From: Sulfurospirillum sp.
GTDB lineage: Bacteria > Campylobacterota > Campylobacteria > Campylobacterales > Sulfurospirillaceae
Direction of reading: 5' to 3'
Assembly: GCA_014859685.1 (NCBI GenBank)
Contig: JACUTU010000007.1
Coordinates: forward strand, 1-56,516
DNA length: 56,516 bases
How positions within the stretch are numbered: the stretch's first letter is position 1; every line of letters starts with the position of its first letter. Shown here in pieces: positions 1-56,516 of the stretch. The notes beneath the pieces were generated by a model that saw only the letters and a program-made list of their open reading frames with translations, had not been told where the DNA came from and ran no database searches. A program made the position numbers and the translations under genes.

Positions 1-66
1 ACCACCGCCAGCACCACCGCCAGCACCACCGCCAGCACCACCGCCAGCACCACCGCCAGCACCACC
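1..66. repeat. 12-bp tandem repeat (five full units plus half a unit)
   Basis: The unit accaccgccagc is repeated five times without error at 1-60 and continues for six bases. It is very GC-rich against an AT-rich background. The unit is four codons, so gain or loss of units changes the length of the lipoprotein tail without shifting frame. The array probably continues beyond the window. Confidence 0.95.
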
Positions 67-843
67 GTTGTTTTCTGCTAACAGAAAACCTGAATTTATT
101 GGTCTATTCATGGCATATTGAGCAATAGTTTCTTCGGAACTTGCCTCTACTACCTCAACCCGTCTATTTTTAGCTTTACCTTTTTTATTTTGATTTGTTG
201 CTACGGGGTCAGTTTCCCCTGAGCCTTTGTAATATATATTTTCCAAAGGAACACCATTTTTTTGAAATAATTTAGCAATATGCTTGGCTCGCCTTTCAGA
301 CAAAGCTTGATTATACTCATCTGAACCATCAGCATCTGTATGTCCTACAATCATCACTTTTTGTCCTGATTTGGCATATTGGGCAGCAATTTCTTTAAAC
401 ATTTGAATAGCATGGCTATTTAGTATATGACTCGCACTATCAAACTGTGACTTTTCTGCCTGAATAATAAAAGATTGCCCAACAGTTTTTCCTTTATTGT
501 CTATTACATCTGAAAATACGACCTCTGTCTTTACTTTTTGTTTTGCTGCTATTTCTGAAACTGCTTTTCGTCGTGCATCTATTTCATCACCAATGAAATA
601 ACCTATTGCTCCCCCAACTAAAGCTCCTATTACTAAGCCTTTATTGCCTCCGGCCTTTTTTCCTATAACAGCACCGGCTCCAGCACCAACCGTAGTGCCT
701 CCTATTTTTCCAATATTATCCATTAAATCTTTTGTAGTTGCACATCCACTAAATAAAACCGAAGAAACTATTGTAATTGATATGGTTTTCTTGATTACGC
801 CCTCTTTTGTTTCTTGATTAAAACCTAAAACCTTTACTTCCAA
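1..843 (-). CDS. OmpA-family lipoprotein with glycine zipper and Ala-Gly repeat tail (partial at left edge)
   Basis: Outer-membrane lipoprotein that probably anchors the envelope to peptidoglycan. The frame runs open from a TTG start at 843 to the window edge (281 codons seen). TTG is chosen because AGGAGA lies 5 nt upstream and no ATG fits. A signal peptide ends in a lipobox (LFSGC, Cys34). Residues about 45-80 form a glycine-zipper segment (repeated GxxxG-type spacing), and about 130-245 an OmpA-like domain with the VGHTDADG and ALSERRA peptidoglycan-binding signatures. The last visible 21 residues are an Ala-Gly-Gly-Gly repeat encoded by a 12-bp tandem unit. The true C-terminus lies outside the window. 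The family assignment is firm; the function of the glycine tail is unknown. Confidence 0.85.
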   Translation of the reverse strand, partial: MEVKVLGFNQETKEGVIKKTISITIVSSVLFSGCATTKDLMDNIGKIGGTTVGAGAGAVIGKKAGGNKGLVIGALVGGAIGYFIGDEIDARRKAVSEIAAKQKVKTEVVFSDVIDNKGKTVGQSFIIQAEKSQFDSASHILNSHAIQMFKEIAAQYAKSGQKVMIVGHTDADGSDEYNQALSERRAKHIAKLFQKNGVPLENIYYKGSGETDPVATNQNKKGKAKNRRVEVVEASSEETIAQYAMNRPINSGFLLAENNGGAGGGAGGGAGGGAGGGAGGG

Positions 844-977
844 AATAATCTCCTAGTATAGTTGACATATGCTAATTTCATAAAGGACCATTATATGCGT
901 ATTTTTCCTAAATTTTTATTAAAATAAGTAATATATTCGTATTTTTTTCAAAAATTTGTTTTGTGTAAAATTATAAA

Positions 978-1043
978 ATGAAAACAACACAACAGGATAT
1001 GGCAAAATTACTCGGTATTGGCAACAGGACTCTTAGGAATTGA
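978..1043 (+). pseudogene. N-terminal stub of a helix-turn-helix regulator
   Basis: A 21-codon reading frame (starting MKTTQQDMAKLLGIG) looks like the first helices of a small DNA-binding helix-turn-helix protein and stops at TGA just where such proteins normally continue with a Trp codon (Arg-Asn-Trp). Reading through the TGA gives Lys-Lys-Glu for a few more residues, so a TGG-to-TGA change is plausible. The frame then runs antisense into the broken glycerate kinase gene. It is too short to be functional, and the assignment rests on pattern only. Confidence 0.4.
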
Positions 1044-1278
1044 AAAAAGAGCATCCAAAACAACGCATCAAAGGATCTTTACATGTAAGAGTTATCGTCT
1101 CTTTTTTTTCACCAAAACCAAGAGCCTCCAATGTTCCCTCGCCCCCATCTGCAACGGGAATACTCACTACATGGCTTTTAGGATAGACTCTTTTTATGCC
1201 CTCTTCAATGCTTTTTGCAAGCTCAAGCGAACTAGCACTCTCTTTAAAAGAATCTATCGCAATAACTACTTTCATCAT
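1033..1278 (-). pseudogene. Truncated glycerate kinase (N-terminal about 75 residues only)
   Basis: The first 60 or so residues (VVIAIDSFKES at the start, then VADGGEGT) match the N-terminus of the GlxK/GarK type I glycerate kinase family, whose members are about 370 residues long. Here the frame ends after 81 codons, in a tail that overlaps the opposite-strand helix-turn-helix stub, so the gene has lost about 80% of its length. It starts directly after the moeA stop codon, so it was probably the last gene of the moaD-moaE-moeA transcript. A copy of TTACATGTAA (1079-1088) lies next to the apparent junction. Confidence 0.75.
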
Positions 1279-2502
1279 TTATCCAAAAAATTTAAAATCA
1301 ATTGGCAGAATTCTTACCTTTTCACCTTTTTTTAGATTGCATGTATCTTTTTCTATACGCAAAAGGGCAGCGTTGTCTAGCATATTTGTTAAAATCGCAC
1401 TACTTCCGAGGCGTTTGCCTTCTAAATCAACACAAAACTGTCCATCTATTATTTTGAGATTGCAAGCTGTAAATTCTGTAAACTTTGAACGCTTTGGATA
1501 ATCTTCTAGCAACCTTGCCTCTATATACTTGCTTTTGGGCTCTTTGCCTTGCATTGCTCTAAGAAGTGGCAAAACATACACACAAGCCATAACAGTGCTG
1601 CTATAAGGAAACCCGGGCAATGCAAAGATAAATTTTTGCCCTACTTTAACTATCTTGATATGTCGTCCCGGTTTTACAAAAGCACCATCAACGATGTATT
1701 CTGGTTCTAACCCTTTGATGATCTCTTTGACAAAATCAAAATCCCCAACACTCACACCGCCCGTGGTGATGATAATATCGTGGTTTTTGAGGGCATTTGT
1801 TATGCTTTTTTTTATCTCTTCTTTTTCATCTTTAACGATAGGCAATCTTGAAACACTCGCTCCATGTTGCATCATGAGGGCTTGTAAGGTTACATGATTT
1901 GAGCTTCTTATTTTTGCAGGTGAAATTTTAGGCTCACCTATTTCAAGTATCTCACTTCCTGTTGCGAGCACCGCTATGCGTGGTTTTTCAAAAACGGCTA
2001 CATTTACCTCTCCAAGCTCAGCCATGACTCCGATTTGTGCATACCCGATAGTTGTTCCTTTTTTGATAAGCACTTCGTTTTCTTTATAATTCTCACCGAT
2101 AGCACGAATTGCAAAACCTTGTTTTACAGGAGTGATTATCTTCACTTCATCATTATTTACTTCTACATTTTCTATGGGGATAAGTGTATCACTCCCCTCG
2201 CTCATAAGTGAACCTGTAAAAGTTTTAACGCATGTTCCCTCATCTACTTTTGTACTCAAATCACTTCCAGCAGGAAGTCTATCGCAAAGTTTCAAAAGAC
2301 CCTTTTCTTGGTCTTTATAACGAAATGCGTATCCATCCATCTCTGAAGTAAGATGCGCTGGAGAATTCTCTTTGGCTACAATATCCCTTGCTAAAACACG
2401 CCCAAGAGACTCTGTGAGCAAGATACTTTCAATATTTGTTGCAACATTACATGTAGCACTAATCAGATCCTCGATCGTTGTATCGAAATCTTTAAAATTC
2501 AT
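1279..2502 (-). CDS. moeA: Molybdopterin molybdenumtransferase MoeA
   Basis: Cytoplasmic enzyme that inserts molybdate into adenylylated molybdopterin in the last step of molybdenum cofactor synthesis. The 407 residues match the family length (about 400). Visible features include the N-terminal SEMDGYAFR segment with the conserved Asp, the MogA-like domain with TTGGVSVGDFD and the GKP/PG segment (KPGRH, ALPGFPYSS), and a C-terminal beta domain. The ATG at 2502 has GGAG about 9 nt upstream. It lies downstream of moaD and moaE on the same strand and is followed without a gap by the broken glycerate kinase. Confidence 0.93.
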   Translation of the reverse strand: MNFKDFDTTIEDLISATCNVATNIESILLTESLGRVLARDIVAKENSPAHLTSEMDGYAFRYKDQEKGLLKLCDRLPAGSDLSTKVDEGTCVKTFTGSLMSEGSDTLIPIENVEVNNDEVKIITPVKQGFAIRAIGENYKENEVLIKKGTTIGYAQIGVMAELGEVNVAVFEKPRIAVLATGSEILEIGEPKISPAKIRSSNHVTLQALMMQHGASVSRLPIVKDEKEEIKKSITNALKNHDIIITTGGVSVGDFDFVKEIIKGLEPEYIVDGAFVKPGRHIKIVKVGQKFIFALPGFPYSSTVMACVYVLPLLRAMQGKEPKSKYIEARLLEDYPKRSKFTEFTACNLKIIDGQFCVDLEGKRLGSSAILTNMLDNAALLRIEKDTCNLKKGEKVRILPIDFKFFG

Positions 2503-2581
2503 CTCAACTTCTCCTTTTTACTCAACAAAATCCAACAAAAATTCCTATCATTAAAGCATAAAGCATAGCTTCTGTATTTTT

Positions 2582-3025
2582 TCATTTCAGTAATCCAGCA
2601 CCAATCAAAAGATGGCTTCGCTCTTTTGCATAAACCCTTTTGCCATCTACCAAATCATACTTCCATATAGGAGCATTAGCTTTAAAATCCTCGACAAAAT
2701 CATTGATAAATTTGAGTGCAATTTTTCGTTGCGGGGAAACAACTGCTGCTATGTAGGAACTAGTGTGGTTTGGAACATCCCCTCTTGAATGCGCCATCAA
2801 AAGATACGCACCCTGTGCCTTTGCTTTTATCTGCCAGCTATCAAACCAGTTCTTTAAAATAGGCTCATATATATCAAAACTCAGTCCGCTTATACCATCC
2901 TCATCGCGAACTATTCCCACAAATGGAATAAAAGCACCGTAGTTTTTATCGCACATATCTACAAACCAACGATTGGTAATTTCTTGTACATGTAAAGGTC
3001 CATCAAACAATTCTAAAGCCATCAT
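2582..3025 (-). CDS. moaE: Molybdopterin synthase catalytic subunit MoaE
   Basis: Large subunit of molybdopterin synthase, which uses the MoaD thiocarboxylate to convert precursor Z (cPMP) into molybdopterin. 147 residues. Recognisable blocks are GAFIPFVGIVRDE near the N-terminus, the AHSRGDVP region, and the C-terminal APIWKYD...VYAKE segment containing the family's catalytic lysine. The ATG at 3025 overlaps the moaD stop as TGATG, favouring it over the GTG at 3037; the ATG at 3022 is the alternative. Translational coupling to moaD is likely. Confidence 0.9.
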   Translation of the reverse strand: MMALELFDGPLHVQEITNRWFVDMCDKNYGAFIPFVGIVRDEDGISGLSFDIYEPILKNWFDSWQIKAKAQGAYLLMAHSRGDVPNHTSSYIAAVVSPQRKIALKFINDFVEDFKANAPIWKYDLVDGKRVYAKERSHLLIGAGLLK

Positions 3026-3246
3026 CAGCCCCCACACACTGGCGGAAGAAGTGATATTTTATCATTTGGCTCTACTTTTACATCGAGTGAGCATATAAGC
3101 GTGTCGTTGAGTGCCACAGCACAAATACCAAGCCACTCTTGCAACACAATATCATCTTTAAAAAACTCTTTGAGTTGAGCTAAGTTTGTAATATCAACTT
3201 CTATACTTTCTCGACTCAAGGGACCTAAAAATTCTACTTTTGCCAT
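3025..3246 (-). CDS. moaD: Molybdopterin synthase sulfur carrier subunit MoaD
   Basis: Ubiquitin-like sulfur carrier, 73 residues, ending in the diagnostic Gly-Gly that is adenylylated and thiocarboxylated before donating sulfur in the MoaE complex. The C-terminus reads LLPPVCGG. The ATG at 3246 has GAGG about 8 nt upstream and gives the standard family length; a start further upstream adds a non-homologous tail. It is the first gene of a moaD-moaE-moeA transcript. Confidence 0.9.
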   Translation of the reverse strand: MAKVEFLGPLSRESIEVDITNLAQLKEFFKDDIVLQEWLGICAVALNDTLICSLDVKVEPNDKISLLPPVCGG

Positions 3247-3339
3247 AATTATGCCTCGTATTAATTTAGTTTGCATTATACCATCACTTTTTTATACTTA
3301 GCATAAGATAGTTGATGATACAATCATTTTAAATTTTAA

Positions 3340-3429
3340 CTGATGTTACGCACTAAAACTACAAAAAGGGTACTTTTCGAGAAAATGAGAGGTATTTACG
3401 AACTTTTTTACAAAAGTGCGTAAGGTCAG
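3340..3429 (+). mobile_element. Miniature inverted-repeat element, copy A (90 bp)
   Basis: Begins CTGATGTTACGCACT and ends AGTGCGTAAGGTCAG, which are imperfect inverted repeats of each other. It is flanked by an exact 7-bp direct repeat ATTTTAA (3333-3339 and 3430-3436), the expected mark of transposition. The 90-bp body is nearly identical to copy C. It has no coding capacity and ends 19 nt before the mqnA start codon. Confidence 0.9.
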
Positions 3430-3448
3430 ATTTTAACAATGGACAATC

Positions 3449-4117
3449 ATGATTTTTGGAAAAATAGACTATATCAATTTGTTACCTTTTCACACATTTT
3501 TAAAAAAATCAAATATGCAAAATGCACTCAAAAAAGCGTGCGAATACAGAAAATCATACCCCTCAGCCATCAATGCTCGATTTGAGAAGAGACGCATAGA
3601 CGCGGCCATTATCTCAAGCATACAAAGTGGCAAAAAAGGGATAAGAACACTCGATATGGGAATTGTGGCTAAAAAAAATGTACGAAGTGTTGTAGTAGAA
3701 AAAAATACGCAAAACGCCTCTGATCCACACTCTGCGACATCAAATATGCTTGCAAAAGTATTGCAAATCCATGGTAAAGTACTCATAGGCGATAAAGCAC
3801 TCCAAGCGTATCTCCAAGAACCGGATCATTACATCGATCTTGCACAAATTTGGTATGAAAAGTATCATCTGCCTTTTGTTTTTGCAAGACTTAGTATAAA
3901 TAGATATTTTCATTTTTATAAACGCATTTCAGATAGGTTTAAAAAATATAATATTAAAATACCAAGTTATGTTATAAATCAATACTCTCAAGAGCGGGGC
4001 ATTAAAGTTCAAGATATCAAACAATACTTAGCTTTGATAAGTTATGATATAGGGGCTAGAGAAAAGCGGTCTTTGCAACTTTTTTTCAAAAAAAGCAAGC
4101 AATTTACAAAAAATTAA
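3449..4117 (+). CDS. mqnA: Chorismate dehydratase MqnA (futalosine pathway)
   Basis: Dehydrates chorismate to 3-[(1-carboxyvinyl)oxy]benzoate, the first committed step of the futalosine route to menaquinone. 222 residues with the family signature GKIDYINLLPF at residues 4-14 and a periplasmic-binding-protein-like fold expected throughout. The C-terminal half is more divergent, as in other Campylobacterota MqnA proteins. mqnD, the fourth-step enzyme, lies at 34.3 kb. The promoter region carries mobile element copy A 19 nt upstream, so the leader probably contains or abuts that element. gdhA follows after 17 nt on the same strand. Confidence 0.85.
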   Translation: MIFGKIDYINLLPFHTFLKKSNMQNALKKACEYRKSYPSAINARFEKRRIDAAIISSIQSGKKGIRTLDMGIVAKKNVRSVVVEKNTQNASDPHSATSNMLAKVLQIHGKVLIGDKALQAYLQEPDHYIDLAQIWYEKYHLPFVFARLSINRYFHFYKRISDRFKKYNIKIPSYVINQYSQERGIKVQDIKQYLALISYDIGAREKRSLQLFFKKSKQFTKN

Positions 4118-4134
4118 TACAAAAGGGAAGATAG

Positions 4135-5496
4135 ATGTCGGTAGAAAAATACATTAATAAAATTATGCAAAGCACTATGCAAAGCACTCCAGGGCAAGTT
4201 GAGTTTTATCAAGCAGTTGAAGAAGTTTTAAGTTCATTATTGCCACTCTTACATGCAGAACCAAAATATGATAATTTAAATATTTTAGAACGAATAGTAA
4301 TTCCTGAACGACAGATCATATTTCGCGTGGTTTGGCAAGATGACGCGGGTAGAATTCAAACAAATATAGGCTATCGAGTACAATTCAATTCAGCTATCGG
4401 ACCGTACAAAGGTGGTCTTCGCTTTCACCCATCAGTCAATCTAGGAATTATCAAATTTTTGGGTTTCGAACAAATTTTCAAAAACTCACTTACAGGCTTA
4501 CAAATAGGTGGTGGAAAAGGTGGTTCAAACTTTGATCCAAAAGGTAAAAGTGATGGTGAAATTATGCGATTTTGTCAATCATTTATGACAGAACTCTCAA
4601 AGCACATCGGCGAAACGATAGATATACCAGCGGGCGATATCGGTGTAGGCGGCAGAGAGATCGGTTATCTTTTTGGTCAATATAAACGACTTACAAATAA
4701 TTTTGATGGCGTTCTTACCGGTAAAGGCATCAATTGGGGTGGATCTTTGGCACGAACAGAAGCAACTGGTTTTGGTTCAGTGTATTTTGCGGAAAACATT
4801 CTTGGCAAACAAAATGATAGCGTAAAAGGCAAAATTGCTACAATTTCTGGAAGTGGTAATGTCGCTATTTACACCATTCAAAAACTCATCGAACTCGGAG
4901 CAAAACCTGTTACATGTAGTGATTCAAGAGGGATGATTTATGATAAGAATGGTATCCATTTAGATACACTCAAACTCATAAAAGAGGTCAATCGACAATC
5001 ACTAGAAGAGTATGTGATTATTCATCCGGAAGCTACTTATCTACCTGTACATAAGTATCCAGAAAACACAAATGCAGTTTGGGCCGTACCTTGTGATATA
5101 GCATTTCCAAGTGCTACACAAAATGAACTCAATCTCAATGACATTAAAAATCTTCACAAAAATGGCTGTAAGCTTGTATGTGAAGGAGCAAATATGCCGA
5201 CAACTCCTGAAGCAGTTGCATTTATCCAATCCAATAAAATACTCTACGGTCCTGCAAAAGCAGCCAATGCTGGTGGTGTTGCAACAAGTCAACTTGAGAT
5301 GAGCCAAAATGCTTCGATGGCACGATGGGGATTTTCAGAAGTTGATAATAAATTAAGCAATATTATGAAATCTATTTTTGATCTTTCATACAATACTTCA
5401 AAAGAGTTTGGAGATGAAGGTAATTTGATGATGGGTGCCAATATAGCTGGCTTTAGAAAAGTTGCTGATTCTATGATAGATCAAGGGGCAGTGTAG
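4135..5496 (+). CDS. gdhA: NADP-type glutamate dehydrogenase
   Basis: Forms glutamate from 2-oxoglutarate and ammonia in the cytoplasm. 453 residues, matching the hexameric bacterial class. PYKGGLRFHPSVN (substrate-binding Lys), IGGGKGGSNFDPKG (catalytic Lys region) and the Rossmann segment ISGSGNVA are all intact. The start has AGGGAAG a few nt upstream. It is followed by a strong terminator built on a 26-nt palindrome (5503-5531) that separates it from convergent upp. Confidence 0.95.
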   Translation: MSVEKYINKIMQSTMQSTPGQVEFYQAVEEVLSSLLPLLHAEPKYDNLNILERIVIPERQIIFRVVWQDDAGRIQTNIGYRVQFNSAIGPYKGGLRFHPSVNLGIIKFLGFEQIFKNSLTGLQIGGGKGGSNFDPKGKSDGEIMRFCQSFMTELSKHIGETIDIPAGDIGVGGREIGYLFGQYKRLTNNFDGVLTGKGINWGGSLARTEATGFGSVYFAENILGKQNDSVKGKIATISGSGNVAIYTIQKLIELGAKPVTCSDSRGMIYDKNGIHLDTLKLIKEVNRQSLEEYVIIHPEATYLPVHKYPENTNAVWAVPCDIAFPSATQNELNLNDIKNLHKNGCKLVCEGANMPTTPEAVAFIQSNKILYGPAKAANAGGVATSQLEMSQNASMARWGFSEVDNKLSNIMKSIFDLSYNTSKEFGDEGNLMMGANIAGFRKVADSMIDQGAV

Positions 5497-5502
5497 CAAG
5501 TC

Positions 5503-5531
5503 AAAGAGCCTTACATGTAAGGCTCTTTTTT
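5503..5531 (+). terminator. Terminator hairpin with TTACATGTAA at its centre
   Basis: AAAGAGCC-TTACATGTAA-GGCTCTTT is a perfect 26-nt palindrome followed by a run of six T on the plus strand. It lies between the converging gdhA and upp stops and could act in both directions. The central ten bases are the over-represented palindrome of this window. Confidence 0.85.
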
Positions 5532-5535
5532 ACTT

Positions 5536-6165
5536 TTATGTGTTAAAAACTCTATCTCCAGCATCTCCCAATCCAGGAATGATGTATCCATTTTCATTGA
5601 GTCTATCATCGATACAAGCTGTGTAAACGCGTACATCAGAATGCACGCTCGCAAATTTTTGTAAGCCCTCTGGTGCAGCAACAAGTGATAAAAATCGTAT
5701 ATCTTTGACACCTTTGCTTTTAAGAAAACTTACCGCATCGATTGCTGTACCGCCCGTAGCAAACATCGGATCGATAATGATAGCGGTTCGCTCTTTGTGA
5801 TCATTCGGCAATTTTGCATAGTAAAATTCTGCGGCGAGTGTTTTTTCATTGCGTTGAAAACCCAAAAATCCCACACTCGCATCTGGAATAAGCTTGAAAA
5901 CACTATCAAGCATTCCAAGCGCCGCACGCAAAATCGGACAAATCATAATTTTTGTATTGAGTTTTTTTGTATTTGCCATTGCAATTGGAGTTTGCACCTG
6001 TACATCTCGCAACGGTAAATCCCTTGTTGCTTCAAACAACATCAGATACGAGATCTCATCAACAAGTAAACGAAATTGAAATGGTTCTGTTTTTTCATCG
6101 CGTAAAATCGATAGTTTATGCTGAATAAGTGGATGGTTTATAACCGTTACTAAATCCATATCCAC
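5536..6165 (-). CDS. upp: Uracil phosphoribosyltransferase
   Basis: Pyrimidine salvage enzyme making UMP from uracil and PRPP. 209 residues, the usual length. The PRPP-binding loop (IDPMFATGGTA, about residues 129-139) and the C-terminal uracil-binding segment (GYIIPGLGDAGDR) are complete. It lies 3 nt downstream of adk and presumably shares its transcript. A uracil permease gene (uraA) lies at 49 kb. Confidence 0.95.
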   Translation of the reverse strand: MDMDLVTVINHPLIQHKLSILRDEKTEPFQFRLLVDEISYLMLFEATRDLPLRDVQVQTPIAMANTKKLNTKIMICPILRAALGMLDSVFKLIPDASVGFLGFQRNEKTLAAEFYYAKLPNDHKERTAIIIDPMFATGGTAIDAVSFLKSKGVKDIRFLSLVAAPEGLQKFASVHSDVRVYTACIDDRLNENGYIIPGLGDAGDRVFNT

Positions 6166-6168
6166 TTC

Positions 6169-6810
6169 CTATGCCAAAAGTGCAAACATATCAGATGTTA
6201 CTGCGGCAACATCTTTTGTGCCATCAAGCGTAGATAAAATACCTTTGTCACTATAAAAATCTAGCAAAGGTGCAGTTTGAGCATGGTACGCCTCAAGGCG
6301 GCTTTTGACGGTTTGAGCATTGTCATCTTTTCGCACAATAAGTTCCCCGTCACAATAATCACAAACTCCCTCTACTTTCTCGGGATTGAACTCTACATGA
6401 AAAGAAGCACCACATTTTACACAAACTCTACGACCACTTATGCGTCCTACGATCAGCTCATCTGGAACATTGAGAGATATAACTTTATCAAGTTTGATAC
6501 CCATTTTTTCCATCAAAAAATCAAGTGCTTGTGCTTGTGCTAGAGTTCGTGGAAAACCATCAAGGATGAATCCCTCTTTGCAATCACTTTGTGCAAGTCT
6601 ATCTTGAATTATACCGATGATAGTGCTATCTGGCACTAATTTTCCCGCATCCATATACTCTTTTGCTTCCATGCCCATAGCTGTTTTATTTACAATTGCG
6701 GCTCTAAGTATATCACCTGTTGCAATTTGTGGTATGTTGTATCTTTCGATAAGATATTTTGCCTGAGTTCCCTTGCCAGCACCTGGCGCTCCAAATAACA
6801 TAAGATTCAT
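6169..6810 (-). CDS. adk: Adenylate kinase with zinc-type lid
   Basis: Interconverts ATP plus AMP with 2 ADP. 213 residues. The P-loop GAPGAGKGT is at residues 7-15, the NMP-binding site follows (IATGDILR), and the lid carries four cysteines (Cys130, Cys133, Cys150, Cys153) spaced to bind zinc, as in the Gram-positive-type long adenylate kinases. The ATG has AAGGAG about 9 nt upstream. First gene of adk-upp. Confidence 0.95.
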   Translation of the reverse strand: MNLMLFGAPGAGKGTQAKYLIERYNIPQIATGDILRAAIVNKTAMGMEAKEYMDAGKLVPDSTIIGIIQDRLAQSDCKEGFILDGFPRTLAQAQALDFLMEKMGIKLDKVISLNVPDELIVGRISGRRVCVKCGASFHVEFNPEKVEGVCDYCDGELIVRKDDNAQTVKSRLEAYHAQTAPLLDFYSDKGILSTLDGTKDVAAVTSDMFALLA

Positions 6811-6885
6811 AAGATTTGACTCCTTAAAATTGTTACAAGTAATATACTAAAATTGAGATTAAGGAGAGTTGAGAATTGTAATCTC

Positions 6886-6958
6886 AGGCATCTTATTTTT
6901 TTAAGATCTGATGTTACGCACTTTTTTGCAAAAGTGCATAAGGTCAATTAAGATGCCT
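6886..6958. terminator. Terminator hairpin interrupted by a mobile element
   Basis: The arms AGGCATCTTA (6886-6895) and TAAGATGCCT (6949-6958) are perfect inverted repeats now separated by mobile element copy B and one extra TTAAGAT. Taking out the element and one duplicate restores a 10-bp stem with a 6-T loop, sited just after the malic enzyme stop (minus strand). Confidence 0.75.
6908..6947 (+). mobile_element. Miniature inverted-repeat element, copy B (40 bp, minimal form)
   Basis: Essentially only the two terminal inverted repeats: CTGATGTTACGCACT joined to the right end ending AAGGTCAA. It is flanked by an exact 7-bp duplication TTAAGAT (6901-6907 and 6948-6954). It matches copy D at the variable right-end bases, as if derived from a D-like copy by deletion between ACT repeats. 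It can fold into one long hairpin. Confidence 0.88.
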
Positions 6959-6968
6959 AAGTGTTTCG

Positions 6969-8246
6969 TTATCGTGCTTCAGCGTCAATAACGGCTTGTA
7001 ATTTTGCCTTATAAGCTTCAATGTCAAAATCACTGATTTTAGCAACACCATCCTCGATGGCAGCTTGAGCCACAGCAGCGCTCACCCATACAAGCACCCT
7101 TCTATCAAAAGGTTTTGGGATGATATAGTTGATACCAAATTTGAAGTCTTCATTAGGATACGCGGCTTTTACATACGCAGGTGCTTCTTCTTTTGCAAGT
7201 TTTGCCATCGCCACAGCAGCAGCCATTTTCATACCCTCAGTTATCTTTGTAGCTCGTACATCAAGTGCGCCACGGAAGATAAATGGAAAACCTAGAACAT
7301 TGTTCACTTGATTTGGATAGTCACTTCTTCCTGTTCCCATCATCACATCATTGCGTGCTGCAAATACTTCTTCTGGCAGGATTTCAGGAGTTGGATTTGC
7401 AAGAGCGAAGATGATTGGATATGGATTCATACTTTTTACCATCTCTTGCGTAACAACACCTGGTGCAGAAAGTCCTAAAAACATATCAGCTCCCTTCATA
7501 GCATCGGCAAGTGTTCTATCATCTGTATCGAATGCAAAATGGGCTTTGTATTTGTTGAGATCATCTCTCTTGGAATGGATAACACCTTTGCTATCGAGCA
7601 TCACAATATGTTTTGCGCCCAAAAGTTGATACATTTTTGCACAAGCAGTGCCAGCAGCACCAGCACCTGAAACAACGATTTTCATCTCTTCGATTTTTTT
7701 ACCGCTTATCTCAAGGGCATTGATAAGTCCAGCGCTTGTAATCATCGCAGTACCGTGTTGGTCATCGTGCATAACGGGGATATCAACGCAAGCTTGAAGT
7801 TTTTCTTCAATCTCAAAGCATTGTGGAGCTTTGATATCTTCTAGGTTAATACCACCAAAAGTTGGACTCATCGCTTTACAAATTGCGACTATTTTATCTG
7901 GATCATGTTCATCAAGCTCAATATCAAAAGCATCTACATCTGCAAATTTTTTAAAAAGTACAGATTTTCCCTCCATAACAGGCTTGCCAGAAACAGCACC
8001 TATATTGCCAAGTCCAAGCACTGCCGTTCCATCACTGATAACAGCCACAAGGTTACCTTTGTTTGTGTATTTGTAAGCAAGTTCTGGATCTTTTTGGATC
8101 TCCAAACATGGATGTGCAACCCCTGGGGTATATGCTTTTGAAAGATCCCTTGCACTATCACAAGGTGTTTTTACACTGATACCTATTTTTCCACCTAGAT
8201 GATATTCTAGTGCTTCGGATTTTGTTACTTTATCTTTTTCGCTCAC
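6969..8246 (-). CDS. maeB: NAD(P)-dependent malic enzyme
   Basis: Oxidative decarboxylation of malate to pyruvate. 425 residues, the short form without the phosphotransacetylase domain found in enterobacterial MaeB. The N-terminal malic domain ([18 protein letters not shown]) is followed by a Rossmann domain ([14 protein letters not shown]) and [10 protein letters not shown]. It starts with GTG at 8246 overlapping the gltX stop as GTGA, with AAGGAG upstream, so it is translationally coupled to gltX. C. jejuni has the same gltX/malic enzyme/upp neighbourhood. Confidence 0.93.
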
Positions 8247-9634
8247 GCCTTACTCCTTTTTAATAAATAATCAATTCGCTGCATTACACCATCAAAGCCA
8301 ATCACATGTAAAACTTCAAACACAGATGGACTCACCGCATTTCCCACCATCGCTATTCGCAAAGGTTGTGCTAAATCTTTCAACCTCAACCCTTTCTCTT
8401 CTAAAAAACATTCCCCAACACTCTTAAATCCAGATGTTGCCACTTGCTCTTTTTTTGCCAGCAAGTACGCAGAAAAATCAGACAAAAGTTCCAGCGAAAT
8501 TGGATCGATGAATTTTTGTATAGCTTTTTCATCATATTCACAAGGTTCACAAACGATATGTTTTGCCATGGCTGCAAGCTCGTTTGTGTCTTTTGCTCTG
8601 TCTTTTAAGATTTCTAAAAGCAAATCAATACTTTGCACACCGCTCACATCAAGCCCATTTTGCATAAGAATCTCTACAAACTCTTCTACATGTAAGGCTT
8701 TGATATATTGGGCATTTATCCACATGAGCTTTTCAAGATTGTACGCTGAGGCGGATTTATTTATGTCGTTTGGATCAAATAACTGTTCCATTTCTTGCAT
8801 GCTAAAAAGTTCTTGATCACCATGACTCCAACCAAGACGAACGAGAAAATTGAGCAATGCTTGTGGCAAAATTCCCATTTTTTTGTACTCCATCACATCC
8901 ATAGCACCATCTCGTTTGGAAAGTTTTGCACCATTTGGAGAGAGTATCATTGGAACATGAAAAAACTTTGGAACACGAAAACCAAGTGCATTATAGATTA
9001 CTATCTGTTTTGGTGTGTTTGACAAGTGGTCATCACCTCTTATGACATCGCTCACGCCCATCAGTGCATCATCTATGCTCACTACAAAATTGTACAAAGG
9101 CGTACCATCGCTTCTGGCTATAACAAAATCATCAAGCGCATCTGCAACTTTGAACTTTACTTCACCTTTGATACCATCAACAAAAGAAATTTCACCCTCA
9201 AGTGGTGCTTTGATGCGAATAACTGGCTTGATGCCCTCTGGCGGCGTTCCATGAAAATCTCGATACCTGCCATCATATTTTGTCCGCTCTTTGTTGGCTT
9301 TTTGCTTTTCATATAAGGCATCTCTCTCTTCGCTACTCATATAACAATAGTATGCTTTTCCCTCGTCCAAAAGTTGTTTGATATACTTTTTGTAAATATC
9401 AAAGCGATCAGATTGGTAGTAGATTTGCCCATCATGACTCAAACCAACCCATGCAAAAGCTTCCACAATTGCATCAGCGGCTTCTTTTGAGTTGCGAGCA
9501 AGATCAGTATCTTCTATGCGTAAAAGAAATTTTCCGCCACGCTTCTTAGCCCACAAATAAGAATACATCGCGGTTCGCAAACCACCTATATGCAGATATC
9601 CAGTCGGAGAAGGAGCAAAACGAGTAACTATCAT
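8243..9634 (-). CDS. gltX: Glutamyl-tRNA synthetase
   Basis: Class I synthetase charging glutamate to tRNA. 463 residues. The HIGH-type motif is HIGG (residues 15-18) and the KMSKS-type motif KLSKR (237-241). Campylobacterota usually carry two GltX paralogues, one of which charges tRNA-Gln for later amidation; which one this is cannot be decided here, although its C. jejuni neighbours suggest the gltX2 position. It is the first gene of the gltX-maeB pair, divergent from the surA-like gene. Confidence 0.93.
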   Translation of the reverse strand: MIVTRFAPSPTGYLHIGGLRTAMYSYLWAKKRGGKFLLRIEDTDLARNSKEAADAIVEAFAWVGLSHDGQIYYQSDRFDIYKKYIKQLLDEGKAYYCYMSSEERDALYEKQKANKERTKYDGRYRDFHGTPPEGIKPVIRIKAPLEGEISFVDGIKGEVKFKVADALDDFVIARSDGTPLYNFVVSIDDALMGVSDVIRGDDHLSNTPKQIVIYNALGFRVPKFFHVPMILSPNGAKLSKRDGAMDVMEYKKMGILPQALLNFLVRLGWSHGDQELFSMQEMEQLFDPNDINKSASAYNLEKLMWINAQYIKALHVEEFVEILMQNGLDVSGVQSIDLLLEILKDRAKDTNELAAMAKHIVCEPCEYDEKAIQKFIDPISLELLSDFSAYLLAKKEQVATSGFKSVGECFLEEKGLRLKDLAQPLRIAMVGNAVSPSVFEVLHVIGFDGVMQRIDYLLKRSKA

Positions 9635-9813
9635 AAATTCACCTTTTAATTATTTTATTGTTTTTTTATGTCAAAACTATGTATCAAGAAAATTTTCGTA
9701 GCAAAAGAACACATTTCAGCAAACTTTAAATGCGATTTACTCAAAATAATGCTATGATTTCTTACATAAACGAGATCAATTATATACTATTTTACCTAAC
9801 AAAGGATTTATCT

Positions 9814-10656
9814 ATGAAACTTTTTTTCCGTACTTTTATAGTCACCTTATTGCTCACAAATCTTGCCATAGCCGGCATAATCAATGGCATCGCCATCGTT
9901 ATAAATAAAGAACCTATCACGCTTTATGAAGTATACAAATACGCACAACAATTAAACATCAACAACAAAGAAGCGATTGAAATACTTGTACGACAAAAGC
10001 TAGAAGATGCACAGATAAAGGAACTTGGTATCAATACTGATGATTTTGAGCTTGATAGAGCAATCGACAATTTAGCACTCAAAAATGGCATAAGTACTTT
10101 TGATTTTACCAAAATGTTACAAACACAAAACATTAAAATCCAAACTTATAAAAAAGATCTTGCAAGAAAAATAAATCGTGACAAACTCTATCAAAGAGTT
10201 TTGCCACAAAAAATACAAGCCATAAACGAGAGTGAACTCCAAACATTTTATGATACAAACAAAAATCAATTTACCATAGCTGATCGCATAAATGTGATTG
10301 CTTATATATCTAAAAATGAAACGGACTTACAAGCGATTACACAAAATCCCATGATGGCACCGCAAGGCGTTGTTGTGCAAGAACAATCTTTAGAGTTTAT
10401 CAAACTTGATGCAAGACTTCAAGGGATTTTAGCTAACACGCAAGAGAGAAATTTTACGCAAGTAATCAAACTAGGTGACAGTGCAACACTTTTTTATATA
10501 AAAGAGAAACAAGGCGTTTCATACCTTCCTTTCGAACAAGTAAAAAACAATATCTACAATGTGATGTATAACGAGCGGGAACAAAAAGCGATGGATGATT
10601 ATTTTGAAAAATTAAAATCCTCAGCCACAATTGAAGTATTTAGAAATCCTTCATAA
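9814..10656 (+). CDS. SurA-like periplasmic chaperone
   Basis: 280 residues beginning with a clear signal peptide (Lys2, a hydrophobic run, then an Ala-rich cleavage site near residue 20). The first 130 mature residues follow the SurA N-terminal helical domain (INGIAIVINKEPIT, then LVRQKLEDAQIKELG), followed by a diverged parvulin-like region. The size and position between gltX and accC match C. jejuni Cj1289, a SurA-like outer-membrane-protein chaperone. The ATG at 9814 has AAGGA 8 nt upstream; earlier in-frame ATGs would place residues before the signal peptide. Confidence 0.8.
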   Translation: MKLFFRTFIVTLLLTNLAIAGIINGIAIVINKEPITLYEVYKYAQQLNINNKEAIEILVRQKLEDAQIKELGINTDDFELDRAIDNLALKNGISTFDFTKMLQTQNIKIQTYKKDLARKINRDKLYQRVLPQKIQAINESELQTFYDTNKNQFTIADRINVIAYISKNETDLQAITQNPMMAPQGVVVQEQSLEFIKLDARLQGILANTQERNFTQVIKLGDSATLFYIKEKQGVSYLPFEQVKNNIYNVMYNEREQKAMDDYFEKLKSSATIEVFRNPS

Positions 10657-10660
10657 GTTT

Positions 10661-10689
10661 TGAGCAAATAGGAAGCACCCATTTGCTCG
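10661..10689. terminator. Inverted repeat between convergent genes
   Basis: GAGCAAAT (10662-10669) and ATTTGCTC (10681-10688) form an 8-bp perfect stem with an 11-nt loop between the surA-like stop and the accC stop. No T run follows on either strand, so terminator activity is inferred from position only. Confidence 0.45.
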
Positions 10690-10699
10690 GAGATTTGCA

Positions 10700-12034
10700 T
10701 TAAAATCTTGAGAGATAATTAGTGTCGAAGTTATTGTTGATAAAATCCTGATTGTCCATCATTTTGAGATGAAAATCTCGAACAGTTTTAATGCCCTCTA
10801 TCTGCAATTCACTCAAAGCATTTTTCATCTTTGCAATTGCACGAGTACGATCTTCTCCCCACACGATAAGTTTTCCGATCATAGAATCATAAGTTGGTGA
10901 CACGACATAATCTTGATATACATGTGAATCCATTCGGACATTGCGGCCACCTGGTATGATGTATTTGGTAATCTTGCCAGGGCTTGGGATAAACTTGATA
11001 GGATCTTCAGCGGTAATTCTACACTCTATAGCATGCCCTTTGAGTACGATCTGCTCTTGTGATGGCAAGGCTTCGCCCTGTGCGACTCTAATCATCCACT
11101 CGATAATGTCAAGTCCGCTTACCATTTCACTCACGCAATGTTCTACTTGCAATCTTGTATTCATTTCCATAAAGTAAAAATTATTGTCCGCATCGAGTAA
11201 AAATTCAAAAGTACCTGCATTTTCATACCCGATAAATTGTGTTGCTTTGATAGCAACTTCATGCAGATTTTTTCTAGTTTTCTCATCAAGTATCGCAGCA
11301 GGTGATTCTTCGATGAGTTTTTGATGACGGCGTTGCAAGGAACAATCTCGCTCACCAATACTAATGGCATTTCCGAAACTATCGCCGATGACTTGCACCT
11401 CTATGTGGCGAGGGTTTTTGATGTATTTTTCCATATACAGTGTTCCATCACCAAAGGCATTCAACGCCTCACTCTCGGCTGAAAGAAAATTCTTCTCAAG
11501 TTCCTCTTCATGCTCCACAACACGCATACCGCGACCGCCGCCGCCAGCACTAGCTTTGATGATCACAGGATAAGTAATCTCTTTAGCGAGTTTTTTTGCT
11601 TGAGCAATATTTTGCAAAGCACCCTCACTACCCAAGATAACAGGAACGCCAGCTTTTTTCATCACTTCTTTTGCTTTTGATTTATCACTCATAAGCACCA
11701 TGGTTTCAACAGAAGGTCCGATAAATTTGATGTCATGGTGCCTGCAAATTTCTACAAAACTTTGGTTTTCACTCAAAAATCCATATCCTGGAAAGATAGC
11801 ATCACAACCACTAATCTCAGCTGCACTGATGATGGAGGGGATATTGAGATAGCTTTGTGAGCTAGGCGCTTCTCCGATACAAATACTTGCATCTGCGTAC
11901 TTGAGATACAAGGCGTCTTTATCTGCTTTTGAATACACAGCAATCGCTTGTTTACCCATCTCCTTGATCGAGCGTATCGCACGCAAAGCTATCTCGCCTC
12001 TGTTTGCAACTAAAATCTTTTGTAATTGAGCCAT
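10700..12034 (-). CDS. accC: Biotin carboxylase subunit of acetyl-CoA carboxylase
   Basis: ATP-dependent carboxylation of biotin on AccB, the first half-reaction of fatty-acid synthesis. 444 residues. Seen in order: the biotin carboxylase N-domain (ILVANRGEIALRAIR), the ATP-grasp glycine loop (ASAGGGGRGM), the metal/ATP ligands (MEMNTRLQVEH) and the C-domain (AIECRITAED). Its ATG overlaps the accB stop by one base, giving an accB-accC operon; AccA and AccD are not in the window. Confidence 0.95.
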   Translation of the reverse strand: MAQLQKILVANRGEIALRAIRSIKEMGKQAIAVYSKADKDALYLKYADASICIGEAPSSQSYLNIPSIISAAEISGCDAIFPGYGFLSENQSFVEICRHHDIKFIGPSVETMVLMSDKSKAKEVMKKAGVPVILGSEGALQNIAQAKKLAKEITYPVIIKASAGGGGRGMRVVEHEEELEKNFLSAESEALNAFGDGTLYMEKYIKNPRHIEVQVIGDSFGNAISIGERDCSLQRRHQKLIEESPAAILDEKTRKNLHEVAIKATQFIGYENAGTFEFLLDADNNFYFMEMNTRLQVEHCVSEMVSGLDIIEWMIRVAQGEALPSQEQIVLKGHAIECRITAEDPIKFIPSPGKITKYIIPGGRNVRMDSHVYQDYVVSPTYDSMIGKLIVWGEDRTRAIAKMKNALSELQIEGIKTVRDFHLKMMDNQDFINNNFDTNYLSRF

Positions 12035-12474
12035 TAGAGTTTCTCCACCGCAAATAGTGGCATATCATACTCTACGGGCTGACCATCTTCAATCAAAACT
12101 TCAAGGATTTTACAATCAAACTCAGCTTCTATCTCATTCATAATTTTCATAGCTTCGATAATACCAATCGCTTGTCCTTTTTTCACAGTATTGCCAACTT
12201 TTACAAAAGACTCCGCACCAGGTGCTGGCGCTTTATAATATGTGCCAACCATTGGGGAGTTGATAGTTGGAACATCTTTTTTTACTGGTGCTTGTGTTTC
12301 TTGAGCTAAAGTTTGAGAGACTTGTGGCGTTGCTTGCACGGTGGCTGGAGCAAAACTCACACTCTCAAAGCCTTTTTGCATCTCAATACTAAAATCGCCG
12401 TCTTTAATTTTCAATTTTGTTATGCCACTTTTGTCAAAAAAACGCATCAATTCTCTAATCTCAATCTTATTCAT
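12034..12474 (-). CDS. accB: Biotin carboxyl carrier protein
   Basis: Carries biotin between AccC and the transcarboxylase. 146 residues with an N-terminal helical part, a flexible Ala/Pro/Thr/Gln-rich linker (about residues 41-70), and a C-terminal biotinyl domain whose EAMKIMNE loop places the biotinylated lysine at residue 110. Upstream of and overlapping accC. Confidence 0.95.
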   Translation of the reverse strand: MNKIEIRELMRFFDKSGITKLKIKDGDFSIEMQKGFESVSFAPATVQATPQVSQTLAQETQAPVKKDVPTINSPMVGTYYKAPAPGAESFVKVGNTVKKGQAIGIIEAMKIMNEIEAEFDCKILEVLIEDGQPVEYDMPLFAVEKL

Positions 12475-12547
12475 TTGCTATCCTTATACGGTTATCTAAA
12501 AAATTAAGCTCTATTTTACTATTTTCGCTCTACAAAACTTCTTAAAG

Positions 12548-12982
12548 TTACTGTATTTGTTCCATAACGACTCCATTTTGTACAATAAATTTTGTCACAA
12601 TTTTTGAATTTGTATGTTCGTAGGATCTATCATAGACTATTCTCTTGATACCACTTGCTATGATGTTTTTACTGCATTCGCTACATGGCTCAAGTGTGAC
12701 ATAAATCGTCGCATCTTTTATGCTTATCCCCTCGCGAGCTGCCCAGATAATGGCATTCATCTCAGCATGAATCTCATATGTTTTACTCCATTCGTGATGC
12801 TCACTTGTGTATTTTCCATCCCAAAAATCACAGCAATTTACAAAACCAGCTGGTGTGCCATTGTATCCTGTGCTCAAAATTCTACCATTTTTTACAATCA
12901 CAGCTCCAACTTGCTTCGAAACGCACTTGCTCGCTTTTGCTATCTCGTGAGCTATGTTAATAAAATTTTTATCACTCAACAC
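12548..12982 (-). CDS. Deoxycytidylate (dCMP) deaminase, ComEB type
   Basis: Deaminates dCMP to dUMP for thymidylate supply. 144 residues with the zinc/catalytic HAE (His72, Glu74) and PCxxC (Cys100, Cys103) motifs, plus the extended Cys/His-containing segment before HAE (NCCDFW...SEHHEW) usual in dCMP deaminases. It starts at GTG (12982) or the next codon TTG, overlapping the end of the methyltransferase gene, so coupled translation is likely. C. jejuni has dcd at the equivalent place, so a different enzyme appears to fill the same metabolic niche here. Confidence 0.85.
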   Translation of the reverse strand: MLSDKNFINIAHEIAKASKCVSKQVGAVIVKNGRILSTGYNGTPAGFVNCCDFWDGKYTSEHHEWSKTYEIHAEMNAIIWAAREGISIKDATIYVTLEPCSECSKNIIASGIKRIVYDRSYEHTNSKIVTKFIVQNGVVMEQIQ

Positions 12983-13568
12983 CCTTTTTCTCCTTTTTTA
13001 CAAGAACGCTCATATCATTTTTCAAATAACCCACAACGATCTTACATGTAAGACCTTTTTGCACAATGAAAGTTTCTATTTGTTTTTCTGTTTTGTAGTT
13101 GTAAATTTTGCTCTTTTTTTCGCCACAGAGTATGTTAAAAACAATTCCTTTTTGGGCATGTAAAAGCATTTTTTCTAAAAAAAGCCATGTTTCAAAGTCA
13201 CTTAAGAGATTTAAGCTTCCACTAGCTATGTACCAATCTGCCATAGGTAAAGAATCTTTGAGGATATCTCTTTGCAAAAAAACTGCATTTGCAATTCTTC
13301 GGTTTGCGATAGTGATGAACTTATCAAAGCTATCTATACCGATATAATTCTTTGGCTTTAATCCCATTTTTTGCCAAAAAAGATATAAATCTCCAAAACC
13401 ACATCCAGCATCAACAACGCTACATGTAAGCAATTCCTTGGCAATAAATTGCGTAAGCACAGAAAAGCGAATCTCTTGATTTTCAACAGAATTCCAACTC
13501 AATCCCTGTACGCTGATACCGTGCTTTTTGAGAGATGCTTTATAAAAAAATTGATTGTTTATGGCCAT
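12972..13568 (-). CDS. SAM-dependent methyltransferase of unknown target
   Basis: 198 residues. The SAM-binding glycine loop VVDAGCGFGDLY and the following acidic residue in YIGIDSFD mark a class I Rossmann methyltransferase. A later segment (DWYIASGSLNLL) resembles motif IV. It sits 3 nt downstream of the FlaC-like flagellin gene and overlaps the dCMP deaminase gene by 11 nt. A link to flagellin or surface modification is possible from position only. Confidence 0.7.
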   Translation of the reverse strand: MAINNQFFYKASLKKHGISVQGLSWNSVENQEIRFSVLTQFIAKELLTCSVVDAGCGFGDLYLFWQKMGLKPKNYIGIDSFDKFITIANRRIANAVFLQRDILKDSLPMADWYIASGSLNLLSDFETWLFLEKMLLHAQKGIVFNILCGEKKSKIYNYKTEKQIETFIVQKGLTCKIVVGYLKNDMSVLVKKEKKGVE

Positions 13569-13571
13569 GTG

Positions 13572-14327
13572 CTACATCAGTAGCGCTGAAACTCTTTTTT
13601 GGAGCATCTCATTTTGATGCACCTGCGCCATACTTGCACTTTCAAGTTTTAACTGTGCGAGATTGAAGTCATTTATCTTTGTATCCATCGGGGCTTCTTG
13701 TATCTGCGAAGCTGCGCTTGTGAGGTTTGAAACAGCTGCGAGCGAATTGGTTATGCCTACTGCAAATTGTTGCATAGATGAGCCGATGCTTGCACGCGTA
13801 GTATCTATATTTTGGCGAAAATTTTGTATGCCATCTTGATTTTCGATACTAAGCCCGTTCAAGCCACCAACTTCCATTGGGCCTGTACTTACAACTCCGC
13901 TACCCGTTTCAAAACTCATCGAATCATTTAAAATTGCTTTGCCATTGTAAGTTGTGCTTTGCACGATATCTTGCATGGCTTTTTGTGTGTCATTAAATTC
14001 TACTGTGAGCATATTTTTTTGGTCACTATTAAGAGCGGCACTGTTATACCTAACAGAGAGTTCTTGCAATTTATCCGCATTTATCGTGATATTTGCTAGC
14101 GAAGCATCAGCTATTTGCAATATACCAATCGCATCGTTGGAGTTTTGTACGCCTTGTGTGAGTGTAGAAATTTGAGAATTTAGTGCATCGGCGATGAGTA
14201 GATTTGAGGTGTCTTTACCACTCAATTCTCGCGTAGCTCCTATCTTTGAGAGAGCCTGCTCGGCTAGAGTTTTATTTTGATTGATGTAGTTCGCATTTTG
14301 TGTGTTAAAACTATTTCCGATTTTCAT
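13572..14327 (-). CDS. Short flagellin-like protein (FlaC type)
   Basis: 251 residues, about the size of C. jejuni FlaC (249), a flagellin homologue secreted through the flagellar export system. It has flagellin-like D0/D1 segments at both ends (N-terminal ALSKIGATRELSGKDTSNLLIADAL and C-terminal coil) but little between them, so it lacks the surface-exposed D2/D3 domains and the usual LLQ C-terminus. The ATG at 14327 has AAGGAG 7 nt upstream. Its leader contains mobile element copy C, with a consensus sigma-70 promoter upstream. FlaC is inferred from size and architecture. Confidence 0.75.
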   Translation of the reverse strand: MKIGNSFNTQNANYINQNKTLAEQALSKIGATRELSGKDTSNLLIADALNSQISTLTQGVQNSNDAIGILQIADASLANITINADKLQELSVRYNSAALNSDQKNMLTVEFNDTQKAMQDIVQSTTYNGKAILNDSMSFETGSGVVSTGPMEVGGLNGLSIENQDGIQNFRQNIDTTRASIGSSMQQFAVGITNSLAAVSNLTSAASQIQEAPMDTKINDFNLAQLKLESASMAQVHQNEMLQKRVSALLM

Positions 14328-14347
14328 GATAAACTCCTTAGTATTCA

Positions 14348-14437
14348 CTGATGTTACGCACTAAAGCTACGAAAAGGATACTTTTCGAGAAAATTAGAGG
14401 TATTTACGAACTTTTTTACAAAAGTGCGTAAGGTCAG
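14348..14437 (+). mobile_element. Miniature inverted-repeat element, copy C (90 bp)
   Basis: Same length as copy A and nearly identical to it. It is flanked by GTATTCA (14341-14347) and TTATTCA (14438-14444), a 7-bp duplication with one change. It lies between the promoter at 14453-14481 and the FlaC-like start at 14327, so it should be transcribed as part of that gene's leader. Confidence 0.88.
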
Positions 14438-14452
14438 TTATTCATTAAAATT

Positions 14453-14481
14453 ATTATACACCTCGAGAGCTAATGTGTCAA
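14453..14481 (-). promoter_or_regulatory. Consensus sigma-70 promoter
   Basis: On the minus strand TTGACA (14481-14476) is followed after exactly 17 nt by TATAAT (14458-14453): a perfect housekeeping promoter. It points at the FlaC-like gene about 125 nt away, with element copy C in between. Confidence 0.85.
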
Positions 14482-14566
14482 GAATTTTTAAACATGTTTA
14501 CATTGTCTCACAATATGGAATAAAAATTGCTTTTTTTAAAAAAATCAAGTTTTTAAGGCGTATTTT

Positions 14567-15724
14567 ATGAAACCCGTATTTGTCACTCAACCTTACCTTC
14601 CACCGCTTGATGATTTTATCCCTTATTTAAAACAAATTTGGAAAAGTAAAATTTTAACCAATGGAGGACCTTTTCATCAGCAACTTGAAGAGGCGTTGTG
14701 CGATTATTTGGGCGTTAAGCATATCTCTCTTTTTACCAACGGCACCTTAGCACTTGTTACTGCTTTGCAAACACTCCGAATAACAGGTGAAGTGATAACA
14801 ACGCCGTACAGTTTTGTAGCCACCGCCCATTCGCTACTTTGGAATGGAATTAAACCTGTCTTTGTTGATATTGACTCCACCACTCTTAATCTTGACCCCT
14901 CTAAAATAGAAGCCGCAATCACACCTCAAACAACCGCGATACTTCCTGTGCATTGCTATGGTCATTCTTGCGACATCAAAACAATCGAAGCAATCGCCGA
15001 TAATTATAATCTCAAAGTCATTTATGACGCGGCTCATGCATTTGGCGTTAAAGATGAAGGGGGAAGTATTTTGCGTCATGGAGATCTTTCGATTCTGAGT
15101 TTTCATGCAACAAAGGTTTTCAATACATTTGAAGGCGGAGCCATTATCTCCCCAGATGCCAAAACAAAACAACGAATCGATCACTTAAAGAATTTTGGAT
15201 TTGTGGATGAAGTGACCGTTGTTGCACCTGGAATCAATGGCAAGATGTCAGAGATAAATGCAGCACTTGGGCTTCTCCAACTTGAGCATATCAACAGTGC
15301 TATTGAAAAAAGAAAAGAAGTAGATCGGATATATCGAGATGCTCTTAGCGATACTCGTGGCATCACACTTCTATACGAAAAAACTGAAGCTTTCAGCAAT
15401 TATTCCTATTTTCCCATCCTCGTTGAAGATGATTTTCCGCTAACTCGAGATGAGTTGTACCAACATTTACACGATCATAATATTTTTGCGCGTCGTTATT
15501 TTTATCCGCTTATCTCTGATTTTCCAATGTATCGCGGGCTACCATCCGCCACATCCTCAAATCTAGCAACTGCTAAAGAGATTGCATCAAAAGTGATTTG
15601 TTTGCCAATATATCCTCAATTGGACTCTTTAAGTTTAAGCAATATCATGGATATTATAAAAAGGCTAGATATAGATAAATATACTGGGATTTTGGCATCG
15701 AAAATGGAGAAACTCAATGGATAA
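14567..15724 (+). CDS. Sugar aminotransferase (DegT/DnrJ/EryC1/StrS family)
   Basis: PLP-dependent transamination of a nucleotide-activated keto-sugar. 385 residues. Opens with PYLPPLDDF and LTNGGPFHQQLE, typical of the VioA/WecE/FdtB branch; FTNGTLAL binds the cofactor phosphate, and SFHATKVFNTFEGG holds the internal aldimine lysine. It overlaps an acyltransferase gene by 8 nt, giving an aminate-then-acylate pair as in dTDP-N-acyl-amino-dideoxy sugars. No dehydratase is in the window, so the activated sugar must be made elsewhere. The location between flagellin genes points to flagellar or surface glycan. Confidence 0.87.
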   Translation: MKPVFVTQPYLPPLDDFIPYLKQIWKSKILTNGGPFHQQLEEALCDYLGVKHISLFTNGTLALVTALQTLRITGEVITTPYSFVATAHSLLWNGIKPVFVDIDSTTLNLDPSKIEAAITPQTTAILPVHCYGHSCDIKTIEAIADNYNLKVIYDAAHAFGVKDEGGSILRHGDLSILSFHATKVFNTFEGGAIISPDAKTKQRIDHLKNFGFVDEVTVVAPGINGKMSEINAALGLLQLEHINSAIEKRKEVDRIYRDALSDTRGITLLYEKTEAFSNYSYFPILVEDDFPLTRDELYQHLHDHNIFARRYFYPLISDFPMYRGLPSATSSNLATAKEIASKVICLPIYPQLDSLSLSNIMDIIKRLDIDKYTGILASKMEKLNG

Positions 15725-16268
15725 ATATAAAATACCACATGTAAAAACTTTTGAATATACAAAAATAATTGGCTTAGAAAATATAGAATTTGGAAAAAAT
15801 ATTATTATTGATGATTTTGCATTTATCTATGCAAAAAGTAAAATAAAATTAGGTAATTTTGTACATATTGGTATTTATGCTTCTATTACTGGGGGAGATG
15901 AATTAGTTGTAGGTGATTTTAGTGCAATTTCGCAAGGTGTTAGAGTACTCACTGCGACTGATGATTTTAAAGATTGGGGATTTGGAAATTCCACTATTGA
16001 TAATCAATTTAGGAATGTTAAAAGTTTTCCAATAAGTATTGGCAAATTTTGTATTATTGGGGCAAATTCAGTTATTTTGCCAAGTGTAAATATTTCAGAA
16101 GGTGCAATGGTAGGAGCAAATTCAGTAGTTACAAAAAACTTAGAACCTTGGGGCATCTATGTAGGCAATAAAAAAGTTGGAATGAGAAACAAAGAAGAAG
16201 TTTTGAAAAACTATGAAAAATTTTTAGCAACTAGCGAAAATGAAAGAGTTGGGAATCTGTTCAAATAA
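15717..16268 (+). CDS. Hexapeptide-repeat acyltransferase
   Basis: 183 residues with left-handed beta-helix hexapeptide repeats (IGANSVILPS, then MVGANSVVTKN) as in CatB/NodL-type O- or N-acetyltransferases. Probable partner of the overlapping aminotransferase, acylating the new amino group. It is markedly more AT-rich than its neighbours and is followed by about 195 nt of degraded coding-like sequence, hinting that this part of the cluster was acquired separately. Confidence 0.8.
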   Translation: MDKYKIPHVKTFEYTKIIGLENIEFGKNIIIDDFAFIYAKSKIKLGNFVHIGIYASITGGDELVVGDFSAISQGVRVLTATDDFKDWGFGNSTIDNQFRNVKSFPISIGKFCIIGANSVILPSVNISEGAMVGANSVVTKNLEPWGIYVGNKKVGMRNKEEVLKNYEKFLATSENERVGNLFK

Positions 16269-16279
16269 TGGCAACATGA

Positions 16280-16402
16280 GCATCAAACATTAAAGCCCAA
16301 GATGTAAAAAATTATCTTCAAAAAGAGAATATTGATATAGAGAAGCTTAAAGACAATGGCATTGAATGCGATAGAAGCGAGAGATGTCGGATGAAGAAAT
16401 AA
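16280..16402 (+). pseudogene. Unrecognised coding-like remnant
   Basis: A 40-codon open stretch without a start codon (beginning just after a TGA, including QDVKNYLQKENIDIEKL) overlaps a second short frame at 16384-16467 (27 codons, MSDEEIMRFKLPFD) whose stop overlaps the start of the giant glycosyltransferase gene. The protein-like composition of both suggests the tail of a lost gene split by a frameshift. No homology is recognised. Confidence 0.25.
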
Positions 16403-16463
16403 TGAGATTTAAACTCCCATTTGATACAACAATGAAGAAAAAAATAAAACGAGGAAAAATTCA

Positions 16464-19400
16464 ATGAAAAAATATCGTTGCAATTATTGTGAAAATCAAT
16501 TTGATTCTTTTACTCCCTACAGAATCAGTAGTGAAACACCGAATGTCTTTTCAGAAATAGTAGGGAGCAATATCGAACAGTTTGGCTGCCCTGTTTGTGG
16601 CGCACATGATAGAGAACGGCATCTCAAACTTTATTTTGAAGCGTTAAAACTCTTTGAAAAAATTCCCAACGCGCGTATTCTGCATTTCGCGCCCGAACAT
16701 CATTTTACACAATATATTGCTTCATTTAAACCTGAATTACATATCAAAGCGGATTTATCTCCCTCATCTCCAACCGTTATATCCTTAAACATCGAGACTA
16801 TCCCTTATGACGACAACTCCTTTGATATTGTTATAGCCAATCATATTTTAGAACATGTTTCAAATATCGATGCTGCTTTGTCAGAAATCAATCGTGTTTT
16901 AAGGCCAGATGGGGTTGCTATATTGCAAACGCCATATAGCACTGTACAAGAAACAACGCTAGAAGATCCTACAATCAATACCGATGCACTTCGTTTGCAA
17001 TACTATGGACAAGAAGATCATGTGCGGCTTTTTGGTAGAAATATCTTTGAATATTTTTCACGATTTTTAGAGAATAGCGCTCACTTACATGTAAACCTTT
17101 TTAAGGATGTGGATACTTCGAAATTCGGAATCAATCCGCAAGAACCTCTCTTTTTATTTCGCCATAAAAAAAGTGAAAAAGATGTTAAAGTGCCTGAACG
17201 AACACGAAGCGAACAGGAGATTCTATCGTCATGGACTCAGAAAACTCCGCTTGTCAGTATTGCCTGTATTACCTATAATCACGAACATTATATTGCTCAA
17301 ACGATTGAAAGTTTTTTGATGCAAGAGACGGAATTTCCTTTCGAAATCATCATAGGGGAAGATTGTAGCACAGACAATACTCGCACCATTGTTGAATCGT
17401 ATCGCTTACACTATCCCAAGCTCATTCGCGTTTTATACCCTGAGTCTAATGGCGGTTTTCAGCACAATTTAGTACAAACATTTCAAAACTGTCAAGGAGA
17501 TTTTATCGCGCTGTGTGAAGGTGATGATTATTGGACTGATCCCAAAAAACTCCAAAAGCAAGTAGATTATCTCCAAAATAATCCCGATTGCGTTATCACT
17601 TACGGAGCTGTTCAGGCATTTGATGAAAATGGCATTGTTTATAATTATGTTGGGGGCGCTACTTTTGATCTCACACGAGAGCAACTGCAAAACTGTCATC
17701 CAATCAATACACTAACCACTTGTTTTCGCAATATATTAGGAAAATTGCCACCAGAATATTTCGTAACAGGGTATGGCGATCTCTTTTTATGGTCACTTTT
17801 AGGACATTTTGGAACCGGAAAATACATCAACTCCATTTTACCTTCTCGCTACCGAATACATGCTGGCGGCGTTCACTCATCGCAATCATCGCAAACCAAG
17901 CATGCCATGCTGGTAGAAACTTATTTTGCTTTATATTTGTATTATAAAAGGATTGGTTCCCTAACACTCAGTGAAGATTGTTATAAAAATGCCGCGATGA
18001 TAATTCATCAAATACACAACAGTGTAACATATGAAAATGGTTCCGAATTATTTGAGAGCTCTTTAGAAAAGATCAAAAAAAGATGTACAAACAATTATGC
18101 GTTTAATATACAAGAGTATGAAGCTTTGCTTGATCGTCATACTCTAAAAACTTTTTTAGGCAACCATACTTCGATCAAAGCAAAAAAAGTTGTCGCTTAT
18201 CTCGCTGATCCTTTTGACACCGACAATTACCTTGACTTGACTCTCAATATTTTTAGTTCTATCGGTAACTTAAAAGATTACTGCGTAGAACCGTTACTCC
18301 AAAAAAGTAATGGACGCTACCACCTCAAAATGGATTTATTAGCAACCTTACATGTAGTCATCATCTATGACAAAGCGGCCTATTTCTCACATCTTATCCC
18401 TCAAATCAAAGCATGCGGGATTCCTGTACTTTTCTATGTGCATACCGATGTTTGGAATGTTGATGTGAAACATAGAGCAAAAGAAGCACTGGATTTATTA
18501 CAACCTCATTATCGCGCGTGTATTGAGCTTTGTGATAAAGTGGTAACATCCAATGAGTATTTAAATCAAAACATTGGCAAAGAAAGCGATGTTATCACCC
18601 CTCTCATCGACATCTCACCATGGAATGAATCCAATAAAAAGCCACCTCGATTGAGCGATAAATTTACCGTTGCGGTTTATGTGAGTATGGATAATCTCAA
18701 TGATATTTCTATGATTGCAAAATTTATTCAAACCATTCAAAAAAAATATAATGATGAGCTTTATTTTGTAGTGTATGCCATCAATACTCCATCAAATGAA
18801 CTCGAAGCATTGAGCTTTACTGATGTTAAACTAACAAAAATTGATAATTATCTTCAATACATCAACTTTATCCGTTCTCAGCCAATCGATGCAGTCCTCA
18901 CGCCCCTCATCGCCAATACACACAATCTCACCATCTCGCCTTTGAATTATTTCATTCAATCGCTTTGTGGCATACCTGGACTTTACAGCAATTGGGGGCT
19001 TTATAAAGAGGTGATACAACACGGGGTTACAGGATTTTTATGTAATGAAAATGAACTCGATTGGGAGGCTGCACTTGTTACACTGATGCGCCATCCAGAC
19101 ACCAAAGAAGAGATAGCCAAAGCTGCAAAAAAACAGGTCTTGGAAAATTTTACAACTGACCATATTTTGCGTCAAATCTATGATTTATTGGAGCATTTTG
19201 AAGCACCCAAGTCTCCAAGAATCATTCCAGATGCCCTCAATATATCTTTTACGCGATACGAATTACTCTCTTTTTTAAGTTATCCGGCATGGTGCGATAT
19301 AAAAGCATTGCGACCAAGCGACATACCTGTTTGGGATTCTTTAGCACAAAGTTGGAAATCGTTGCCTGAGTTTCATTTTTTTGTGCAAGCAGATGAAACA

Positions 19401-21941
19401 AATTTAGCCAATTTAGCTGACACAGTTGAGAGTTTTGTGGCGCAACTCTATCCGCAGTGGAACCTTTATATCATTGCATCAATTGCTTCACCAAATCCTC
19501 TTTTTGATGAGCACAATAAAATTCACTGGATCCAAATGGAAGGTTCGCTTTACAGTGCTATCAATTATGTCTGTATGCAATTAAACAAAGGTATGATCGG
19601 TTTTGTTGTAGCAGGGGATAGATTGCAACCCCATGCACTCACCGCATACACGGAAACTTTTAATTGCTCAGAAACGCATCTCATCTACTCTGATCATGAC
19701 AATTTGGATGCATCCAAAAATCGGATCTATCCACAATTTAAACCAGACTTCAATCTTGATATGTTCAGGTCAAAAAATTATATCTCTCGAAGTTTTGTTA
19801 TCTCCGCAATTGCGCTCAAAGAGTTAGGTGGATTACAACTAGAATTGAGCGATAGCGAGTTGTTTGATTTGATTTTGCGTTATTGTGATTTTTTTGGAGA
19901 ACATACTATTGCTCATTATAGTGATATTTTACATTCATTGATTAGAGAAAATAAACACATCGATTTACATTTACTTTCCTCTAAAATAGCTTTAAAACAC
20001 CATTTAAATCGAAATGGACTGGTTGCGGATGTTATTGATGAAAAGGAAGAGAGTTTTCGCATTCTCTATCACCACGAATCAACTCCACTAGTAAGCATTA
20101 TTATTCCAACTAAAAATCAAGTTCATTTTTTACGCCCGTGTATTGAAACATTTTTAGAAAAAACAGCTTATAAAAATTATGAAATTATTATTGTCGATAA
20201 TCACTCTGATGAAGCAAGTGCCATTGAGTATCTCGCGTCGTTACAAAAGTATGAAAATATTCATGTCATCGCTTACAACAAGCCTTTCAACTATTCAGAG
20301 GCCAATAACATTGGAGCTCAGTATGCAAAAGGAGAATTTTTACTCCTTCTAAACAACGATACCGAGATACTCCATGAAAACTGGCTCGATGTTCTCCTTT
20401 CTTATGGACAACGCAATGACATCGGTATTGTTGGGCCACGGCTCATCTACCCAAATCAAACCATTCAGCACGCAGGGGTAATTGTAGGACTCAGTAATTG
20501 TGCCGATCATCAATTTACAGGATCTGACCTCTACGATCCTGGTTACATGTCACGCCTCCAAATCGATCAAAATCTCTCCGCAGTTACTGCCGCCGTTATG
20601 CTCATTAAACGCTCTATTTTTGATGCAGTATCTGGCTTAGATGACACGCATTACCATGTCAATTTTAGTGATGTTGATTTTTGTCTCAAAGTAGTGAAAG
20701 CGGGGTATAAAATACTCTTCACTCCACATGCTACTCTATTGCATCATGGCTCAGTAACACAAAAAAATATTGATGTGAAAAAGGTGGAAGAGAAGAAAAA
20801 ACGCTTTTTAGAAGATAAAAATTCATTAATAAGCAGATGGGGCGAGATGATCATACACGACCCGGCATACAATGTCAACTTAGATACTGCTGACTCTTCG
20901 ATGTCTATCCAAACCAGAGCATTAGCACATTGGAATCCGCTTTTAAAATCACCGATTCCAAAAATTTTAGGAATGGCAAGAGGTAAAGATGGTGGTGGAT
21001 TTTATCGCATAACTTCTCCTTTAGATGCTCTTGAAGCATCTAATTTGGCACAAACTCACTATGAATATAAAAGTTATATACCAATCTATATGATGATACA
21101 ACAGCCTGAAATTATTGTCTATCAAACACCACTTCATGATGGGATGATCATTTTCTTGGAAGCAATCAAAACAATTTTCCCGAATGTTACCCTTATTTTT
21201 GAGATCGATGATCTTCTCACCAATATTCCTATCGATAATCGTGCCTTTCATAATCAATATAAAGATACTCACAAACGGATACTCAAAGCGATGAAATATT
21301 GTGATCGAATGGTTGTCTCAACGCAACCGCTCAAAGATGCCTTTCAAAAATATAGTGAAGATATTCGCATCATCCCCAACTATTTACCAAAAGCTATTTG
21401 GGGAGATCTGCATTCACAACGCAATCGTTCAGAAAAATTACGAGTCGGATGGGCGGGAAGTATTTTTCACAAAGGCGATCTGGCCTTAATCTCCAAACTC
21501 GTTGAAAAATATCAAGATGTTGTCGAATGGGTATTTTTTGGTATGGCCCCAGAAGGGCTTGAGGGTAAAATCGAATTTCACGAGGGCGTATCTTTGGATC
21601 TCTACCCAAAAAAATTGGCTAGCTTAGATTTAGATCTCGCACTTGTGCCTCTTGAAGATAACCAATTTAATGCAGCTAAAAGCAATTTACGCCTCTTAGA
21701 GTTTGGGATACTTGGTTGGCCTGTAATCTGTAGTGATGTTTATCCTTATCAAGAAGGGCCTGTGACGCGAGTCAAAAACAGATATAAAGACTGGGAAAAA
21801 GCTTTTTTGACTAAGATTTCTGATCTAGAGACTCTTCAAAAAGAGGGAGATAGGCTTAAAAAATGGGTTAAAGAAAATTATATGCTTGAAGATCATGTTG
21901 ATTTTATTTTTCACCAATATACACAAGCGAAAGATATATAA
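16464..21941 (+). CDS. Giant multidomain methyltransferase/glycosyltransferase (1825 aa)
   Basis: A single 1825-residue protein with five catalytic-type modules. Residues 1-240: Zn-ribbon cysteines (Cys6/9, Cys42/45) and a SAM methyltransferase (HILEHV motif near 128). 255-480: GT2 glycosyltransferase (PLVSIACITYN, EDCSTDN, CEGDDYW). 570-915: GT4/GT-B-like domain. 960-1190: degenerate GT2-like module with YSDHDNLD. 1200-1450: second intact GT2 (VSIIIPTKNQ, LLNNDTEI, SDVDF). 1480-1825: GT-B-type C-terminal domain (RVGWAGS). No signal peptide or membrane segment is seen, so it should act in the cytoplasm. Next to sugar-modifying genes and convergent with flagellin, it probably assembles a flagellin or surface glycan in one polypeptide. 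The acceptor is unknown. Confidence 0.85.
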   Translation: MKKYRCNYCENQFDSFTPYRISSETPNVFSEIVGSNIEQFGCPVCGAHDRERHLKLYFEALKLFEKIPNARILHFAPEHHFTQYIASFKPELHIKADLSPSSPTVISLNIETIPYDDNSFDIVIANHILEHVSNIDAALSEINRVLRPDGVAILQTPYSTVQETTLEDPTINTDALRLQYYGQEDHVRLFGRNIFEYFSRFLENSAHLHVNLFKDVDTSKFGINPQEPLFLFRHKKSEKDVKVPERTRSEQEILSSWTQKTPLVSIACITYNHEHYIAQTIESFLMQETEFPFEIIIGEDCSTDNTRTIVESYRLHYPKLIRVLYPESNGGFQHNLVQTFQNCQGDFIALCEGDDYWTDPKKLQKQVDYLQNNPDCVITYGAVQAFDENGIVYNYVGGATFDLTREQLQNCHPINTLTTCFRNILGKLPPEYFVTGYGDLFLWSLLGHFGTGKYINSILPSRYRIHAGGVHSSQSSQTKHAMLVETYFALYLYYKRIGSLTLSEDCYKNAAMIIHQIHNSVTYENGSELFESSLEKIKKRCTNNYAFNIQEYEALLDRHTLKTFLGNHTSIKAKKVVAYLADPFDTDNYLDLTLNIFSSIGNLKDYCVEPLLQKSNGRYHLKMDLLATLHVVIIYDKAAYFSHLIPQIKACGIPVLFYVHTDVWNVDVKHRAKEALDLLQPHYRACIELCDKVVTSNEYLNQNIGKESDVITPLIDISPWNESNKKPPRLSDKFTVAVYVSMDNLNDISMIAKFIQTIQKKYNDELYFVVYAINTPSNELEALSFTDVKLTKIDNYLQYINFIRSQPIDAVLTPLIANTHNLTISPLNYFIQSLCGIPGLYSNWGLYKEVIQHGVTGFLCNENELDWEAALVTLMRHPDTKEEIAKAAKKQVLENFTTDHILRQIYDLLEHFEAPKSPRIIPDALNISFTRYELLSFLSYPAWCDIKALRPSDIPVWDSLAQSWKSLPEFHFFVQADETNLANLADTVESFVAQLYPQWNLYIIASIASPNPLFDEHNKIHWIQMEGSLYSAINYVCMQLNKGMIGFVVAGDRLQPHALTAYTETFNCSETHLIYSDHDNLDASKNRIYPQFKPDFNLDMFRSKNYISRSFVISAIALKELGGLQLELSDSELFDLILRYCDFFGEHTIAHYSDILHSLIRENKHIDLHLLSSKIALKHHLNRNGLVADVIDEKEESFRILYHHESTPLVSIIIPTKNQVHFLRPCIETFLEKTAYKNYEIIIVDNHSDEASAIEYLASLQKYENIHVIAYNKPFNYSEANNIGAQYAKGEFLLLLNNDTEILHENWLDVLLSYGQRNDIGIVGPRLIYPNQTIQHAGVIVGLSNCADHQFTGSDLYDPGYMSRLQIDQNLSAVTAAVMLIKRSIFDAVSGLDDTHYHVNFSDVDFCLKVVKAGYKILFTPHATLLHHGSVTQKNIDVKKVEEKKKRFLEDKNSLISRWGEMIIHDPAYNVNLDTADSSMSIQTRALAHWNPLLKSPIPKILGMARGKDGGGFYRITSPLDALEASNLAQTHYEYKSYIPIYMMIQQPEIIVYQTPLHDGMIIFLEAIKTIFPNVTLIFEIDDLLTNIPIDNRAFHNQYKDTHKRILKAMKYCDRMVVSTQPLKDAFQKYSEDIRIIPNYLPKAIWGDLHSQRNRSEKLRVGWAGSIFHKGDLALISKLVEKYQDVVEWVFFGMAPEGLEGKIEFHEGVSLDLYPKKLASLDLDLALVPLEDNQFNAAKSNLRLLEFGILGWPVICSDVYPYQEGPVTRVKNRYKDWEKAFLTKISDLETLQKEGDRLKKWVKENYMLEDHVDFIFHQYTQAKDI

Positions 21942-21947
21942 AATTAC

Positions 21948-21979
21948 TCTCTTACGCGACTCGAAGAGCGCGTAAGAGA
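21948..21979. terminator. Hairpin between glycosyltransferase and flagellin stops
   Basis: An 11-bp perfect stem (TCTTACGCG side at about 21950-21958, CGCGTAAGA side at 21969-21977) with a 10-nt loop lies between the two convergent stop codons. Either strand could use it; no long T run follows. Confidence 0.6.
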
Positions 21980-22000
21980 TATAGAGATGATGTTATAAGA

Positions 22001-23443
22001 TTATTGTAGAAGTCTTAAAACATTTTGTTGAACCGCATTTGCTTGACTCATTGCATAACTTCCTGATTGCGCAAGAATGTTATATTTGGAGAAGTTTGCT
22101 GATTCTGCTGCAAAGTCAACATCACGGATCTGTGATTCTGCCGCCTTTACATTTACTTGAGTAACTGAGATATTGTTTATGGTTGAAATCATTTGATTTT
22201 GAGTAGAACCGATATCCCCACGAATAGTATCAAGGCGTTTGATTGCTGATTCTGCAATTGTCATCATCGCTTGAGCACCTTCGTAAGTATTGACACCCGC
22301 TGCCAATGTTTCACCATATCCAACTTGTCCACTAGCAAATGCACCCATCGCTTTAACTTCACCAGAAGCAAATCCATCCAATGTTGAACGAAGATTGATA
22401 GTTGCTTCTACAGTTGTTCCGCCCATACCTGATGCCTTAATATCAGCACCATTTGTATTTGTAAGTGTAAGATTGCCGGTAGTTAAACCAGTTGCGACAC
22501 TGTCTAGCGTACCTGAAACATCTATAGCACGGCCACTTGTTGAACTCAAAACAAGATTACCACGACTATCCACACTTGCGCTTACGCCAGTACTTTCCTT
22601 AACCGCATTAATCGCCGCAACAAGTTTACCATCGCTATCATTAGCTTTGATATCAGTTACATTAATGCTAACACCATTGATACCAAAACTTGCGGTCGCT
22701 GCTGCAGCAACTGCAGCCGTACCAACCGTACTCACATTGTAGCTTGCTTTTACACCGAGTAAATCACTGTTTTTGTTAATTGTTTCTGCTAAAACGCCAA
22801 CACCTTCTTCTGCACCACTTCCAATGATAACTGATTCAAGTGAAACTGTTTTTGTAGCATCTGACGCTGTACCAGTAAATGTTAGTGTTACCGCACCAGC
22901 TGCAATTCCTTCAGTTGTTTCAAAGCGTGATTGACCAATTTTATCTGTACTAGTAGCGCCAATACTTGCTGAAATTGTCTGATTTGTGTATGCACCTACT
23001 TGGAATTGTGCATTCGTAAACTGTCCTGAAAGCAATGATTTTCCATTAAATGATGTAGTAGAGGCAATATTGTCCAAAGACCCCATCAAACGAGTAATAT
23101 CCGCTTGAAGTGCTTTACGAGAATCGGCGCTTTGACCATCTTGCGCAGCTTGTGTTGCTTTGACTTTAATTGTATCTAAAATTTTAAGTTGCTCATCCAT
23201 CGCTTTATCAGCGATTTGAAGCATACTAACACCATCATTTGCATTTGCAATTGCTTGACCTAATGTACTTGCTTGTGAACGCAATGAATCTGCAATTGCC
23301 AATCCAGACGCATCATCAGCTGCTGTGTTGATACGCAAACCTGAAGATAGCTTTGCCAAAGAGCCATCTAAACTTCTGTTGTTAACATTTGCTGCTGTAT
23401 GAGCATTCATCGCTGCAATGTTTGTATTAATTCTGAAACCCAT
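22001..23443 (-). CDS. flaA: Flagellin
   Basis: Filament subunit exported by the flagellar type III system. 480 residues with conserved N-terminal D0/D1 ([41 protein letters not shown]), a variable Ala/Thr/Ser-rich centre (about 190-390), and conserved C-terminal D1/D0 ending NVLRLLQ. The variable centre is the usual site of O-glycosylation in Campylobacterota. The ATG at 23443 has AAGGA 8 nt upstream and gives the canonical MGFRINTN start; an in-frame extension to 23509 is rejected. A sigma-28-type promoter is at 23499-23525. Confidence 0.95.
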
Positions 23444-23496
23444 GATAAATCCTTTTATCTTTTGTATTTCGCGGGCATCCTTGCCTTTGATAAAAA

Positions 23497-23829
23497 CTAA
23501 ATCGTACATGTGAAAAAAAAGTTTAGAGGGTTTGGAGAAAAATTTACATTCTTGACAATAAAAACTTGATTATTATCGCTGATATTAGCTATGTTAGTGA
23601 GGATTTGCAAGAAGAGATGCATCGAAATAGCAAGTGCTTCAAGCTCACATTCAAGATCACGGAAGAGCTGACCAAAAGTTTGTGGTTCATGCTTGATTCG
23701 ATTGATGTAACTAAGCAGGTTGTAGGTGAACATTGAGAGCGTTATGCGAGCAATAAGAGCCTCGTAGAGGCGATTCTCTTCGCGTCCTAGCCCAAAGTAT
23801 TCCCGTAAATCTTTGTAGTTTCTGGCCTG
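23497..23829 (-). pseudogene. C-terminal remnant of a DDE transposase
   Basis: About 110 in-frame codons after an in-frame stop near 23835, with no start. The segment LREYFGLGREENRLYEALIA followed by FTYNLLSYINRI and EPQTFGQLFRDLE resembles the C-terminal part of IS4-like DDE transposases. The frame runs into the flagellin promoter region, and its last residues are non-homologous. It fills most of the gap between flagellin and the Uma2-like gene; the remainder (about 23830-23906) is AT-rich and shows nothing else. The exact IS family is uncertain. Confidence 0.6.
23499..23525 (-). promoter_or_regulatory. Sigma-28-type flagellar promoter
   Basis: On the minus strand TAAA (23525-23522) is followed after 17 nt by CGATTT (23504-23499), close to the flagellar sigma-28 pattern TAAA-N15-GCCGATAA (17 nt from TAAA to CGAT). 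It lies 56 nt upstream of the flagellin start and is the expected class 3 control for flaA. Confidence 0.65.
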
Positions 23830-23906
23830 ACCCCTTGATTAAACTTTCAAGTAAAAAAAGTTTATAGTAATTATGATATAATTGAATCAAAAATGGAGAA
23901 ACTGTT

Positions 23907-24446
23907 ATGGGTGCTTTGGATTACTTACCACATTATACTTATGAAGATTATGTTCAGTGGGAAGGTAAATGGGAAGTTATACATGGTATCGCTTATGCTA
24001 TGAGTCCGGCTCCTATGATAAAACATCAAAATATTAGTGGAAAAATAGCTGCAGAGCTGAACAGCATATTTGAAAAATGCAAAAAATGCACAGCTCTCTT
24101 ACCAGTTGATTGGAAAATTAAAGAAGACACTATAGTGCAACCTGATAATCTTGTCATATGTGATAAACCAGCAAGCAAAACTTACATAAGCAAAGCTCCA
24201 AAGATTATCTTTGAAATCCTATCAAAATCAACAGCAAAAAAAGACTTACATGTAAAGTATGATATATATGAGCGAGAAGGAGTCAACTACTACATCATAG
24301 TAGATCCAGATGAAGAACTAGCAAATGTATACAAACTAAACAACGGAAGATATATGAAGGTCTGTGATGCAACTGACGAAAAAGTAGAATTTGAACTCAA
24401 AGAGTGTGATGCGACCCTAGAATTTGATTTTTCTAAGATTTGGTAA
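23907..24446 (+). CDS. Uma2-family (DUF820) putative nuclease
   Basis: 179 residues of the Uma2/DUF820 family, a PD-(D/E)XK restriction-endonuclease-like fold of unsettled biological role that often spreads with mobile DNA. The family core is visible: MSPAPMIKHQNISGKI, VQPDNLVICD (catalytic Asp), IIFEILSKSTAKKD with the Glu and Lys, then KYDIYEREGVNYYIIVDP. It sits alone between a transposase remnant and topA, followed by its own hairpin. TTACATGTAA occurs at 24246-24255. Confidence 0.8.
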   Translation: MGALDYLPHYTYEDYVQWEGKWEVIHGIAYAMSPAPMIKHQNISGKIAAELNSIFEKCKKCTALLPVDWKIKEDTIVQPDNLVICDKPASKTYISKAPKIIFEILSKSTAKKDLHVKYDIYEREGVNYYIIVDPDEELANVYKLNNGRYMKVCDATDEKVEFELKECDATLEFDFSKIW

Positions 24447-24456
24447 CTTAACCAAA

Positions 24457-24497
24457 AGTTTAGTTTTGGGGTCGAACCCCTTGAAAATAACTAAACT
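24457..24497. terminator. Two-part hairpin after the Uma2-like gene
   Basis: Outer arms AGTTTAGTT (24457-24465) and AACTAAACT (24489-24497) enclose an inner GGGGT/ACCCC stem with a 3-nt loop (24468-24480). It lies between the Uma2-like stop and topA and probably ends transcription of the former. Confidence 0.6.
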
Positions 24498-24583
24498 AAA
24501 CTTTTCAAAACTTCTGTAAGATTTCACCATTTAGCTTTTTTTTGCTACAATCTCAAACTAAAAAACAGATATATAGGTAATAG

Positions 24584-26653
24584 ATGAAAAATTTAATCAT
24601 AGTAGAATCCCCAACCAAAGCTAGAACTATCAAAAATTTTTTAGGCAAAGAGTTTGAAGTTATCGCTTCAAAGGGGCATGTGCGTGACTTGCCGAAGAGT
24701 ACTTTTGGTATAAAGATAGAAAATGACTCATTTATTCCTGAGTATAAAACTTCCAAAGATCATGCGAAAATTCTCAAAGAAATCAAAGATCTTGCAAAAG
24801 TTGCGCAAACTATCTATATCGCAACCGATGAGGATAGAGAGGGTGAAGCCATCGGTTTTCATATAGCAACTGCCATTGGCAAAGACCCGCAAGCACTTCC
24901 TCGTATCGTTTTTCATGAAATCACGAAAAATGCAATCAACCACGCACTTGAAAATCCTCGCAAACTTGATATTAATTCTATCAATGCCCAACAAACAAGG
25001 AGAATGCTAGACCGTATTGTGGGGTATAGGCTCTCACCGCTACTGAGCTCAAAGATCCAAAAAGGCTTGAGCGCTGGTAGGGTGCAAAGTTCTACTTTAA
25101 AGATTGTTGTAGATAGGGAACGAGAAATTCGTGCTTTTACTGCACAAGAATTTTGGAGTATCGATGCACTTTTTCAAAAAGATATCGAGTCCATTTTAGT
25201 CAGTTTTGATGGCAAAAAAATCGATAAGATGACCATCACACATGAAAAAGATGCAAAAGCTATCAAAGAAAGGCTACAAAACGAGTCTTTTATGGTGCAA
25301 AATATAGAAAAAAAAGAGCGAAAAAGCTCACCAGCACCTGCTTTTATGACTTCTACCTTACAGCAAAGTGCTTCAAGTATGCTCGGTTTTTCACCAAAGA
25401 AAACGATGATGCTCGCACAAACACTCTACGAGGGTGTACAAACGCATAAAGGTGTTACGGGTGTTATCACTTATATGCGAACAGACTCGCTCAACATAGC
25501 AAAAGAAGCACTTAACGACGCAAGAGAAGTGATCTTAAATGAATTTGGCAAAGCGTATCTGCCAAAAGAGCCAAATTATTATGCAACTAAAAGTAAAAGT
25601 GCGCAAGAAGCCCACGAAGCGATTCGACCGACTTTGCTTGATTTTAGCCCCGCTATCGCAGCAAAATACCTCAAAACAGACGAACTCAAACTCTATACAC
25701 TCATCTACAATCGATTTTTAGCTTCGCAAATGACGCAAGCTCGTTTCGAATCCCAAACTATTCTTTTTGCAAGCCCAAGCGGTACATTTAAGGCTAGCGG
25801 AAGAAAGCTTTTATTTGATGGTTTCTACCGAGTTTATGGCGACAATGATAAGGACAAATTGCTTCCGGATTTGCAACTCAACCAAGAAGTTGAACTTTTT
25901 AAACTTGATGCAAATCAGCATTTTACAGAACCGCCTGCTAGATACAATGAAGCGAGTCTTATCAAAAAACTTGAGAGTTTAGGAATCGGCAGACCATCAA
26001 CTTACGCACCAACTATCTCACTTCTTTTAGGGAGAACTTACATCAACCTTGAGAAAAAACAACTCATTCCAAGTGAAATCGCTTTTACGGTCACTGAGGT
26101 TTTAGAAAAAAATTTTCCACAGATAGTTGATAGTGATTTTACCTCCAAGATGGAAGAAACACTTGATCTCATCGCCGAAGAGAAAGCGCAGTGGCAAAGT
26201 GTTTTAGCAGAATTTTACCACCCTTTTATCAAACAACTAGAAGAGGGAAAAACAAATATCAAAAGCCAAAAGATAGCAATTCCAACAGGTGAACAATGTC
26301 CTGATTGTGGCGCTGATCTTGTGCTTCGTAAGGGCAGATTTGGAGAATTCATCTCATGCAGTACTTTTCCAAAATGCAAATATACAAAAAATCTTACGGC
26401 AGATAAGCCGAAAAAAGAACTCGTCAAACTTGAGGTCAAATGCCCGTTGTGTGGCGGTGATATTGTTGAGCGATACTCAAAACGGGGCAAATTTTACGGC
26501 TGTGCTAGTTATCCAAAATGCAAATTTGTCGCCAACTTTGAACCAACAGATAAACTCTGCCCTGAGTGCAACGCCATGATGGGCAAAAAAGAGCTTAAAA
26601 CCAAAAGTTACTATGAATGCTTTACATGTAAGCATAAGGAGGATATCTCATGA
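24584..26653 (+). CDS. topA: DNA topoisomerase I
   Basis: Relaxes negative supercoils by type IA strand passage. 689 residues: Toprim domain (LIIVESPTKARTIKNFLG, ATDEDREGEAI), central gate with the catalytic tyrosine in ITYMRTDS (about residue 297), and three C-terminal four-cysteine zinc ribbons (from about 566: CPDCG, CPLCG, CPECN). Its stop overlaps the bioB start as ATGA, with an AAGGAGG inside topA serving bioB. TTACATGTAA at 26622-26631 encodes Thr-Cys-Lys within the last zinc ribbon. Confidence 0.96.
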   Translation: MKNLIIVESPTKARTIKNFLGKEFEVIASKGHVRDLPKSTFGIKIENDSFIPEYKTSKDHAKILKEIKDLAKVAQTIYIATDEDREGEAIGFHIATAIGKDPQALPRIVFHEITKNAINHALENPRKLDINSINAQQTRRMLDRIVGYRLSPLLSSKIQKGLSAGRVQSSTLKIVVDREREIRAFTAQEFWSIDALFQKDIESILVSFDGKKIDKMTITHEKDAKAIKERLQNESFMVQNIEKKERKSSPAPAFMTSTLQQSASSMLGFSPKKTMMLAQTLYEGVQTHKGVTGVITYMRTDSLNIAKEALNDAREVILNEFGKAYLPKEPNYYATKSKSAQEAHEAIRPTLLDFSPAIAAKYLKTDELKLYTLIYNRFLASQMTQARFESQTILFASPSGTFKASGRKLLFDGFYRVYGDNDKDKLLPDLQLNQEVELFKLDANQHFTEPPARYNEASLIKKLESLGIGRPSTYAPTISLLLGRTYINLEKKQLIPSEIAFTVTEVLEKNFPQIVDSDFTSKMEETLDLIAEEKAQWQSVLAEFYHPFIKQLEEGKTNIKSQKIAIPTGEQCPDCGADLVLRKGRFGEFISCSTFPKCKYTKNLTADKPKKELVKLEVKCPLCGGDIVERYSKRGKFYGCASYPKCKFVANFEPTDKLCPECNAMMGKKELKTKSYYECFTCKHKEDIS

Positions 26654-27498
26654 GAACACCTATATTTTTATGTTCTATCTGCAATGTCTCAAGCGGAAGC
26701 TGTTCTGAAGATTGTGCTTTTTGTAGCCAAAGTGCTTTTTATGAGGCTGACATACAACGCTACAAATTTAAATCCATGCAAGAGATTTTAGAAGAAGCAA
26801 AATACGCCAAAGCTCATGGTGCTATCGGCTTTTGTCTTGTAACCGCCGGAAAAGGGCTTGATAAAAAAAAGTTAGAGTATATCAGTGAAGCCGTAAAAAC
26901 CGTAAAAGAGGCATTGCCAGATTTTGAAAATATCATTGCTTGCAACGGCACCGCCTCACTTGAGCAACTCAAAATCCTCAAAGAAGCTGGCGCTACGAGC
27001 TACAACCATAATCTTGAGAGTTCACGAGAGTTTTATCCAAACATCGTCACTTCACATTCGTGGGATGAACGCTACCAAACTTGCTTACATGTAAAGCAAG
27101 CAGGACTCAATCTCGTATGTGGTGGGATCTTTGGGTTAGGCGAAAGTGAAGCAGATCGCATCTCTTTCGTGGCGGCTATAAAATCCCTACAACCCATGGT
27201 TGTTCCTATCAACTTTTTTCATCCAAATGACGCATTGCCGATCAAAGAAAAACCGCTCGATATAGATAAAGCGCTCGAACTTATCACATATGTTCGCCAC
27301 GAAATGCCAGAAGCTATCATCATGGTAGCTGGTGGACGAGAATTTACCTTTGGTGCAAGGCAAGCTGAAATCTTTGGTGCAGGTGCAAATTCCATCGTCA
27401 TAGGAAACTATCTTACCACGCAAGGCAATCTTCCCGATGCTGATATCGCTATGATTCACTCACTAGGTCTTGGAATAGCAAAAACTTGCCATGGCTGA
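26650..27498 (+). CDS. bioB: Biotin synthase
   Basis: Radical-SAM enzyme inserting sulfur into dethiobiotin. 282 residues, short at the N-terminus like other Campylobacterota BioB proteins. The cluster-binding cysteines are Cys18, Cys22 and Cys25 (SCSEDCAFCSQS). Downstream segments for the second cluster and substrate (FFHPNDALP, VAGGREFTFG) are present. It overlaps topA by 4 nt and the antiporter gene by 8 nt, so all three are translationally linked. Its product, biotin, is the cofactor of AccB. Confidence 0.93.
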   Translation: MRTPIFLCSICNVSSGSCSEDCAFCSQSAFYEADIQRYKFKSMQEILEEAKYAKAHGAIGFCLVTAGKGLDKKKLEYISEAVKTVKEALPDFENIIACNGTASLEQLKILKEAGATSYNHNLESSREFYPNIVTSHSWDERYQTCLHVKQAGLNLVCGGIFGLGESEADRISFVAAIKSLQPMVVPINFFHPNDALPIKEKPLDIDKALELITYVRHEMPEAIIMVAGGREFTFGARQAEIFGAGANSIVIGNYLTTQGNLPDADIAMIHSLGLGIAKTCHG

Positions 27499-28660
27499 GA
27501 TTTGGATCTTATTTAGTATCTCATCTATACTGTTTTTATCGCCATTTTTATCAAGATATCTTTACATTCCGACGCCATCTGTAGAGATTATTTTGGGTGC
27601 GATCGCGGCGTATTATGGTTTTGTCAATGATTTTTACCTCTTCGAACTCACAGCACATGTAGGCTTTTTTTACCTTATGTTTATGGCGGGAACCGAAGTT
27701 GATTTAAAAATGTTTGTAAGCATTCCAAAAGATGTACTGAAAAAAGGTGTGGTGTATCTACTGCTTTTGTATATCTTTTCAAGCATAAGTGTACTGTATT
27801 TGGAACTGCATCCTGTTTTGATCATCATCATTCCAACACTCTCTGTTGGACTTATTTTGGCACTCTATAAAGATTATGGCAAAAATACAAATTGGCTCAA
27901 TCTCTCAATGCTCATCGGCACTATGGGCGAGCTTATCAGTATCTCTTTACTCACTTTTGCGGGTGCTGCTTTGAATTTTGGCATAGGGCTTGAACTCTAC
28001 AGAGCAGTTACCTATCTCCTTCTTTTACTTGTGGCACTTGTGATTGTATTTAAGTTCCTACATGTACTCTTTTGGTGGTATCCTGAAATTAAAATTTTTC
28101 TTATGCCCCATACTGACAAAGAGGAGAAAGATTTACGACTTTCGATGGCACTTTTTTTTATTATGATAGGTATTATGCTTATGTTGCATCTTGAAGTTGC
28201 TTTTGGTGCTTTTTTGGCAGGTATTTTTATCGCAACATTTTTTGATCACAAAAAAGAGTTGCCCCACAAGATTTCCTCTTTTGGATTTGGTTTTTTAGTG
28301 CCGATATTTTTCATCTATATAGGATCAACTCTTGATCTGCAAAGTTTACGAAACGATAACATCATTCAACTTGCATTGCTTATCACTGTTTTGATGCTAG
28401 GCGTGCGGATCATCAGTGCATTTGTATTTGCGCAAAATCTTAAAACGCTTGATATTTTTCGTTATGCTCTCTCGCAAGCTATGCCACTCACCCTCATGAT
28501 AGCCATAGCAACCATTGCTTACAATTCACAAACTATCGATAACATCTTGTATGCTGCATTGATTTTGAGCGCCGTGCTTGAAGTTATCATTGTTATGGTA
28601 AGCATTAAAATTTTAAGCGCCATAGATCAAAAAAAAGCAGAAAATATCGTTAAAAAATAA
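27491..28660 (+). CDS. Cation:proton antiporter (CPA2/Kef type)
   Basis: Inner-membrane monovalent cation/H+ exchanger. 389 residues, almost entirely hydrophobic with about 12 predicted membrane spans; family segments include LMFMAGTEVDLK, ALFFIMIGIMLML and AFGAFLAGIF. There is no C-terminal TrkA-N domain, so it is the short form. The same topA-bioB-antiporter order occurs in C. jejuni. The transported ion is not determinable here. Confidence 0.8.
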   Translation: MAEIWILFSISSILFLSPFLSRYLYIPTPSVEIILGAIAAYYGFVNDFYLFELTAHVGFFYLMFMAGTEVDLKMFVSIPKDVLKKGVVYLLLLYIFSSISVLYLELHPVLIIIIPTLSVGLILALYKDYGKNTNWLNLSMLIGTMGELISISLLTFAGAALNFGIGLELYRAVTYLLLLLVALVIVFKFLHVLFWWYPEIKIFLMPHTDKEEKDLRLSMALFFIMIGIMLMLHLEVAFGAFLAGIFIATFFDHKKELPHKISSFGFGFLVPIFFIYIGSTLDLQSLRNDNIIQLALLITVLMLGVRIISAFVFAQNLKTLDIFRYALSQAMPLTLMIAIATIAYNSQTIDNILYAALILSAVLEVIIVMVSIKILSAIDQKKAENIVKK

Positions 28661-28734
28661 AATTAATCTCAAAGCTCATTAGTTTGTAATAAAAGAGTGA
28701 GTATTATAAAGAAATTTGATTTTAAAGGAGTCTC

Positions 28735-30018
28735 ATGCCAAACAAAACCATTACATTTACAGACAATAGAACAGGAAAAAGTTATGATTTTCCCATTCTC
28801 GAGCCGACTGTTGGTCCAGATGTAGTTGATATTTCAAAATTTTATACCGAAACAGGTATGTTTACTTTTGATAGAGGTTTTACTTCAACAGCGAGTTGCC
28901 GCTCTCGTATCACTTATATCGATGGGGATAAGGGCAAATTGATGTATCGAGGTTATGATATCTCCTATCTTGCCACGAAAAAATCATTTTTAGATACTGC
29001 TTATTTACTGTTACGCAAAGAATTGCCAACGCCAGAGCAATTATCCTCTTTTAAAACAGAATTGCAAAAACGCTCTTTTGTGCATGAAAGTATGCTAAAA
29101 CTTTTTGATGCGTTCCCAGACAATGCCCATCCTATGGCAATCTTATCTTCATCTGTTGCGGCACTTTCTGCGTTTTATTTTGATCATCTTGATCTTGACT
29201 CACCAGAGGAAGTTATCGAGATGGCACATAGAATTATCGCTAAAATCCCAACAATAGCAGCTTTTTCTTATCGCTTTTCAAATGGTTTACCAGTTATTTA
29301 TCCTGATCTTTCAAAAGGTTTTACGGAAAATTTCCTCTATATGCTACGAGGATATCCGCACCACCATGTGGATCTCAGACCTATAGAAGTGCAAGCGCTC
29401 GATACTATTCTTACACTCCACGCTGATCATGAACAAAATGCTTCTACAACCGCTGTTCGAGTTGTAGCTTCCACACACGCACACCCATATGCTGCTATAT
29501 CTGCTGGTATTGGTGCATTATGGGGAAGGGCGCATGGCGGAGCAAATGAGTCTGTTATCCGTCAGCTTGAGCTTATAGGTTCAGTTGAAAATGTTGATAA
29601 ATTCATAGCAAAAGCAAAAGATCCTAATGATCCATTTAGACTTATGGGATTTGGTCACCGTGTGTATAAAAACTTTGATCCACGATCTGTGATACTCAAA
29701 AAAATCCAAAACCAACTTGTAGATGAGTTAGGAATAGATACAAAACTCATGACAATAGCCAAAAAGATAGAAGAAATTGCATTAAGTGATGAGTATTTTG
29801 TCTCACGAAAACTCTATCCAAATATCGATTTTTATTCTGGACTCATTTTAGAAGCACTAAAAATTCCTAAAGAGATGTTTGCCGTTATCTTTGTAATTGG
29901 CAGAACTCCTGGTTGGATAGCGCAGTGGATAGAACTCAAAGAACAACCAGATATGAAGATCGCAAGACCACGACAACTTTATCTAGGGCCGCTAGAACGA
30001 ACTCCGCAAAACTCTTAA
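28735..30018 (+). CDS. gltA: Citrate synthase
   Basis: Condenses oxaloacetate and acetyl-CoA. 427 residues, type II hexameric class. FTSTASCRSRITYIDGDKG is the N-terminal signature; the active-site His and Asp regions are GALWGRAHGGANE, FGHRVYKNFDPR and the C-terminal NIDFYSGL. AAAGGAG lies just before the ATG. A symmetric hairpin ends the unit at 30028-30060. Confidence 0.96.
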   Translation: MPNKTITFTDNRTGKSYDFPILEPTVGPDVVDISKFYTETGMFTFDRGFTSTASCRSRITYIDGDKGKLMYRGYDISYLATKKSFLDTAYLLLRKELPTPEQLSSFKTELQKRSFVHESMLKLFDAFPDNAHPMAILSSSVAALSAFYFDHLDLDSPEEVIEMAHRIIAKIPTIAAFSYRFSNGLPVIYPDLSKGFTENFLYMLRGYPHHHVDLRPIEVQALDTILTLHADHEQNASTTAVRVVASTHAHPYAAISAGIGALWGRAHGGANESVIRQLELIGSVENVDKFIAKAKDPNDPFRLMGFGHRVYKNFDPRSVILKKIQNQLVDELGIDTKLMTIAKKIEEIALSDEYFVSRKLYPNIDFYSGLILEALKIPKEMFAVIFVIGRTPGWIAQWIELKEQPDMKIARPRQLYLGPLERTPQNS

Positions 30019-30027
30019 GCACCTCTT

Positions 30028-30060
30028 TCAAATAAGGCAGAACTACTCTGTCTTATTTGA
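30028..30060. terminator. Bidirectional terminator between gltA and the AMIN gene
   Basis: TCAAATAAGGCAGA and TCTGTCTTATTTGA pair over 14 positions (one G-U) around a short ACTAC loop. It overlaps the AMIN gene stop codon, so the minus-strand gene ends inside its own terminator stem. Confidence 0.75.
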
Positions 30061-30691
30061 GCTTTATAAGGTAACCATCTTGTATTTTTTGGATAGTATA
30101 GATGTATTGGCCATCGAGTTCAAAAACAACCCGATAATACCCATCATGCTTGCCGATAACGAGACTTGTAAAAGGCGTTATATCTAGTGGATATTCTGTG
30201 GTTAAAAATGAGAGTTCCTTTGCAAAATCAAGGACAATTTTATAGGGACTTGCAATCAAAAAATCTCGTAGCTTCTTATCTCTTGTTTGCAGATAAATAT
30301 TTTTTTCACTAATCTCTACATGTAGGGTTTGGAAAAAATCGATACTTTTTTTTGCTTGTTGCAGTTTGGATTGGGGTTGAGGCGTTACTTGTGTTTCTTG
30401 CACGGTAAACTTTTTTTGCAACACAAATGTATCGTGCCAATCTATCTCTTTATCTATCTCTATGCGTTGCGTCTCTAAGCTACCGTCAAGATTTTGATAC
30501 TCTAAAGAGAGGCCTTTGAGGACTCGCGCACTACTTGGAAACTTGATAATTTGTGTATCAAAAAACTCTTTTGGCTTGAGTTTTTTTGTAGCTTCGGACA
30601 TATTTTTGGCAGATTGTAACGCAACAAAAGGATTTTCTCGCGCTTGTGCGTATGTGAAGAGTAAGAGACAAGAGAATAATAATTTTTGCAT
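30053..30691 (-). CDS. AMIN-domain periplasmic protein
   Basis: 212 residues with a signal peptide (MQKLLFSCLLLFTYAQA). The C-terminal 110 residues have the strand pattern of AMIN domains (TLHVEISEKNIYL, YKIVLDFAKEL, YRVVFELDG), which target envelope proteins to peptidoglycan or division sites. The ATG at 30691 starts the signal peptide; the open frame upstream overlaps the FtsB-like gene and is not coding. It is the last gene of recA-eno-ftsB-like-AMIN, the same order as in C. jejuni. A TACATGTA copy (30320) encodes Leu-His-Val. Confidence 0.8.
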   Translation of the reverse strand: MQKLLFSCLLLFTYAQARENPFVALQSAKNMSEATKKLKPKEFFDTQIIKFPSSARVLKGLSLEYQNLDGSLETQRIEIDKEIDWHDTFVLQKKFTVQETQVTPQPQSKLQQAKKSIDFFQTLHVEISEKNIYLQTRDKKLRDFLIASPYKIVLDFAKELSFLTTEYPLDITPFTSLVIGKHDGYYRVVFELDGQYIYTIQKIQDGYLIKLK

Positions 30692-30701
30692 ATTGAGGTA
30701 C

Positions 30702-30980
30702 CTATTTTCTTTTATAATCTGGATCAAGATCTTTGAGTTCAAAATACTCTTTTTGCAAAAGGGCATTTTTATTTTTGAATTGCAACACCTGCTTTTCGAG
30801 ATTTTCTTTGTCATTTTGCACATTGAGTAAAACATCCAAGGAATTGACACCAAACAAGAGATTGCCCACATAGATGCCAAACAAAACGATAAGAAAAATA
30901 AATGCAAAGATTTTTAGAATAAAAAGAGTCCCAATGGAACTCTTTTTATTTTGTTGTAACTCTTCTAAAATTTCACTCAT
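30702..30980 (-). CDS. FtsB/DivIC-like division protein
   Basis: 92 residues: a short cytoplasmic start, one membrane span (about 21-40), then a coiled coil (about 52-85) rich in Leu, Asn and Lys. This is the architecture of FtsB/DivIC septum-formation initiators, which bridge FtsQ and FtsL. It overlaps the end of eno by 4 nt, as in other Campylobacterota. Assignment is by architecture and position rather than strong motifs. Confidence 0.75.
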
Positions 30981-32248
30981 TCACTAAAAAGTTGCTTTCC
31001 CAAGTACTCACAACCACTAAGCTCGCGTTCTATTTGCATGAGACGGTTGTATTTTGCTGCTCGCTCACTTCTTGCCATAGCACCCGTTTTTATCTCACCT
31101 GTATTCAGGGCAACTGCCAAATCTGCAATGAAAGCATCTTCACTCTCGCCACTTCTATGACTCATAACACATTTATAATTATTTCTTTGTGCAAGCCTGA
31201 CTGTTTGCATCGTTTCACTAATAGTGCCTATTTGATTTGGTTTGATAAGTATAGCGTTGGCTATTCCCTTAGAAATACCCTCTTGCAAAATGGCTTTGTT
31301 GGTAACAAAAAGATCATCGCCTACAAGCTGTACTTTGTCTCCAAGTTTTTCGCTCAATATTTTCCATCCATCCCAGTCATCTTCACTCAAACCATCTTCA
31401 ATAGAAACGATAGGGTATTTGTTGCAAAGATCCACATAATATCCAACTAGTTCTTCACTGCTGAGTATTCTGCCCTCTGATTCAAGTTTATAGCCACCAT
31501 CACACACAAGTTCGCTACTAGCAACATCAAGTGCGATAGCGATATCTTCTCCGGCTTTGTATCCTGCTTTTTCGATAGCTTGCATGATAATTCTCAATGG
31601 CTCTTCATTGTCTTTGAGATTTGGTGCAAAACCGCCCTCATCACCCAAAGCAGTACTTTCACCGATCGAAGCCATGATACCTCGCAAGTTGTGGTACACT
31701 TCAGTAGCTGCCCGCAATGCTTCAGCAAAATTGTCAAAATTTAGAGGCATAATCATATATTCTTGAAAATCAACATTGTTATTGGCGTGGCTACCGCCGT
31801 TGATGATGTTCAACATCGGCGCTGGCAACACAAGTGCATTTGCTCCTCCAAGATAGCGATACAATGGCACACCAAGACTCATAGACGCGGCTCTTGCTAC
31901 TGCCATACTCACACCTAGCACCGCATTTGCACCAAGGTTTGAATAATTATCAGTGCCATCAAGCGTTTGCATCATCGCATCTATATTTGCTTGATCAAAA
32001 GGATTTTCGCCGATGAGTTCATTGGCTATTTGCTCATTGACATTTTCGCAAGCTTGAAGCACGCCTTTTCCCATATATCTCGCATCTTTATCACGCAATT
32101 CCAACGCTTCTCTCTTGCCTGTACTTGCGCCACTAGGCACGATCGCACTTGCGCTCACGCCATCACTCAAAACAACTGTTGCTCGTACGGTTGGATTGCC
32201 CCTACTGTCAAGCACCTCATCTGCAAAAATATTGTCTATATAAATCAC
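30977..32248 (-). CDS. eno: Enolase
   Basis: Interconverts 2-phosphoglycerate and phosphoenolpyruvate. 423 residues. N-terminal [15 protein letters not shown], magnesium ligands in the barrel ([31 protein letters not shown]), and the catalytic Lys/His region ([19 protein letters not shown]) are complete. The start is GTG at 32248, preceded by a purine-rich GGGGGAG. The gene lies 22 nt downstream of recA. Confidence 0.95.
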
Positions 32249-32269
32249 GCTCTCCCCCTTCTTAGGATA

Positions 32270-33313
32270 TTAATTCTCGTCTATTGATTCATCATCAACC
32301 GCTATGTCTATGTCTATCTTGGTTCCCATAGCCTCTTTTATCTTTTTCTCAATCTCTTCTGCCATTGGTGTATTTTCTTTTAAAAATACTTTTACATTTT
32401 CTCTTCCCTGACCGAGTCTCGTTTCACCATAACTAAACCATGCACCGCTTTTATCGATGATATCAAGCTTCACGCCATAATCTACAAGTTCGCCTTCTTT
32501 TGAAATTCCCTCACCAAACATGATGTCAAACTCAGCTTGTCTAAATGGTGGTGCAACTTTGTTTTTAATAACTTTTGCTTTGACACGATTTCCTATCTGT
32601 GTTTCGCCTTGTTTCAGTGTAGCGATTTTTCGCACATCAATACGCACAGAGGCATAAAATTTGAGTGCATTACCGCCTGTTGTAGTCTCAGGTGAACCAT
32701 ATCCCATCGTGCCGATTTTCATACGGATTTGATTTATGAAGATGATGGTTGTATTCATTTTATGCACAACACCTGTAAGCTTTCTAAGTGCCTGACTCAT
32801 CAATCTTGCCTGTAAGCCCACATGTGTGTCGCCCATATCGCCCTCTATCTCACTTTTTGGCGTAAGTGCCGCAACTGAATCAATGACGATCACATCAACA
32901 GCGCCACTTCTTGTGAGTGTTTCTACGATATCAAGTGCTTGCTCGCCAAAATCTGGTTGTGAAACAAGTAGGTTTTCTATGTCCACACCAAGATTACCAG
33001 CGTATTTTACATCCAAAGCATGCTCAGCATCAATAAAAGCACAAATGCTGCCATTTTTTTGTGCTTGTGCTGTGATCTGCAAAGCAAGCGTTGTTTTTCC
33101 TGAACTCTCAGGCCCGTAGATTTCTATAACTCTTCCTTTTGGCACGCCATCTATACCAAGTGCGATATCAAGCCCTATGGAACCTGTGCTGATAGAATCT
33201 ATCGGCTCAAGCACACGATCACCCAAACGCACAAGAGAGCCTTTGCCAAATGCTTTGTCTATCTGCTTTACAGCAAGTTCTAAGGCTTTCTTTTTGTTCT
33301 CGTCGATTTTCAT
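32270..33313 (-). CDS. recA: Recombinase RecA
   Basis: Strand-exchange protein of homologous recombination and natural transformation. 347 residues; Walker A is GPESSGKTT (about 66-74), Walker [13 protein letters not shown], the L1/L2 DNA-binding loops are intact ([20 protein letters not shown] near the first), and there is an acidic C-terminal tail. AAGGA precedes the ATG. No LexA-type operator is evident upstream. First gene of recA-eno-ftsB-like-AMIN. Confidence 0.97.
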
Positions 33314-33369
33314 ACAATTCCTTTTTTATTTTGATAGATTATTTTATCATTTAAGACTTGAAAAAGTCT

Positions 33370-34176
33370 TTAGCAAAGTACTTTGAGATGCTTACTCGTA
33401 AAGAGTTTTACTTGCTCATTTTTGAGAGATTTGAGTTCTGCACTAAAACCATTTTTAGCAAATACCAAAAACATTCCGACATCTAAATCCAAAGCCTTAC
33501 ATGTAGCTTGCAATTTTGTAAGTTCACTTGTTTTGACTTTTGCTTTTGTAAATTTGCAAACGCCAGCGATGATTTTGCCACTTCGTGTTTTACCAAGCAA
33601 ATCGATTTGTTCATAAGAATCCCAATATCGCCCAAGCTCATAAACCCTATCTTCTTCAATAGTTTTTTTCACAAATTCATGACACAATTGTTCAAAAGTA
33701 AGTGCATGAAAATCTGCTATCTTGTTGTGAAAATTTGTAAAAAATTCCTCATAATTTCCAGCTTTGATACCTTGAAAAAGTGGTGAAACAAAAGCAAACC
33801 AAAACCGCAAAAATGGAGCGGAAAATTGGAGTTTATCAGCAATATCTTCATAATTTTTACTTCTTTTTAAGTGGTGATACGAAGATTCCAAAGAAAGCAC
33901 ACCTCGTTGGCGTAAAATATCAACACAAGTCACTCCAGCATTGAATGAGAGTTTTGCGCGCTTAAAAGCTGAGCTACTTTTACGATCACCAAGTGCTATA
34001 CCACTCAACAAGGCATGCATTTGCACATCTCCGTCTGTAAAATCACTAATGGTATTTCGTAAGGCTCTATAATCATCCAATATATATTTTTGTATTTGAT
34101 TTTCAAGGCTTTGTGTCAAGTCTATGGCAAGATCTAAACCGCCAAAGATACTAAAATATTCAACAGCTTGTGCCAT
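33370..34176 (-). CDS. DUF234-type protein lacking an ATPase domain
   Basis: At least 268 residues resembling the C-terminal half of archaeal-type ATPases with a DUF234 domain (FWFAFVSPLF, then FEQLCHEFVKKT and the restriction-nuclease-like end DLLGKTRSGKIIAGVCKFTKAKVK). The N-terminal P-loop ATPase part is absent. The end segment resembles a PD-(D/E)XK core, but function is unknown. The frame stays open upstream of this ATG for 23 plausible codons to AAGGA followed by ATC/ATA, so the true start may be a rare codon at 34245 or 34242. It is divergent from mqnD. Confidence 0.65.
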   Translation of the reverse strand: MAQAVEYFSIFGGLDLAIDLTQSLENQIQKYILDDYRALRNTISDFTDGDVQMHALLSGIALGDRKSSSAFKRAKLSFNAGVTCVDILRQRGVLSLESSYHHLKRSKNYEDIADKLQFSAPFLRFWFAFVSPLFQGIKAGNYEEFFTNFHNKIADFHALTFEQLCHEFVKKTIEEDRVYELGRYWDSYEQIDLLGKTRSGKIIAGVCKFTKAKVKTSELTKLQATCKALDLDVGMFLVFAKNGFSAELKSLKNEQVKLFTSKHLKVLC

Positions 34177-34344
34177 ATCGGCAAACTTATTTTGTGCACA
34201 AAAAGCAGCAAACTGTTTTTGTGTTGATTTATCTACATGTATGATGGGAAATCCTTTTTAATTTTAAGATACATTATACTCATTTTCATAGCATTCTTAT
34301 CAAACTTTCATTATAATACACACTCAAAATAAAGGAAATATGTG

Positions 34345-35208
34345 ATGAAAACGATTAGTGTAGCTCACTCTCCAGATGCTGATGATATCTTTATGTATTA
34401 TGCCATTAAATTTGGTTGGGTAAGTCTTGAAGACACTCGATTTGAAAATATCGCACTTGATATAGAAACGCTCAATGAACAAGCCTTACAAAATACTTAC
34501 GATATAACTGCCATTAGTTTTGCTCTGTATCCTCGCATACAAAAAGAGTATGCACTTTTGCGTACTGCTGTGAGTTTTGGCGAGGGTTATGGTCCTAAAC
34601 TTGTCAAGCCAAAAGGAAAAAGGCTGCGAAACAATTTCAAAGTGGCGTTAAGCGGCACTTACACGACCAATGCTATGCTTTTTAAAATCGCCTATCCAGA
34701 AGCACGCATTGTGTATAAAAACTTTTTAGAAATCGAGGCAGCTGTGCTTAGTGGCGAAGTCGATGCTGGCGTACTTATTCATGAGAGTATTTTAAATTTT
34801 GATGCAAGTCTTGAAGTAGAAAGAGAACTTTGGGATATTTGGTGCATGCTTGCAAGCAAAGATTTGCCTTTGCCGCTTGGTGGCATGGCATTGCGTCGCT
34901 CCTTGCCTATAAATCGCGCCATAGAGTATGAAAAAGCGCTCATCAAAGCCGTACATGTAGCCAACACACACAAAAATATGCTTTCAAAAATGCTGCTTGA
35001 ACGGAACCTTATCCGTGTCGATGCACCAACACTTGAGCGATATCTTGGAATGTATGCAAATGATGATTCTGTACAAATGAGCGAATTACAACATGATGCC
35101 ATTGATGTGCTTTTTGCCTTAGGATACAAACACGGTTTTTATGACGCTTGCGTTAAATCACGCGATTTTCTTATCCCTCACCAATACGAAATGCTTAGGA
35201 ATTCATAG
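34345..35208 (+). CDS. mqnD: 1,4-dihydroxy-6-naphthoate synthase MqnD
   Basis: Converts cyclic de-hypoxanthine futalosine to 1,4-dihydroxy-6-naphthoate on the futalosine route to menaquinone. 287 residues with the family opening VAHSPDADDIFMYYA, ALSGTYTTNAMLF, and LGGMALRR. The ATG at 34345 has AAAGGA 8 nt upstream; a GTG one codon earlier is possible. fliQ starts 1 nt after the stop. Confidence 0.9.
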   Translation: MKTISVAHSPDADDIFMYYAIKFGWVSLEDTRFENIALDIETLNEQALQNTYDITAISFALYPRIQKEYALLRTAVSFGEGYGPKLVKPKGKRLRNNFKVALSGTYTTNAMLFKIAYPEARIVYKNFLEIEAAVLSGEVDAGVLIHESILNFDASLEVERELWDIWCMLASKDLPLPLGGMALRRSLPINRAIEYEKALIKAVHVANTHKNMLSKMLLERNLIRVDAPTLERYLGMYANDDSVQMSELQHDAIDVLFALGYKHGFYDACVKSRDFLIPHQYEMLRNS

Positions 35209-35475
35209 ATGCAAGGTACGCTGATGGGACTTGGAATTGAGACTTTTAAGATGGCATTGTATCTCTCTATGCCAATGCTTTTGGCGGGGCTTTTGGCGGG
35301 GCTTGCTATCTCTATCTTTCAAGCAACAACACAGATAAACGAGATGACACTCAGTTTTGTACCAAAGATCATACTTGTAGCTGTTGTGGCGATATTTACC
35401 ATGCCTTGGATGATGAATATGATGATAGAATTTACGACGCGTCTTATCAATATGATTCCCACTTTTATCTCTTAA
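35209..35475 (+). CDS. fliQ: Flagellar export protein FliQ
   Basis: Small inner-membrane component of the flagellar type III export gate. 88 residues, two membrane spans separated by the conserved loop ISIFQATTQINEMTLSF. It sits between mqnD and murB with no spacing on either side, so all three are probably one transcript. fliQ-murB adjacency also occurs in C. jejuni. Confidence 0.93.
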   Translation: MQGTLMGLGIETFKMALYLSMPMLLAGLLAGLAISIFQATTQINEMTLSFVPKIILVAVVAIFTMPWMMNMMIEFTTRLINMIPTFIS

Positions 35476-36261
35476 ATGTTTAAAAAAATCAATCTCGCCA
35501 CCTATTCAAGCCTCAAAATAGGCCCAATTGTAGATGTTTTCATCATAAATGAAATAGAAAAAATAGAAAATACCTACATCATCGGCGGATGCAATAATTT
35601 GCTTTTTTCCAACAACCCTCCTCCTTTGGCGATGCTCGGATGCGAATTTGATTTTATACACATAAAAGATGGGCGCTTACATGTAGGTGCAGCAACACCG
35701 AGTGGCAAAATTCTCTCTTTCGCGAAAAAAAATAATCTAGCAGATTTTGAATGGATGCAAAAACTCCCCGGCACGCTTGGCGGGATGTTGAAGATGAATG
35801 CGGGGTTGAAAAAATGGGAGATATGCAACACACTACTTGCTATCAAAACCGCAAATGGCTGGGTTAAAAAAGAGGATATCGCATACGCTTACCGCTACAC
35901 CAACATTGCAGAAACTGTGTTTGAAGCCACATTTGCCATAAAAGAAGGTTTTGATTATGACGCCCTTGCTTTGTTTAAAAAAATGCGTGAAAACCAACCC
36001 CAGCAACCCAGCGCTGGAAGTTGTTTTAAGAATCCGCCAAACGCATTTGCTGCCAAACTCTTGCAAGATGCTCAGCTCAAAGGCTACAGACTCGGCAATA
36101 TGGCTTTTAGCGAGAAACACGCCAATTTTTTAGTCAATCTAGGAGGTGGAAGTTATGAGGAAGCTAGAAAAATTATCGATATCGCCAAAGAACGAGTCTT
36201 TGCCCAAAGTGGCATAAAACTTGAACTTGAAATCAGAATCATTGATACAATCAGTGATTAA
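35476..36261 (+). CDS. murB: UDP-N-acetylenolpyruvoylglucosamine reductase
   Basis: FAD enzyme making UDP-MurNAc for peptidoglycan. 261 residues, the short type II form usual in Campylobacterota. FAD-binding segments ([31 protein letters not shown]) and the catalytic serine region ([11 protein letters not shown]) are visible. The ATG follows the fliQ stop directly; the 3' end overlaps tsaD on the other strand by 4 nt. Confidence 0.93.
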
Positions 36262-37244
36262 AAATGCATTTTTGGATTGACTCTTATATCATCTATACTT
36301 ACAAAATCACCTAGTTTATACGCTTCGATGGCACATCTGCCTATCATTGCAGCATTATCAGAACAGTACTCAAGTTGGCTTACATGTAAGCAAATATTGT
36401 GTTTGCTCGTAAGCGTTTGCACTTTGGCACGCAAGTACGCATTGGCGCTTGCTCCACCTACGATAGCAAAATCGCTTAATTGGTGTAATTTGAAAATCTT
36501 GTCTAGTTTTTGCAACAGATGTTCACACGCAACCCTTTGAAAAGAAGCGCATATATCGCTTTTTGTTTTATCATCTAAAACGCCCGCTTGGCTAGTGGCA
36601 AGTCTTACTTGATTTTTCAATCCAGAATAACTAAAATCAAGTCGTGGACCTTGCATTGGAATCGTAAATGCAAATGCCCGTTCATCACCACTTTTTGCGT
36701 ATTGTTCGACGATAGGTCCTCCTGGATAAGCAAGCCCTAACATCTTTGCAACCTTGTCAAAACTCTCACCAAAACTATCATCAAGTGTACTTGCAAGCAC
36801 TTGTATGTTACCAAAATCCCTTACATGTAAGACCTGCGTATGCCCACCTGAAACCAAAAGAACGCCCAAAGGAAATACACTCTTTGGTTTATCAATAAAG
36901 AGCGAATAGATATGTCCTTTGAGATGGTTGATAGCGATGAGCGGTATATTTAGGGCTACAACAAGAGCTTTTGCCATACTCACGCCCTCCACCAAACTCA
37001 CCGAAAGTCCTGGTTCATGGGTTACAGCGATAGCTTTTAGTTCGCTAAAAAAATCTTTTGTTTCCTCAAGAATATCTGGTAAAGCCTTTGCATGCAACCT
37101 CGCAGCAAGCTCTGGCACAACACCACCATAGATGCTATGCTCTAACTCTTGGGATATTTTTTTGTGATAAAGCAGTTTGGCATCGCTTGTGCGTGTAATG
37201 GCTATAGAACTATCATCGCAACTACTCTCAATGCTTAAAATCAT
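36258..37244 (-). CDS. tsaD: tRNA threonylcarbamoyladenosine transferase TsaD
   Basis: Transfers threonylcarbamoyl to A37 of ANN-decoding tRNAs, with TsaB and TsaE elsewhere. 328 residues. IESSCDDSS start, [13 protein letters not shown], the metal ligands in INHLKGH, and the nucleotide site LLVSGGHTQ are complete. Two exact TTACATGTAA copies (36380-36389 and 36821-36830) lie inside, each read as Leu-His-Val. It is downstream of the csd4-like gene by 6 nt, the same pair as in C. jejuni. Confidence 0.94.
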
Positions 37245-37250
37245 AGTACT

Positions 37251-38570
37251 TTACTTTTGGATGAATTCGACAAGAATCATTCCTAAAAATTTATCTTCAT
37301 GCTTCGTGTCGTAAAATTCGATGCGAAATCGCTTGGCATCTTTGTCGATAGAAAACTGTGGCAAGATCTGTTTTTTATGGATATTTAATCCTGATTCATT
37401 GGGGTATTTGGTATTAACATATCCTATAACATTGACCCTTACATGTGGGTCTTCTTGCACGCGAAAATAATCCCGCACCTCAACAAGACTTCCCAAATGC
37501 ACACTTTGGATTTTGCCATCGATAAACATCTCCACCGCACCATCAAATTTTCCATAATCAAAATACTGCGGCACAAGTGTTGTAAGTTTTTTATTGCCAT
37601 AGTACACAACAAAACTATTTTTTTCCTCTATCACTGTCATCACGGGTGAGCTTGGCGAAAATGTAATCGCATCTCCCTTTTTTACAGGAAAATAACTAAT
37701 CTGTGGTCGAATTCGAGAAAGTGGTATAAAAATCTTTTTATCATTGAAAGAGATAAATATGTCATTATCAATCACATCTTTGAGTATTTGGGCCTGTAAA
37801 TCAAATTTTCTTTTGTACTCTATACCCATGATATCCATAAATTTCTCAAGTGCCAAAAGTTTATAATACACTCGCTCATGCACAGGCAAGGATTTGCTTG
37901 ATTCATTGCCAAATGCGGCTTTGCCGGAATTGATAGCAAAATAGGTCAGCGTCTTTGCCATCTCTTTTTCTTCAAATGTTTGTTTTTCATAAGTATGGGT
38001 GTTTTTTGTGTGAAACATATGTTCAGGGCTCAAAAGTTGCTTATTTATATGTGCATCAACCTCTTGAGCGATCGCTTCGAGATCTCCATAACGCACATCC
38101 TCTACTTTTGCTTGATCGATGATCGTAGCTTGTCCCCAACGCCTTGGCTGGTGCATAGCGTCTATATATTTTTCTCTATAAAATCCACTGCCATCGTGCA
38201 GGTTTACTACCATCTGCACACTCGCATCGCTGATGAGTTTTTTCATCCGTTCTATGCTGCGATAATCAGGGTCATCTTTGGAAAGTTTGTCAAATTTACG
38301 GTTAAGATCTCCAAAAGGTCCACGATTGCTTTTGATAATCGAATAAAAGTTAAAATTTGGCACGACCCAAATCGAACCTTTGGTGATCTCATAATGCGTA
38401 GCGAGCAATGACGCTGCCATAAAACTACCTGGTTCATCACCTTGGATACCGCCAACTACAAGCAATTTGTTCGTACTGTTCACATCACCTTTTTGGATAA
38501 GTGCAAAGTCCATATTTTGCGCGTAACTACCAGTTATAAACAATAAAAAAATACTAAATAATCTTAACAT
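37251..38570 (-). CDS. Peptidoglycan DL-carboxypeptidase Csd4/Pgp1 type (cell shape)
   Basis: Periplasmic M14-like enzyme that trims peptidoglycan tripeptides to dipeptides and is needed for helical shape in Helicobacter and Campylobacter. 439 residues from the ATG at 38570, which starts a signal peptide. The unusual zinc ligands Gln-Glu-His are at Gln43, Glu46 (GGIQGDEPG) and His125 (VNLHDGSG), with the same spacing as H. pylori Csd4 (46/49/128). It overlaps the M15 peptidase gene by 17 nt. A curved or helical cell shape is inferred. Confidence 0.88.
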   Translation of the reverse strand: MLRLFSIFLLFITGSYAQNMDFALIQKGDVNSTNKLLVVGGIQGDEPGSFMAASLLATHYEITKGSIWVVPNFNFYSIIKSNRGPFGDLNRKFDKLSKDDPDYRSIERMKKLISDASVQMVVNLHDGSGFYREKYIDAMHQPRRWGQATIIDQAKVEDVRYGDLEAIAQEVDAHINKQLLSPEHMFHTKNTHTYEKQTFEEKEMAKTLTYFAINSGKAAFGNESSKSLPVHERVYYKLLALEKFMDIMGIEYKRKFDLQAQILKDVIDNDIFISFNDKKIFIPLSRIRPQISYFPVKKGDAITFSPSSPVMTVIEEKNSFVVYYGNKKLTTLVPQYFDYGKFDGAVEMFIDGKIQSVHLGSLVEVRDYFRVQEDPHVRVNVIGYVNTKYPNESGLNIHKKQILPQFSIDKDAKRFRIEFYDTKHEDKFLGMILVEFIQK

Positions 38571-39297
38571 GCCACGGCTCAAATCGTACTCCATCTTCGT
38601 TATTTATCGTATAACGCATCTGGATATACGAAAGTTGTCTGAGTCTCCAAAACTCCTTGGTTGCTGCAAAAGAAACAGTAAAATTTTTATGTCCCCATCC
38701 TTTTTTGCCCACATCAAAATCTCCGATACTATGGTAAGAATACGCGGGAGGTGCGATACTATGCACAGCTTGTGTGATATTGCCGCCCGTACTTTTTATC
38801 TTGTTAAAATACAGGTTCATCTGCTTTGCAACACTTCTAATGCCCGAAGTTAGTTCAAGTGAGTTGCCTACATCTGTGATGACTCGCTCATAAGAGCGAT
38901 AAGAAATGCCACCAAAAAGATACTGTCCGCTTGCATCAAGCTTGATAGTTTCTTTTATGTTGATAACATCTGTAAGATTTGCAACAGTTTTAGCTCCAAA
39001 AAAGCCGTATTTTTGAGGATCTTCATAAAATCGCTCTTCCATAAATGCAAGCTCACGAGCATCAAACGCACCAATTTTTCTATATCTTTTGGCGGTTTGT
39101 AGCATAGCATCAAAAGAGAGGATATTGAAATTGCCATGACCGACGGCTCTTTTTACAAGCTCTATCTTTTGCACAACACTGAGAAATACAGCTGTTTGAT
39201 CGTCTTTGATCCACAAAGCATTGTCTTGTTGTTGTGTATTTGCCACAGCATTGATTGCGCCGCACAGTGACAATCCTAAAAATGCTCTTCTTTGCAT
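38554..39297 (-). CDS. M15 (VanY-type) peptidoglycan carboxypeptidase
   Basis: 247 residues. The zinc-site pattern of D-Ala-D-Ala carboxypeptidases is visible as SYHSIGDFDVG (His189, Asp195) and EPWHV (Glu240, His243); the first His-to-Asp spacing is one residue shorter than in VanY. The N-terminus MQRRAFLGLS followed by a hydrophobic run looks like a Tat or Sec signal. Coupled by overlap to the csd4-like gene, so both probably edit the same muropeptides. Confidence 0.8.
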   Translation of the reverse strand: MQRRAFLGLSLCGAINAVANTQQQDNALWIKDDQTAVFLSVVQKIELVKRAVGHGNFNILSFDAMLQTAKRYRKIGAFDARELAFMEERFYEDPQKYGFFGAKTVANLTDVINIKETIKLDASGQYLFGGISYRSYERVITDVGNSLELTSGIRSVAKQMNLYFNKIKSTGGNITQAVHSIAPPAYSYHSIGDFDVGKKGWGHKNFTVSFAATKEFWRLRQLSYIQMRYTINNEDGVRFEPWHVKII

Positions 39298-39346
39298 AGA
39301 GAACCTTTGTGAAAATTAGTCGAGATTATACCACAAATGTGGATTT

Positions 39347-41818
39347 TTAAGGTATTTGCACAAGCATCTGCAAAGCCGCTTGTGCCTCAAGTGGTTTGCC
39401 AAAAAGATAGCCTTGCATTTGTGTGCAACCATTTTGTATGAAGAAGTCTCTTTGCTCAGTAGTCTCAATTCCCTCAGCCAAAGACTTTAAAAACAAGCCA
39501 TTTGCAAGTGCAATAATTGTTTTTGCGATGGCTCTATCCTCATGGTTTTGGATAATATCTTTAACAAACGCTCTATCGATCTTAAGTTTTGTGATAGGCA
39601 ATACTCGCAAATAGGAAAGCGAGGAGTAGCCTGTACCAAAATCATCTATAGAAACACCGATGTTCAGTTCTCGAAATCGTTGCAATAAAGCGATAGATTT
39701 TTGTGGATTTTTCATCACAAACCGCTCCACAACCTCGATACCTATCCACTCTGGCTTACATCCTGTTTGTGCAAATAACTCTACTATGCGTTCAAACAAA
39801 CCTTCTTGTTCTAATTGCTTACCAGCAAAGTTGATAGATATTCTGCCGGGATTTAATCCAAGAGAATACCAATACGCAACCTGTCGCATCGCTTCTTTAT
39901 TGACCCAATCTCCAATCTCTATGATCAAATCGCTCTCTTCTGCAACCATGATAAACTCATTTGGTTCTACTATCCCTCTTTGCGGATGATTCCAGCGGAT
40001 CAACGCTTCAAAGCCCTCTACATGTAGACTCTTGGAATTAACTATCGGCTGGTAGTAAAGTAAAAACTCTTCATTTGCTAAAGCTTCTTTGAGTTCTTTT
40101 TCAAGTTGTTGTTGTGCTTGTGCTGCTGTATCCATTTCGGGTATAAAAAATTTGTAATTATTTCTGCCCTCTTCTTTGGCTTTAAACATAGCAGTATCAG
40201 CTTTTTGCATCAACATTTCGCCACTTTCCCCATCTTGAGGATACACGCTGACACCCATGCTGAGCTTTACGCTTTGTTTGAGTGTTTCTAAGGACAAAGG
40301 TTCTTCAAAATATTCTTTGATTTTTGCAAGAACGGTGGTAATATCTGCAAGATCAAAGCATCTATCAATCACAATGATAAATTCATCCCCACTCAGTCTC
40401 GCAGCAATATCTGTTTCTCGGATAGCATTTTTGAGTTTTGTGGCAATTTTTTGTAGCAGCATATCGCCGACTTTATGGCCGTGCGTATCATTGATCATTT
40501 TAAATTTATCAACATCTACAAACACTACCGCAACTTGGTACTTTTCCCTTTTTGCTCTTTTGAGTAGTTGCGCAAGTCGTTCGCTTAGAAGTCCTCTATT
40601 TGGTAAATTTGTCAAGATATCGTGATTGGCTTGATAGCGTAAAAGCTTCTTTTGCTCTTTTGTTTTATTGTGTCGCAGGAGAAGCTTTTTTTGATAAAAA
40701 TCAAAGATATTTTTCAATCTTTTTGAAATGAAAAACATCACAAAAAACACAAGCAGTGCAACAGAAAAGAAAACTATTGACATGTTGTAAAGTGATTTGT
40801 TGCGTTTTGTTTTAATCTCTTGTGCTTGGTGCGCTATCACTTCTTTTACTTTAGATCCGTAAGTATCAACACCAACAACCCAATCAAAACTCTGTATGTA
40901 ACGCACAAATGAGGAGTTAAAAGCGAGTGCTGATCCTGTATCAAACTGCATCGAAGTAGTATGGGAGATAAAAAATCCATCTGGCATTATTTGAGAACCT
41001 CGGATTATTTGTGAAACCTGTGAAGCACTTTTTTGCACTTGTTCTGCATCTTTTTGTGTTGCCATAAGCTTACCAGAGCCATCATAGGCAAAAATACCGC
41101 CATCCTCAAGATGGGACATATTTTCAAGATATATTTTGGCACTTTTTTTGATGCTAGCGATAATATCTTCTTCATATCGCGCCGTACCAACCAATATCTC
41201 AAGTGGTTTATACGCTGCAATATAGCCAATCTTTTTTCTCATCATTGCATCAGAGGGTTTAAACCAGTACCAATCATAAAAATCTGCATTTTTTTCTTTA
41301 GCAATTTTGATAAAATCTTGGACAATGAAAGCACCTTGACTATCTTTTATGTGCAGCATATTTGCACCCTCAAATGCAACTTGAGTAGGCAAAAGTACAT
41401 TTGTGCCATCAAAGTCATAAACAAAGAAGTATCCGCTAAAGTTTTCAAAAAAACGAATCCCTCGCAAGCGTTCTTTTATCTTTGCAAGAACTATCTCTCG
41501 TGGCAAATCTATGTTATCTTGATGTACTTGCGTGATGATGTTGAGAGCAAGGTTAGTGATATTTTTAACCTCAAGCTGTGCTTCTTGGCGTAAAATTTTT
41601 TCACTTTCTCTGAGGTAATCAGCCATATGATCAACCCGCTCTTGTGCTTGTATTTTTGTTTTTTTCAGATAATCTCTTTGCAAATTTTCTATCTGCTGGG
41701 TGTAGCTATCTTGCTCAAGTTTTATAAACATAACCATGATTAGCGTCGTAGTGAGTGCGACAGCTAAAAGTGGCAATGCAACAATCCAACGAATAATTTT
41801 ATCTTTATTGATGTGCAA
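39347..41818 (-). CDS. Cache-sensor GGDEF/EAL cyclic-di-GMP protein
   Basis: Membrane-bound c-di-GMP turnover protein of 823 residues. A TM helix near the start, a periplasmic double Cache-like region (about 30-340, including FFENFSGYFFVYDFDGTNVL), a second TM (about 345-365), a GGDEF domain reading SGDEF (a functional variant in some cyclases), and an EAL domain with intact FEALIRW, DDFGTGYSSL and ETTEQ segments. Start chosen at TTG 41818, 6 nt after GGGGA; TTG at 41836 is the alternative. Element copy D lies upstream. It may be bifunctional; net activity unknown. Confidence 0.85.
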   Translation of the reverse strand: MHINKDKIIRWIVALPLLAVALTTTLIMVMFIKLEQDSYTQQIENLQRDYLKKTKIQAQERVDHMADYLRESEKILRQEAQLEVKNITNLALNIITQVHQDNIDLPREIVLAKIKERLRGIRFFENFSGYFFVYDFDGTNVLLPTQVAFEGANMLHIKDSQGAFIVQDFIKIAKEKNADFYDWYWFKPSDAMMRKKIGYIAAYKPLEILVGTARYEEDIIASIKKSAKIYLENMSHLEDGGIFAYDGSGKLMATQKDAEQVQKSASQVSQIIRGSQIMPDGFFISHTTSMQFDTGSALAFNSSFVRYIQSFDWVVGVDTYGSKVKEVIAHQAQEIKTKRNKSLYNMSIVFFSVALLVFFVMFFISKRLKNIFDFYQKKLLLRHNKTKEQKKLLRYQANHDILTNLPNRGLLSERLAQLLKRAKREKYQVAVVFVDVDKFKMINDTHGHKVGDMLLQKIATKLKNAIRETDIAARLSGDEFIIVIDRCFDLADITTVLAKIKEYFEEPLSLETLKQSVKLSMGVSVYPQDGESGEMLMQKADTAMFKAKEEGRNNYKFFIPEMDTAAQAQQQLEKELKEALANEEFLLYYQPIVNSKSLHVEGFEALIRWNHPQRGIVEPNEFIMVAEESDLIIEIGDWVNKEAMRQVAYWYSLGLNPGRISINFAGKQLEQEGLFERIVELFAQTGCKPEWIGIEVVERFVMKNPQKSIALLQRFRELNIGVSIDDFGTGYSSLSYLRVLPITKLKIDRAFVKDIIQNHEDRAIAKTIIALANGLFLKSLAEGIETTEQRDFFIQNGCTQMQGYLFGKPLEAQAALQMLVQIP

Positions 41819-41854
41819 CAAAAATCCCCCAAACAATTCTAATGATTTTATTTT

Positions 41855-41996
41855 CTGATGTTACGCACTAAAACGAACTCGTCCGTTTTAGTAGCAGGGG
41901 CAAATGTCCCTACAACCCCATAAAGCTACGAAAAGGGTTCTTTTCGAGAAAATGAGAGGTATTTACGAACTTTTTTGCAAAAGTGCATAAGGTCAG
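41855..41996 (+). mobile_element. Miniature inverted-repeat element, copy D (142 bp, longest form)
   Basis: Same ends as the other copies (CTGATGTTACGCACT ... AAGGTCAG) with 52 extra bases after ACTAAA. The extra part contains a CTAAAACG/CGTTTTAG inverted repeat and an AGGG/CCCT one, and is bounded by TAAA repeats. Flanks are TTATTTT (41848-41854) and TTATTCT (41997-42003), 6 of 7 identical. It separates the divergent GGDEF/EAL and nucleosidase genes, so it probably sits in both leaders. Confidence 0.88.
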
Positions 41997-42039
41997 TTAT
42001 TCTAGCAAAAAATAGATGAGACTTGCTATAATTGTATCT

Positions 42040-42561
42040 ATGAAAGATAAAAAAATACTCATCCACACAGCCCTCAATATCGAAGCAAGACCATTTATAG
42101 GCTCATTGAAATTGCAAAAAATTGCAAAAAATATCTGGGCAAATGATACTATTTTACTCACTATCAGTGGCATAGGTGTGAACAATGTAGAAAAATCACT
42201 CCCGCAAGTGTTTCAAAACTATACATGTAAGAAAGCGATCAACATCGGTATCGCAGGATGTGTGGATCCAACTATTCCCATCGGCTCACTTTTTTGCACC
42301 AACCAACACTTAGAAGACATCCCATACGCCAGCCTCACAAGTGTTACAAAACCAGCTATTTGTACGCTAGGCATCACCACCACACTTGTCGATATGGAAG
42401 CACAAACATTTGAGCATATAGTGCAACGCTACCTCGAAAAAGATGCTATTTTTATTTTCAAAGTCGTTTCGGACAACCTCAGCAACACCATACCATCACG
42501 CCAATTTGTTGCCGAATTGATACAAAAAAACCTCACGAAAGTTTCAAAATATGTACTATAA
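42040..42561 (+). CDS. Nucleoside phosphorylase/nucleosidase family protein
   Basis: 173 residues from ATG 42040 (181 if the ATG at 42016 is used). The fold signature is that of the PNP/MTAN superfamily: ILIHTALNIEARPF start, GIGVNNVEKSL, INIGIAGCVDP, VDMEAQTFEHI (substrate Met-Glu) and KVVSDN with the catalytic Asp. It is shorter than MTAN (about 230). Futalosine hydrolysis (MqnB-like) is conceivable because mqnA and mqnD are nearby, but this is inference. A TATAAT inside the first codons of the longer frame suggests the shorter start, perhaps on a nearly leaderless mRNA. It overlaps the next gene by 11 nt. Confidence 0.65.
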   Translation: MKDKKILIHTALNIEARPFIGSLKLQKIAKNIWANDTILLTISGIGVNNVEKSLPQVFQNYTCKKAINIGIAGCVDPTIPIGSLFCTNQHLEDIPYASLTSVTKPAICTLGITTTLVDMEAQTFEHIVQRYLEKDAIFIFKVVSDNLSNTIPSRQFVAELIQKNLTKVSKYVL

Positions 42562-43786
42562 ATTCCAACAAGCTACGCAAAATACTCCATTTGATAGCTT
42601 ACATGTAAGCACTCAAAACTTCTTACAAGAAAAAGCTTTAACCTACAGACTAAGCTTCAGTGAAATCAAAAACCTCATCGAAATAGCCATTGATTTGCAG
42701 ATGTGGAATGAAAATACCCTACAAGAGATTTGGGTTGATGTGAGTGATAAGAAAAAAACACTCTTACATGTAAGCCACATTTATCAAGACTTGAGGGATA
42801 AACCAAAACGATACGCGCAAGAAAAGCCGCAGCATAAAATGCACAAAATCAGCCTTGAACACATACAAAAACCATCACTCGGCATTGGAAGTTGCCCCGT
42901 TGCAAGTCCAAAAACAAGATGCTGCAATCTCATGACTTTAGATGCAGTTGAGAGTTGCGGTTTTGATTGCAGTTACTGCTCAATTCAGTCGTTTTACCAT
43001 GAAAACAAGGTCGTTTTTGACACAGATTTTGCACACAAACTCGCTAATTTAGAGCTTGATGCCAATAAAACTTATCATATCGGCACAGGTCAATCCTCAG
43101 ATTCACTCCTTTGGGGCAATAAAGGTGGCATTTTAGAGGCACTTTTTAGCTTTGCTACGAGCCATTCAAATGTCATATTGGAGCTTAAAAGCAAATCAAA
43201 CAACATAGCTTATCTGCTAGAACACGAAGTACCAAAAAATGTACTTGTTACTTTTTCACTCAATCCTCAAATCATCATCACAAATGAGGAACACGGCAGT
43301 GCATCTTTACACGAACGCATTACAGCCGCAAGGGCTTTAGCAGACAAGGGCATTTTAGTTGGGTTTCATTTTCATCCGATGGTTGTATTTGAAAACTCCA
43401 TCAATGAATATGCGAAGATAGCAAAAGAACTCATCAAGCGCTTTACATGTAACGAAGTCGCCTTAGTTTCTATGGGTACGCTCACTTTTATAAAACCTGT
43501 ACTCAAAAAATTACGCAAAAGAGCGATACATAGCAAAATTCTTCAAATGCCCCTTAGCAATGCAAACGGCAAATTTTCCTATCCACTTGAACAAAAAAAG
43601 CAGATGTTTCAAACACTCTATGCAGCATTCTCCCCATGGCACACGCAAGTCTTTTTCTACCTATGTATGGAAGATGCAAGCCTCTGGAAAAGCGTTTTTA
43701 ACTACGAATACGCAAGCAATGAAGCCTTTGAGCAAGCAATGCTTGCGGCGTACATGCAAAAGATAGAATATGCAAAATCTTTTTGA
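42551..43786 (+). CDS. Spore-photoproduct-lyase-like radical SAM protein
   Basis: 411 residues. The radical-SAM cluster is CX3CX2C (Cys136, Cys140, Cys143 in ESCGFDCSYC), the spacing of spore photoproduct lyase (SplB), with further SplB-like segments (GTGQSSDSLLWG, VTFSLNPQ, HFHPMV). Bacteria of this kind do not sporulate, so repair of spore photoproduct is unlikely to be its normal job. Three exact TTACATGTAA copies lie inside (42599, 42764, 43443). It overlaps the nucleosidase upstream and a cysteine-rich gene downstream. Confidence 0.75.
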   Translation: MYYKFQQATQNTPFDSLHVSTQNFLQEKALTYRLSFSEIKNLIEIAIDLQMWNENTLQEIWVDVSDKKKTLLHVSHIYQDLRDKPKRYAQEKPQHKMHKISLEHIQKPSLGIGSCPVASPKTRCCNLMTLDAVESCGFDCSYCSIQSFYHENKVVFDTDFAHKLANLELDANKTYHIGTGQSSDSLLWGNKGGILEALFSFATSHSNVILELKSKSNNIAYLLEHEVPKNVLVTFSLNPQIIITNEEHGSASLHERITAARALADKGILVGFHFHPMVVFENSINEYAKIAKELIKRFTCNEVALVSMGTLTFIKPVLKKLRKRAIHSKILQMPLSNANGKFSYPLEQKKQMFQTLYAAFSPWHTQVFFYLCMEDASLWKSVFNYEYASNEAFEQAMLAAYMQKIEYAKSF

Positions 43787-43973
43787 GAAAACCATCACTT
43801 GTCCCTATTGTTATGAGCGATTTTGTATTTTTGTTGAGCCTAGTTTAGAGGTTGGTGAAACTTATGTTGAGGATTGTTATGTGTGTTGCAGACCTATTGA
43901 AATTTTTATCGAACACATTGATGAGAACTTTTTGAGCATCAGAATTTACCCTATCGAAGGAAATACTTTTTAA
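43770..43973 (+). CDS. CPXCG-motif cysteine-rich protein
   Basis: 67 residues with CPYC (Cys11, Cys14) and DCYVCC (Cys36, Cys39, Cys40), the pattern of the small Cys-rich CPXCG family, presumably a zinc ribbon. Function unknown. Its start overlaps the radical-SAM gene by 17 nt, and its stop is built into the terminator at 43972. Confidence 0.75.
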   Translation: MQNLFEKTITCPYCYERFCIFVEPSLEVGETYVEDCYVCCRPIEIFIEHIDENFLSIRIYPIEGNTF

Positions 43974-43997
43974 CCCCTACATGTAAGGGTTAAAAAA
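43972..43997. terminator. Terminator hairpin containing CTACATGTAA
   Basis: AACCC-CTACATGTAA-GGGTT forms a stem with one mismatch and is followed by a run of A/T; it lies between the convergent Cys-rich and mdh stops. A second terminator built around the window's recurrent palindrome. Confidence 0.75.
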
Positions 43998-43998
43998 G

Positions 43999-44970
43999 TT
44001 ATTTTGCTTGAAAAAAATTATTTGCGTTGAGTTCGTCGATGAGTCCTCGCACCGAACCTATCGACACTGCAAACAATCTATCTTGTTCAGCATCTATCGT
44101 TGGTGCAAAAACTTGTTCCACGCCTCTCGCTCCAAGCATCACAGGAAGCCCGCTGACAACATCTTTGTATCCGTATTCACCCTCAAGCATAACAGCACAC
44201 GGATAGACAAGTTTTTTATCTTGCAATATAGATTCCACCATCAAAGAAGTTGCTTTTGCAGGGGCATAATATGCTGAACCTGTTTGGAGATAACGAACGA
44301 TTTGTGCGCCACCATTTTTAGTTTTATCGACGATTTCATTGATCTCATTCCAATTCAAAAAATCAGTCAGTGGCAAACCAGCAATAGTTGTAAAGCGAGG
44401 CAATGGCACCATAGTATCGCCATGACCGCCGATCACTTGCGCACGCACTTGCCCGCCAAATTCGATACCGTGTTTTTTGAAAATTGCCTCTTGGATGTAG
44501 TGTGCCATGCGTGCGCTATCTAAGATGCCAGACATGCCGACAACTCGGCTACGATCCCATCCTGTTTCTCGCAACGCCACATACACCATGATATCAAGAG
44601 GATTTGTAACTGGAATGATGATGGCATTTGGAGAGTATTGTTTGATATTTGCACACACTTCTTTCGTGATTTGTGCATTTTTAAGCAACAGATCACTGCG
44701 ACTCATTCCGGGCAATCTCGGACTCCCCGCGGTGATAACCACAAGATCACAATCCTTTAATTGCATTGGATTTTCCGCAACTGTTACGATAGTACTCATT
44801 CGAGCAGCCTGTGCGGATTGACTCATATCCAACGCCATTCCTTTTGCTCGCTCCACCTTGTTATCACTCAAGATAATTTCGTGAGCTAATCCTCTCATGG
44901 CTATAGAATATCCAACCGTAGAGCCCACATTACCGACGCCAACGATACCTACCCGCTTACTTTTTCCCAT
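43999..44970 (-). CDS. mdh: Malate dehydrogenase
   Basis: NAD-dependent malate/oxaloacetate oxidoreductase of the LDH-like class. 323 residues. Rossmann loop GVGNVGSTVGY, the substrate loop SPRLPGMSRSD with the malate-selecting Arg, and the catalytic IGGHGDTMVP His are present. It diverges from the FAD enzyme gene over a 146-nt shared promoter region. With maeB, fumarase and gltA it covers the C4 part of the (reductive) TCA cycle. Confidence 0.93.
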   Translation of the reverse strand: MGKSKRVGIVGVGNVGSTVGYSIAMRGLAHEIILSDNKVERAKGMALDMSQSAQAARMSTIVTVAENPMQLKDCDLVVITAGSPRLPGMSRSDLLLKNAQITKEVCANIKQYSPNAIIIPVTNPLDIMVYVALRETGWDRSRVVGMSGILDSARMAHYIQEAIFKKHGIEFGGQVRAQVIGGHGDTMVPLPRFTTIAGLPLTDFLNWNEINEIVDKTKNGGAQIVRYLQTGSAYYAPAKATSLMVESILQDKKLVYPCAVMLEGEYGYKDVVSGLPVMLGARGVEQVFAPTIDAEQDRLFAVSIGSVRGLIDELNANNFFQAK

Positions 44971-45116
44971 GATTGACCAGCCTTTTTATAAAATTTAAAA
45001 TTATGAAATTTATTATAGCATAGAATTTTTTTCCAAGAAGTGTAACTTTATTTTTGCTAAAATTTGTGATATAATTGTTACAATTTGTAAAACTTTTATC
45101 TCGCAAGGGCAATATC

Positions 45117-46691
45117 ATGAAATACGACATCATTGTCATCGGTAGTGGCATCACAGGTATGAGAGCTGCTATCGAAGCAAAAGAATTGGGTGCAAATGTT
45201 GTACTCATCACAAAATCTACCCCCGTTGCAAATAATTCATACATGGCAAAAGGCGGCATCAATGCTGCTTTTGGTAACATGCAAGATGAAGACAATATTT
45301 TCAACCACACAAAAGAAACGCTCAAAAGTTCAGGTGGTTTAGGCAATGAAGAGGCTATACGCATCTTTTGTGAACAAGCACCAGCTGCTGTTCGCGAACT
45401 TGTAGGCTATGGCGTTGGATTTAGTACACTTGCAAATGGACGCATTGCTCAACGCCCTTTTGGTGGATCAAGATTTAAGCGAACAGTGTATGCCGCAGAT
45501 GAAACAGGGCCTGCTATCATGAAAGCACTGTATGAAGTGGTAAAAAAATACGAGATAGACATCATCAAAAACCATATGGCGATCAATTTTTTAACGCGAA
45601 ACAGCACTATCTCAGGCGTGACTTTGTTTGATGAAGAGAGTGAAAAAGTGGTTGTTTGCGAGGGCAAAAGTGTGATTTTGGCAAGTGGCGGTTTTGCCTC
45701 TTTATATAAAAACTTCACATCAAATGTCAAAGATGCCACTGGCGATGCCATAGCGATGGGACTTCGCGCAGGTCTCAATGCTATGAATTTGGAATTTGTT
45801 CAGTTTCATCCAACAGGGCTTAAGGATTCAAACTTTTTACTCAGTGAAGCAGCAAGAGGTGAGGGAGGGAAGCTTGTTGATAAAAATGGCGAATCTTTTG
45901 TTGATGAGCTCAATACCCGTGATTTTGTGACCCGTGCCATTTTCAAAGAGATTCAAAAAGCCCATGAAGTTTATCTTGATCTGCGAAATGTACCAAAAGA
46001 AGTGCTTGAGACAAAGCTCATCGGCATTAAAAAAAGAGTTTATACACTCAAAAAACTTGATCCAAGCGTTGATCTCATTCCTATCTCTCCTATCGCACAC
46101 TACACTATGGGTGGCATAGAAACAGATGTTATCGGCAGAACAAGTATCGCTGGGCTTTTCATCGTCGGAGAAGCGGGCGACAATGGGGTAAATGGTGCCA
46201 ACAGACTTGGAGGAAACTCCTTGAGTCAAGGCGCTGTTTTTGGTAAAATATCAGCCTATGAAGCAATCAAATTTGCCAATAGAATGAAAAAATACAACGG
46301 AGTTGATTACTATGATATCACTCGTGATATCCAACTTATCGACAAGCTCAAAGACCTTGCAGCTAGGGTCAATGTCAATGAAATTCGTACCCAAATAGGT
46401 AAAATTATGTTTGAAAAAATCGGTATCATTCGCTCAGAGGCACAATTACAAGAAGCACTTGAGGACTTGCAAGAGATAGAAAACTCTCTGCAAGATGCCG
46501 CAAGCAACAAGCCAAGCAATGTAAAAAGTTTGCTCGAACTCACCAATGCTTTACTTGTTGCTAAAGCCACTGCAAAATCAGCACTTTTACGCCAAGAAAG
46601 CAGAGGGGCACATTTTCGCATAGATTTTCCAGAAACAGATAAAAAATTTGAAACCAATACACTCATAAAACTTGAGGATGTACAAGCATGA
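45117..46691 (+). CDS. FAD-dependent fumarate reductase/succinate dehydrogenase/L-aspartate oxidase family protein
   Basis: 524 residues: FAD Rossmann start (IIVIGSGITGMRAAIEA), FVQFHPTGL and ARGEGGKL (substrate and catalytic Arg region), and the C-terminal GEAGDNGVNGANRLGGNSL. This fits the FrdA/SdhA/NadB superfamily. No iron-sulfur subunit (FrdB/SdhB) or membrane anchor is adjacent, and the length fits NadB, but the mdh neighbour suggests C4-dicarboxylate metabolism. The ATG at 45117 starts the FAD motif; upstream in-frame codons are non-homologous. The SDR gene overlaps its end by 4 nt. Confidence 0.8.
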   Translation: MKYDIIVIGSGITGMRAAIEAKELGANVVLITKSTPVANNSYMAKGGINAAFGNMQDEDNIFNHTKETLKSSGGLGNEEAIRIFCEQAPAAVRELVGYGVGFSTLANGRIAQRPFGGSRFKRTVYAADETGPAIMKALYEVVKKYEIDIIKNHMAINFLTRNSTISGVTLFDEESEKVVVCEGKSVILASGGFASLYKNFTSNVKDATGDAIAMGLRAGLNAMNLEFVQFHPTGLKDSNFLLSEAARGEGGKLVDKNGESFVDELNTRDFVTRAIFKEIQKAHEVYLDLRNVPKEVLETKLIGIKKRVYTLKKLDPSVDLIPISPIAHYTMGGIETDVIGRTSIAGLFIVGEAGDNGVNGANRLGGNSLSQGAVFGKISAYEAIKFANRMKKYNGVDYYDITRDIQLIDKLKDLAARVNVNEIRTQIGKIMFEKIGIIRSEAQLQEALEDLQEIENSLQDAASNKPSNVKSLLELTNALLVAKATAKSALLRQESRGAHFRIDFPETDKKFETNTLIKLEDVQA

Positions 46692-47350
46692 ATGTTCTTA
46701 TGAGTGGTGGACGAAGTGGTATTGGAAAAGCTATGCGTACAACACTTGTGGATATGGGCTATAGCGTTTACAATATCAGCCGAAGCGAGGGTGAGATACT
46801 TTGTGATCTCAGCGACACTAAAACACTTGAGAGAGAAGTAAAACAATGGCTACAAACACATGAGCTACATGTACTCCTAAACTGCGCTGGTGTTGGGGTA
46901 TTTCAACCGCACGAAACACTTTCAAGCGCCACGATTCAAAACATCTTACATGTGAACCTTTTAGCGCCTATTTTACTTACCAACCTTTGTCTCAAAAGCC
47001 TCAAAGCAACAAAAGGACACATTTTTAATGTAAGTTCCATAGAAGCAACAAGACATGCAAAATACTCTGCCCTTTATACTGCAACAAAAAGTGGGCTTCG
47101 GGATTTTGGGTTAAGCTTATTTGAAGAAGTACGAAAAGATGAGGTTAAAGTCACTTCACTTAACCCAGATATGACTAAAACACCTTTTTTTGATACCTTG
47201 CATTTTGCACCATCATCCAAAGAAAACGAGTATCTCGTGCCACAAACATTGGCAAATACGATGCGATTTATCCTCGAAAATGAAGCGGTTATCACCGATA
47301 TCACTATCCGCTCACCAAAATTTGGCATTCAAAAAAAGCAAGGAAAATAG
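46688..47350 (+). CDS. Short-chain dehydrogenase/reductase
   Basis: 220 residues with the NAD(P) loop GGRSGIGKAM (about 7-16), NCAGVGVF, the catalytic Ser in NVSSIE and YxxxK in YTATKSG. Classical SDR; substrate unknown. It overlaps the FAD enzyme gene (ATGA) and abuts the methyltransferase gene, so the three form one unit. Confidence 0.8.
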   Translation: MNVLMSGGRSGIGKAMRTTLVDMGYSVYNISRSEGEILCDLSDTKTLEREVKQWLQTHELHVLLNCAGVGVFQPHETLSSATIQNILHVNLLAPILLTNLCLKSLKATKGHIFNVSSIEATRHAKYSALYTATKSGLRDFGLSLFEEVRKDEVKVTSLNPDMTKTPFFDTLHFAPSSKENEYLVPQTLANTMRFILENEAVITDITIRSPKFGIQKKQGK

Positions 47351-47962
47351 ATGCAAAAAATGTGGAATGAAAAGTTTAGTAGAGAAGATTTTTTGTATGG
47401 CGAAGAACCAAATGAATTTATAAAAAGCCAAGCACACCTTTTTAGTAAACAATCACACATCCTGTGTTTAGGCGAGGGCGAGGGCAGAAATGCTCTGTAT
47501 CTTGCCACACAAGGACACTATGTTGAAGCACTTGATGCTTCTGATGTAGGCTTGGCAAAATTGCACAATAAAGCAAAAATTGCACAAGTAACACTCGATA
47601 TCCGCCACACACTTTTTGAAAATTGGGAACCGCATAAAAGTTATGATGCGATTATTTCTAGCTATTTTCATCTACCAAAAGATAAGCAGCAGGAACTTTT
47701 TCTCAAATCTTTTTTTGCCTTGCGTGAAGGCGGATATTTTGTAGCAGAATTTTTTAGCACCCACCACCTCAAATACAAATCTTTTGGCCCAAAAGATCCA
47801 AATCTCCTCTACGATATTTGTGACACAGCAATCCTACTCAAAAATCTTCCATGCGAGATCATCAAACTCTCCCAAGAGATCATCCAACTTAATGAAGGCG
47901 TTGGACATACCGGCAAAGCAAGCGTTATCCGCATCGTATTTATGAGACTAAAAAACCTCTAA
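47351..47962 (+). CDS. Class I SAM methyltransferase, TPMT/TehB-like
   Basis: 203 residues opening MWNEKFSREDFLYGEEPN and LCLGEGEGRNALYLA, a pattern shared by small thiol/tellurite-type methyltransferases. Substrate unknown. It directly follows the SDR stop and overlaps the metallophosphoesterase gene by 15 nt on the opposite strand. Confidence 0.8.
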   Translation: MQKMWNEKFSREDFLYGEEPNEFIKSQAHLFSKQSHILCLGEGEGRNALYLATQGHYVEALDASDVGLAKLHNKAKIAQVTLDIRHTLFENWEPHKSYDAIISSYFHLPKDKQQELFLKSFFALREGGYFVAEFFSTHHLKYKSFGPKDPNLLYDICDTAILLKNLPCEIIKLSQEIIQLNEGVGHTGKASVIRIVFMRLKNL

Positions 47963-49060
47963 ACTCACTATCTCGCTAGGCACCATCACTCTTATGGGCG
48001 GGCCCCAATAGCCGGTGCCGGAACTTACGAAAATTTGTGTTTTTTTATTGTGTTGGTGTAAGCCATATAGATAAGGCTGATCGAGCATAACCAAAAGCCC
48101 AAAGGGAAAAATCTGCCCTGCGTGAGTGTGACCGCTGAGTATTAAATCTATCGGTTCATCCGTGATTTCTTTGATAATTTTTGGCTGGTGCGCTAGTAAA
48201 ATAGTTGGTAAATCTTTATTTACATGTAGCATCGCTTTTTGCAAATCAGGCGGCATTGTATCCATGCGTCTGCCCATAGGATCAGTAACGCCCACAATAT
48301 TGATAAGCCCATCAATACTGTAGCTTTCATTTTCCAATACCTTTACATGTAGACTGCGTAAAAAGTGGCCTATCTGCGTGGCTCCATAAAAATATTCGTG
48401 ATTACCATGGATAAAGAAAACGCCATATTTGCTTTTGATATCTTTAAGACTATCAAGCTTATCACCTATTTGATCAACTTTGAGATCCAACAAATCGCCG
48501 GTGATCACGACAATATCTGCTTGAAGCGTGTTTATGGAAGCGACAATTACATCCATAAACGCTTTGCCAAGACTTTTGCCTATATGAATATCGCTTATTT
48601 GCACAATTTTTAATGGCTTTTTTAAACCATTTATTTTAATGCGAACTTTTGTGATGCGAGGATCTTTAAAACCATTAACAAAGCCGCTGAGCATATAGCC
48701 AACAACGAGAATGAGCATACCCACATCTAAAATCATCTTAAGCATCACTCTTCTTGAAGCGTCAAAGGGAATTTTTTTCAAAGGAATATGCAATATATCA
48801 TACAAAATAGCAATGCTAAAAAGCATAAAAGATACACCAACCAAGGAGGAGAAAAAGTAGTAAAGACGCCCATCGATACCACCATGACGCAATGTAGCGA
48901 AAAATGCAATTTCACCAACACTCAAGGCGATAACGATAAGAGCTGTTATTTTTTTGTATTTTGAAAAAGGAGCGAGTTTTGATAAAAATCTTCTATACAC
49001 ATGCACATTGATACCAATAAGTACCAACGAAGCGATAAGAGCAAAAAGATATCGAAACAT
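47948..49060 (-). CDS. Membrane-anchored metallophosphoesterase
   Basis: 370 residues: about four N-terminal membrane spans (residues 1-130), then a calcineurin-like phosphoesterase domain with ISDIHIG, TGDLLD, HGNHEY and SGHTHAGQIFP metal-binding motifs, similar to YkuE/LpxH-like phosphatases. Exact substrate unknown. Last gene of the NFACT-coiled coil-cdsA-dxr-uraA run. Confidence 0.85.
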   Translation of the reverse strand: MFRYLFALIASLVLIGINVHVYRRFLSKLAPFSKYKKITALIVIALSVGEIAFFATLRHGGIDGRLYYFFSSLVGVSFMLFSIAILYDILHIPLKKIPFDASRRVMLKMILDVGMLILVVGYMLSGFVNGFKDPRITKVRIKINGLKKPLKIVQISDIHIGKSLGKAFMDVIVASINTLQADIVVITGDLLDLKVDQIGDKLDSLKDIKSKYGVFFIHGNHEYFYGATQIGHFLRSLHVKVLENESYSIDGLINIVGVTDPMGRRMDTMPPDLQKAMLHVNKDLPTILLAHQPKIIKEITDEPIDLILSGHTHAGQIFPFGLLVMLDQPYLYGLHQHNKKTQIFVSSGTGYWGPPIRVMVPSEIVSLEVF

Positions 49061-49077
49061 GCCTCCCCTAAAAACTT

Positions 49078-50325
49078 TTAATATCCATCAAAATGTCTTG
49101 ATTTTGGCAAAATAAAGTTTAAAAATATCCCGATAATTGCACCGAGACCGATGCCGCTAAATGCAACAGAGCCGAAATTGAAAGTCATTCCACCGATGGC
49201 AAAAACCAAGATCATAGAAACGATGATCATATTGCGAGGATCTGCTAAATCAACTTTTTGTTTAATGAGCGTTTCTATGCCTATTGAAGCAATAATACCA
49301 AACAAAAGCAGCAATATTCCGCCCATCACTGGCACTGGTATAGTCGCTAAAAATCCGCCAAGTTTACCAACAAAAGCAAGCACAATAGCAAATATAGCAG
49401 CCCAAGTCATGATCGCTGGATTAAATGCTTTTGTAATCGTTACAGCGCCGGTTACCTCTGAGTAAGTTGTATTTGGTGGACCTCCAAAAAGTGCCGCTGT
49501 TGAGGTTGCTAAACCATCTCCTAACAAAGTATTTTTCAAGCCTGGTTCAATGAGATAATTCTTTTTTGTAACATTTGAGATAGCGAGCATATCACCTATA
49601 TGCTCAACCGCAGGTGCGATAGCGATAGGTAAGATGTAGATGATAGCTTCAAGATTGAACTGCGGATAAGTAAAATTTGGCATACTCAGCCAAGCAGCAT
49701 TTGCAACAGAATCGAAGCTAATGACACCAAAAACAAGTGCTACTAAATAGCCAGCTATTATGCCACACAAAATAGGCAAGAGACGAAAAACACCCTTTCC
49801 CAAAAGTGTAACGAGCAAAGTAACCACAAGCGCACTAAAAGAGATGCTCAAAGCCGTTGGCATTGCGACAAGTTGCACCGCTCCATCGCCTGTTTTTCCC
49901 ATTGCCATATTGACAGCAACTGGCGAGAGGATAAGCCCGATAGTCATAATCACGGGTCCAACTACAACAGGAGGCAAAATCTTTTCTAAAAACGCTGAAC
50001 CTTTTACACGCACTAAAAAACTCAAAAATACATAAAAAAATCCGGCTGCAACAAGACCTGACATAGTTCCTGCAATGCCCCAAGTTTTTACCCCATAGAT
50101 GATAGGTGCGATAAACGCAAACGAAGAAGCTAAAAAGATAGGCGGCACAGCTTTACGATTTATAAATTGGAATAGCAAAGTTCCAAGTCCAGCTGTAAAT
50201 AGGGCAACATTAGGATCAAGTCCTGTTAAAATTGGCACTAGAACAAGCGCTCCAAATGCAACAAACAAAAACTGCAAACCAACTACACTATCTTTTAAGC
50301 GTAGCTTATAGTCTGTACTTTGCAT
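49078..50325 (-). CDS. uraA: Uracil/xanthine permease (NCS2 family)
   Basis: 415 residues, about 14 membrane segments. The NCS2 signature region GGPPNTTYSEVTGAV matches uracil permeases; AIAPAVEHIGDM is the other conserved block. The ATG at 50325 has AGAGG 5 nt upstream and is preferred to the GTG at 50331. Uracil taken up could be used by upp at 5.5 kb. It follows dxr closely. Confidence 0.87.
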   Translation of the reverse strand: MQSTDYKLRLKDSVVGLQFLFVAFGALVLVPILTGLDPNVALFTAGLGTLLFQFINRKAVPPIFLASSFAFIAPIIYGVKTWGIAGTMSGLVAAGFFYVFLSFLVRVKGSAFLEKILPPVVVGPVIMTIGLILSPVAVNMAMGKTGDGAVQLVAMPTALSISFSALVVTLLVTLLGKGVFRLLPILCGIIAGYLVALVFGVISFDSVANAAWLSMPNFTYPQFNLEAIIYILPIAIAPAVEHIGDMLAISNVTKKNYLIEPGLKNTLLGDGLATSTAALFGGPPNTTYSEVTGAVTITKAFNPAIMTWAAIFAIVLAFVGKLGGFLATIPVPVMGGILLLLFGIIASIGIETLIKQKVDLADPRNMIIVSMILVFAIGGMTFNFGSVAFSGIGLGAIIGIFLNFILPKSRHFDGY

Positions 50326-50334
50326 AAACACCTC

Positions 50335-51408
50335 TTATTGTGGATTTTTACAGTATTTTCTCACTTCGGCATCGATGTCAAATATCTCTTGTAAACTTGT
50401 GGGATTGACATCTTCAAATTTTTTAAAAGCTTTTTTTGTAAGAGCAACCAATTCAAGGATATTGCATTTTCCGGCCAAAAATAGCTCAATCGCTACTTCA
50501 TTTGCAGCATTTACAACTACACCTCTTTGTGGATTTGCAAGCAGGTCATCTTTGATTTCCCAAATAGGATACCTATTTGATTCTATCTTTTTAAATGCAA
50601 AAGAGCCTATATCTACCAAGTCTACATGTGGCAACACCAATTCATCTATACGCCCCAAAAGTGCATAGGCTATAGGTAGTTTCATATCAGCATTTGCCAT
50701 TTGCAGAGTGCTACAACCATCAGCAAACTCGATCATAGCGTGGATAAGTGAACGAGGCTCGATAAGTGCATCAAGATTTGTCACATCAAAAAGCCATCTA
50801 GCTTCTAGGAGTTCGAAAAGTTTATTCGTCATCGTAGCACTATCGATTGTGATCTTTTTGCCCATTGACCAATTTGGATGCTTGAGTGCATCTGCAACGC
50901 TTTGACTTGCCAGTTCGCTAAGTGGTGTATCGCGAAATGCACCGCCACTTGCCATGATAGTCATTTTATGTATTTTGCGTGTATTTTGCAAATACCACAG
51001 TCCAAAATGCTCACTGTCCACTGGAACGATATTTTTCTTATCCAAAAGTGCGCCCGCCACAACTAAAGATTCTTTATTTGCCAAGGCAAGTTTTTTACCT
51101 AAAGCAAGCGTTTTAATGCTCGGAGCAAGTCCCAAAAATCCAACAAGTGCATTGAGTACCAACTGCGAGGGCGTGGTTTCTAAAATCTCTATAATGCCCT
51201 CATTGCCATATAAAACATGCGGGTGATTAACACTTTTTACCAGTGATTTATCGCCAACGCATACGATCGATGGGTGAAATATTTTAATTTGTTCATTTAA
51301 AAGTGTAACATTGGAGCCAGCAACAAGTGCTTGTACATGTAAACCAAATCGTTTCGCCACACTAAGAGTATTGACGCCGATGGAGCCTGTTGAGCCCAAC
51401 ACTACCAT
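50335..51408 (-). CDS. dxr: 1-deoxy-D-xylulose 5-phosphate reductoisomerase
   Basis: Second step of the MEP isoprenoid pathway. 357 residues; NADPH loop GSTGSIG (5-11), LANKESLVVAG, the metal site PVDSEHFGLW, and ASGGAFRDTPL are complete. The N-terminus is trimmed by a few residues relative to other Dxr proteins. Its ATG abuts the cdsA stop. Confidence 0.95.
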   Translation of the reverse strand: MVVLGSTGSIGVNTLSVAKRFGLHVQALVAGSNVTLLNEQIKIFHPSIVCVGDKSLVKSVNHPHVLYGNEGIIEILETTPSQLVLNALVGFLGLAPSIKTLALGKKLALANKESLVVAGALLDKKNIVPVDSEHFGLWYLQNTRKIHKMTIMASGGAFRDTPLSELASQSVADALKHPNWSMGKKITIDSATMTNKLFELLEARWLFDVTNLDALIEPRSLIHAMIEFADGCSTLQMANADMKLPIAYALLGRIDELVLPHVDLVDIGSFAFKKIESNRYPIWEIKDDLLANPQRGVVVNAANEVAIELFLAGKCNILELVALTKKAFKKFEDVNPTSLQEIFDIDAEVRKYCKNPQ

Positions 51409-52185
51409 CTAAACCAATCCTCGAAGCAACACCACCATAACAACACTTCCAAAGAGATATCCATCAAATCTATCAAGTATACCGCCATGTCCTGGAAAAA
51501 TAGTGCCGCTGTCTTTTACGCCAGCTTCTCTTTTGAGATAACTTTCAAAAAGATCACCCCAAACTGCGGCTACACTCACAGCAAGAGAGACAAGAAAAGC
51601 TAGCCAAAAGCTTACATGTAAGGTGCCGACAAAGGTGCCTACAAAGCTTGCTAAAACTATTCCGCCGATAGAACCCTCCCAAGTTTTATTTGGTGAAGTG
51701 AGTGAAAAAGGAGTTTTTCCGATACTTTTGCCAACAAAATATGCACCTGTATCACTCAACGCCACGATAACGATGAGCCACACAAAAATGCCCATGCCAA
51801 AATCTTTGTAAAGTGTAAAAAGAAAAAGCATTGAGATACTAGGGTATAAAAATGGAGCAATTAATTGCATATTTAATTGCTTTTTATGCGCCATAATCGC
51901 AAGAAAAATAATGAGCAAGATATAGATAAGATCTTCTGGGTTTGGATAAAAAAGCGCAGCAATCCACAAACAAATGGCATAGACAAAAAGTTTATTGTCT
52001 TGAGCGCCAAAAAGTTGCATCGCCTCATAAAAAGCAAACATATATGCACAGCCCAAAACTAGCCAAGTAAAGATGAGATTATCAATGTACGCAAAAAGTA
52101 AAACTGCAAAAAGCAGCCCAAAACCTGTTATTATTCTCTGTTTTTGTGAAAAAAATATCTTTTGAAAATCCATATAAACATCCAT
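51409..52185 (-). CDS. cdsA: Phosphatidate cytidylyltransferase
   Basis: Makes CDP-diacylglycerol for phospholipid synthesis. 258 residues with about seven membrane spans, SDTGAYFVGKSIGKTPFS and the C-terminal signature KDSGTIFPGHGGILDRFDG. An ATG at 52173 is an alternative start. It is followed directly by dxr. TTACATGTAA lies at 51612-51621 (read Leu-His-Val). Confidence 0.93.
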   Translation of the reverse strand: MDVYMDFQKIFFSQKQRIITGFGLLFAVLLFAYIDNLIFTWLVLGCAYMFAFYEAMQLFGAQDNKLFVYAICLWIAALFYPNPEDLIYILLIIFLAIMAHKKQLNMQLIAPFLYPSISMLFLFTLYKDFGMGIFVWLIVIVALSDTGAYFVGKSIGKTPFSLTSPNKTWEGSIGGIVLASFVGTFVGTLHVSFWLAFLVSLAVSVAAVWGDLFESYLKREAGVKDSGTIFPGHGGILDRFDGYLFGSVVMVVLLRGLV

Positions 52186-52244
52186 TTTGTTTTCAGATAT
52201 CTTATCTTATATTATGTGAGTTTTTGCTTATGTATTTGAATGTT

Positions 52245-52577
52245 TTAGACTTTTATATCTAAATGTCCGTTTTGGATGATAGATTCTTCTTCGGCACTTT
52301 CATGTTCTTTATGCTGTGAATCTCTCGTGATCTCTTCCTTTTTAGCCCCACTCTCCTCTTCATTTTTTTGTTTTTCATGCTCTCTTTGTGGATCTATCTT
52401 ATAGGTCTCTTCGGTTGGTCTCACTTCTCTTACCTCTTCCTCTTTTTCATTTGCACTTGCAGAGGCAATGGCATTTTGCATATCCAATCTATTTTGCAAT
52501 TCTGCTTGTTTTGTTGCAAGAGCAGTCATATTTTGATTGACATATATATGAGCACCTATTGGACCTATTGCCATCAT
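52245..52577 (-). CDS. Coiled-coil protein conserved in the NFACT-cdsA interval
   Basis: 110 residues: a short hydrophobic N-terminus (GPIGAHIYVNQNM), then a charged Glu/Lys/Arg-rich half (about 50-105) that looks disordered or coiled. No recognised domain. C. jejuni has a coiled-coil protein gene at the same place (between its NFACT and cdsA genes), so the position is conserved although the function is unknown. It overlaps the NFACT gene by 4 nt. Confidence 0.65.
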   Translation of the reverse strand: MMAIGPIGAHIYVNQNMTALATKQAELQNRLDMQNAIASASANEKEEEVREVRPTEETYKIDPQREHEKQKNEEESGAKKEEITRDSQHKEHESAEEESIIQNGHLDIKV

Positions 52578-53908
52578 TTTTCCTTGTCGATCTGGATTGT
52601 TTGATAATTTATATAATGCACATTCGCACCATCATTTATCTTGACATTTCTTCTTTGAGTATAATCGACCAAATACATACCTTTTTGAGAGACGCTAAAG
52701 TCCACACAAAGTTTTGCACTAAACGCCAAAATATCATTTGGAATATTTTGCTTATCTGTGCGGATGATGATGTGTGCTGATGGAATATCTTTAAGATGCA
52801 TCCAAATGTCACTTTTTTTAGCAAATTTCAACAAGGCAATATTTCCTTTTTCATTTTTACCTAGCATTACTTTATAGCCGTTTATAAAAAAACTTTCGTA
52901 TTTATCTTCTTGAGTATGTTGTTTTCTTGCTACTTTTTTCTTTGGCATCAAGATTTGTAACTCATTTTCATCCTCACAAAACTCAATAATCCTTGACAAT
53001 TTTTCCAAATAATCAATTTTTTGTATCAGATTTTCTCTCTCAATATAGAGTGATTTTGCTTTTCTTTTGAGTTTTTTTGATTGTAAAAAAAGCAAGTTTG
53101 CAGCGTCGCTTGGAGTTTTTGCTTCATTTGGTATGCTTATACAAACCTCTTGACCTGAAAAATCCTTTAAATTTATATACTTTTCATAAATTTTAACGCC
53201 TGCTAAATTGCTCAGCAGTAAGCTACCATGTGCATTAAGTGTTGCTGCTTTAGCTAAAAGATCTTTTTCACACTCAATATCTTGTAGGAGGGCATAGAAT
53301 TTATTGCGTTCTTTTTGCACGCGAAGCATTTTTTGATTTTTGAGCGCTGTAAGCTTAATCCACATCCGTTTAGTATATTGAAGCTCAAGATAAGCTTTGA
53401 TATCCTCACCAATATCTACAGGCGGCTCTTGAAATTCTCTTTGCGGAAGTGGCTCTAGCTTTTCTCCAACTTTTATACTACGAAACGAAACACTACTATC
53501 GATATGTCGCAAGGCTTCAAGTACTTTTTCATCCTCATCTAAAATGATGCAATTTGTATTGCGACCTGTAAATTCAAACTGTAAATATGTCACAAAAGAT
53601 TTGTAACTTGAACTTCCCTCAAGCCTCAATCGCAAAATCCTATTACCATCCATCACGGTAAATTCCTCTACATGTGAGGCGGCACAGCGTTTGTGTAAAA
53701 TCACATCAAAGGGAGCATTGTAAATCTTCGCTCTTTTATACGCATCTTTATAAAAAATATAAGAATTACTCTTGCTCATATCAAAAAAGAGATTTTCTTT
53801 ATGATCAAAAACAATTCTAATTACACTATCTTCAACTCTTTCAATAGCAGAGATTTTTTTAAATTTTTGTAAGTATTGCGTTACGATTACGAGTTCATTG
53901 CGCTTCAT
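52574..53908 (-). CDS. NFACT (Rqc2/RqcH/FbpA-like) family protein
   Basis: 444 residues of the NFACT family: N-terminal domain, a helical coiled-coil middle (about 180-310), and the C-terminal NFACT-R block (DIWMHLKDIPSAHIII). RqcH-type members bind stalled 50S subunits and add alanine tails for degradation; older annotations call these fibronectin-binding proteins. It is shorter than B. subtilis RqcH (about 570), as in Campylobacter. AAGGA precedes the ATG. First gene of a six-gene minus-strand run. Confidence 0.85.
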   Translation of the reverse strand: MKRNELVIVTQYLQKFKKISAIERVEDSVIRIVFDHKENLFFDMSKSNSYIFYKDAYKRAKIYNAPFDVILHKRCAASHVEEFTVMDGNRILRLRLEGSSSYKSFVTYLQFEFTGRNTNCIILDEDEKVLEALRHIDSSVSFRSIKVGEKLEPLPQREFQEPPVDIGEDIKAYLELQYTKRMWIKLTALKNQKMLRVQKERNKFYALLQDIECEKDLLAKAATLNAHGSLLLSNLAGVKIYEKYINLKDFSGQEVCISIPNEAKTPSDAANLLFLQSKKLKRKAKSLYIERENLIQKIDYLEKLSRIIEFCEDENELQILMPKKKVARKQHTQEDKYESFFINGYKVMLGKNEKGNIALLKFAKKSDIWMHLKDIPSAHIIIRTDKQNIPNDILAFSAKLCVDFSVSQKGMYLVDYTQRRNVKINDGANVHYINYQTIQIDKEK

Positions 53909-54024
53909 ATTTATTTTTCCTTATGATTAAAATCTATGCTTTTTCTTTGGCAATTATAGCACGACTAAACAATAACTACATATTTACATATTATAATGAT
54001 TTAATTTTTTAAAAAGGATTTATT

Positions 54025-54237
54025 ATGAAAGCAAATGTAGGAAAAATGGATAGATTTTTTCGGATTATACTTAGTATTCCATTTCTTGTTTATGGTGTTA
54101 TGCACAGTTCATTTATCGGACTTATAGGGGTTGCGCTTCTCGCAACAGCACTTTTAAAATGGTGCGGTCTTTACACTATTTTGGGCTTTAGTACAAATTG
54201 TTCAGCAGACAATACAGATTGTAAATTAAAAGAGTAA
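54025..54237 (+). CDS. Small membrane protein, DUF2892 type
   Basis: 70 residues: MKANVGKMDRFFR start and two hydrophobic segments with a GLYTILGFSTNC end, as in DUF2892 (YgaP-tail-like) proteins. Function unknown. A perfect hairpin follows its stop directly. Confidence 0.75.
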   Translation: MKANVGKMDRFFRIILSIPFLVYGVMHSSFIGLIGVALLATALLKWCGLYTILGFSTNCSADNTDCKLKE

Positions 54238-54260
54238 GCATGAGGTTTTCCTCATGCTTA
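54235..54260. terminator. Perfect 11-bp hairpin terminator
   Basis: TAAGCATGAGG - TTTT - CCTCATGCTTA, beginning at the TAA stop of the DUF2892 gene and lying just before the fumarase stop on the other strand. The stem is perfect with a tetraloop. Confidence 0.75.
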
Positions 54261-54265
54261 TGCGT

Positions 54266-55756
54266 TTAGATTCGAGACCACTGTTTTGGTCCATTTGTAT
54301 GTACAGATTCTCCAAAACTATCAACGCCTACAATGAGCGGCATATCTTTCACTTCAAACTCATAAATTGCTTCCATTCCTAACTCTTCAAAGGCAACTAT
54401 CTTTGATTTTTTGATAGATTGTGCTATCAAATATGCAGCGCCCCCTGTTGCTATAAAATAAATAGAAGCGTATTTTTTGATAAGATCTATGGTTGGCTGC
54501 TTGCGTTCTGCTTTTCCGATCATACCAAGTATATTGAGTTCCATCATATCTTGTGTAAATTTATCCATACGAGAAGCCGTGGTTGGTCCAGCAGGTCCTA
54601 CTACTTCGTTTCCGACAGGATTTACAGGTCCAACATAATAGATCAATTTATTTTCAAGATTTACCCCATTTGGCAATGGCTTATTTGCTTTTTTGTATTC
54701 AACGATTTTCTTGTGTGCCGCATCTCTTGCGGTGAGAATTTTACCTGAAATCAGCACAGTTTCACCTGCTTTGAATTGTTTCAAATCAACCTTGTTTAGT
54801 TCATCAACATTGATTCTTTTTACATCTTTTATAGGCAACTCTAAATCTGGCCAGATAGAGAGATCTGGTTTTTCAAAAACAGCAGTGCCAGATCCATCAA
54901 GCGTAAAATGAATATGTCTTGTTGCAGCACAATTTGGGATAATCGCCACAGGCAAAGATGCCGCATGACAAGGATAATCAAGAATTTTTACATCTAACAC
55001 AGTGGTTAATCCTCCAAGCCCTTGCGCACCAATACCTATTTTATTGATATCTTCATAAAGTTTGAGACGCAACTCTTCAAGATTGTTTTTAGCTCCCCTT
55101 TGTTTGAGTTCATGAATATCTACTTTTTGCATCAATGCCTCTTTGGCAAGCAACATAGATTTTTCAGGATTTCCTCCTATTCCTATGCCTAACATTCCAG
55201 GAGGACACCAACCAGCGCCCATTCCTTTTACTGTTTCCATCACCCAATCATACACACTATCACTTGGGTTGAGAATGGCAAATTTTGCCTTGTTTTCACT
55301 GCCGCCACCTTTTGCTGCCACCTTTATATCCACAACAGATGAATTATCGACACTAAAATGGATGACAGCTGGAGCGTTATTTTTGGTGTTAATTCTCGCT
55401 CCTGCTGGATCACTTACTATGGAAAAACGAAGCGTATTTGAGGGATCAAGATATGCAAGTGCTACGGCTTCATTAATCACATCCTCCAACTCCTTTGAAA
55501 GCTCTAATGTAGCATTGAGTCCAATTTTAACAAATACATTTACAGACCCAGTGTCTTGACAAATAGGACGATGACCCATAGCACACATTTTTGAATTGAT
55601 CAAAATCTGCCCAATTGCATTTTTTGCAGCTGGTGATTGCTCAAGATCATAAGCTTCAATCATGCCCTTGATAAAATCTTCTGGATGATAATAAGAGATG
55701 TATTGTAAAGCTCCTGTTATACTTTCTTGAATGTCACTTTCTTTAATTGTAGCCAT
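54266..55756 (-). CDS. Class I fumarate hydratase (iron-sulfur)
   Basis: Interconverts fumarate and malate with a [4Fe-4S] cluster. About 496 residues with the alpha (CQDTGSVNVFVKIG, KGGGSENKAKF, CPPGMLGIGIGG) and beta (GPTTASRMDKF) domains fused in one chain. The ATG at 55756 has AGGAG 5 nt upstream; ATG 55759 is adjacent. Being oxygen-sensitive, it fits a microaerophilic or anaerobic lifestyle. Confidence 0.93.
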   Translation of the reverse strand: MATIKESDIQESITGALQYISYYHPEDFIKGMIEAYDLEQSPAAKNAIGQILINSKMCAMGHRPICQDTGSVNVFVKIGLNATLELSKELEDVINEAVALAYLDPSNTLRFSIVSDPAGARINTKNNAPAVIHFSVDNSSVVDIKVAAKGGGSENKAKFAILNPSDSVYDWVMETVKGMGAGWCPPGMLGIGIGGNPEKSMLLAKEALMQKVDIHELKQRGAKNNLEELRLKLYEDINKIGIGAQGLGGLTTVLDVKILDYPCHAASLPVAIIPNCAATRHIHFTLDGSGTAVFEKPDLSIWPDLELPIKDVKRINVDELNKVDLKQFKAGETVLISGKILTARDAAHKKIVEYKKANKPLPNGVNLENKLIYYVGPVNPVGNEVVGPAGPTTASRMDKFTQDMMELNILGMIGKAERKQPTIDLIKKYASIYFIATGGAAYLIAQSIKKSKIVAFEELGMEAIYEFEVKDMPLIVGVDSFGESVHTNGPKQWSRI

Positions 55757-55834
55757 CATAACTCCTCAAAATTTAATTTTAAAAATTATAACAAAAAAAA
55801 GAAGATATAATTGGGATTAAAAAAAGGTAATTTT

Positions 55835-56398
55835 ATGATTTTAGATTACAAAGATATTGATGATTTAAACCGTTATAAAATAATGTCGGGCACAGTTGTA
55901 CCTCGTCCTATAGCGTGGATAGTGACTAAAGATGAGGGCATTGTCAATGCTGCTCCATTTTCTTATTTCATTCCTCTCTCAAGTAATCCAGCAACAATTA
56001 TTGTTTCTATAGGAAAAAAAGATGCAGATACGCCAAAAGATACTTTGGCAAATATACTCAAAAACAAAAAAGCAACTATCTGTTTTGCAAATGAGGCAAA
56101 TCTAGAAGAACTCAAGCTTTCTAGCACCGCTTTAGCAAAAAGTGAAAGTGAAATAGAAAAATACAGCATAAAAGTCACAAAAATTTTAGAAGATTTTCCG
56201 CCTATGATAAGCTCAAGTCAGAGTGCTCTATTTTGCACATTACATTCAAGCATCAATCTTGGAGGCGACACAACACCTGTTATATTGGAGATAAAAAAAC
56301 AATTTATCAAAGATGAGTGCATTAATGAAAAGCTACATGTAAGCATGAAAAATATCGGTCGCATCGGTGTAAGTTTTGCAAAAATGGTAAGTATCTAA
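55835..56398 (+). CDS. Flavin reductase-like FMN-binding protein
   Basis: 187 residues of the flavin reductase (FMN-binding split barrel) family: VPRPIAWIVTKDE, NAAPFSYFIPLSSNP and SIGKKDADTPKDTL are the usual blocks. It probably moves electrons from NAD(P)H through FMN; the partner is unknown. The ATG at 55835 follows AAAAGG; an earlier in-frame start adds only non-homologous residues. CTACATGTAA lies near its 3' end. Confidence 0.8.
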   Translation: MILDYKDIDDLNRYKIMSGTVVPRPIAWIVTKDEGIVNAAPFSYFIPLSSNPATIIVSIGKKDADTPKDTLANILKNKKATICFANEANLEELKLSSTALAKSESEIEKYSIKVTKILEDFPPMISSSQSALFCTLHSSINLGGDTTPVILEIKKQFIKDECINEKLHVSMKNIGRIGVSFAKMVSI

Positions 56399-56475
56399 AG
56401 CTATATGCATAATAAAAAAATTTATCTGTAGCATTAAAAGTGTTTAAGTGAGATTTATTTTAGAATACACACAAA

Positions 56476-56516
56476 TCCGGCAGCGACCTACATTTCCATC
56501 CCAGTAAGGGAAAGTA
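56476..56516 (-). rRNA. rrf: 5S ribosomal RNA, 3' end (partial)
   Basis: The minus strand of the last 41 bases reads like the 3' end of bacterial 5S rRNA, with the loop E/helix IV region around CCTTACTGGGATGG and the closing GTAGGTCGCTGCCGG that pairs with the 5' end. The rest of the gene, and probably the rRNA operon, lies beyond the window. Confidence 0.8.

Follow-up and report, generated by a model that had tools for sequence, protein, structure and literature searches.

Four intergenic elements in the window

The window (the whole 56,516-nucleotide stretch of Sulfurospirillum sp. DNA that we analyzed) contains four short elements on the + strand, each lying between target repeats that were read from the window sequence on the same strand. 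Based on the window end patterns and the family model, element A (3340..3429) is a 90-bp MITE of an internal-deletion class, with the target repeat ATTTTAA on its left (3333..3339) and on its right (3430..3436). Element B (6908..6947), located by the window sequence and the family model, is a 40-bp MITE consisting of approximately two joined ends and little else; it lies between copies of TTAAGAT (6901..6907 and 6948..6954). Element C (14348..14437), another 90-bp MITE, was identified from the window, the congener alignment, and the family model; both congeners have an empty site of the predicted length there. Its left repeat GTATTCA (14341..14347) agrees with its right repeat TTATTCA (14438..14444) at 6/7 positions. 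Element D (41855..41996), located by the window sequence and the family model, is a 142-bp MITE, and its repeats TTATTTT (41848..41854) and TTATTCT (41997..42003) likewise agree at 6/7 positions. Element D is the top match to the family model in its own genome, although it is among the model's 16 source rows.

The coordinates, ends, and flanks that a sequence-only reading had assigned to the four elements were all reproduced in the window sequence, including 7-bp flanking repeats that are exact at A and B and match at 6/7 positions at C and D. The end pair is CTGATGTTACGCACT/CTGACCTTACGCACTT, with a TG-type left end and a CC-type right end. The exact left end occurs four times in the window; allowing up to three mismatches, we counted eight matches to the left end (mean of 1.00 in shuffled windows), and the right end had 10 matches (1.65 in shuffled windows). 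The two ends are imperfect inverted repeats, as had been proposed: A and C have 13/15 agreeing positions, D has 12, and B has 11. Consistent with the claim that the elements are non-coding, no ORF of ≥90 aa lies inside any of them, and the window holds no transposase carrying such ends. One mechanically called ORF reaches the first base of element C.

Genome-wide copies, target duplications, and empty sites

We extended the analysis to the complete assembly of the same genome (2,096,005 bases in 23 contigs). The left end, with at most one mismatch, has 52 matches genome-wide (28 forward and 24 reverse), compared with zero for the reversed control pattern; the shared orientation noted for A–D therefore holds for the four window copies but not for the family, which occupies both strands about equally. 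A family model built from 16 copies detected at least 82 copies at E ≤ 1e-3, including those 16, and this count is a lower bound because 150 of 3120 candidates were scored. The copies are 40–161 bp long, in keeping with MITEs as short, non-coding elements of less than about 500 bp, and they fall into size classes of ~160, 142, 90, and 40 bp. Eight copies of the 90-bp class (L001, L003, L009, L015, L023, L035, L040, and L045) have one common junction. The 40-bp class has four copies; three of these (L002, L031, and L041), at different sites, share one junction that is distinct from the 90-bp junction, whereas the fourth (L005) is of a different make, with two left ends. The family tree used 36 of 107 rows.

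For target-site analysis, we used 34 copies with both ends readable at ≤2 mismatches each, taken from 50 loci of the at least 82 copies. Exact 7-bp flanks occur at 14/34 copies, flanks match at ≥6/7 positions in 23/34, and none of the 34 has a match of 8 bp or more; the duplication length is therefore constant at 7 bp, as in MITEs. When flank pairings were shuffled 20,000 times, the mean number of exact pairs was 0.56 and the maximum was 5, so that no shuffle reached 14. This result upholds the A/T-rich 7-bp target duplication: the flanking 7-mers match far above chance, contrary to the outcome that the sequence-only reading had named as evidence against itself. By a looser count, 38 of the 52 left ends have a right end ≤450 bp away, and the flanks agree at 7/7 positions in 15 pairs, 6 in 8, 5 in 7, and ≤3 in 8, compared with 12 exact matches among 1406 mismatched control pairs; this looser set includes at least one doubtful far pair, and two of its elements, being symmetric or overlapping, were each counted on both strands. 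Among 43 copies in other genomes, 14 have exact 7-bp flanks and one has an 8-bp match.

Empty sites, whose absence from related strains had been named as a second refuting outcome, do exist. The left end was not found in either of two congeneric genomes, and site C is uninterrupted in both and measures 29 bp, exactly what remains once the element and a single 7-mer are subtracted (126 − 97). Site C is the only clean empty site among the four, as the congeners are too diverged at the others: site A has >1 kb of other sequence between conserved flanks, site B is an intergenic stretch without a clean alignment, and at site D one congener (G042, 81% complete) has a stretch between conserved parts that is 118 bp shorter, compared with 149 bp expected. 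Together, the exact 7-bp repeats and the empty site C indicate that the copies originated by insertion. These insertions avoid genes: 32/34 copies lack any ORF overlap >15 bp, the other two overlap the end of an ORF, and none lies inside an ORF. The 34 copies show no strand preference relative to neighboring genes and no bias in position relative to genes.

Four widely spaced end pairs were considered as possible autonomous copies and rejected. Those at L013 and L029 (787 and 1069 bp apart) are separate MITE copies or pieces around ordinary genes, and those at L110 (1631 bp) and L095 (2172 bp) enclose ordinary genes and are not ISs. By eye, the genes between the L013 and L029 end pairs are one for ribonuclease HII and one for an HtpX-like protease. 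The right-truncated copies L013, L006, and L037 have possible target repeats that can equally be read as diverged internal sequence.

A candidate partner among IS701_2 insertion sequences

The IS701_2 group of transposases, labeled "group ISAba11" in a Cyanobacterium sp. HL-69 record, is represented by the NCBIfam model NF049921 and the Pfam domain DDE_5; the model is also matched by ISAba11. No NF049921 transposase scores above the cut-off anywhere in the 23 contigs of the own assembly, where the only match (18 bits) is the relic of a different DDE IS. Across 44 genomes of the same taxonomic family, only three match NF049921 at E ≤ 1e-20 and none scores above the cut-off. The MITE family is real and apparently orphaned.

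The full-length IS with such ends that had been called for was found outside the own genome. Complete ISs of ~1.1 kb with CTGA-NN-TTACGCA ends encode IS701_2 transposases matching NF049921; five transposases scored against the model, including that of ISAba11, reached 339–394 bits, above the cut-off of 250. We selected 17 IS loci (11 from the best 60 of 116 records, three and two from other searches, and L151), whose membership in the IS701_2 transposase group was assigned by the model or by TBLASTN. An end pair with ≤3 mismatches per end relative to CTGATGTTACGCA, spaced 1.0–1.25 kb apart, is present at 14/17 loci, and the other three have no such end pair. Exact 7-bp repeats flank 7/14 of the complete-ended ISs, whereas 20,000 flank shuffles gave a mean of 0.63 and a maximum of 5, with none at 7. 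The remaining seven lack an exact repeat; they include the ISs of the ordinal relatives G218 and G047 (each 4/7) and of Stanieria (3/7). Judged from these sequence comparisons, the MITE has its ends in common with ISs encoding transposases that score above the NF049921 cut-off, and the MITE duplication has the same length as that of ISs with such ends (7 bp, at 7/14 ISs). Only the ends are common, as no counterpart of the MITE core was seen in the ISs, and the MITE's mixed pair of a TG-type and a CC-type end occurs in none of the 14.

The right end of the IS includes the transposase stop codon in 6/6 cases examined. In G007, a genome from the same family as ours, a contig edge carries a partial transposase C-terminus (80 bits) whose last codons and stop have 18 bases in common with the right end found in A and C; despite this transposase piece, G007 has no left-end match. 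Within the same order, G218 holds a complete IS701_2 IS (329 bits) and also a MITE that has the core of the window elements and is flanked by an exact 7-bp repeat.

We consider it highly probable that A–D are members of a MITE family, comprising at least 82 copies, that was moved in trans by an ISAba11-like IS701_2 transposase of the CTGA-NN-TTACGCA subgroup. A transposase supplied in trans would recognize ends of roughly 15 bp and place the element into A/T-rich target DNA; the host would then fill in a cut staggered by 7 bases, leaving the 7-bp direct repeats. We infer cut-and-paste chemistry for this putative mover. Internal deletions would account for the size classes of about 160, 142, 90, and 40 bp, and the 40-bp copies suggest that the substrate needs little more than two ends. 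The autonomous IS would have been lost from the own genome, or would have been only a transient visitor there.

Another origin for A–D could be the sister DDE group NF049925 (IS4_4-type), which has ends CT(G/C)A-NC-TTTCGCACC and a relic at C23. The own genome does contain this relic, an ORF of NF049925 type (114 bits) with the end CTGAACTTTCGCACC, and the end motifs of the two groups are similar; in addition, G014 carries a 1527-bp IS with ends of the NF049925 kind and, by eye, A/T-rich repeats of 6–7 bp at 6/7 end-pair loci. However, 4/6 of those repeats are 6 bp rather than 7, the MITE ends carry TTACGCA as in the IS701_2 subgroup rather than TTTCGCACC, and the MITE lacks the ends CT(G/C)ANCTTTCGCACC that mark the NF049925 type. 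The transposase 3' end with which the MITE right end has 18 identical bases is that of an IS701_2 gene, and the C23 relic itself scores only 18 bits against NF049921; we therefore regard an NF049925 origin as very unlikely. Still more improbable is a family of structured RNAs or extragenic palindromes that has a regulatory role and spread by means other than transposition. The copies are intergenic, and six sequences fold better as RNA than their shuffles in the element's own orientation (z-scores of −3.9 to −6.1), but inverted ends alone predict such folding, Rfam has no window matches at gathering thresholds, and the copies show no strand or position bias relative to genes. The exact 7-bp repeats at 14/34 copies and the congener empty site point instead to insertion.

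A different question, limited to the size classes and not in conflict with mobilization by an IS701_2 transposase, is whether the 90- and 40-bp copies each arose when a longer insert was shortened at its site by deletion, so that the short forms never moved. The deletion junctions lie, by eye, at short repeats (ACT and CTAAA) close to the bases of stems, which are expected places for slippage, and the 40-bp copies are few (n = 4), one of them being the differently made L005. One junction in eight 90-bp copies and another in three 40-bp copies nevertheless fit copying of an already deleted form, and we find in-place deletion unlikely.

Relation to known elements

Among the closest known parallels is an IS701_2 IS on plasmid pPNAP01 of Polaromonas naphthalenivorans CJ2 (WP_011798057.1), which resembles the MITE in its ends (CTGATGTTACGCA) and its exact A/T-rich 7-bp target repeat (TATTTAA), and in which the stop codon of the transposase lies within the right end. 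It differs in its length of 1102 bp, its 352-codon transposase, and its two TG-type ends, whereas the MITE joins a TG-type left end to a CC-type right end. ISAba11 from Acinetobacter is likewise similar to the ISs of the subgroup in its NF049921 score (394 bits), its size of about 1.1 kb, and the TTACGCA inside its ends. However, the one ISAba11 copy examined has ends TAGGACTTACGCA, whose outer bases read TAGGAC rather than CTGATG, and its target repeat is 5 bp long, not 7; based on this copy, the CTGA-NN-TTACGCA subgroup therefore differs from its namesake and is set apart by its ends and its 7-bp target repeat.

MITEs as such are a known kind of element. In the account of bacterial MITEs given by the review PMC10969869, exemplified by QMITE1 of Coxiella (39–400 bp), they are short and non-coding with inverted ends and direct repeats; by this description they are like the present family, as is their strong size variation, which extends down to about 40 bp. 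The hupL MITE of Candidatus Thiomargarita nelsonii, as characterized in PMC4853749, is similar in being a high-copy element of a sulfur bacterium with an uncertain partner, but its 10-bp direct repeats and 19-bp inverted repeat mark it, on that description, as a different family. The present family is apparently undescribed in the literature searched, in which we found no account of it and no occurrence of the 12-base end TGATGTTACGCA; some searches covered only the best 10 or 20 papers.

With these comparisons, a repeat family that occupies intergenic sites at high copy number in environmental Campylobacterota can be provisionally assigned to a specific transposase group. A genome with at least 82 copies and no transposase found offers a simple test case for trans-mobilization and for the shortest substrate that a DDE transposase accepts. 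More tentatively, and on balance doubtfully, one IS subgroup, in which the right end includes the transposase stop codon, may spawn MITEs repeatedly in unrelated phyla, with units as small as 40 bp moved by a transposase that enters a cell only transiently; if so, the mixed TG-type and CC-type ends would trace back to two separate IS lineages brought together in a single element. Elements with such ends are also present in other Campylobacterota, in Thiotrichales, and in Bacteroidota. A comparison of element D with plasmids gave a single match, covering 42% of the query, on a Sulfuricurvum plasmid.

Ends, copies and target duplications

Direct reading of the sequence recovered all four intergenic elements that the sequence-only reading had described in the window (A, 3340-3429; B, 6908-6947; C, 14348-14437; D, 41855-41996), together with their ends and 7-bp flanks. 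Elements A and C are 90 bp long, B is 40 bp and D is 142 bp. Compared as inverted repeats, the two ends of an element match at 13 of 15 positions for A and C, 12 of 15 for D, and 11 of 15 for B. At the variable positions 5 and 6, the left ends of the window elements read TG and the right ends CC.

Across the whole assembly, the left end with at most one mismatch occurs 52 times (28 forward, 24 reverse; 0 for a reversed control pattern), and the right end with at most three mismatches gives 80 matches versus 6 for its control. A covariance model built from 16 copies identified at least 82 copies at E ≤ 1e-3; this count includes the 16 and is a lower bound, with 150 of 3120 candidates scored. 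Four size classes recur, at about 160, 142, 90, and 40 bp; the shorter forms resemble longer ones that have lost internal sequence. Unless they were shortened by deletion in place, the 40-bp copies point to a dispensable core; one of them (locus L005) consists of two left ends facing one another. On the minus strand of another locus (L013), around a match at 1501, a copy ends within the core and has TTACTTA on both sides, which may be the target repeat of a truncated copy or diverged core sequence. The MITE sequences are computed to fold strongly as RNA; such folding is what inverted ends would produce, and it gives no evidence of an RNA function.

We compared the flanks of 34 copies from 50 fetched loci, each end being within two mismatches. 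Exact 7-bp repeats flank 14 of these copies, 23 agree at 6 or 7 of 7 positions, and none of the 34 has an exact repeat of 8 bp or more. Mean flank identity at register 7 was 0.79 versus 0.49 in mismatched pairs, and registers 5, 6, 8, and 9 were close to control. The proposed duplications thus stand well above chance, as 20,000 shuffles gave a mean of 0.56 exact pairs and a maximum of 5. Among 43 copies from other genomes, 14 have exact repeats of 7 bp and one of 8 bp (shuffle mean 0.88, maximum 6). The exact repeats are A+T-rich (89% in the Sulfurospirillum genome, 95% in the others) relative to the bases immediately outside (75-76%). The flanks show insertion with a 7-bp duplication. The copies have spread between genes: for 32 of the 34, overlap with any ORF is at most 15 bp, and none lies inside one.

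The left end was not found in two other genomes of the genus, one of them (G042) 81% complete. An empty site exists in both congeners for element C. Measured across a pair of conserved flanking words, this site is 126 bp long in the window and 29 bp long in each congener; element C plus one 7-mer is 97 bp, which accounts exactly for the difference. At the sites of A, B, and D, congener sequence is too diverged for this comparison.

These elements are a genuine MITE family of a known kind, new within the scope of our searches. Bacterial MITEs, very short ones among them, are well known according to the portion of a review consulted (PMC10969869). No description of this family was found in the literature searched, mostly the best-ranked matches of longer lists.

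Insertion sequences with MITE-like ends

Full-length insertion sequences (ISs) with such ends, which the sequence-only reading had proposed to seek, occur in other genomes, some with 7-bp duplications. In a Flammeovirgaceae MAG (L151), an end pair spans 1164 bp around a frame-broken transposase. Fragments of this transposase match both Pfam DDE_5 and DDE_Tnp_1; their best NCBIfam match is IS701_2 (NF049921), below cut-off. Among 17 loci chosen by following the IS701_2 family, 14 have an end pair with at most three mismatches per end to CTGATGTTACGCA, spaced 1.0-1.25 kb apart; three Piscirickettsia salmonis loci have no such pair. Exact 7-bp repeats flank seven of the 14 (Polaromonas CJ2, Polaromonas H6N, two plasmids of one P. 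salmonis strain, two in Moraxella osloensis, and one in Acinetobacter schindleri), and flanks of the other seven agree at 2 to 5 of 7 positions; shuffled pairings gave a mean of 0.63 exact and a maximum of 5. ISAba11 and four transposases of these ISs score 339-394 bits against NF049921 (cut-off 250), and in all six ISs examined the transposase stop codon TAA sits within the right end (GCGTAA).

Based on these matches, the transposase group of the MITE family is probably IS701_2, and a transposase of this type would act in trans on the MITE ends. The ends of ISAba11 are TAGGACTTACGCA and its repeat is 5 bp long in the single copy inspected; the elements here differ in both and so belong to a subgroup set apart by ends and target length. 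A genome of the same order as the window (G218) combines a complete CC-ended IS (329 bits; flanks 4/7) with a MITE that has the window core and lies between exact 7-bp repeats. In a genome of the same family (G007), which has no left-end match, a contig edge carries the C-terminus of a transposase (80 bits). It ends in LKSA-stop, and its DNA shares 18 bases with the right end of A and C, among them the CC of the variable positions.

The Sulfurospirillum assembly yielded no NF049921 transposase above cut-off; its sole match, at 18 bits, is a relic belonging to a sister DDE group with ends in TTTCGCACC. Multi-copy ISs are frequently lost at contig ends; the assembly is rated 100% complete yet comprises 23 contigs, so absence of the transposase is likely rather than proven. 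The relic (C23:6799-7209; L159) is what remains of a transposase of that sister group (NF049925, 114 bits), with one end CTGAACTTTCGCACC. A 1527-bp IS in another compared genome (G014; eight matches, L165 and L167-L173) represents a group that is sister to the likely partner of the MITE; the seven loci yielding a pair have ends CTCATCTTTCGCACC and CTGAGCTTTCGCACC, and six of them show, by eye, A/T-rich 6- or 7-bp repeats.

Distribution across taxa

Within the family, the left end matches in 12 of 44 genomes, the Sulfurospirillum genome included, with at most two matches in each of the other 11. Across the order, the model search, with at most 10 candidates scored per genome, gave a match at E ≤ 1e-5 in 47 of 298 genomes (15 of 81 genera), again including our own. 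Scanning named genomes for exact matches of 18 bases gave at least 108 stretches; the matches listed are mostly Sulfurimonas, Sulfuricurvum, and other Campylobacterota, and additionally Thiotrichales, Thioploca, Thiomargarita, Saprospiraceae, and others. By our estimate about 7 chance matches to 18 bases are expected in that collection, so single hits (e.g., Chloroflexi, Pseudoalteromonas) carry no weight. Pairs of ends flanked by exact 7-bp repeats were observed in Campylobacterota, one Thiotrichales MAG, and one Saprospiraceae MAG, the cores of the latter two differing by eye. Of the 107 aligned rows, 36 were compared; the one most similar to element D comes from a Sulfurimonas MAG (96% identical), and in the tree of these 36 rows most 142-bp copies from the Sulfurospirillum genome intermingle with three Sulfurimonas MAG copies.

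The part consulted of a study of marine Beggiatoaceae (PMC4679880) describes TAACTGA repeats of unknown function, which resemble the TAA|CTGA junction of target and element end here; from this likeness, a link between the two is possible.

Other features of the window

The window contains 33 occurrences of the palindrome TACATGTA (e.g., 1080-1087, 2448-2455, and 42600-42607) versus 1.0 in shuffles, 29-fold over a trinucleotide model. The sequence TTACATGTAA is present 446 times in the Sulfurospirillum genome (reversed control, 1) and as many as 1,496 times in a family member, but just 6-97 times in the ten genomes of one genus (g2). The motif resembles HIP1, the highly iterated palindrome of cyanobacteria, was not found in the best 10 of 199 literature matches, and seems to merit separate study. 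A single 1825-aa ORF (16464-21941) looks by eye like fused methyltransferase and glycosyltransferase domains, and it is followed on the opposite strand by a flagellin-like gene (22001-23509; by eye).

Follow-up and report, generated by a model that had tools for sequence, protein, structure and literature searches.

A putative FgtA-type flagellin glycosyltransferase fused to a methyltransferase, encoded at the flagellin locus that holds Maf cassettes in relatives of a Sulfurospirillum species

Glycosyltransferases of the FgtA type modify flagellin in Pseudomonas. In P. aeruginosa PAO1, pa1091 (fgtA) mutants carry mainly unglycosylated flagellin, and pa1088–1090 mutants retain only the core deoxyhexose (PMC11833859). 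P. syringae has Fgt1 and Fgt2 together with a viosamine island (vioA, vioM, vioT, and vioB), and a modified 4-amino-4,6-dideoxyglucose caps rhamnose on its flagellin (PMC3927599). The Campylobacterota, by comparison, are known for Maf systems. In C. jejuni, filament assembly is believed to depend on nonulosonic acids carried by the flagellin (PMC13130089). Within a partial coverage of the literature, no report of an FgtA-type system from the Campylobacterota was found. Aeromonas Fgi-1 was set aside as a comparison because the fragment amplified for its gene measures about 1.25 kb, which points to an enzyme of single-domain size.

We analysed a 56,516-nucleotide stretch of a Sulfurospirillum sp. 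genome (contig JACUTU010000007.1 of assembly GCA_014859685.1), referred to here as the window. It contains a giant open reading frame of 1825 codons, with an ATG start and no internal stops, whose end lies 59 bp from the end of a convergent flagellin gene. The features of this locus, in window coordinates, are listed below with the evidence for each.

14349–22000, no strand: exchangeable cassette interval, here DegT, acyltransferase, and giant gene (flank comparison)
14567–15724, + strand: DegT/DnrJ/EryC1 sugar aminotransferase (Pfam, NCBIfam, PDB match, tree)
15717–16268, + strand: hexapeptide acyltransferase (Pfam, PDB match, relatives)
16464–21941, + strand: candidate 1825-aa multi-module flagellin glycosyltransferase of FgtA type (ORF, Pfam, relatives)
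16464–17198, + strand: module 1, aa 1–245, Zn-ribbon-like segment and class I SAM methyltransferase (Pfam)
17199–18143, + strand: module 2, aa 246–560, GT2 (GT-A; PF00535 at 265–390)
18144–19238, + strand: module 3, aa 561–925, GT-B/GT4-like (Pfam, alignment with the relative in genome G053)
19239–20063, + strand: module 4, about aa 926–1200, degenerate GT2, degenerate family-wide (alignment and model)
20064–20933, + strand: module 5, about aa 1201–1490, GT2 with intact NNDTE and DVD motifs (Pfam, alignment, fold)
20934–21941, + strand: module 6, aa 1491–1825, GT-B (profile search, alignment, fold)
22001–23443, − strand: flagellin, convergent, presumed acceptor (Pfam, ORF list); its start is probably 23443 (MGFRINTN), not 23509

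Pfam and a structure model of the C-terminal half give the domain order methyltransferase, GT2, GT-B-like, degenerate GT2, GT2, and GT-B. Residues 103–153 match Methyltransf_11, a Zn-ribbon-like CxxC...CPVC segment can be read by eye in residues 6–45, and two stretches (residues 265–390 and about 1210–1330) match Glycos_transf_2 (PF00535) strongly. The GT-B matches in Pfam are weak: Glyco_trans_1_2 (834–906) is barely above its cut-off and Glyco_transf_4 (1595–1639) is below it. The model of residues 925–1825 is confident (mean pLDDT 92.8, pTM 0.90). Its segment 1497–1825 resembles solved GT-B/GT4 structures (Z about 25), and the segment at about 1186–1477 resembles GT-A polypeptide GalNAc-transferases (Z about 23). 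An earlier, sequence-only reading of this DNA had described a giant fused protein between sugar aminotransferase/acyltransferase genes and a convergent flagellin gene; the frame is intact, and the neighbours, a DegT aminotransferase, a hexapeptide acyltransferase, and the convergent flagellin, are as it stated. The domains that it listed are recovered by Pfam and the C-terminal model, although its title counted five modules and its own list gives six, one of them degenerate. The structure prediction of each module that it proposed succeeded for the C-terminal half and failed for the N-terminal half, whose model was unusable (pLDDT 42).

The C-terminal half is homologous to PA1091/FgtA, with 34% identity over 849 residues (E = 4e-122) in a direct comparison. 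In a plasmid collection, the best match outside Campylobacterota is the product of a P. aeruginosa b-type flagellin locus, encoded between homologues of PA1088–1090 and fliC; this product is PA1091/FgtA. As a separate observation, an 847-kb P. aeruginosa record labelled as a conjugative plasmid (L046, NZ_CP131792.1) carries flgJ to fleR, which are normally chromosomal.

A contig scan with whole-protein patterns gave no matches, as the patterns probably came from unconserved stretches. Relatives were gathered with an alignment-based profile of the last GT-B domain, module 6, where FgtA-type enzymes are most conserved and which tracks with flagellin. This profile identified 384 relatives among 84,980 species genomes. 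GT2 and GT-B domains share a single frame in 77 of the best 80 of these 384 loci, and a flagellin gene lies within 10 kb in 67 of the 80 and within 1.5 kb in 60. By our own estimate from genome size, chance would place flagellin inside such a stretch at roughly one locus per hundred. The remaining 13 of the best 80 have no flagellin inside 10 kb, some of them on short contigs. Within the family, the giant gene was found in one of 44 genomes, the window's own. Among 397 Campylobacterota genomes, the sole other relative that spans modules 3–6 is an 1818-aa protein of a Helicobacteraceae MAG (G053; 37% identity over 1260 residues), whose gene also ends convergently on flagellin. A Sulfuricurvum MAG (L062) provides a third Campylobacterota case, in which the core is convergent with flagellin and topA follows.

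These contexts help to weigh whether the protein is instead an LPS O-antigen or capsule enzyme that came to lie beside flagellin by chance or because surface-sugar genes in general tend to insert at this site. O-antigen loci often contain DegT and hexapeptide genes, and the aminotransferase and acyltransferase of the window could serve LPS or capsule. The GT2 pair, without the full core, also occurs in 13 other Campylobacterota loci with no flagellin in the fetched stretches, some of which are short, and in Azospirillum it stands beside rml genes, away from any listed flagellin gene. However, the full core with its C-terminal GT-B lies near flagellin in the 67 loci counted above, across phyla, two other Campylobacterota loci among them. 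Moreover, relatives keep a Maf flagellin glycosylation cassette at the same site as the giant gene, and loss of PA1091 strips flagellin of its glycan (PMC11833859). An LPS or capsule role thus appears quite unlikely. The flagellin-glycosylation role put forward in the sequence-only reading gains support from the PA1091 homology and from the nearby flagellin genes, and the giant protein is most probably a flagellin glycosyltransferase of the FgtA type whose set of modules is new, a member of a class known from Pseudomonas in an unusual setting.

The modules differ in how intact they look. Module 2 retains its EDCSTD and EGDDYW motifs, as read by eye. In module 4 (about residues 950–1186), the usual GT2 N-terminal Asp motif is gone, as it is in nearly all relatives in a 60-sequence alignment, and this module is probably catalytically inactive. 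In its C-terminal motif, module 3 has a Gln at the position where the G053 relative bears the usual Glu; this two-sequence alignment makes its activity doubtful, and it too may be inactive. The 60-sequence alignment indicates that family-conserved core residues are retained in the giant protein. In module 6, H1669, N1736, K1739, and E1746 are invariant in the 60 relatives, and the DxD Asp of module 5 (D1299) is kept in 43 of 60; because these relatives were collected by means of the GT-B domain, the figures are partly biased. The DxD Asp is missing in PA1091, so the active module may differ between family members. Polypeptide GalNAc-transferases act on Ser/Thr. The GalNAc-transferase-like fold of module 5 alone does not establish such a function, and we think that module 6 or module 5 puts on the first sugar.

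Flagellin glycosylation by this protein could, in one form, involve every module, as a processive synthase that builds a complete oligosaccharide on flagellin alone, the form proposed in the sequence-only reading. Several glycosyltransferase modules are covalently joined to a methyltransferase, and modules 2 and 5 seem to have kept their GT2 motifs, but the losses at module 4 and perhaps module 3 make a functioning transfer step in all modules unlikely. We regard a fully processive enzyme as an unlikely form of flagellin glycosylation here.

The giant frame looks like a fusion of neighbouring genes, because unfused relatives of module 1, either encoded by a gene of their own or contained in a shorter protein, occur near the FgtA-type genes of Marinobacter, Deefgea, and other bacteria (L067, L069, L075, L080, L082, and L114; 30–35% identity). 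The Deefgea locus (L114) has the order methyltransferase, DegT, acyltransferase, FgtA, flagellin, flaG, fliD, and fliS, and thus holds the gene set of the window with the methyltransferase unfused. FgtA-type proteins more generally carry variable N-termini on a constant core (e.g., a phosphotransferase in PA1091). PA1088 was considered as the parent of the fused methyltransferase and found to be unsupported (E = 0.019, 22% over 50 aa).

The genes next to the giant frame fit a supply of dTDP-sugars. The adjacent DegT protein is 57–71% identical to DegT proteins of FgtA-flagellin loci in Stutzerimonas, Pseudomonas, and Marinobacter and nests among these Pseudomonadota proteins in a tree, a placement suggestive of inter-phylum transfer. 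Its best NCBIfam model is DesI (292.7 bits, below the cut-off of 650), and its best solved relative is PDB 2po3, which we take to be DesI. The acyltransferase is 46–48% identical to acyltransferases encoded beside FgtA genes in L068 and L114, and its best PDB relatives are the 3vbi series (91 versus 47 bits), presumably AntD. The substrate readings for both enzymes are drawn from best relatives at moderate similarity, below NCBIfam cut-offs. On another contig of the same genome (C15), rmlA, rmlC, rmlD, and rmlB lie together in one operon, all four above curated cut-offs. Their presence would provide dTDP-rhamnose and dTDP-4-keto-6-deoxyglucose, the latter as the substrate of the aminotransferase. 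We saw no vioS, vioR, or acp adjacent to the cassette. Elsewhere in the genome, another rmlA–rmlB set precedes a gene resembling a TDP-Fuc4NAc transferase (WecF) (L058, G000 C1, 1327–5093), which suggests another dTDP-amino-sugar glycan.

We propose, with good confidence, that the giant protein O-glycosylates flagellin in the cytoplasm, independently of Maf, as an enzyme of the FgtA (PA1091/Fgt1/Fgt2) type that replaces the Pse/Leg-Maf system at its locus. Its C-terminal core (degenerate GT2, GT2, and GT-B) would recognise flagellin and add the first sugar or sugars to Ser/Thr, probably from a dTDP-sugar such as rhamnose. The N-terminal modules (methyltransferase, GT2, and GT-B-like) would add or methylate an outer sugar. 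This is likely to be a 4-amino-4,6-dideoxyhexose: the neighbouring aminotransferase would form it from dTDP-4-keto-6-deoxyglucose and the neighbouring acyltransferase would N-acylate it, giving a sugar that closely resembles the modified viosamine on P. syringae flagellin. Here we infer the assignment of modules to steps, the identities of the sugars, and flagellin as the acceptor.

Comparison of flanks indicates what occupies the site in relatives. The same-genus genome G043 is colinear with the window on both sides of the interval: on the left across homologues of window genes 1279 to 13572, and on the right across flagellin, topA, bioB, and the genes that follow. Between these flanks it carries a biosynthesis operon that includes NeuB, as well as a Maf gene that runs convergently to flagellin. 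G042 and G036 have the same convergent NeuB/Maf arrangement, and G028 and G017 carry a NeuB and Maf cassette in which Maf is downstream of flagellin and both genes share one strand. G002 and G010 are without the Maf and NeuB families, and their flanks are joined with no cassette between them. A single site therefore bears alternative glycosylation systems or none, and the cassette of the window would have replaced the Pse/Leg-Maf system there. Searches of the window's own 2.1 Mb genome found no Maf (PF01973) and no NeuB (PF03102), each of which was positive in 37 of 44 family genomes. The sequence-only reading had seen no pse/leg or Maf genes in view and likened the neighbourhood to the Campylobacter-type locus; the absence extends to the whole genome for the NeuB and Maf families, and same-genus relatives hold NeuB...Maf at that very spot. 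G053, rated 100% complete, is also without Maf and NeuB. A strict mutual exclusion of Maf and FgtA systems is not universal, as the Sulfuricurvum MAG of L062 has both.

The window groups with G043 in a topA tree (98/98), and its flagellin groups elsewhere in a flagellin tree (99/95); flagellin may have moved together with the cassette, but Maf-type flagellins belong to that group too. The cassette has no clear GC anomaly that would mark recent foreign composition apart from the acyltransferase gene (GC 0.286). The absence of the giant gene from the other 43 family genomes searched might also reflect a decaying or non-functional remnant gained by transfer. Yet its frame is intact over all 1825 codons, the family-conserved core residues are kept, its composition (GC 0.373, GC3 0.318) is near that of neighbouring genes, and the adjacent genes are intact, so that a remnant is very improbable.

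Several other features border the cassette. At its left edge (12972–14348), a small methyltransferase gene is paired with one for a 258-aa protein with Flagellin_N and a marginal Flagellin_C match. The pair is present in the Maf-cassette relatives G043, G042, G036, and G017 and was not found in the examined stretches of the cassette-less G002 and G010; it may be functionally tied to flagellin modification. Upstream of flagellin (23444–23906), a reverse-strand open stretch of ∼100 codons looks like a transposase remnant by eye and has no Pfam match. Between it and the flagellin start lies a CGATTT box, which we take to resemble Campylobacter sigma-28 promoters. The flagellin-topA gap also contains a Uma2-family nuclease-like gene (23907–24446; 79% with G002) that was not seen there in the other mapped relatives.

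On balance, we favour the view that the flagellin glycosylation genes of this Campylobacterales family form an exchangeable cassette at one locus, either Pse/Leg-Maf, fused FgtA-type of partly Pseudomonadota origin, or none. A filament could then be built without nonulosonic acid, with a viosamine-like capped glycan made by a single protein in which transferases and a methyltransferase are fused. Close relatives that differ at one locus by whole replacement with unrelated machinery offer a natural experiment on the purpose of flagellin glycosylation and on flagellin adaptation. The compact fused enzyme would allow flagellin recognition, elongation, and methylation to be dissected in one protein, and the FgtA type would extend to a phylum known for Maf.

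Among described systems, PA1091 with PA1088–PA1090 of PAO1 shares the homologous GT2deg-GT2-GT-B core, the flagellin-adjacent gene, and a fused extra module for later glycan steps. The PA1091 N-terminus, however, is a CDP-glycerol-type phosphotransferase, whereas that of the giant protein comprises a methyltransferase, GT2, and GT-B-like module; no clear relationship links the PA1088 methyltransferase to the fused one, and no PA1089/PA1090-like genes are named adjacent to the giant gene. The P. syringae system likewise combines flagellin glycosyltransferases with an aminotransferase, an acyltransferase, and a methyltransferase, a likeness of described functions, but there the functions are separate proteins from two loci, while in the window the methyltransferase and transferases are fused and all lie in one locus. 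The G053 protein (L032/L063) is alike over its 1260 aligned residues, module 3 included, in its convergent flagellin, and in its lack of Maf/NeuB. It differs in an N-terminus of two GT2 domains, where the giant protein has a methyltransferase and GT2, and in the PPDK-like, amidotransferase, nucleotidyltransferase, and CDP-glycerol-type transferase genes upstream. The PPDK/PEP-utiliser-like, glutamine amidotransferase, nucleotidyltransferase, and formyltransferase-like genes of that flagellin cassette (L032, 4343–9811) would make up an unusual donor pathway. Finally, the Maf/nonulosonate system of Campylobacterota has in common with the giant gene the chromosomal site beside flagellin and the presumed acceptor, and differs in unrelated enzymes and donor sugars. 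The sequence-only reading is supported in expecting a flagellin glycan system unlike Maf/nonulosonate, but the system is not new in kind, as its core is of the FgtA type known from Pseudomonas.
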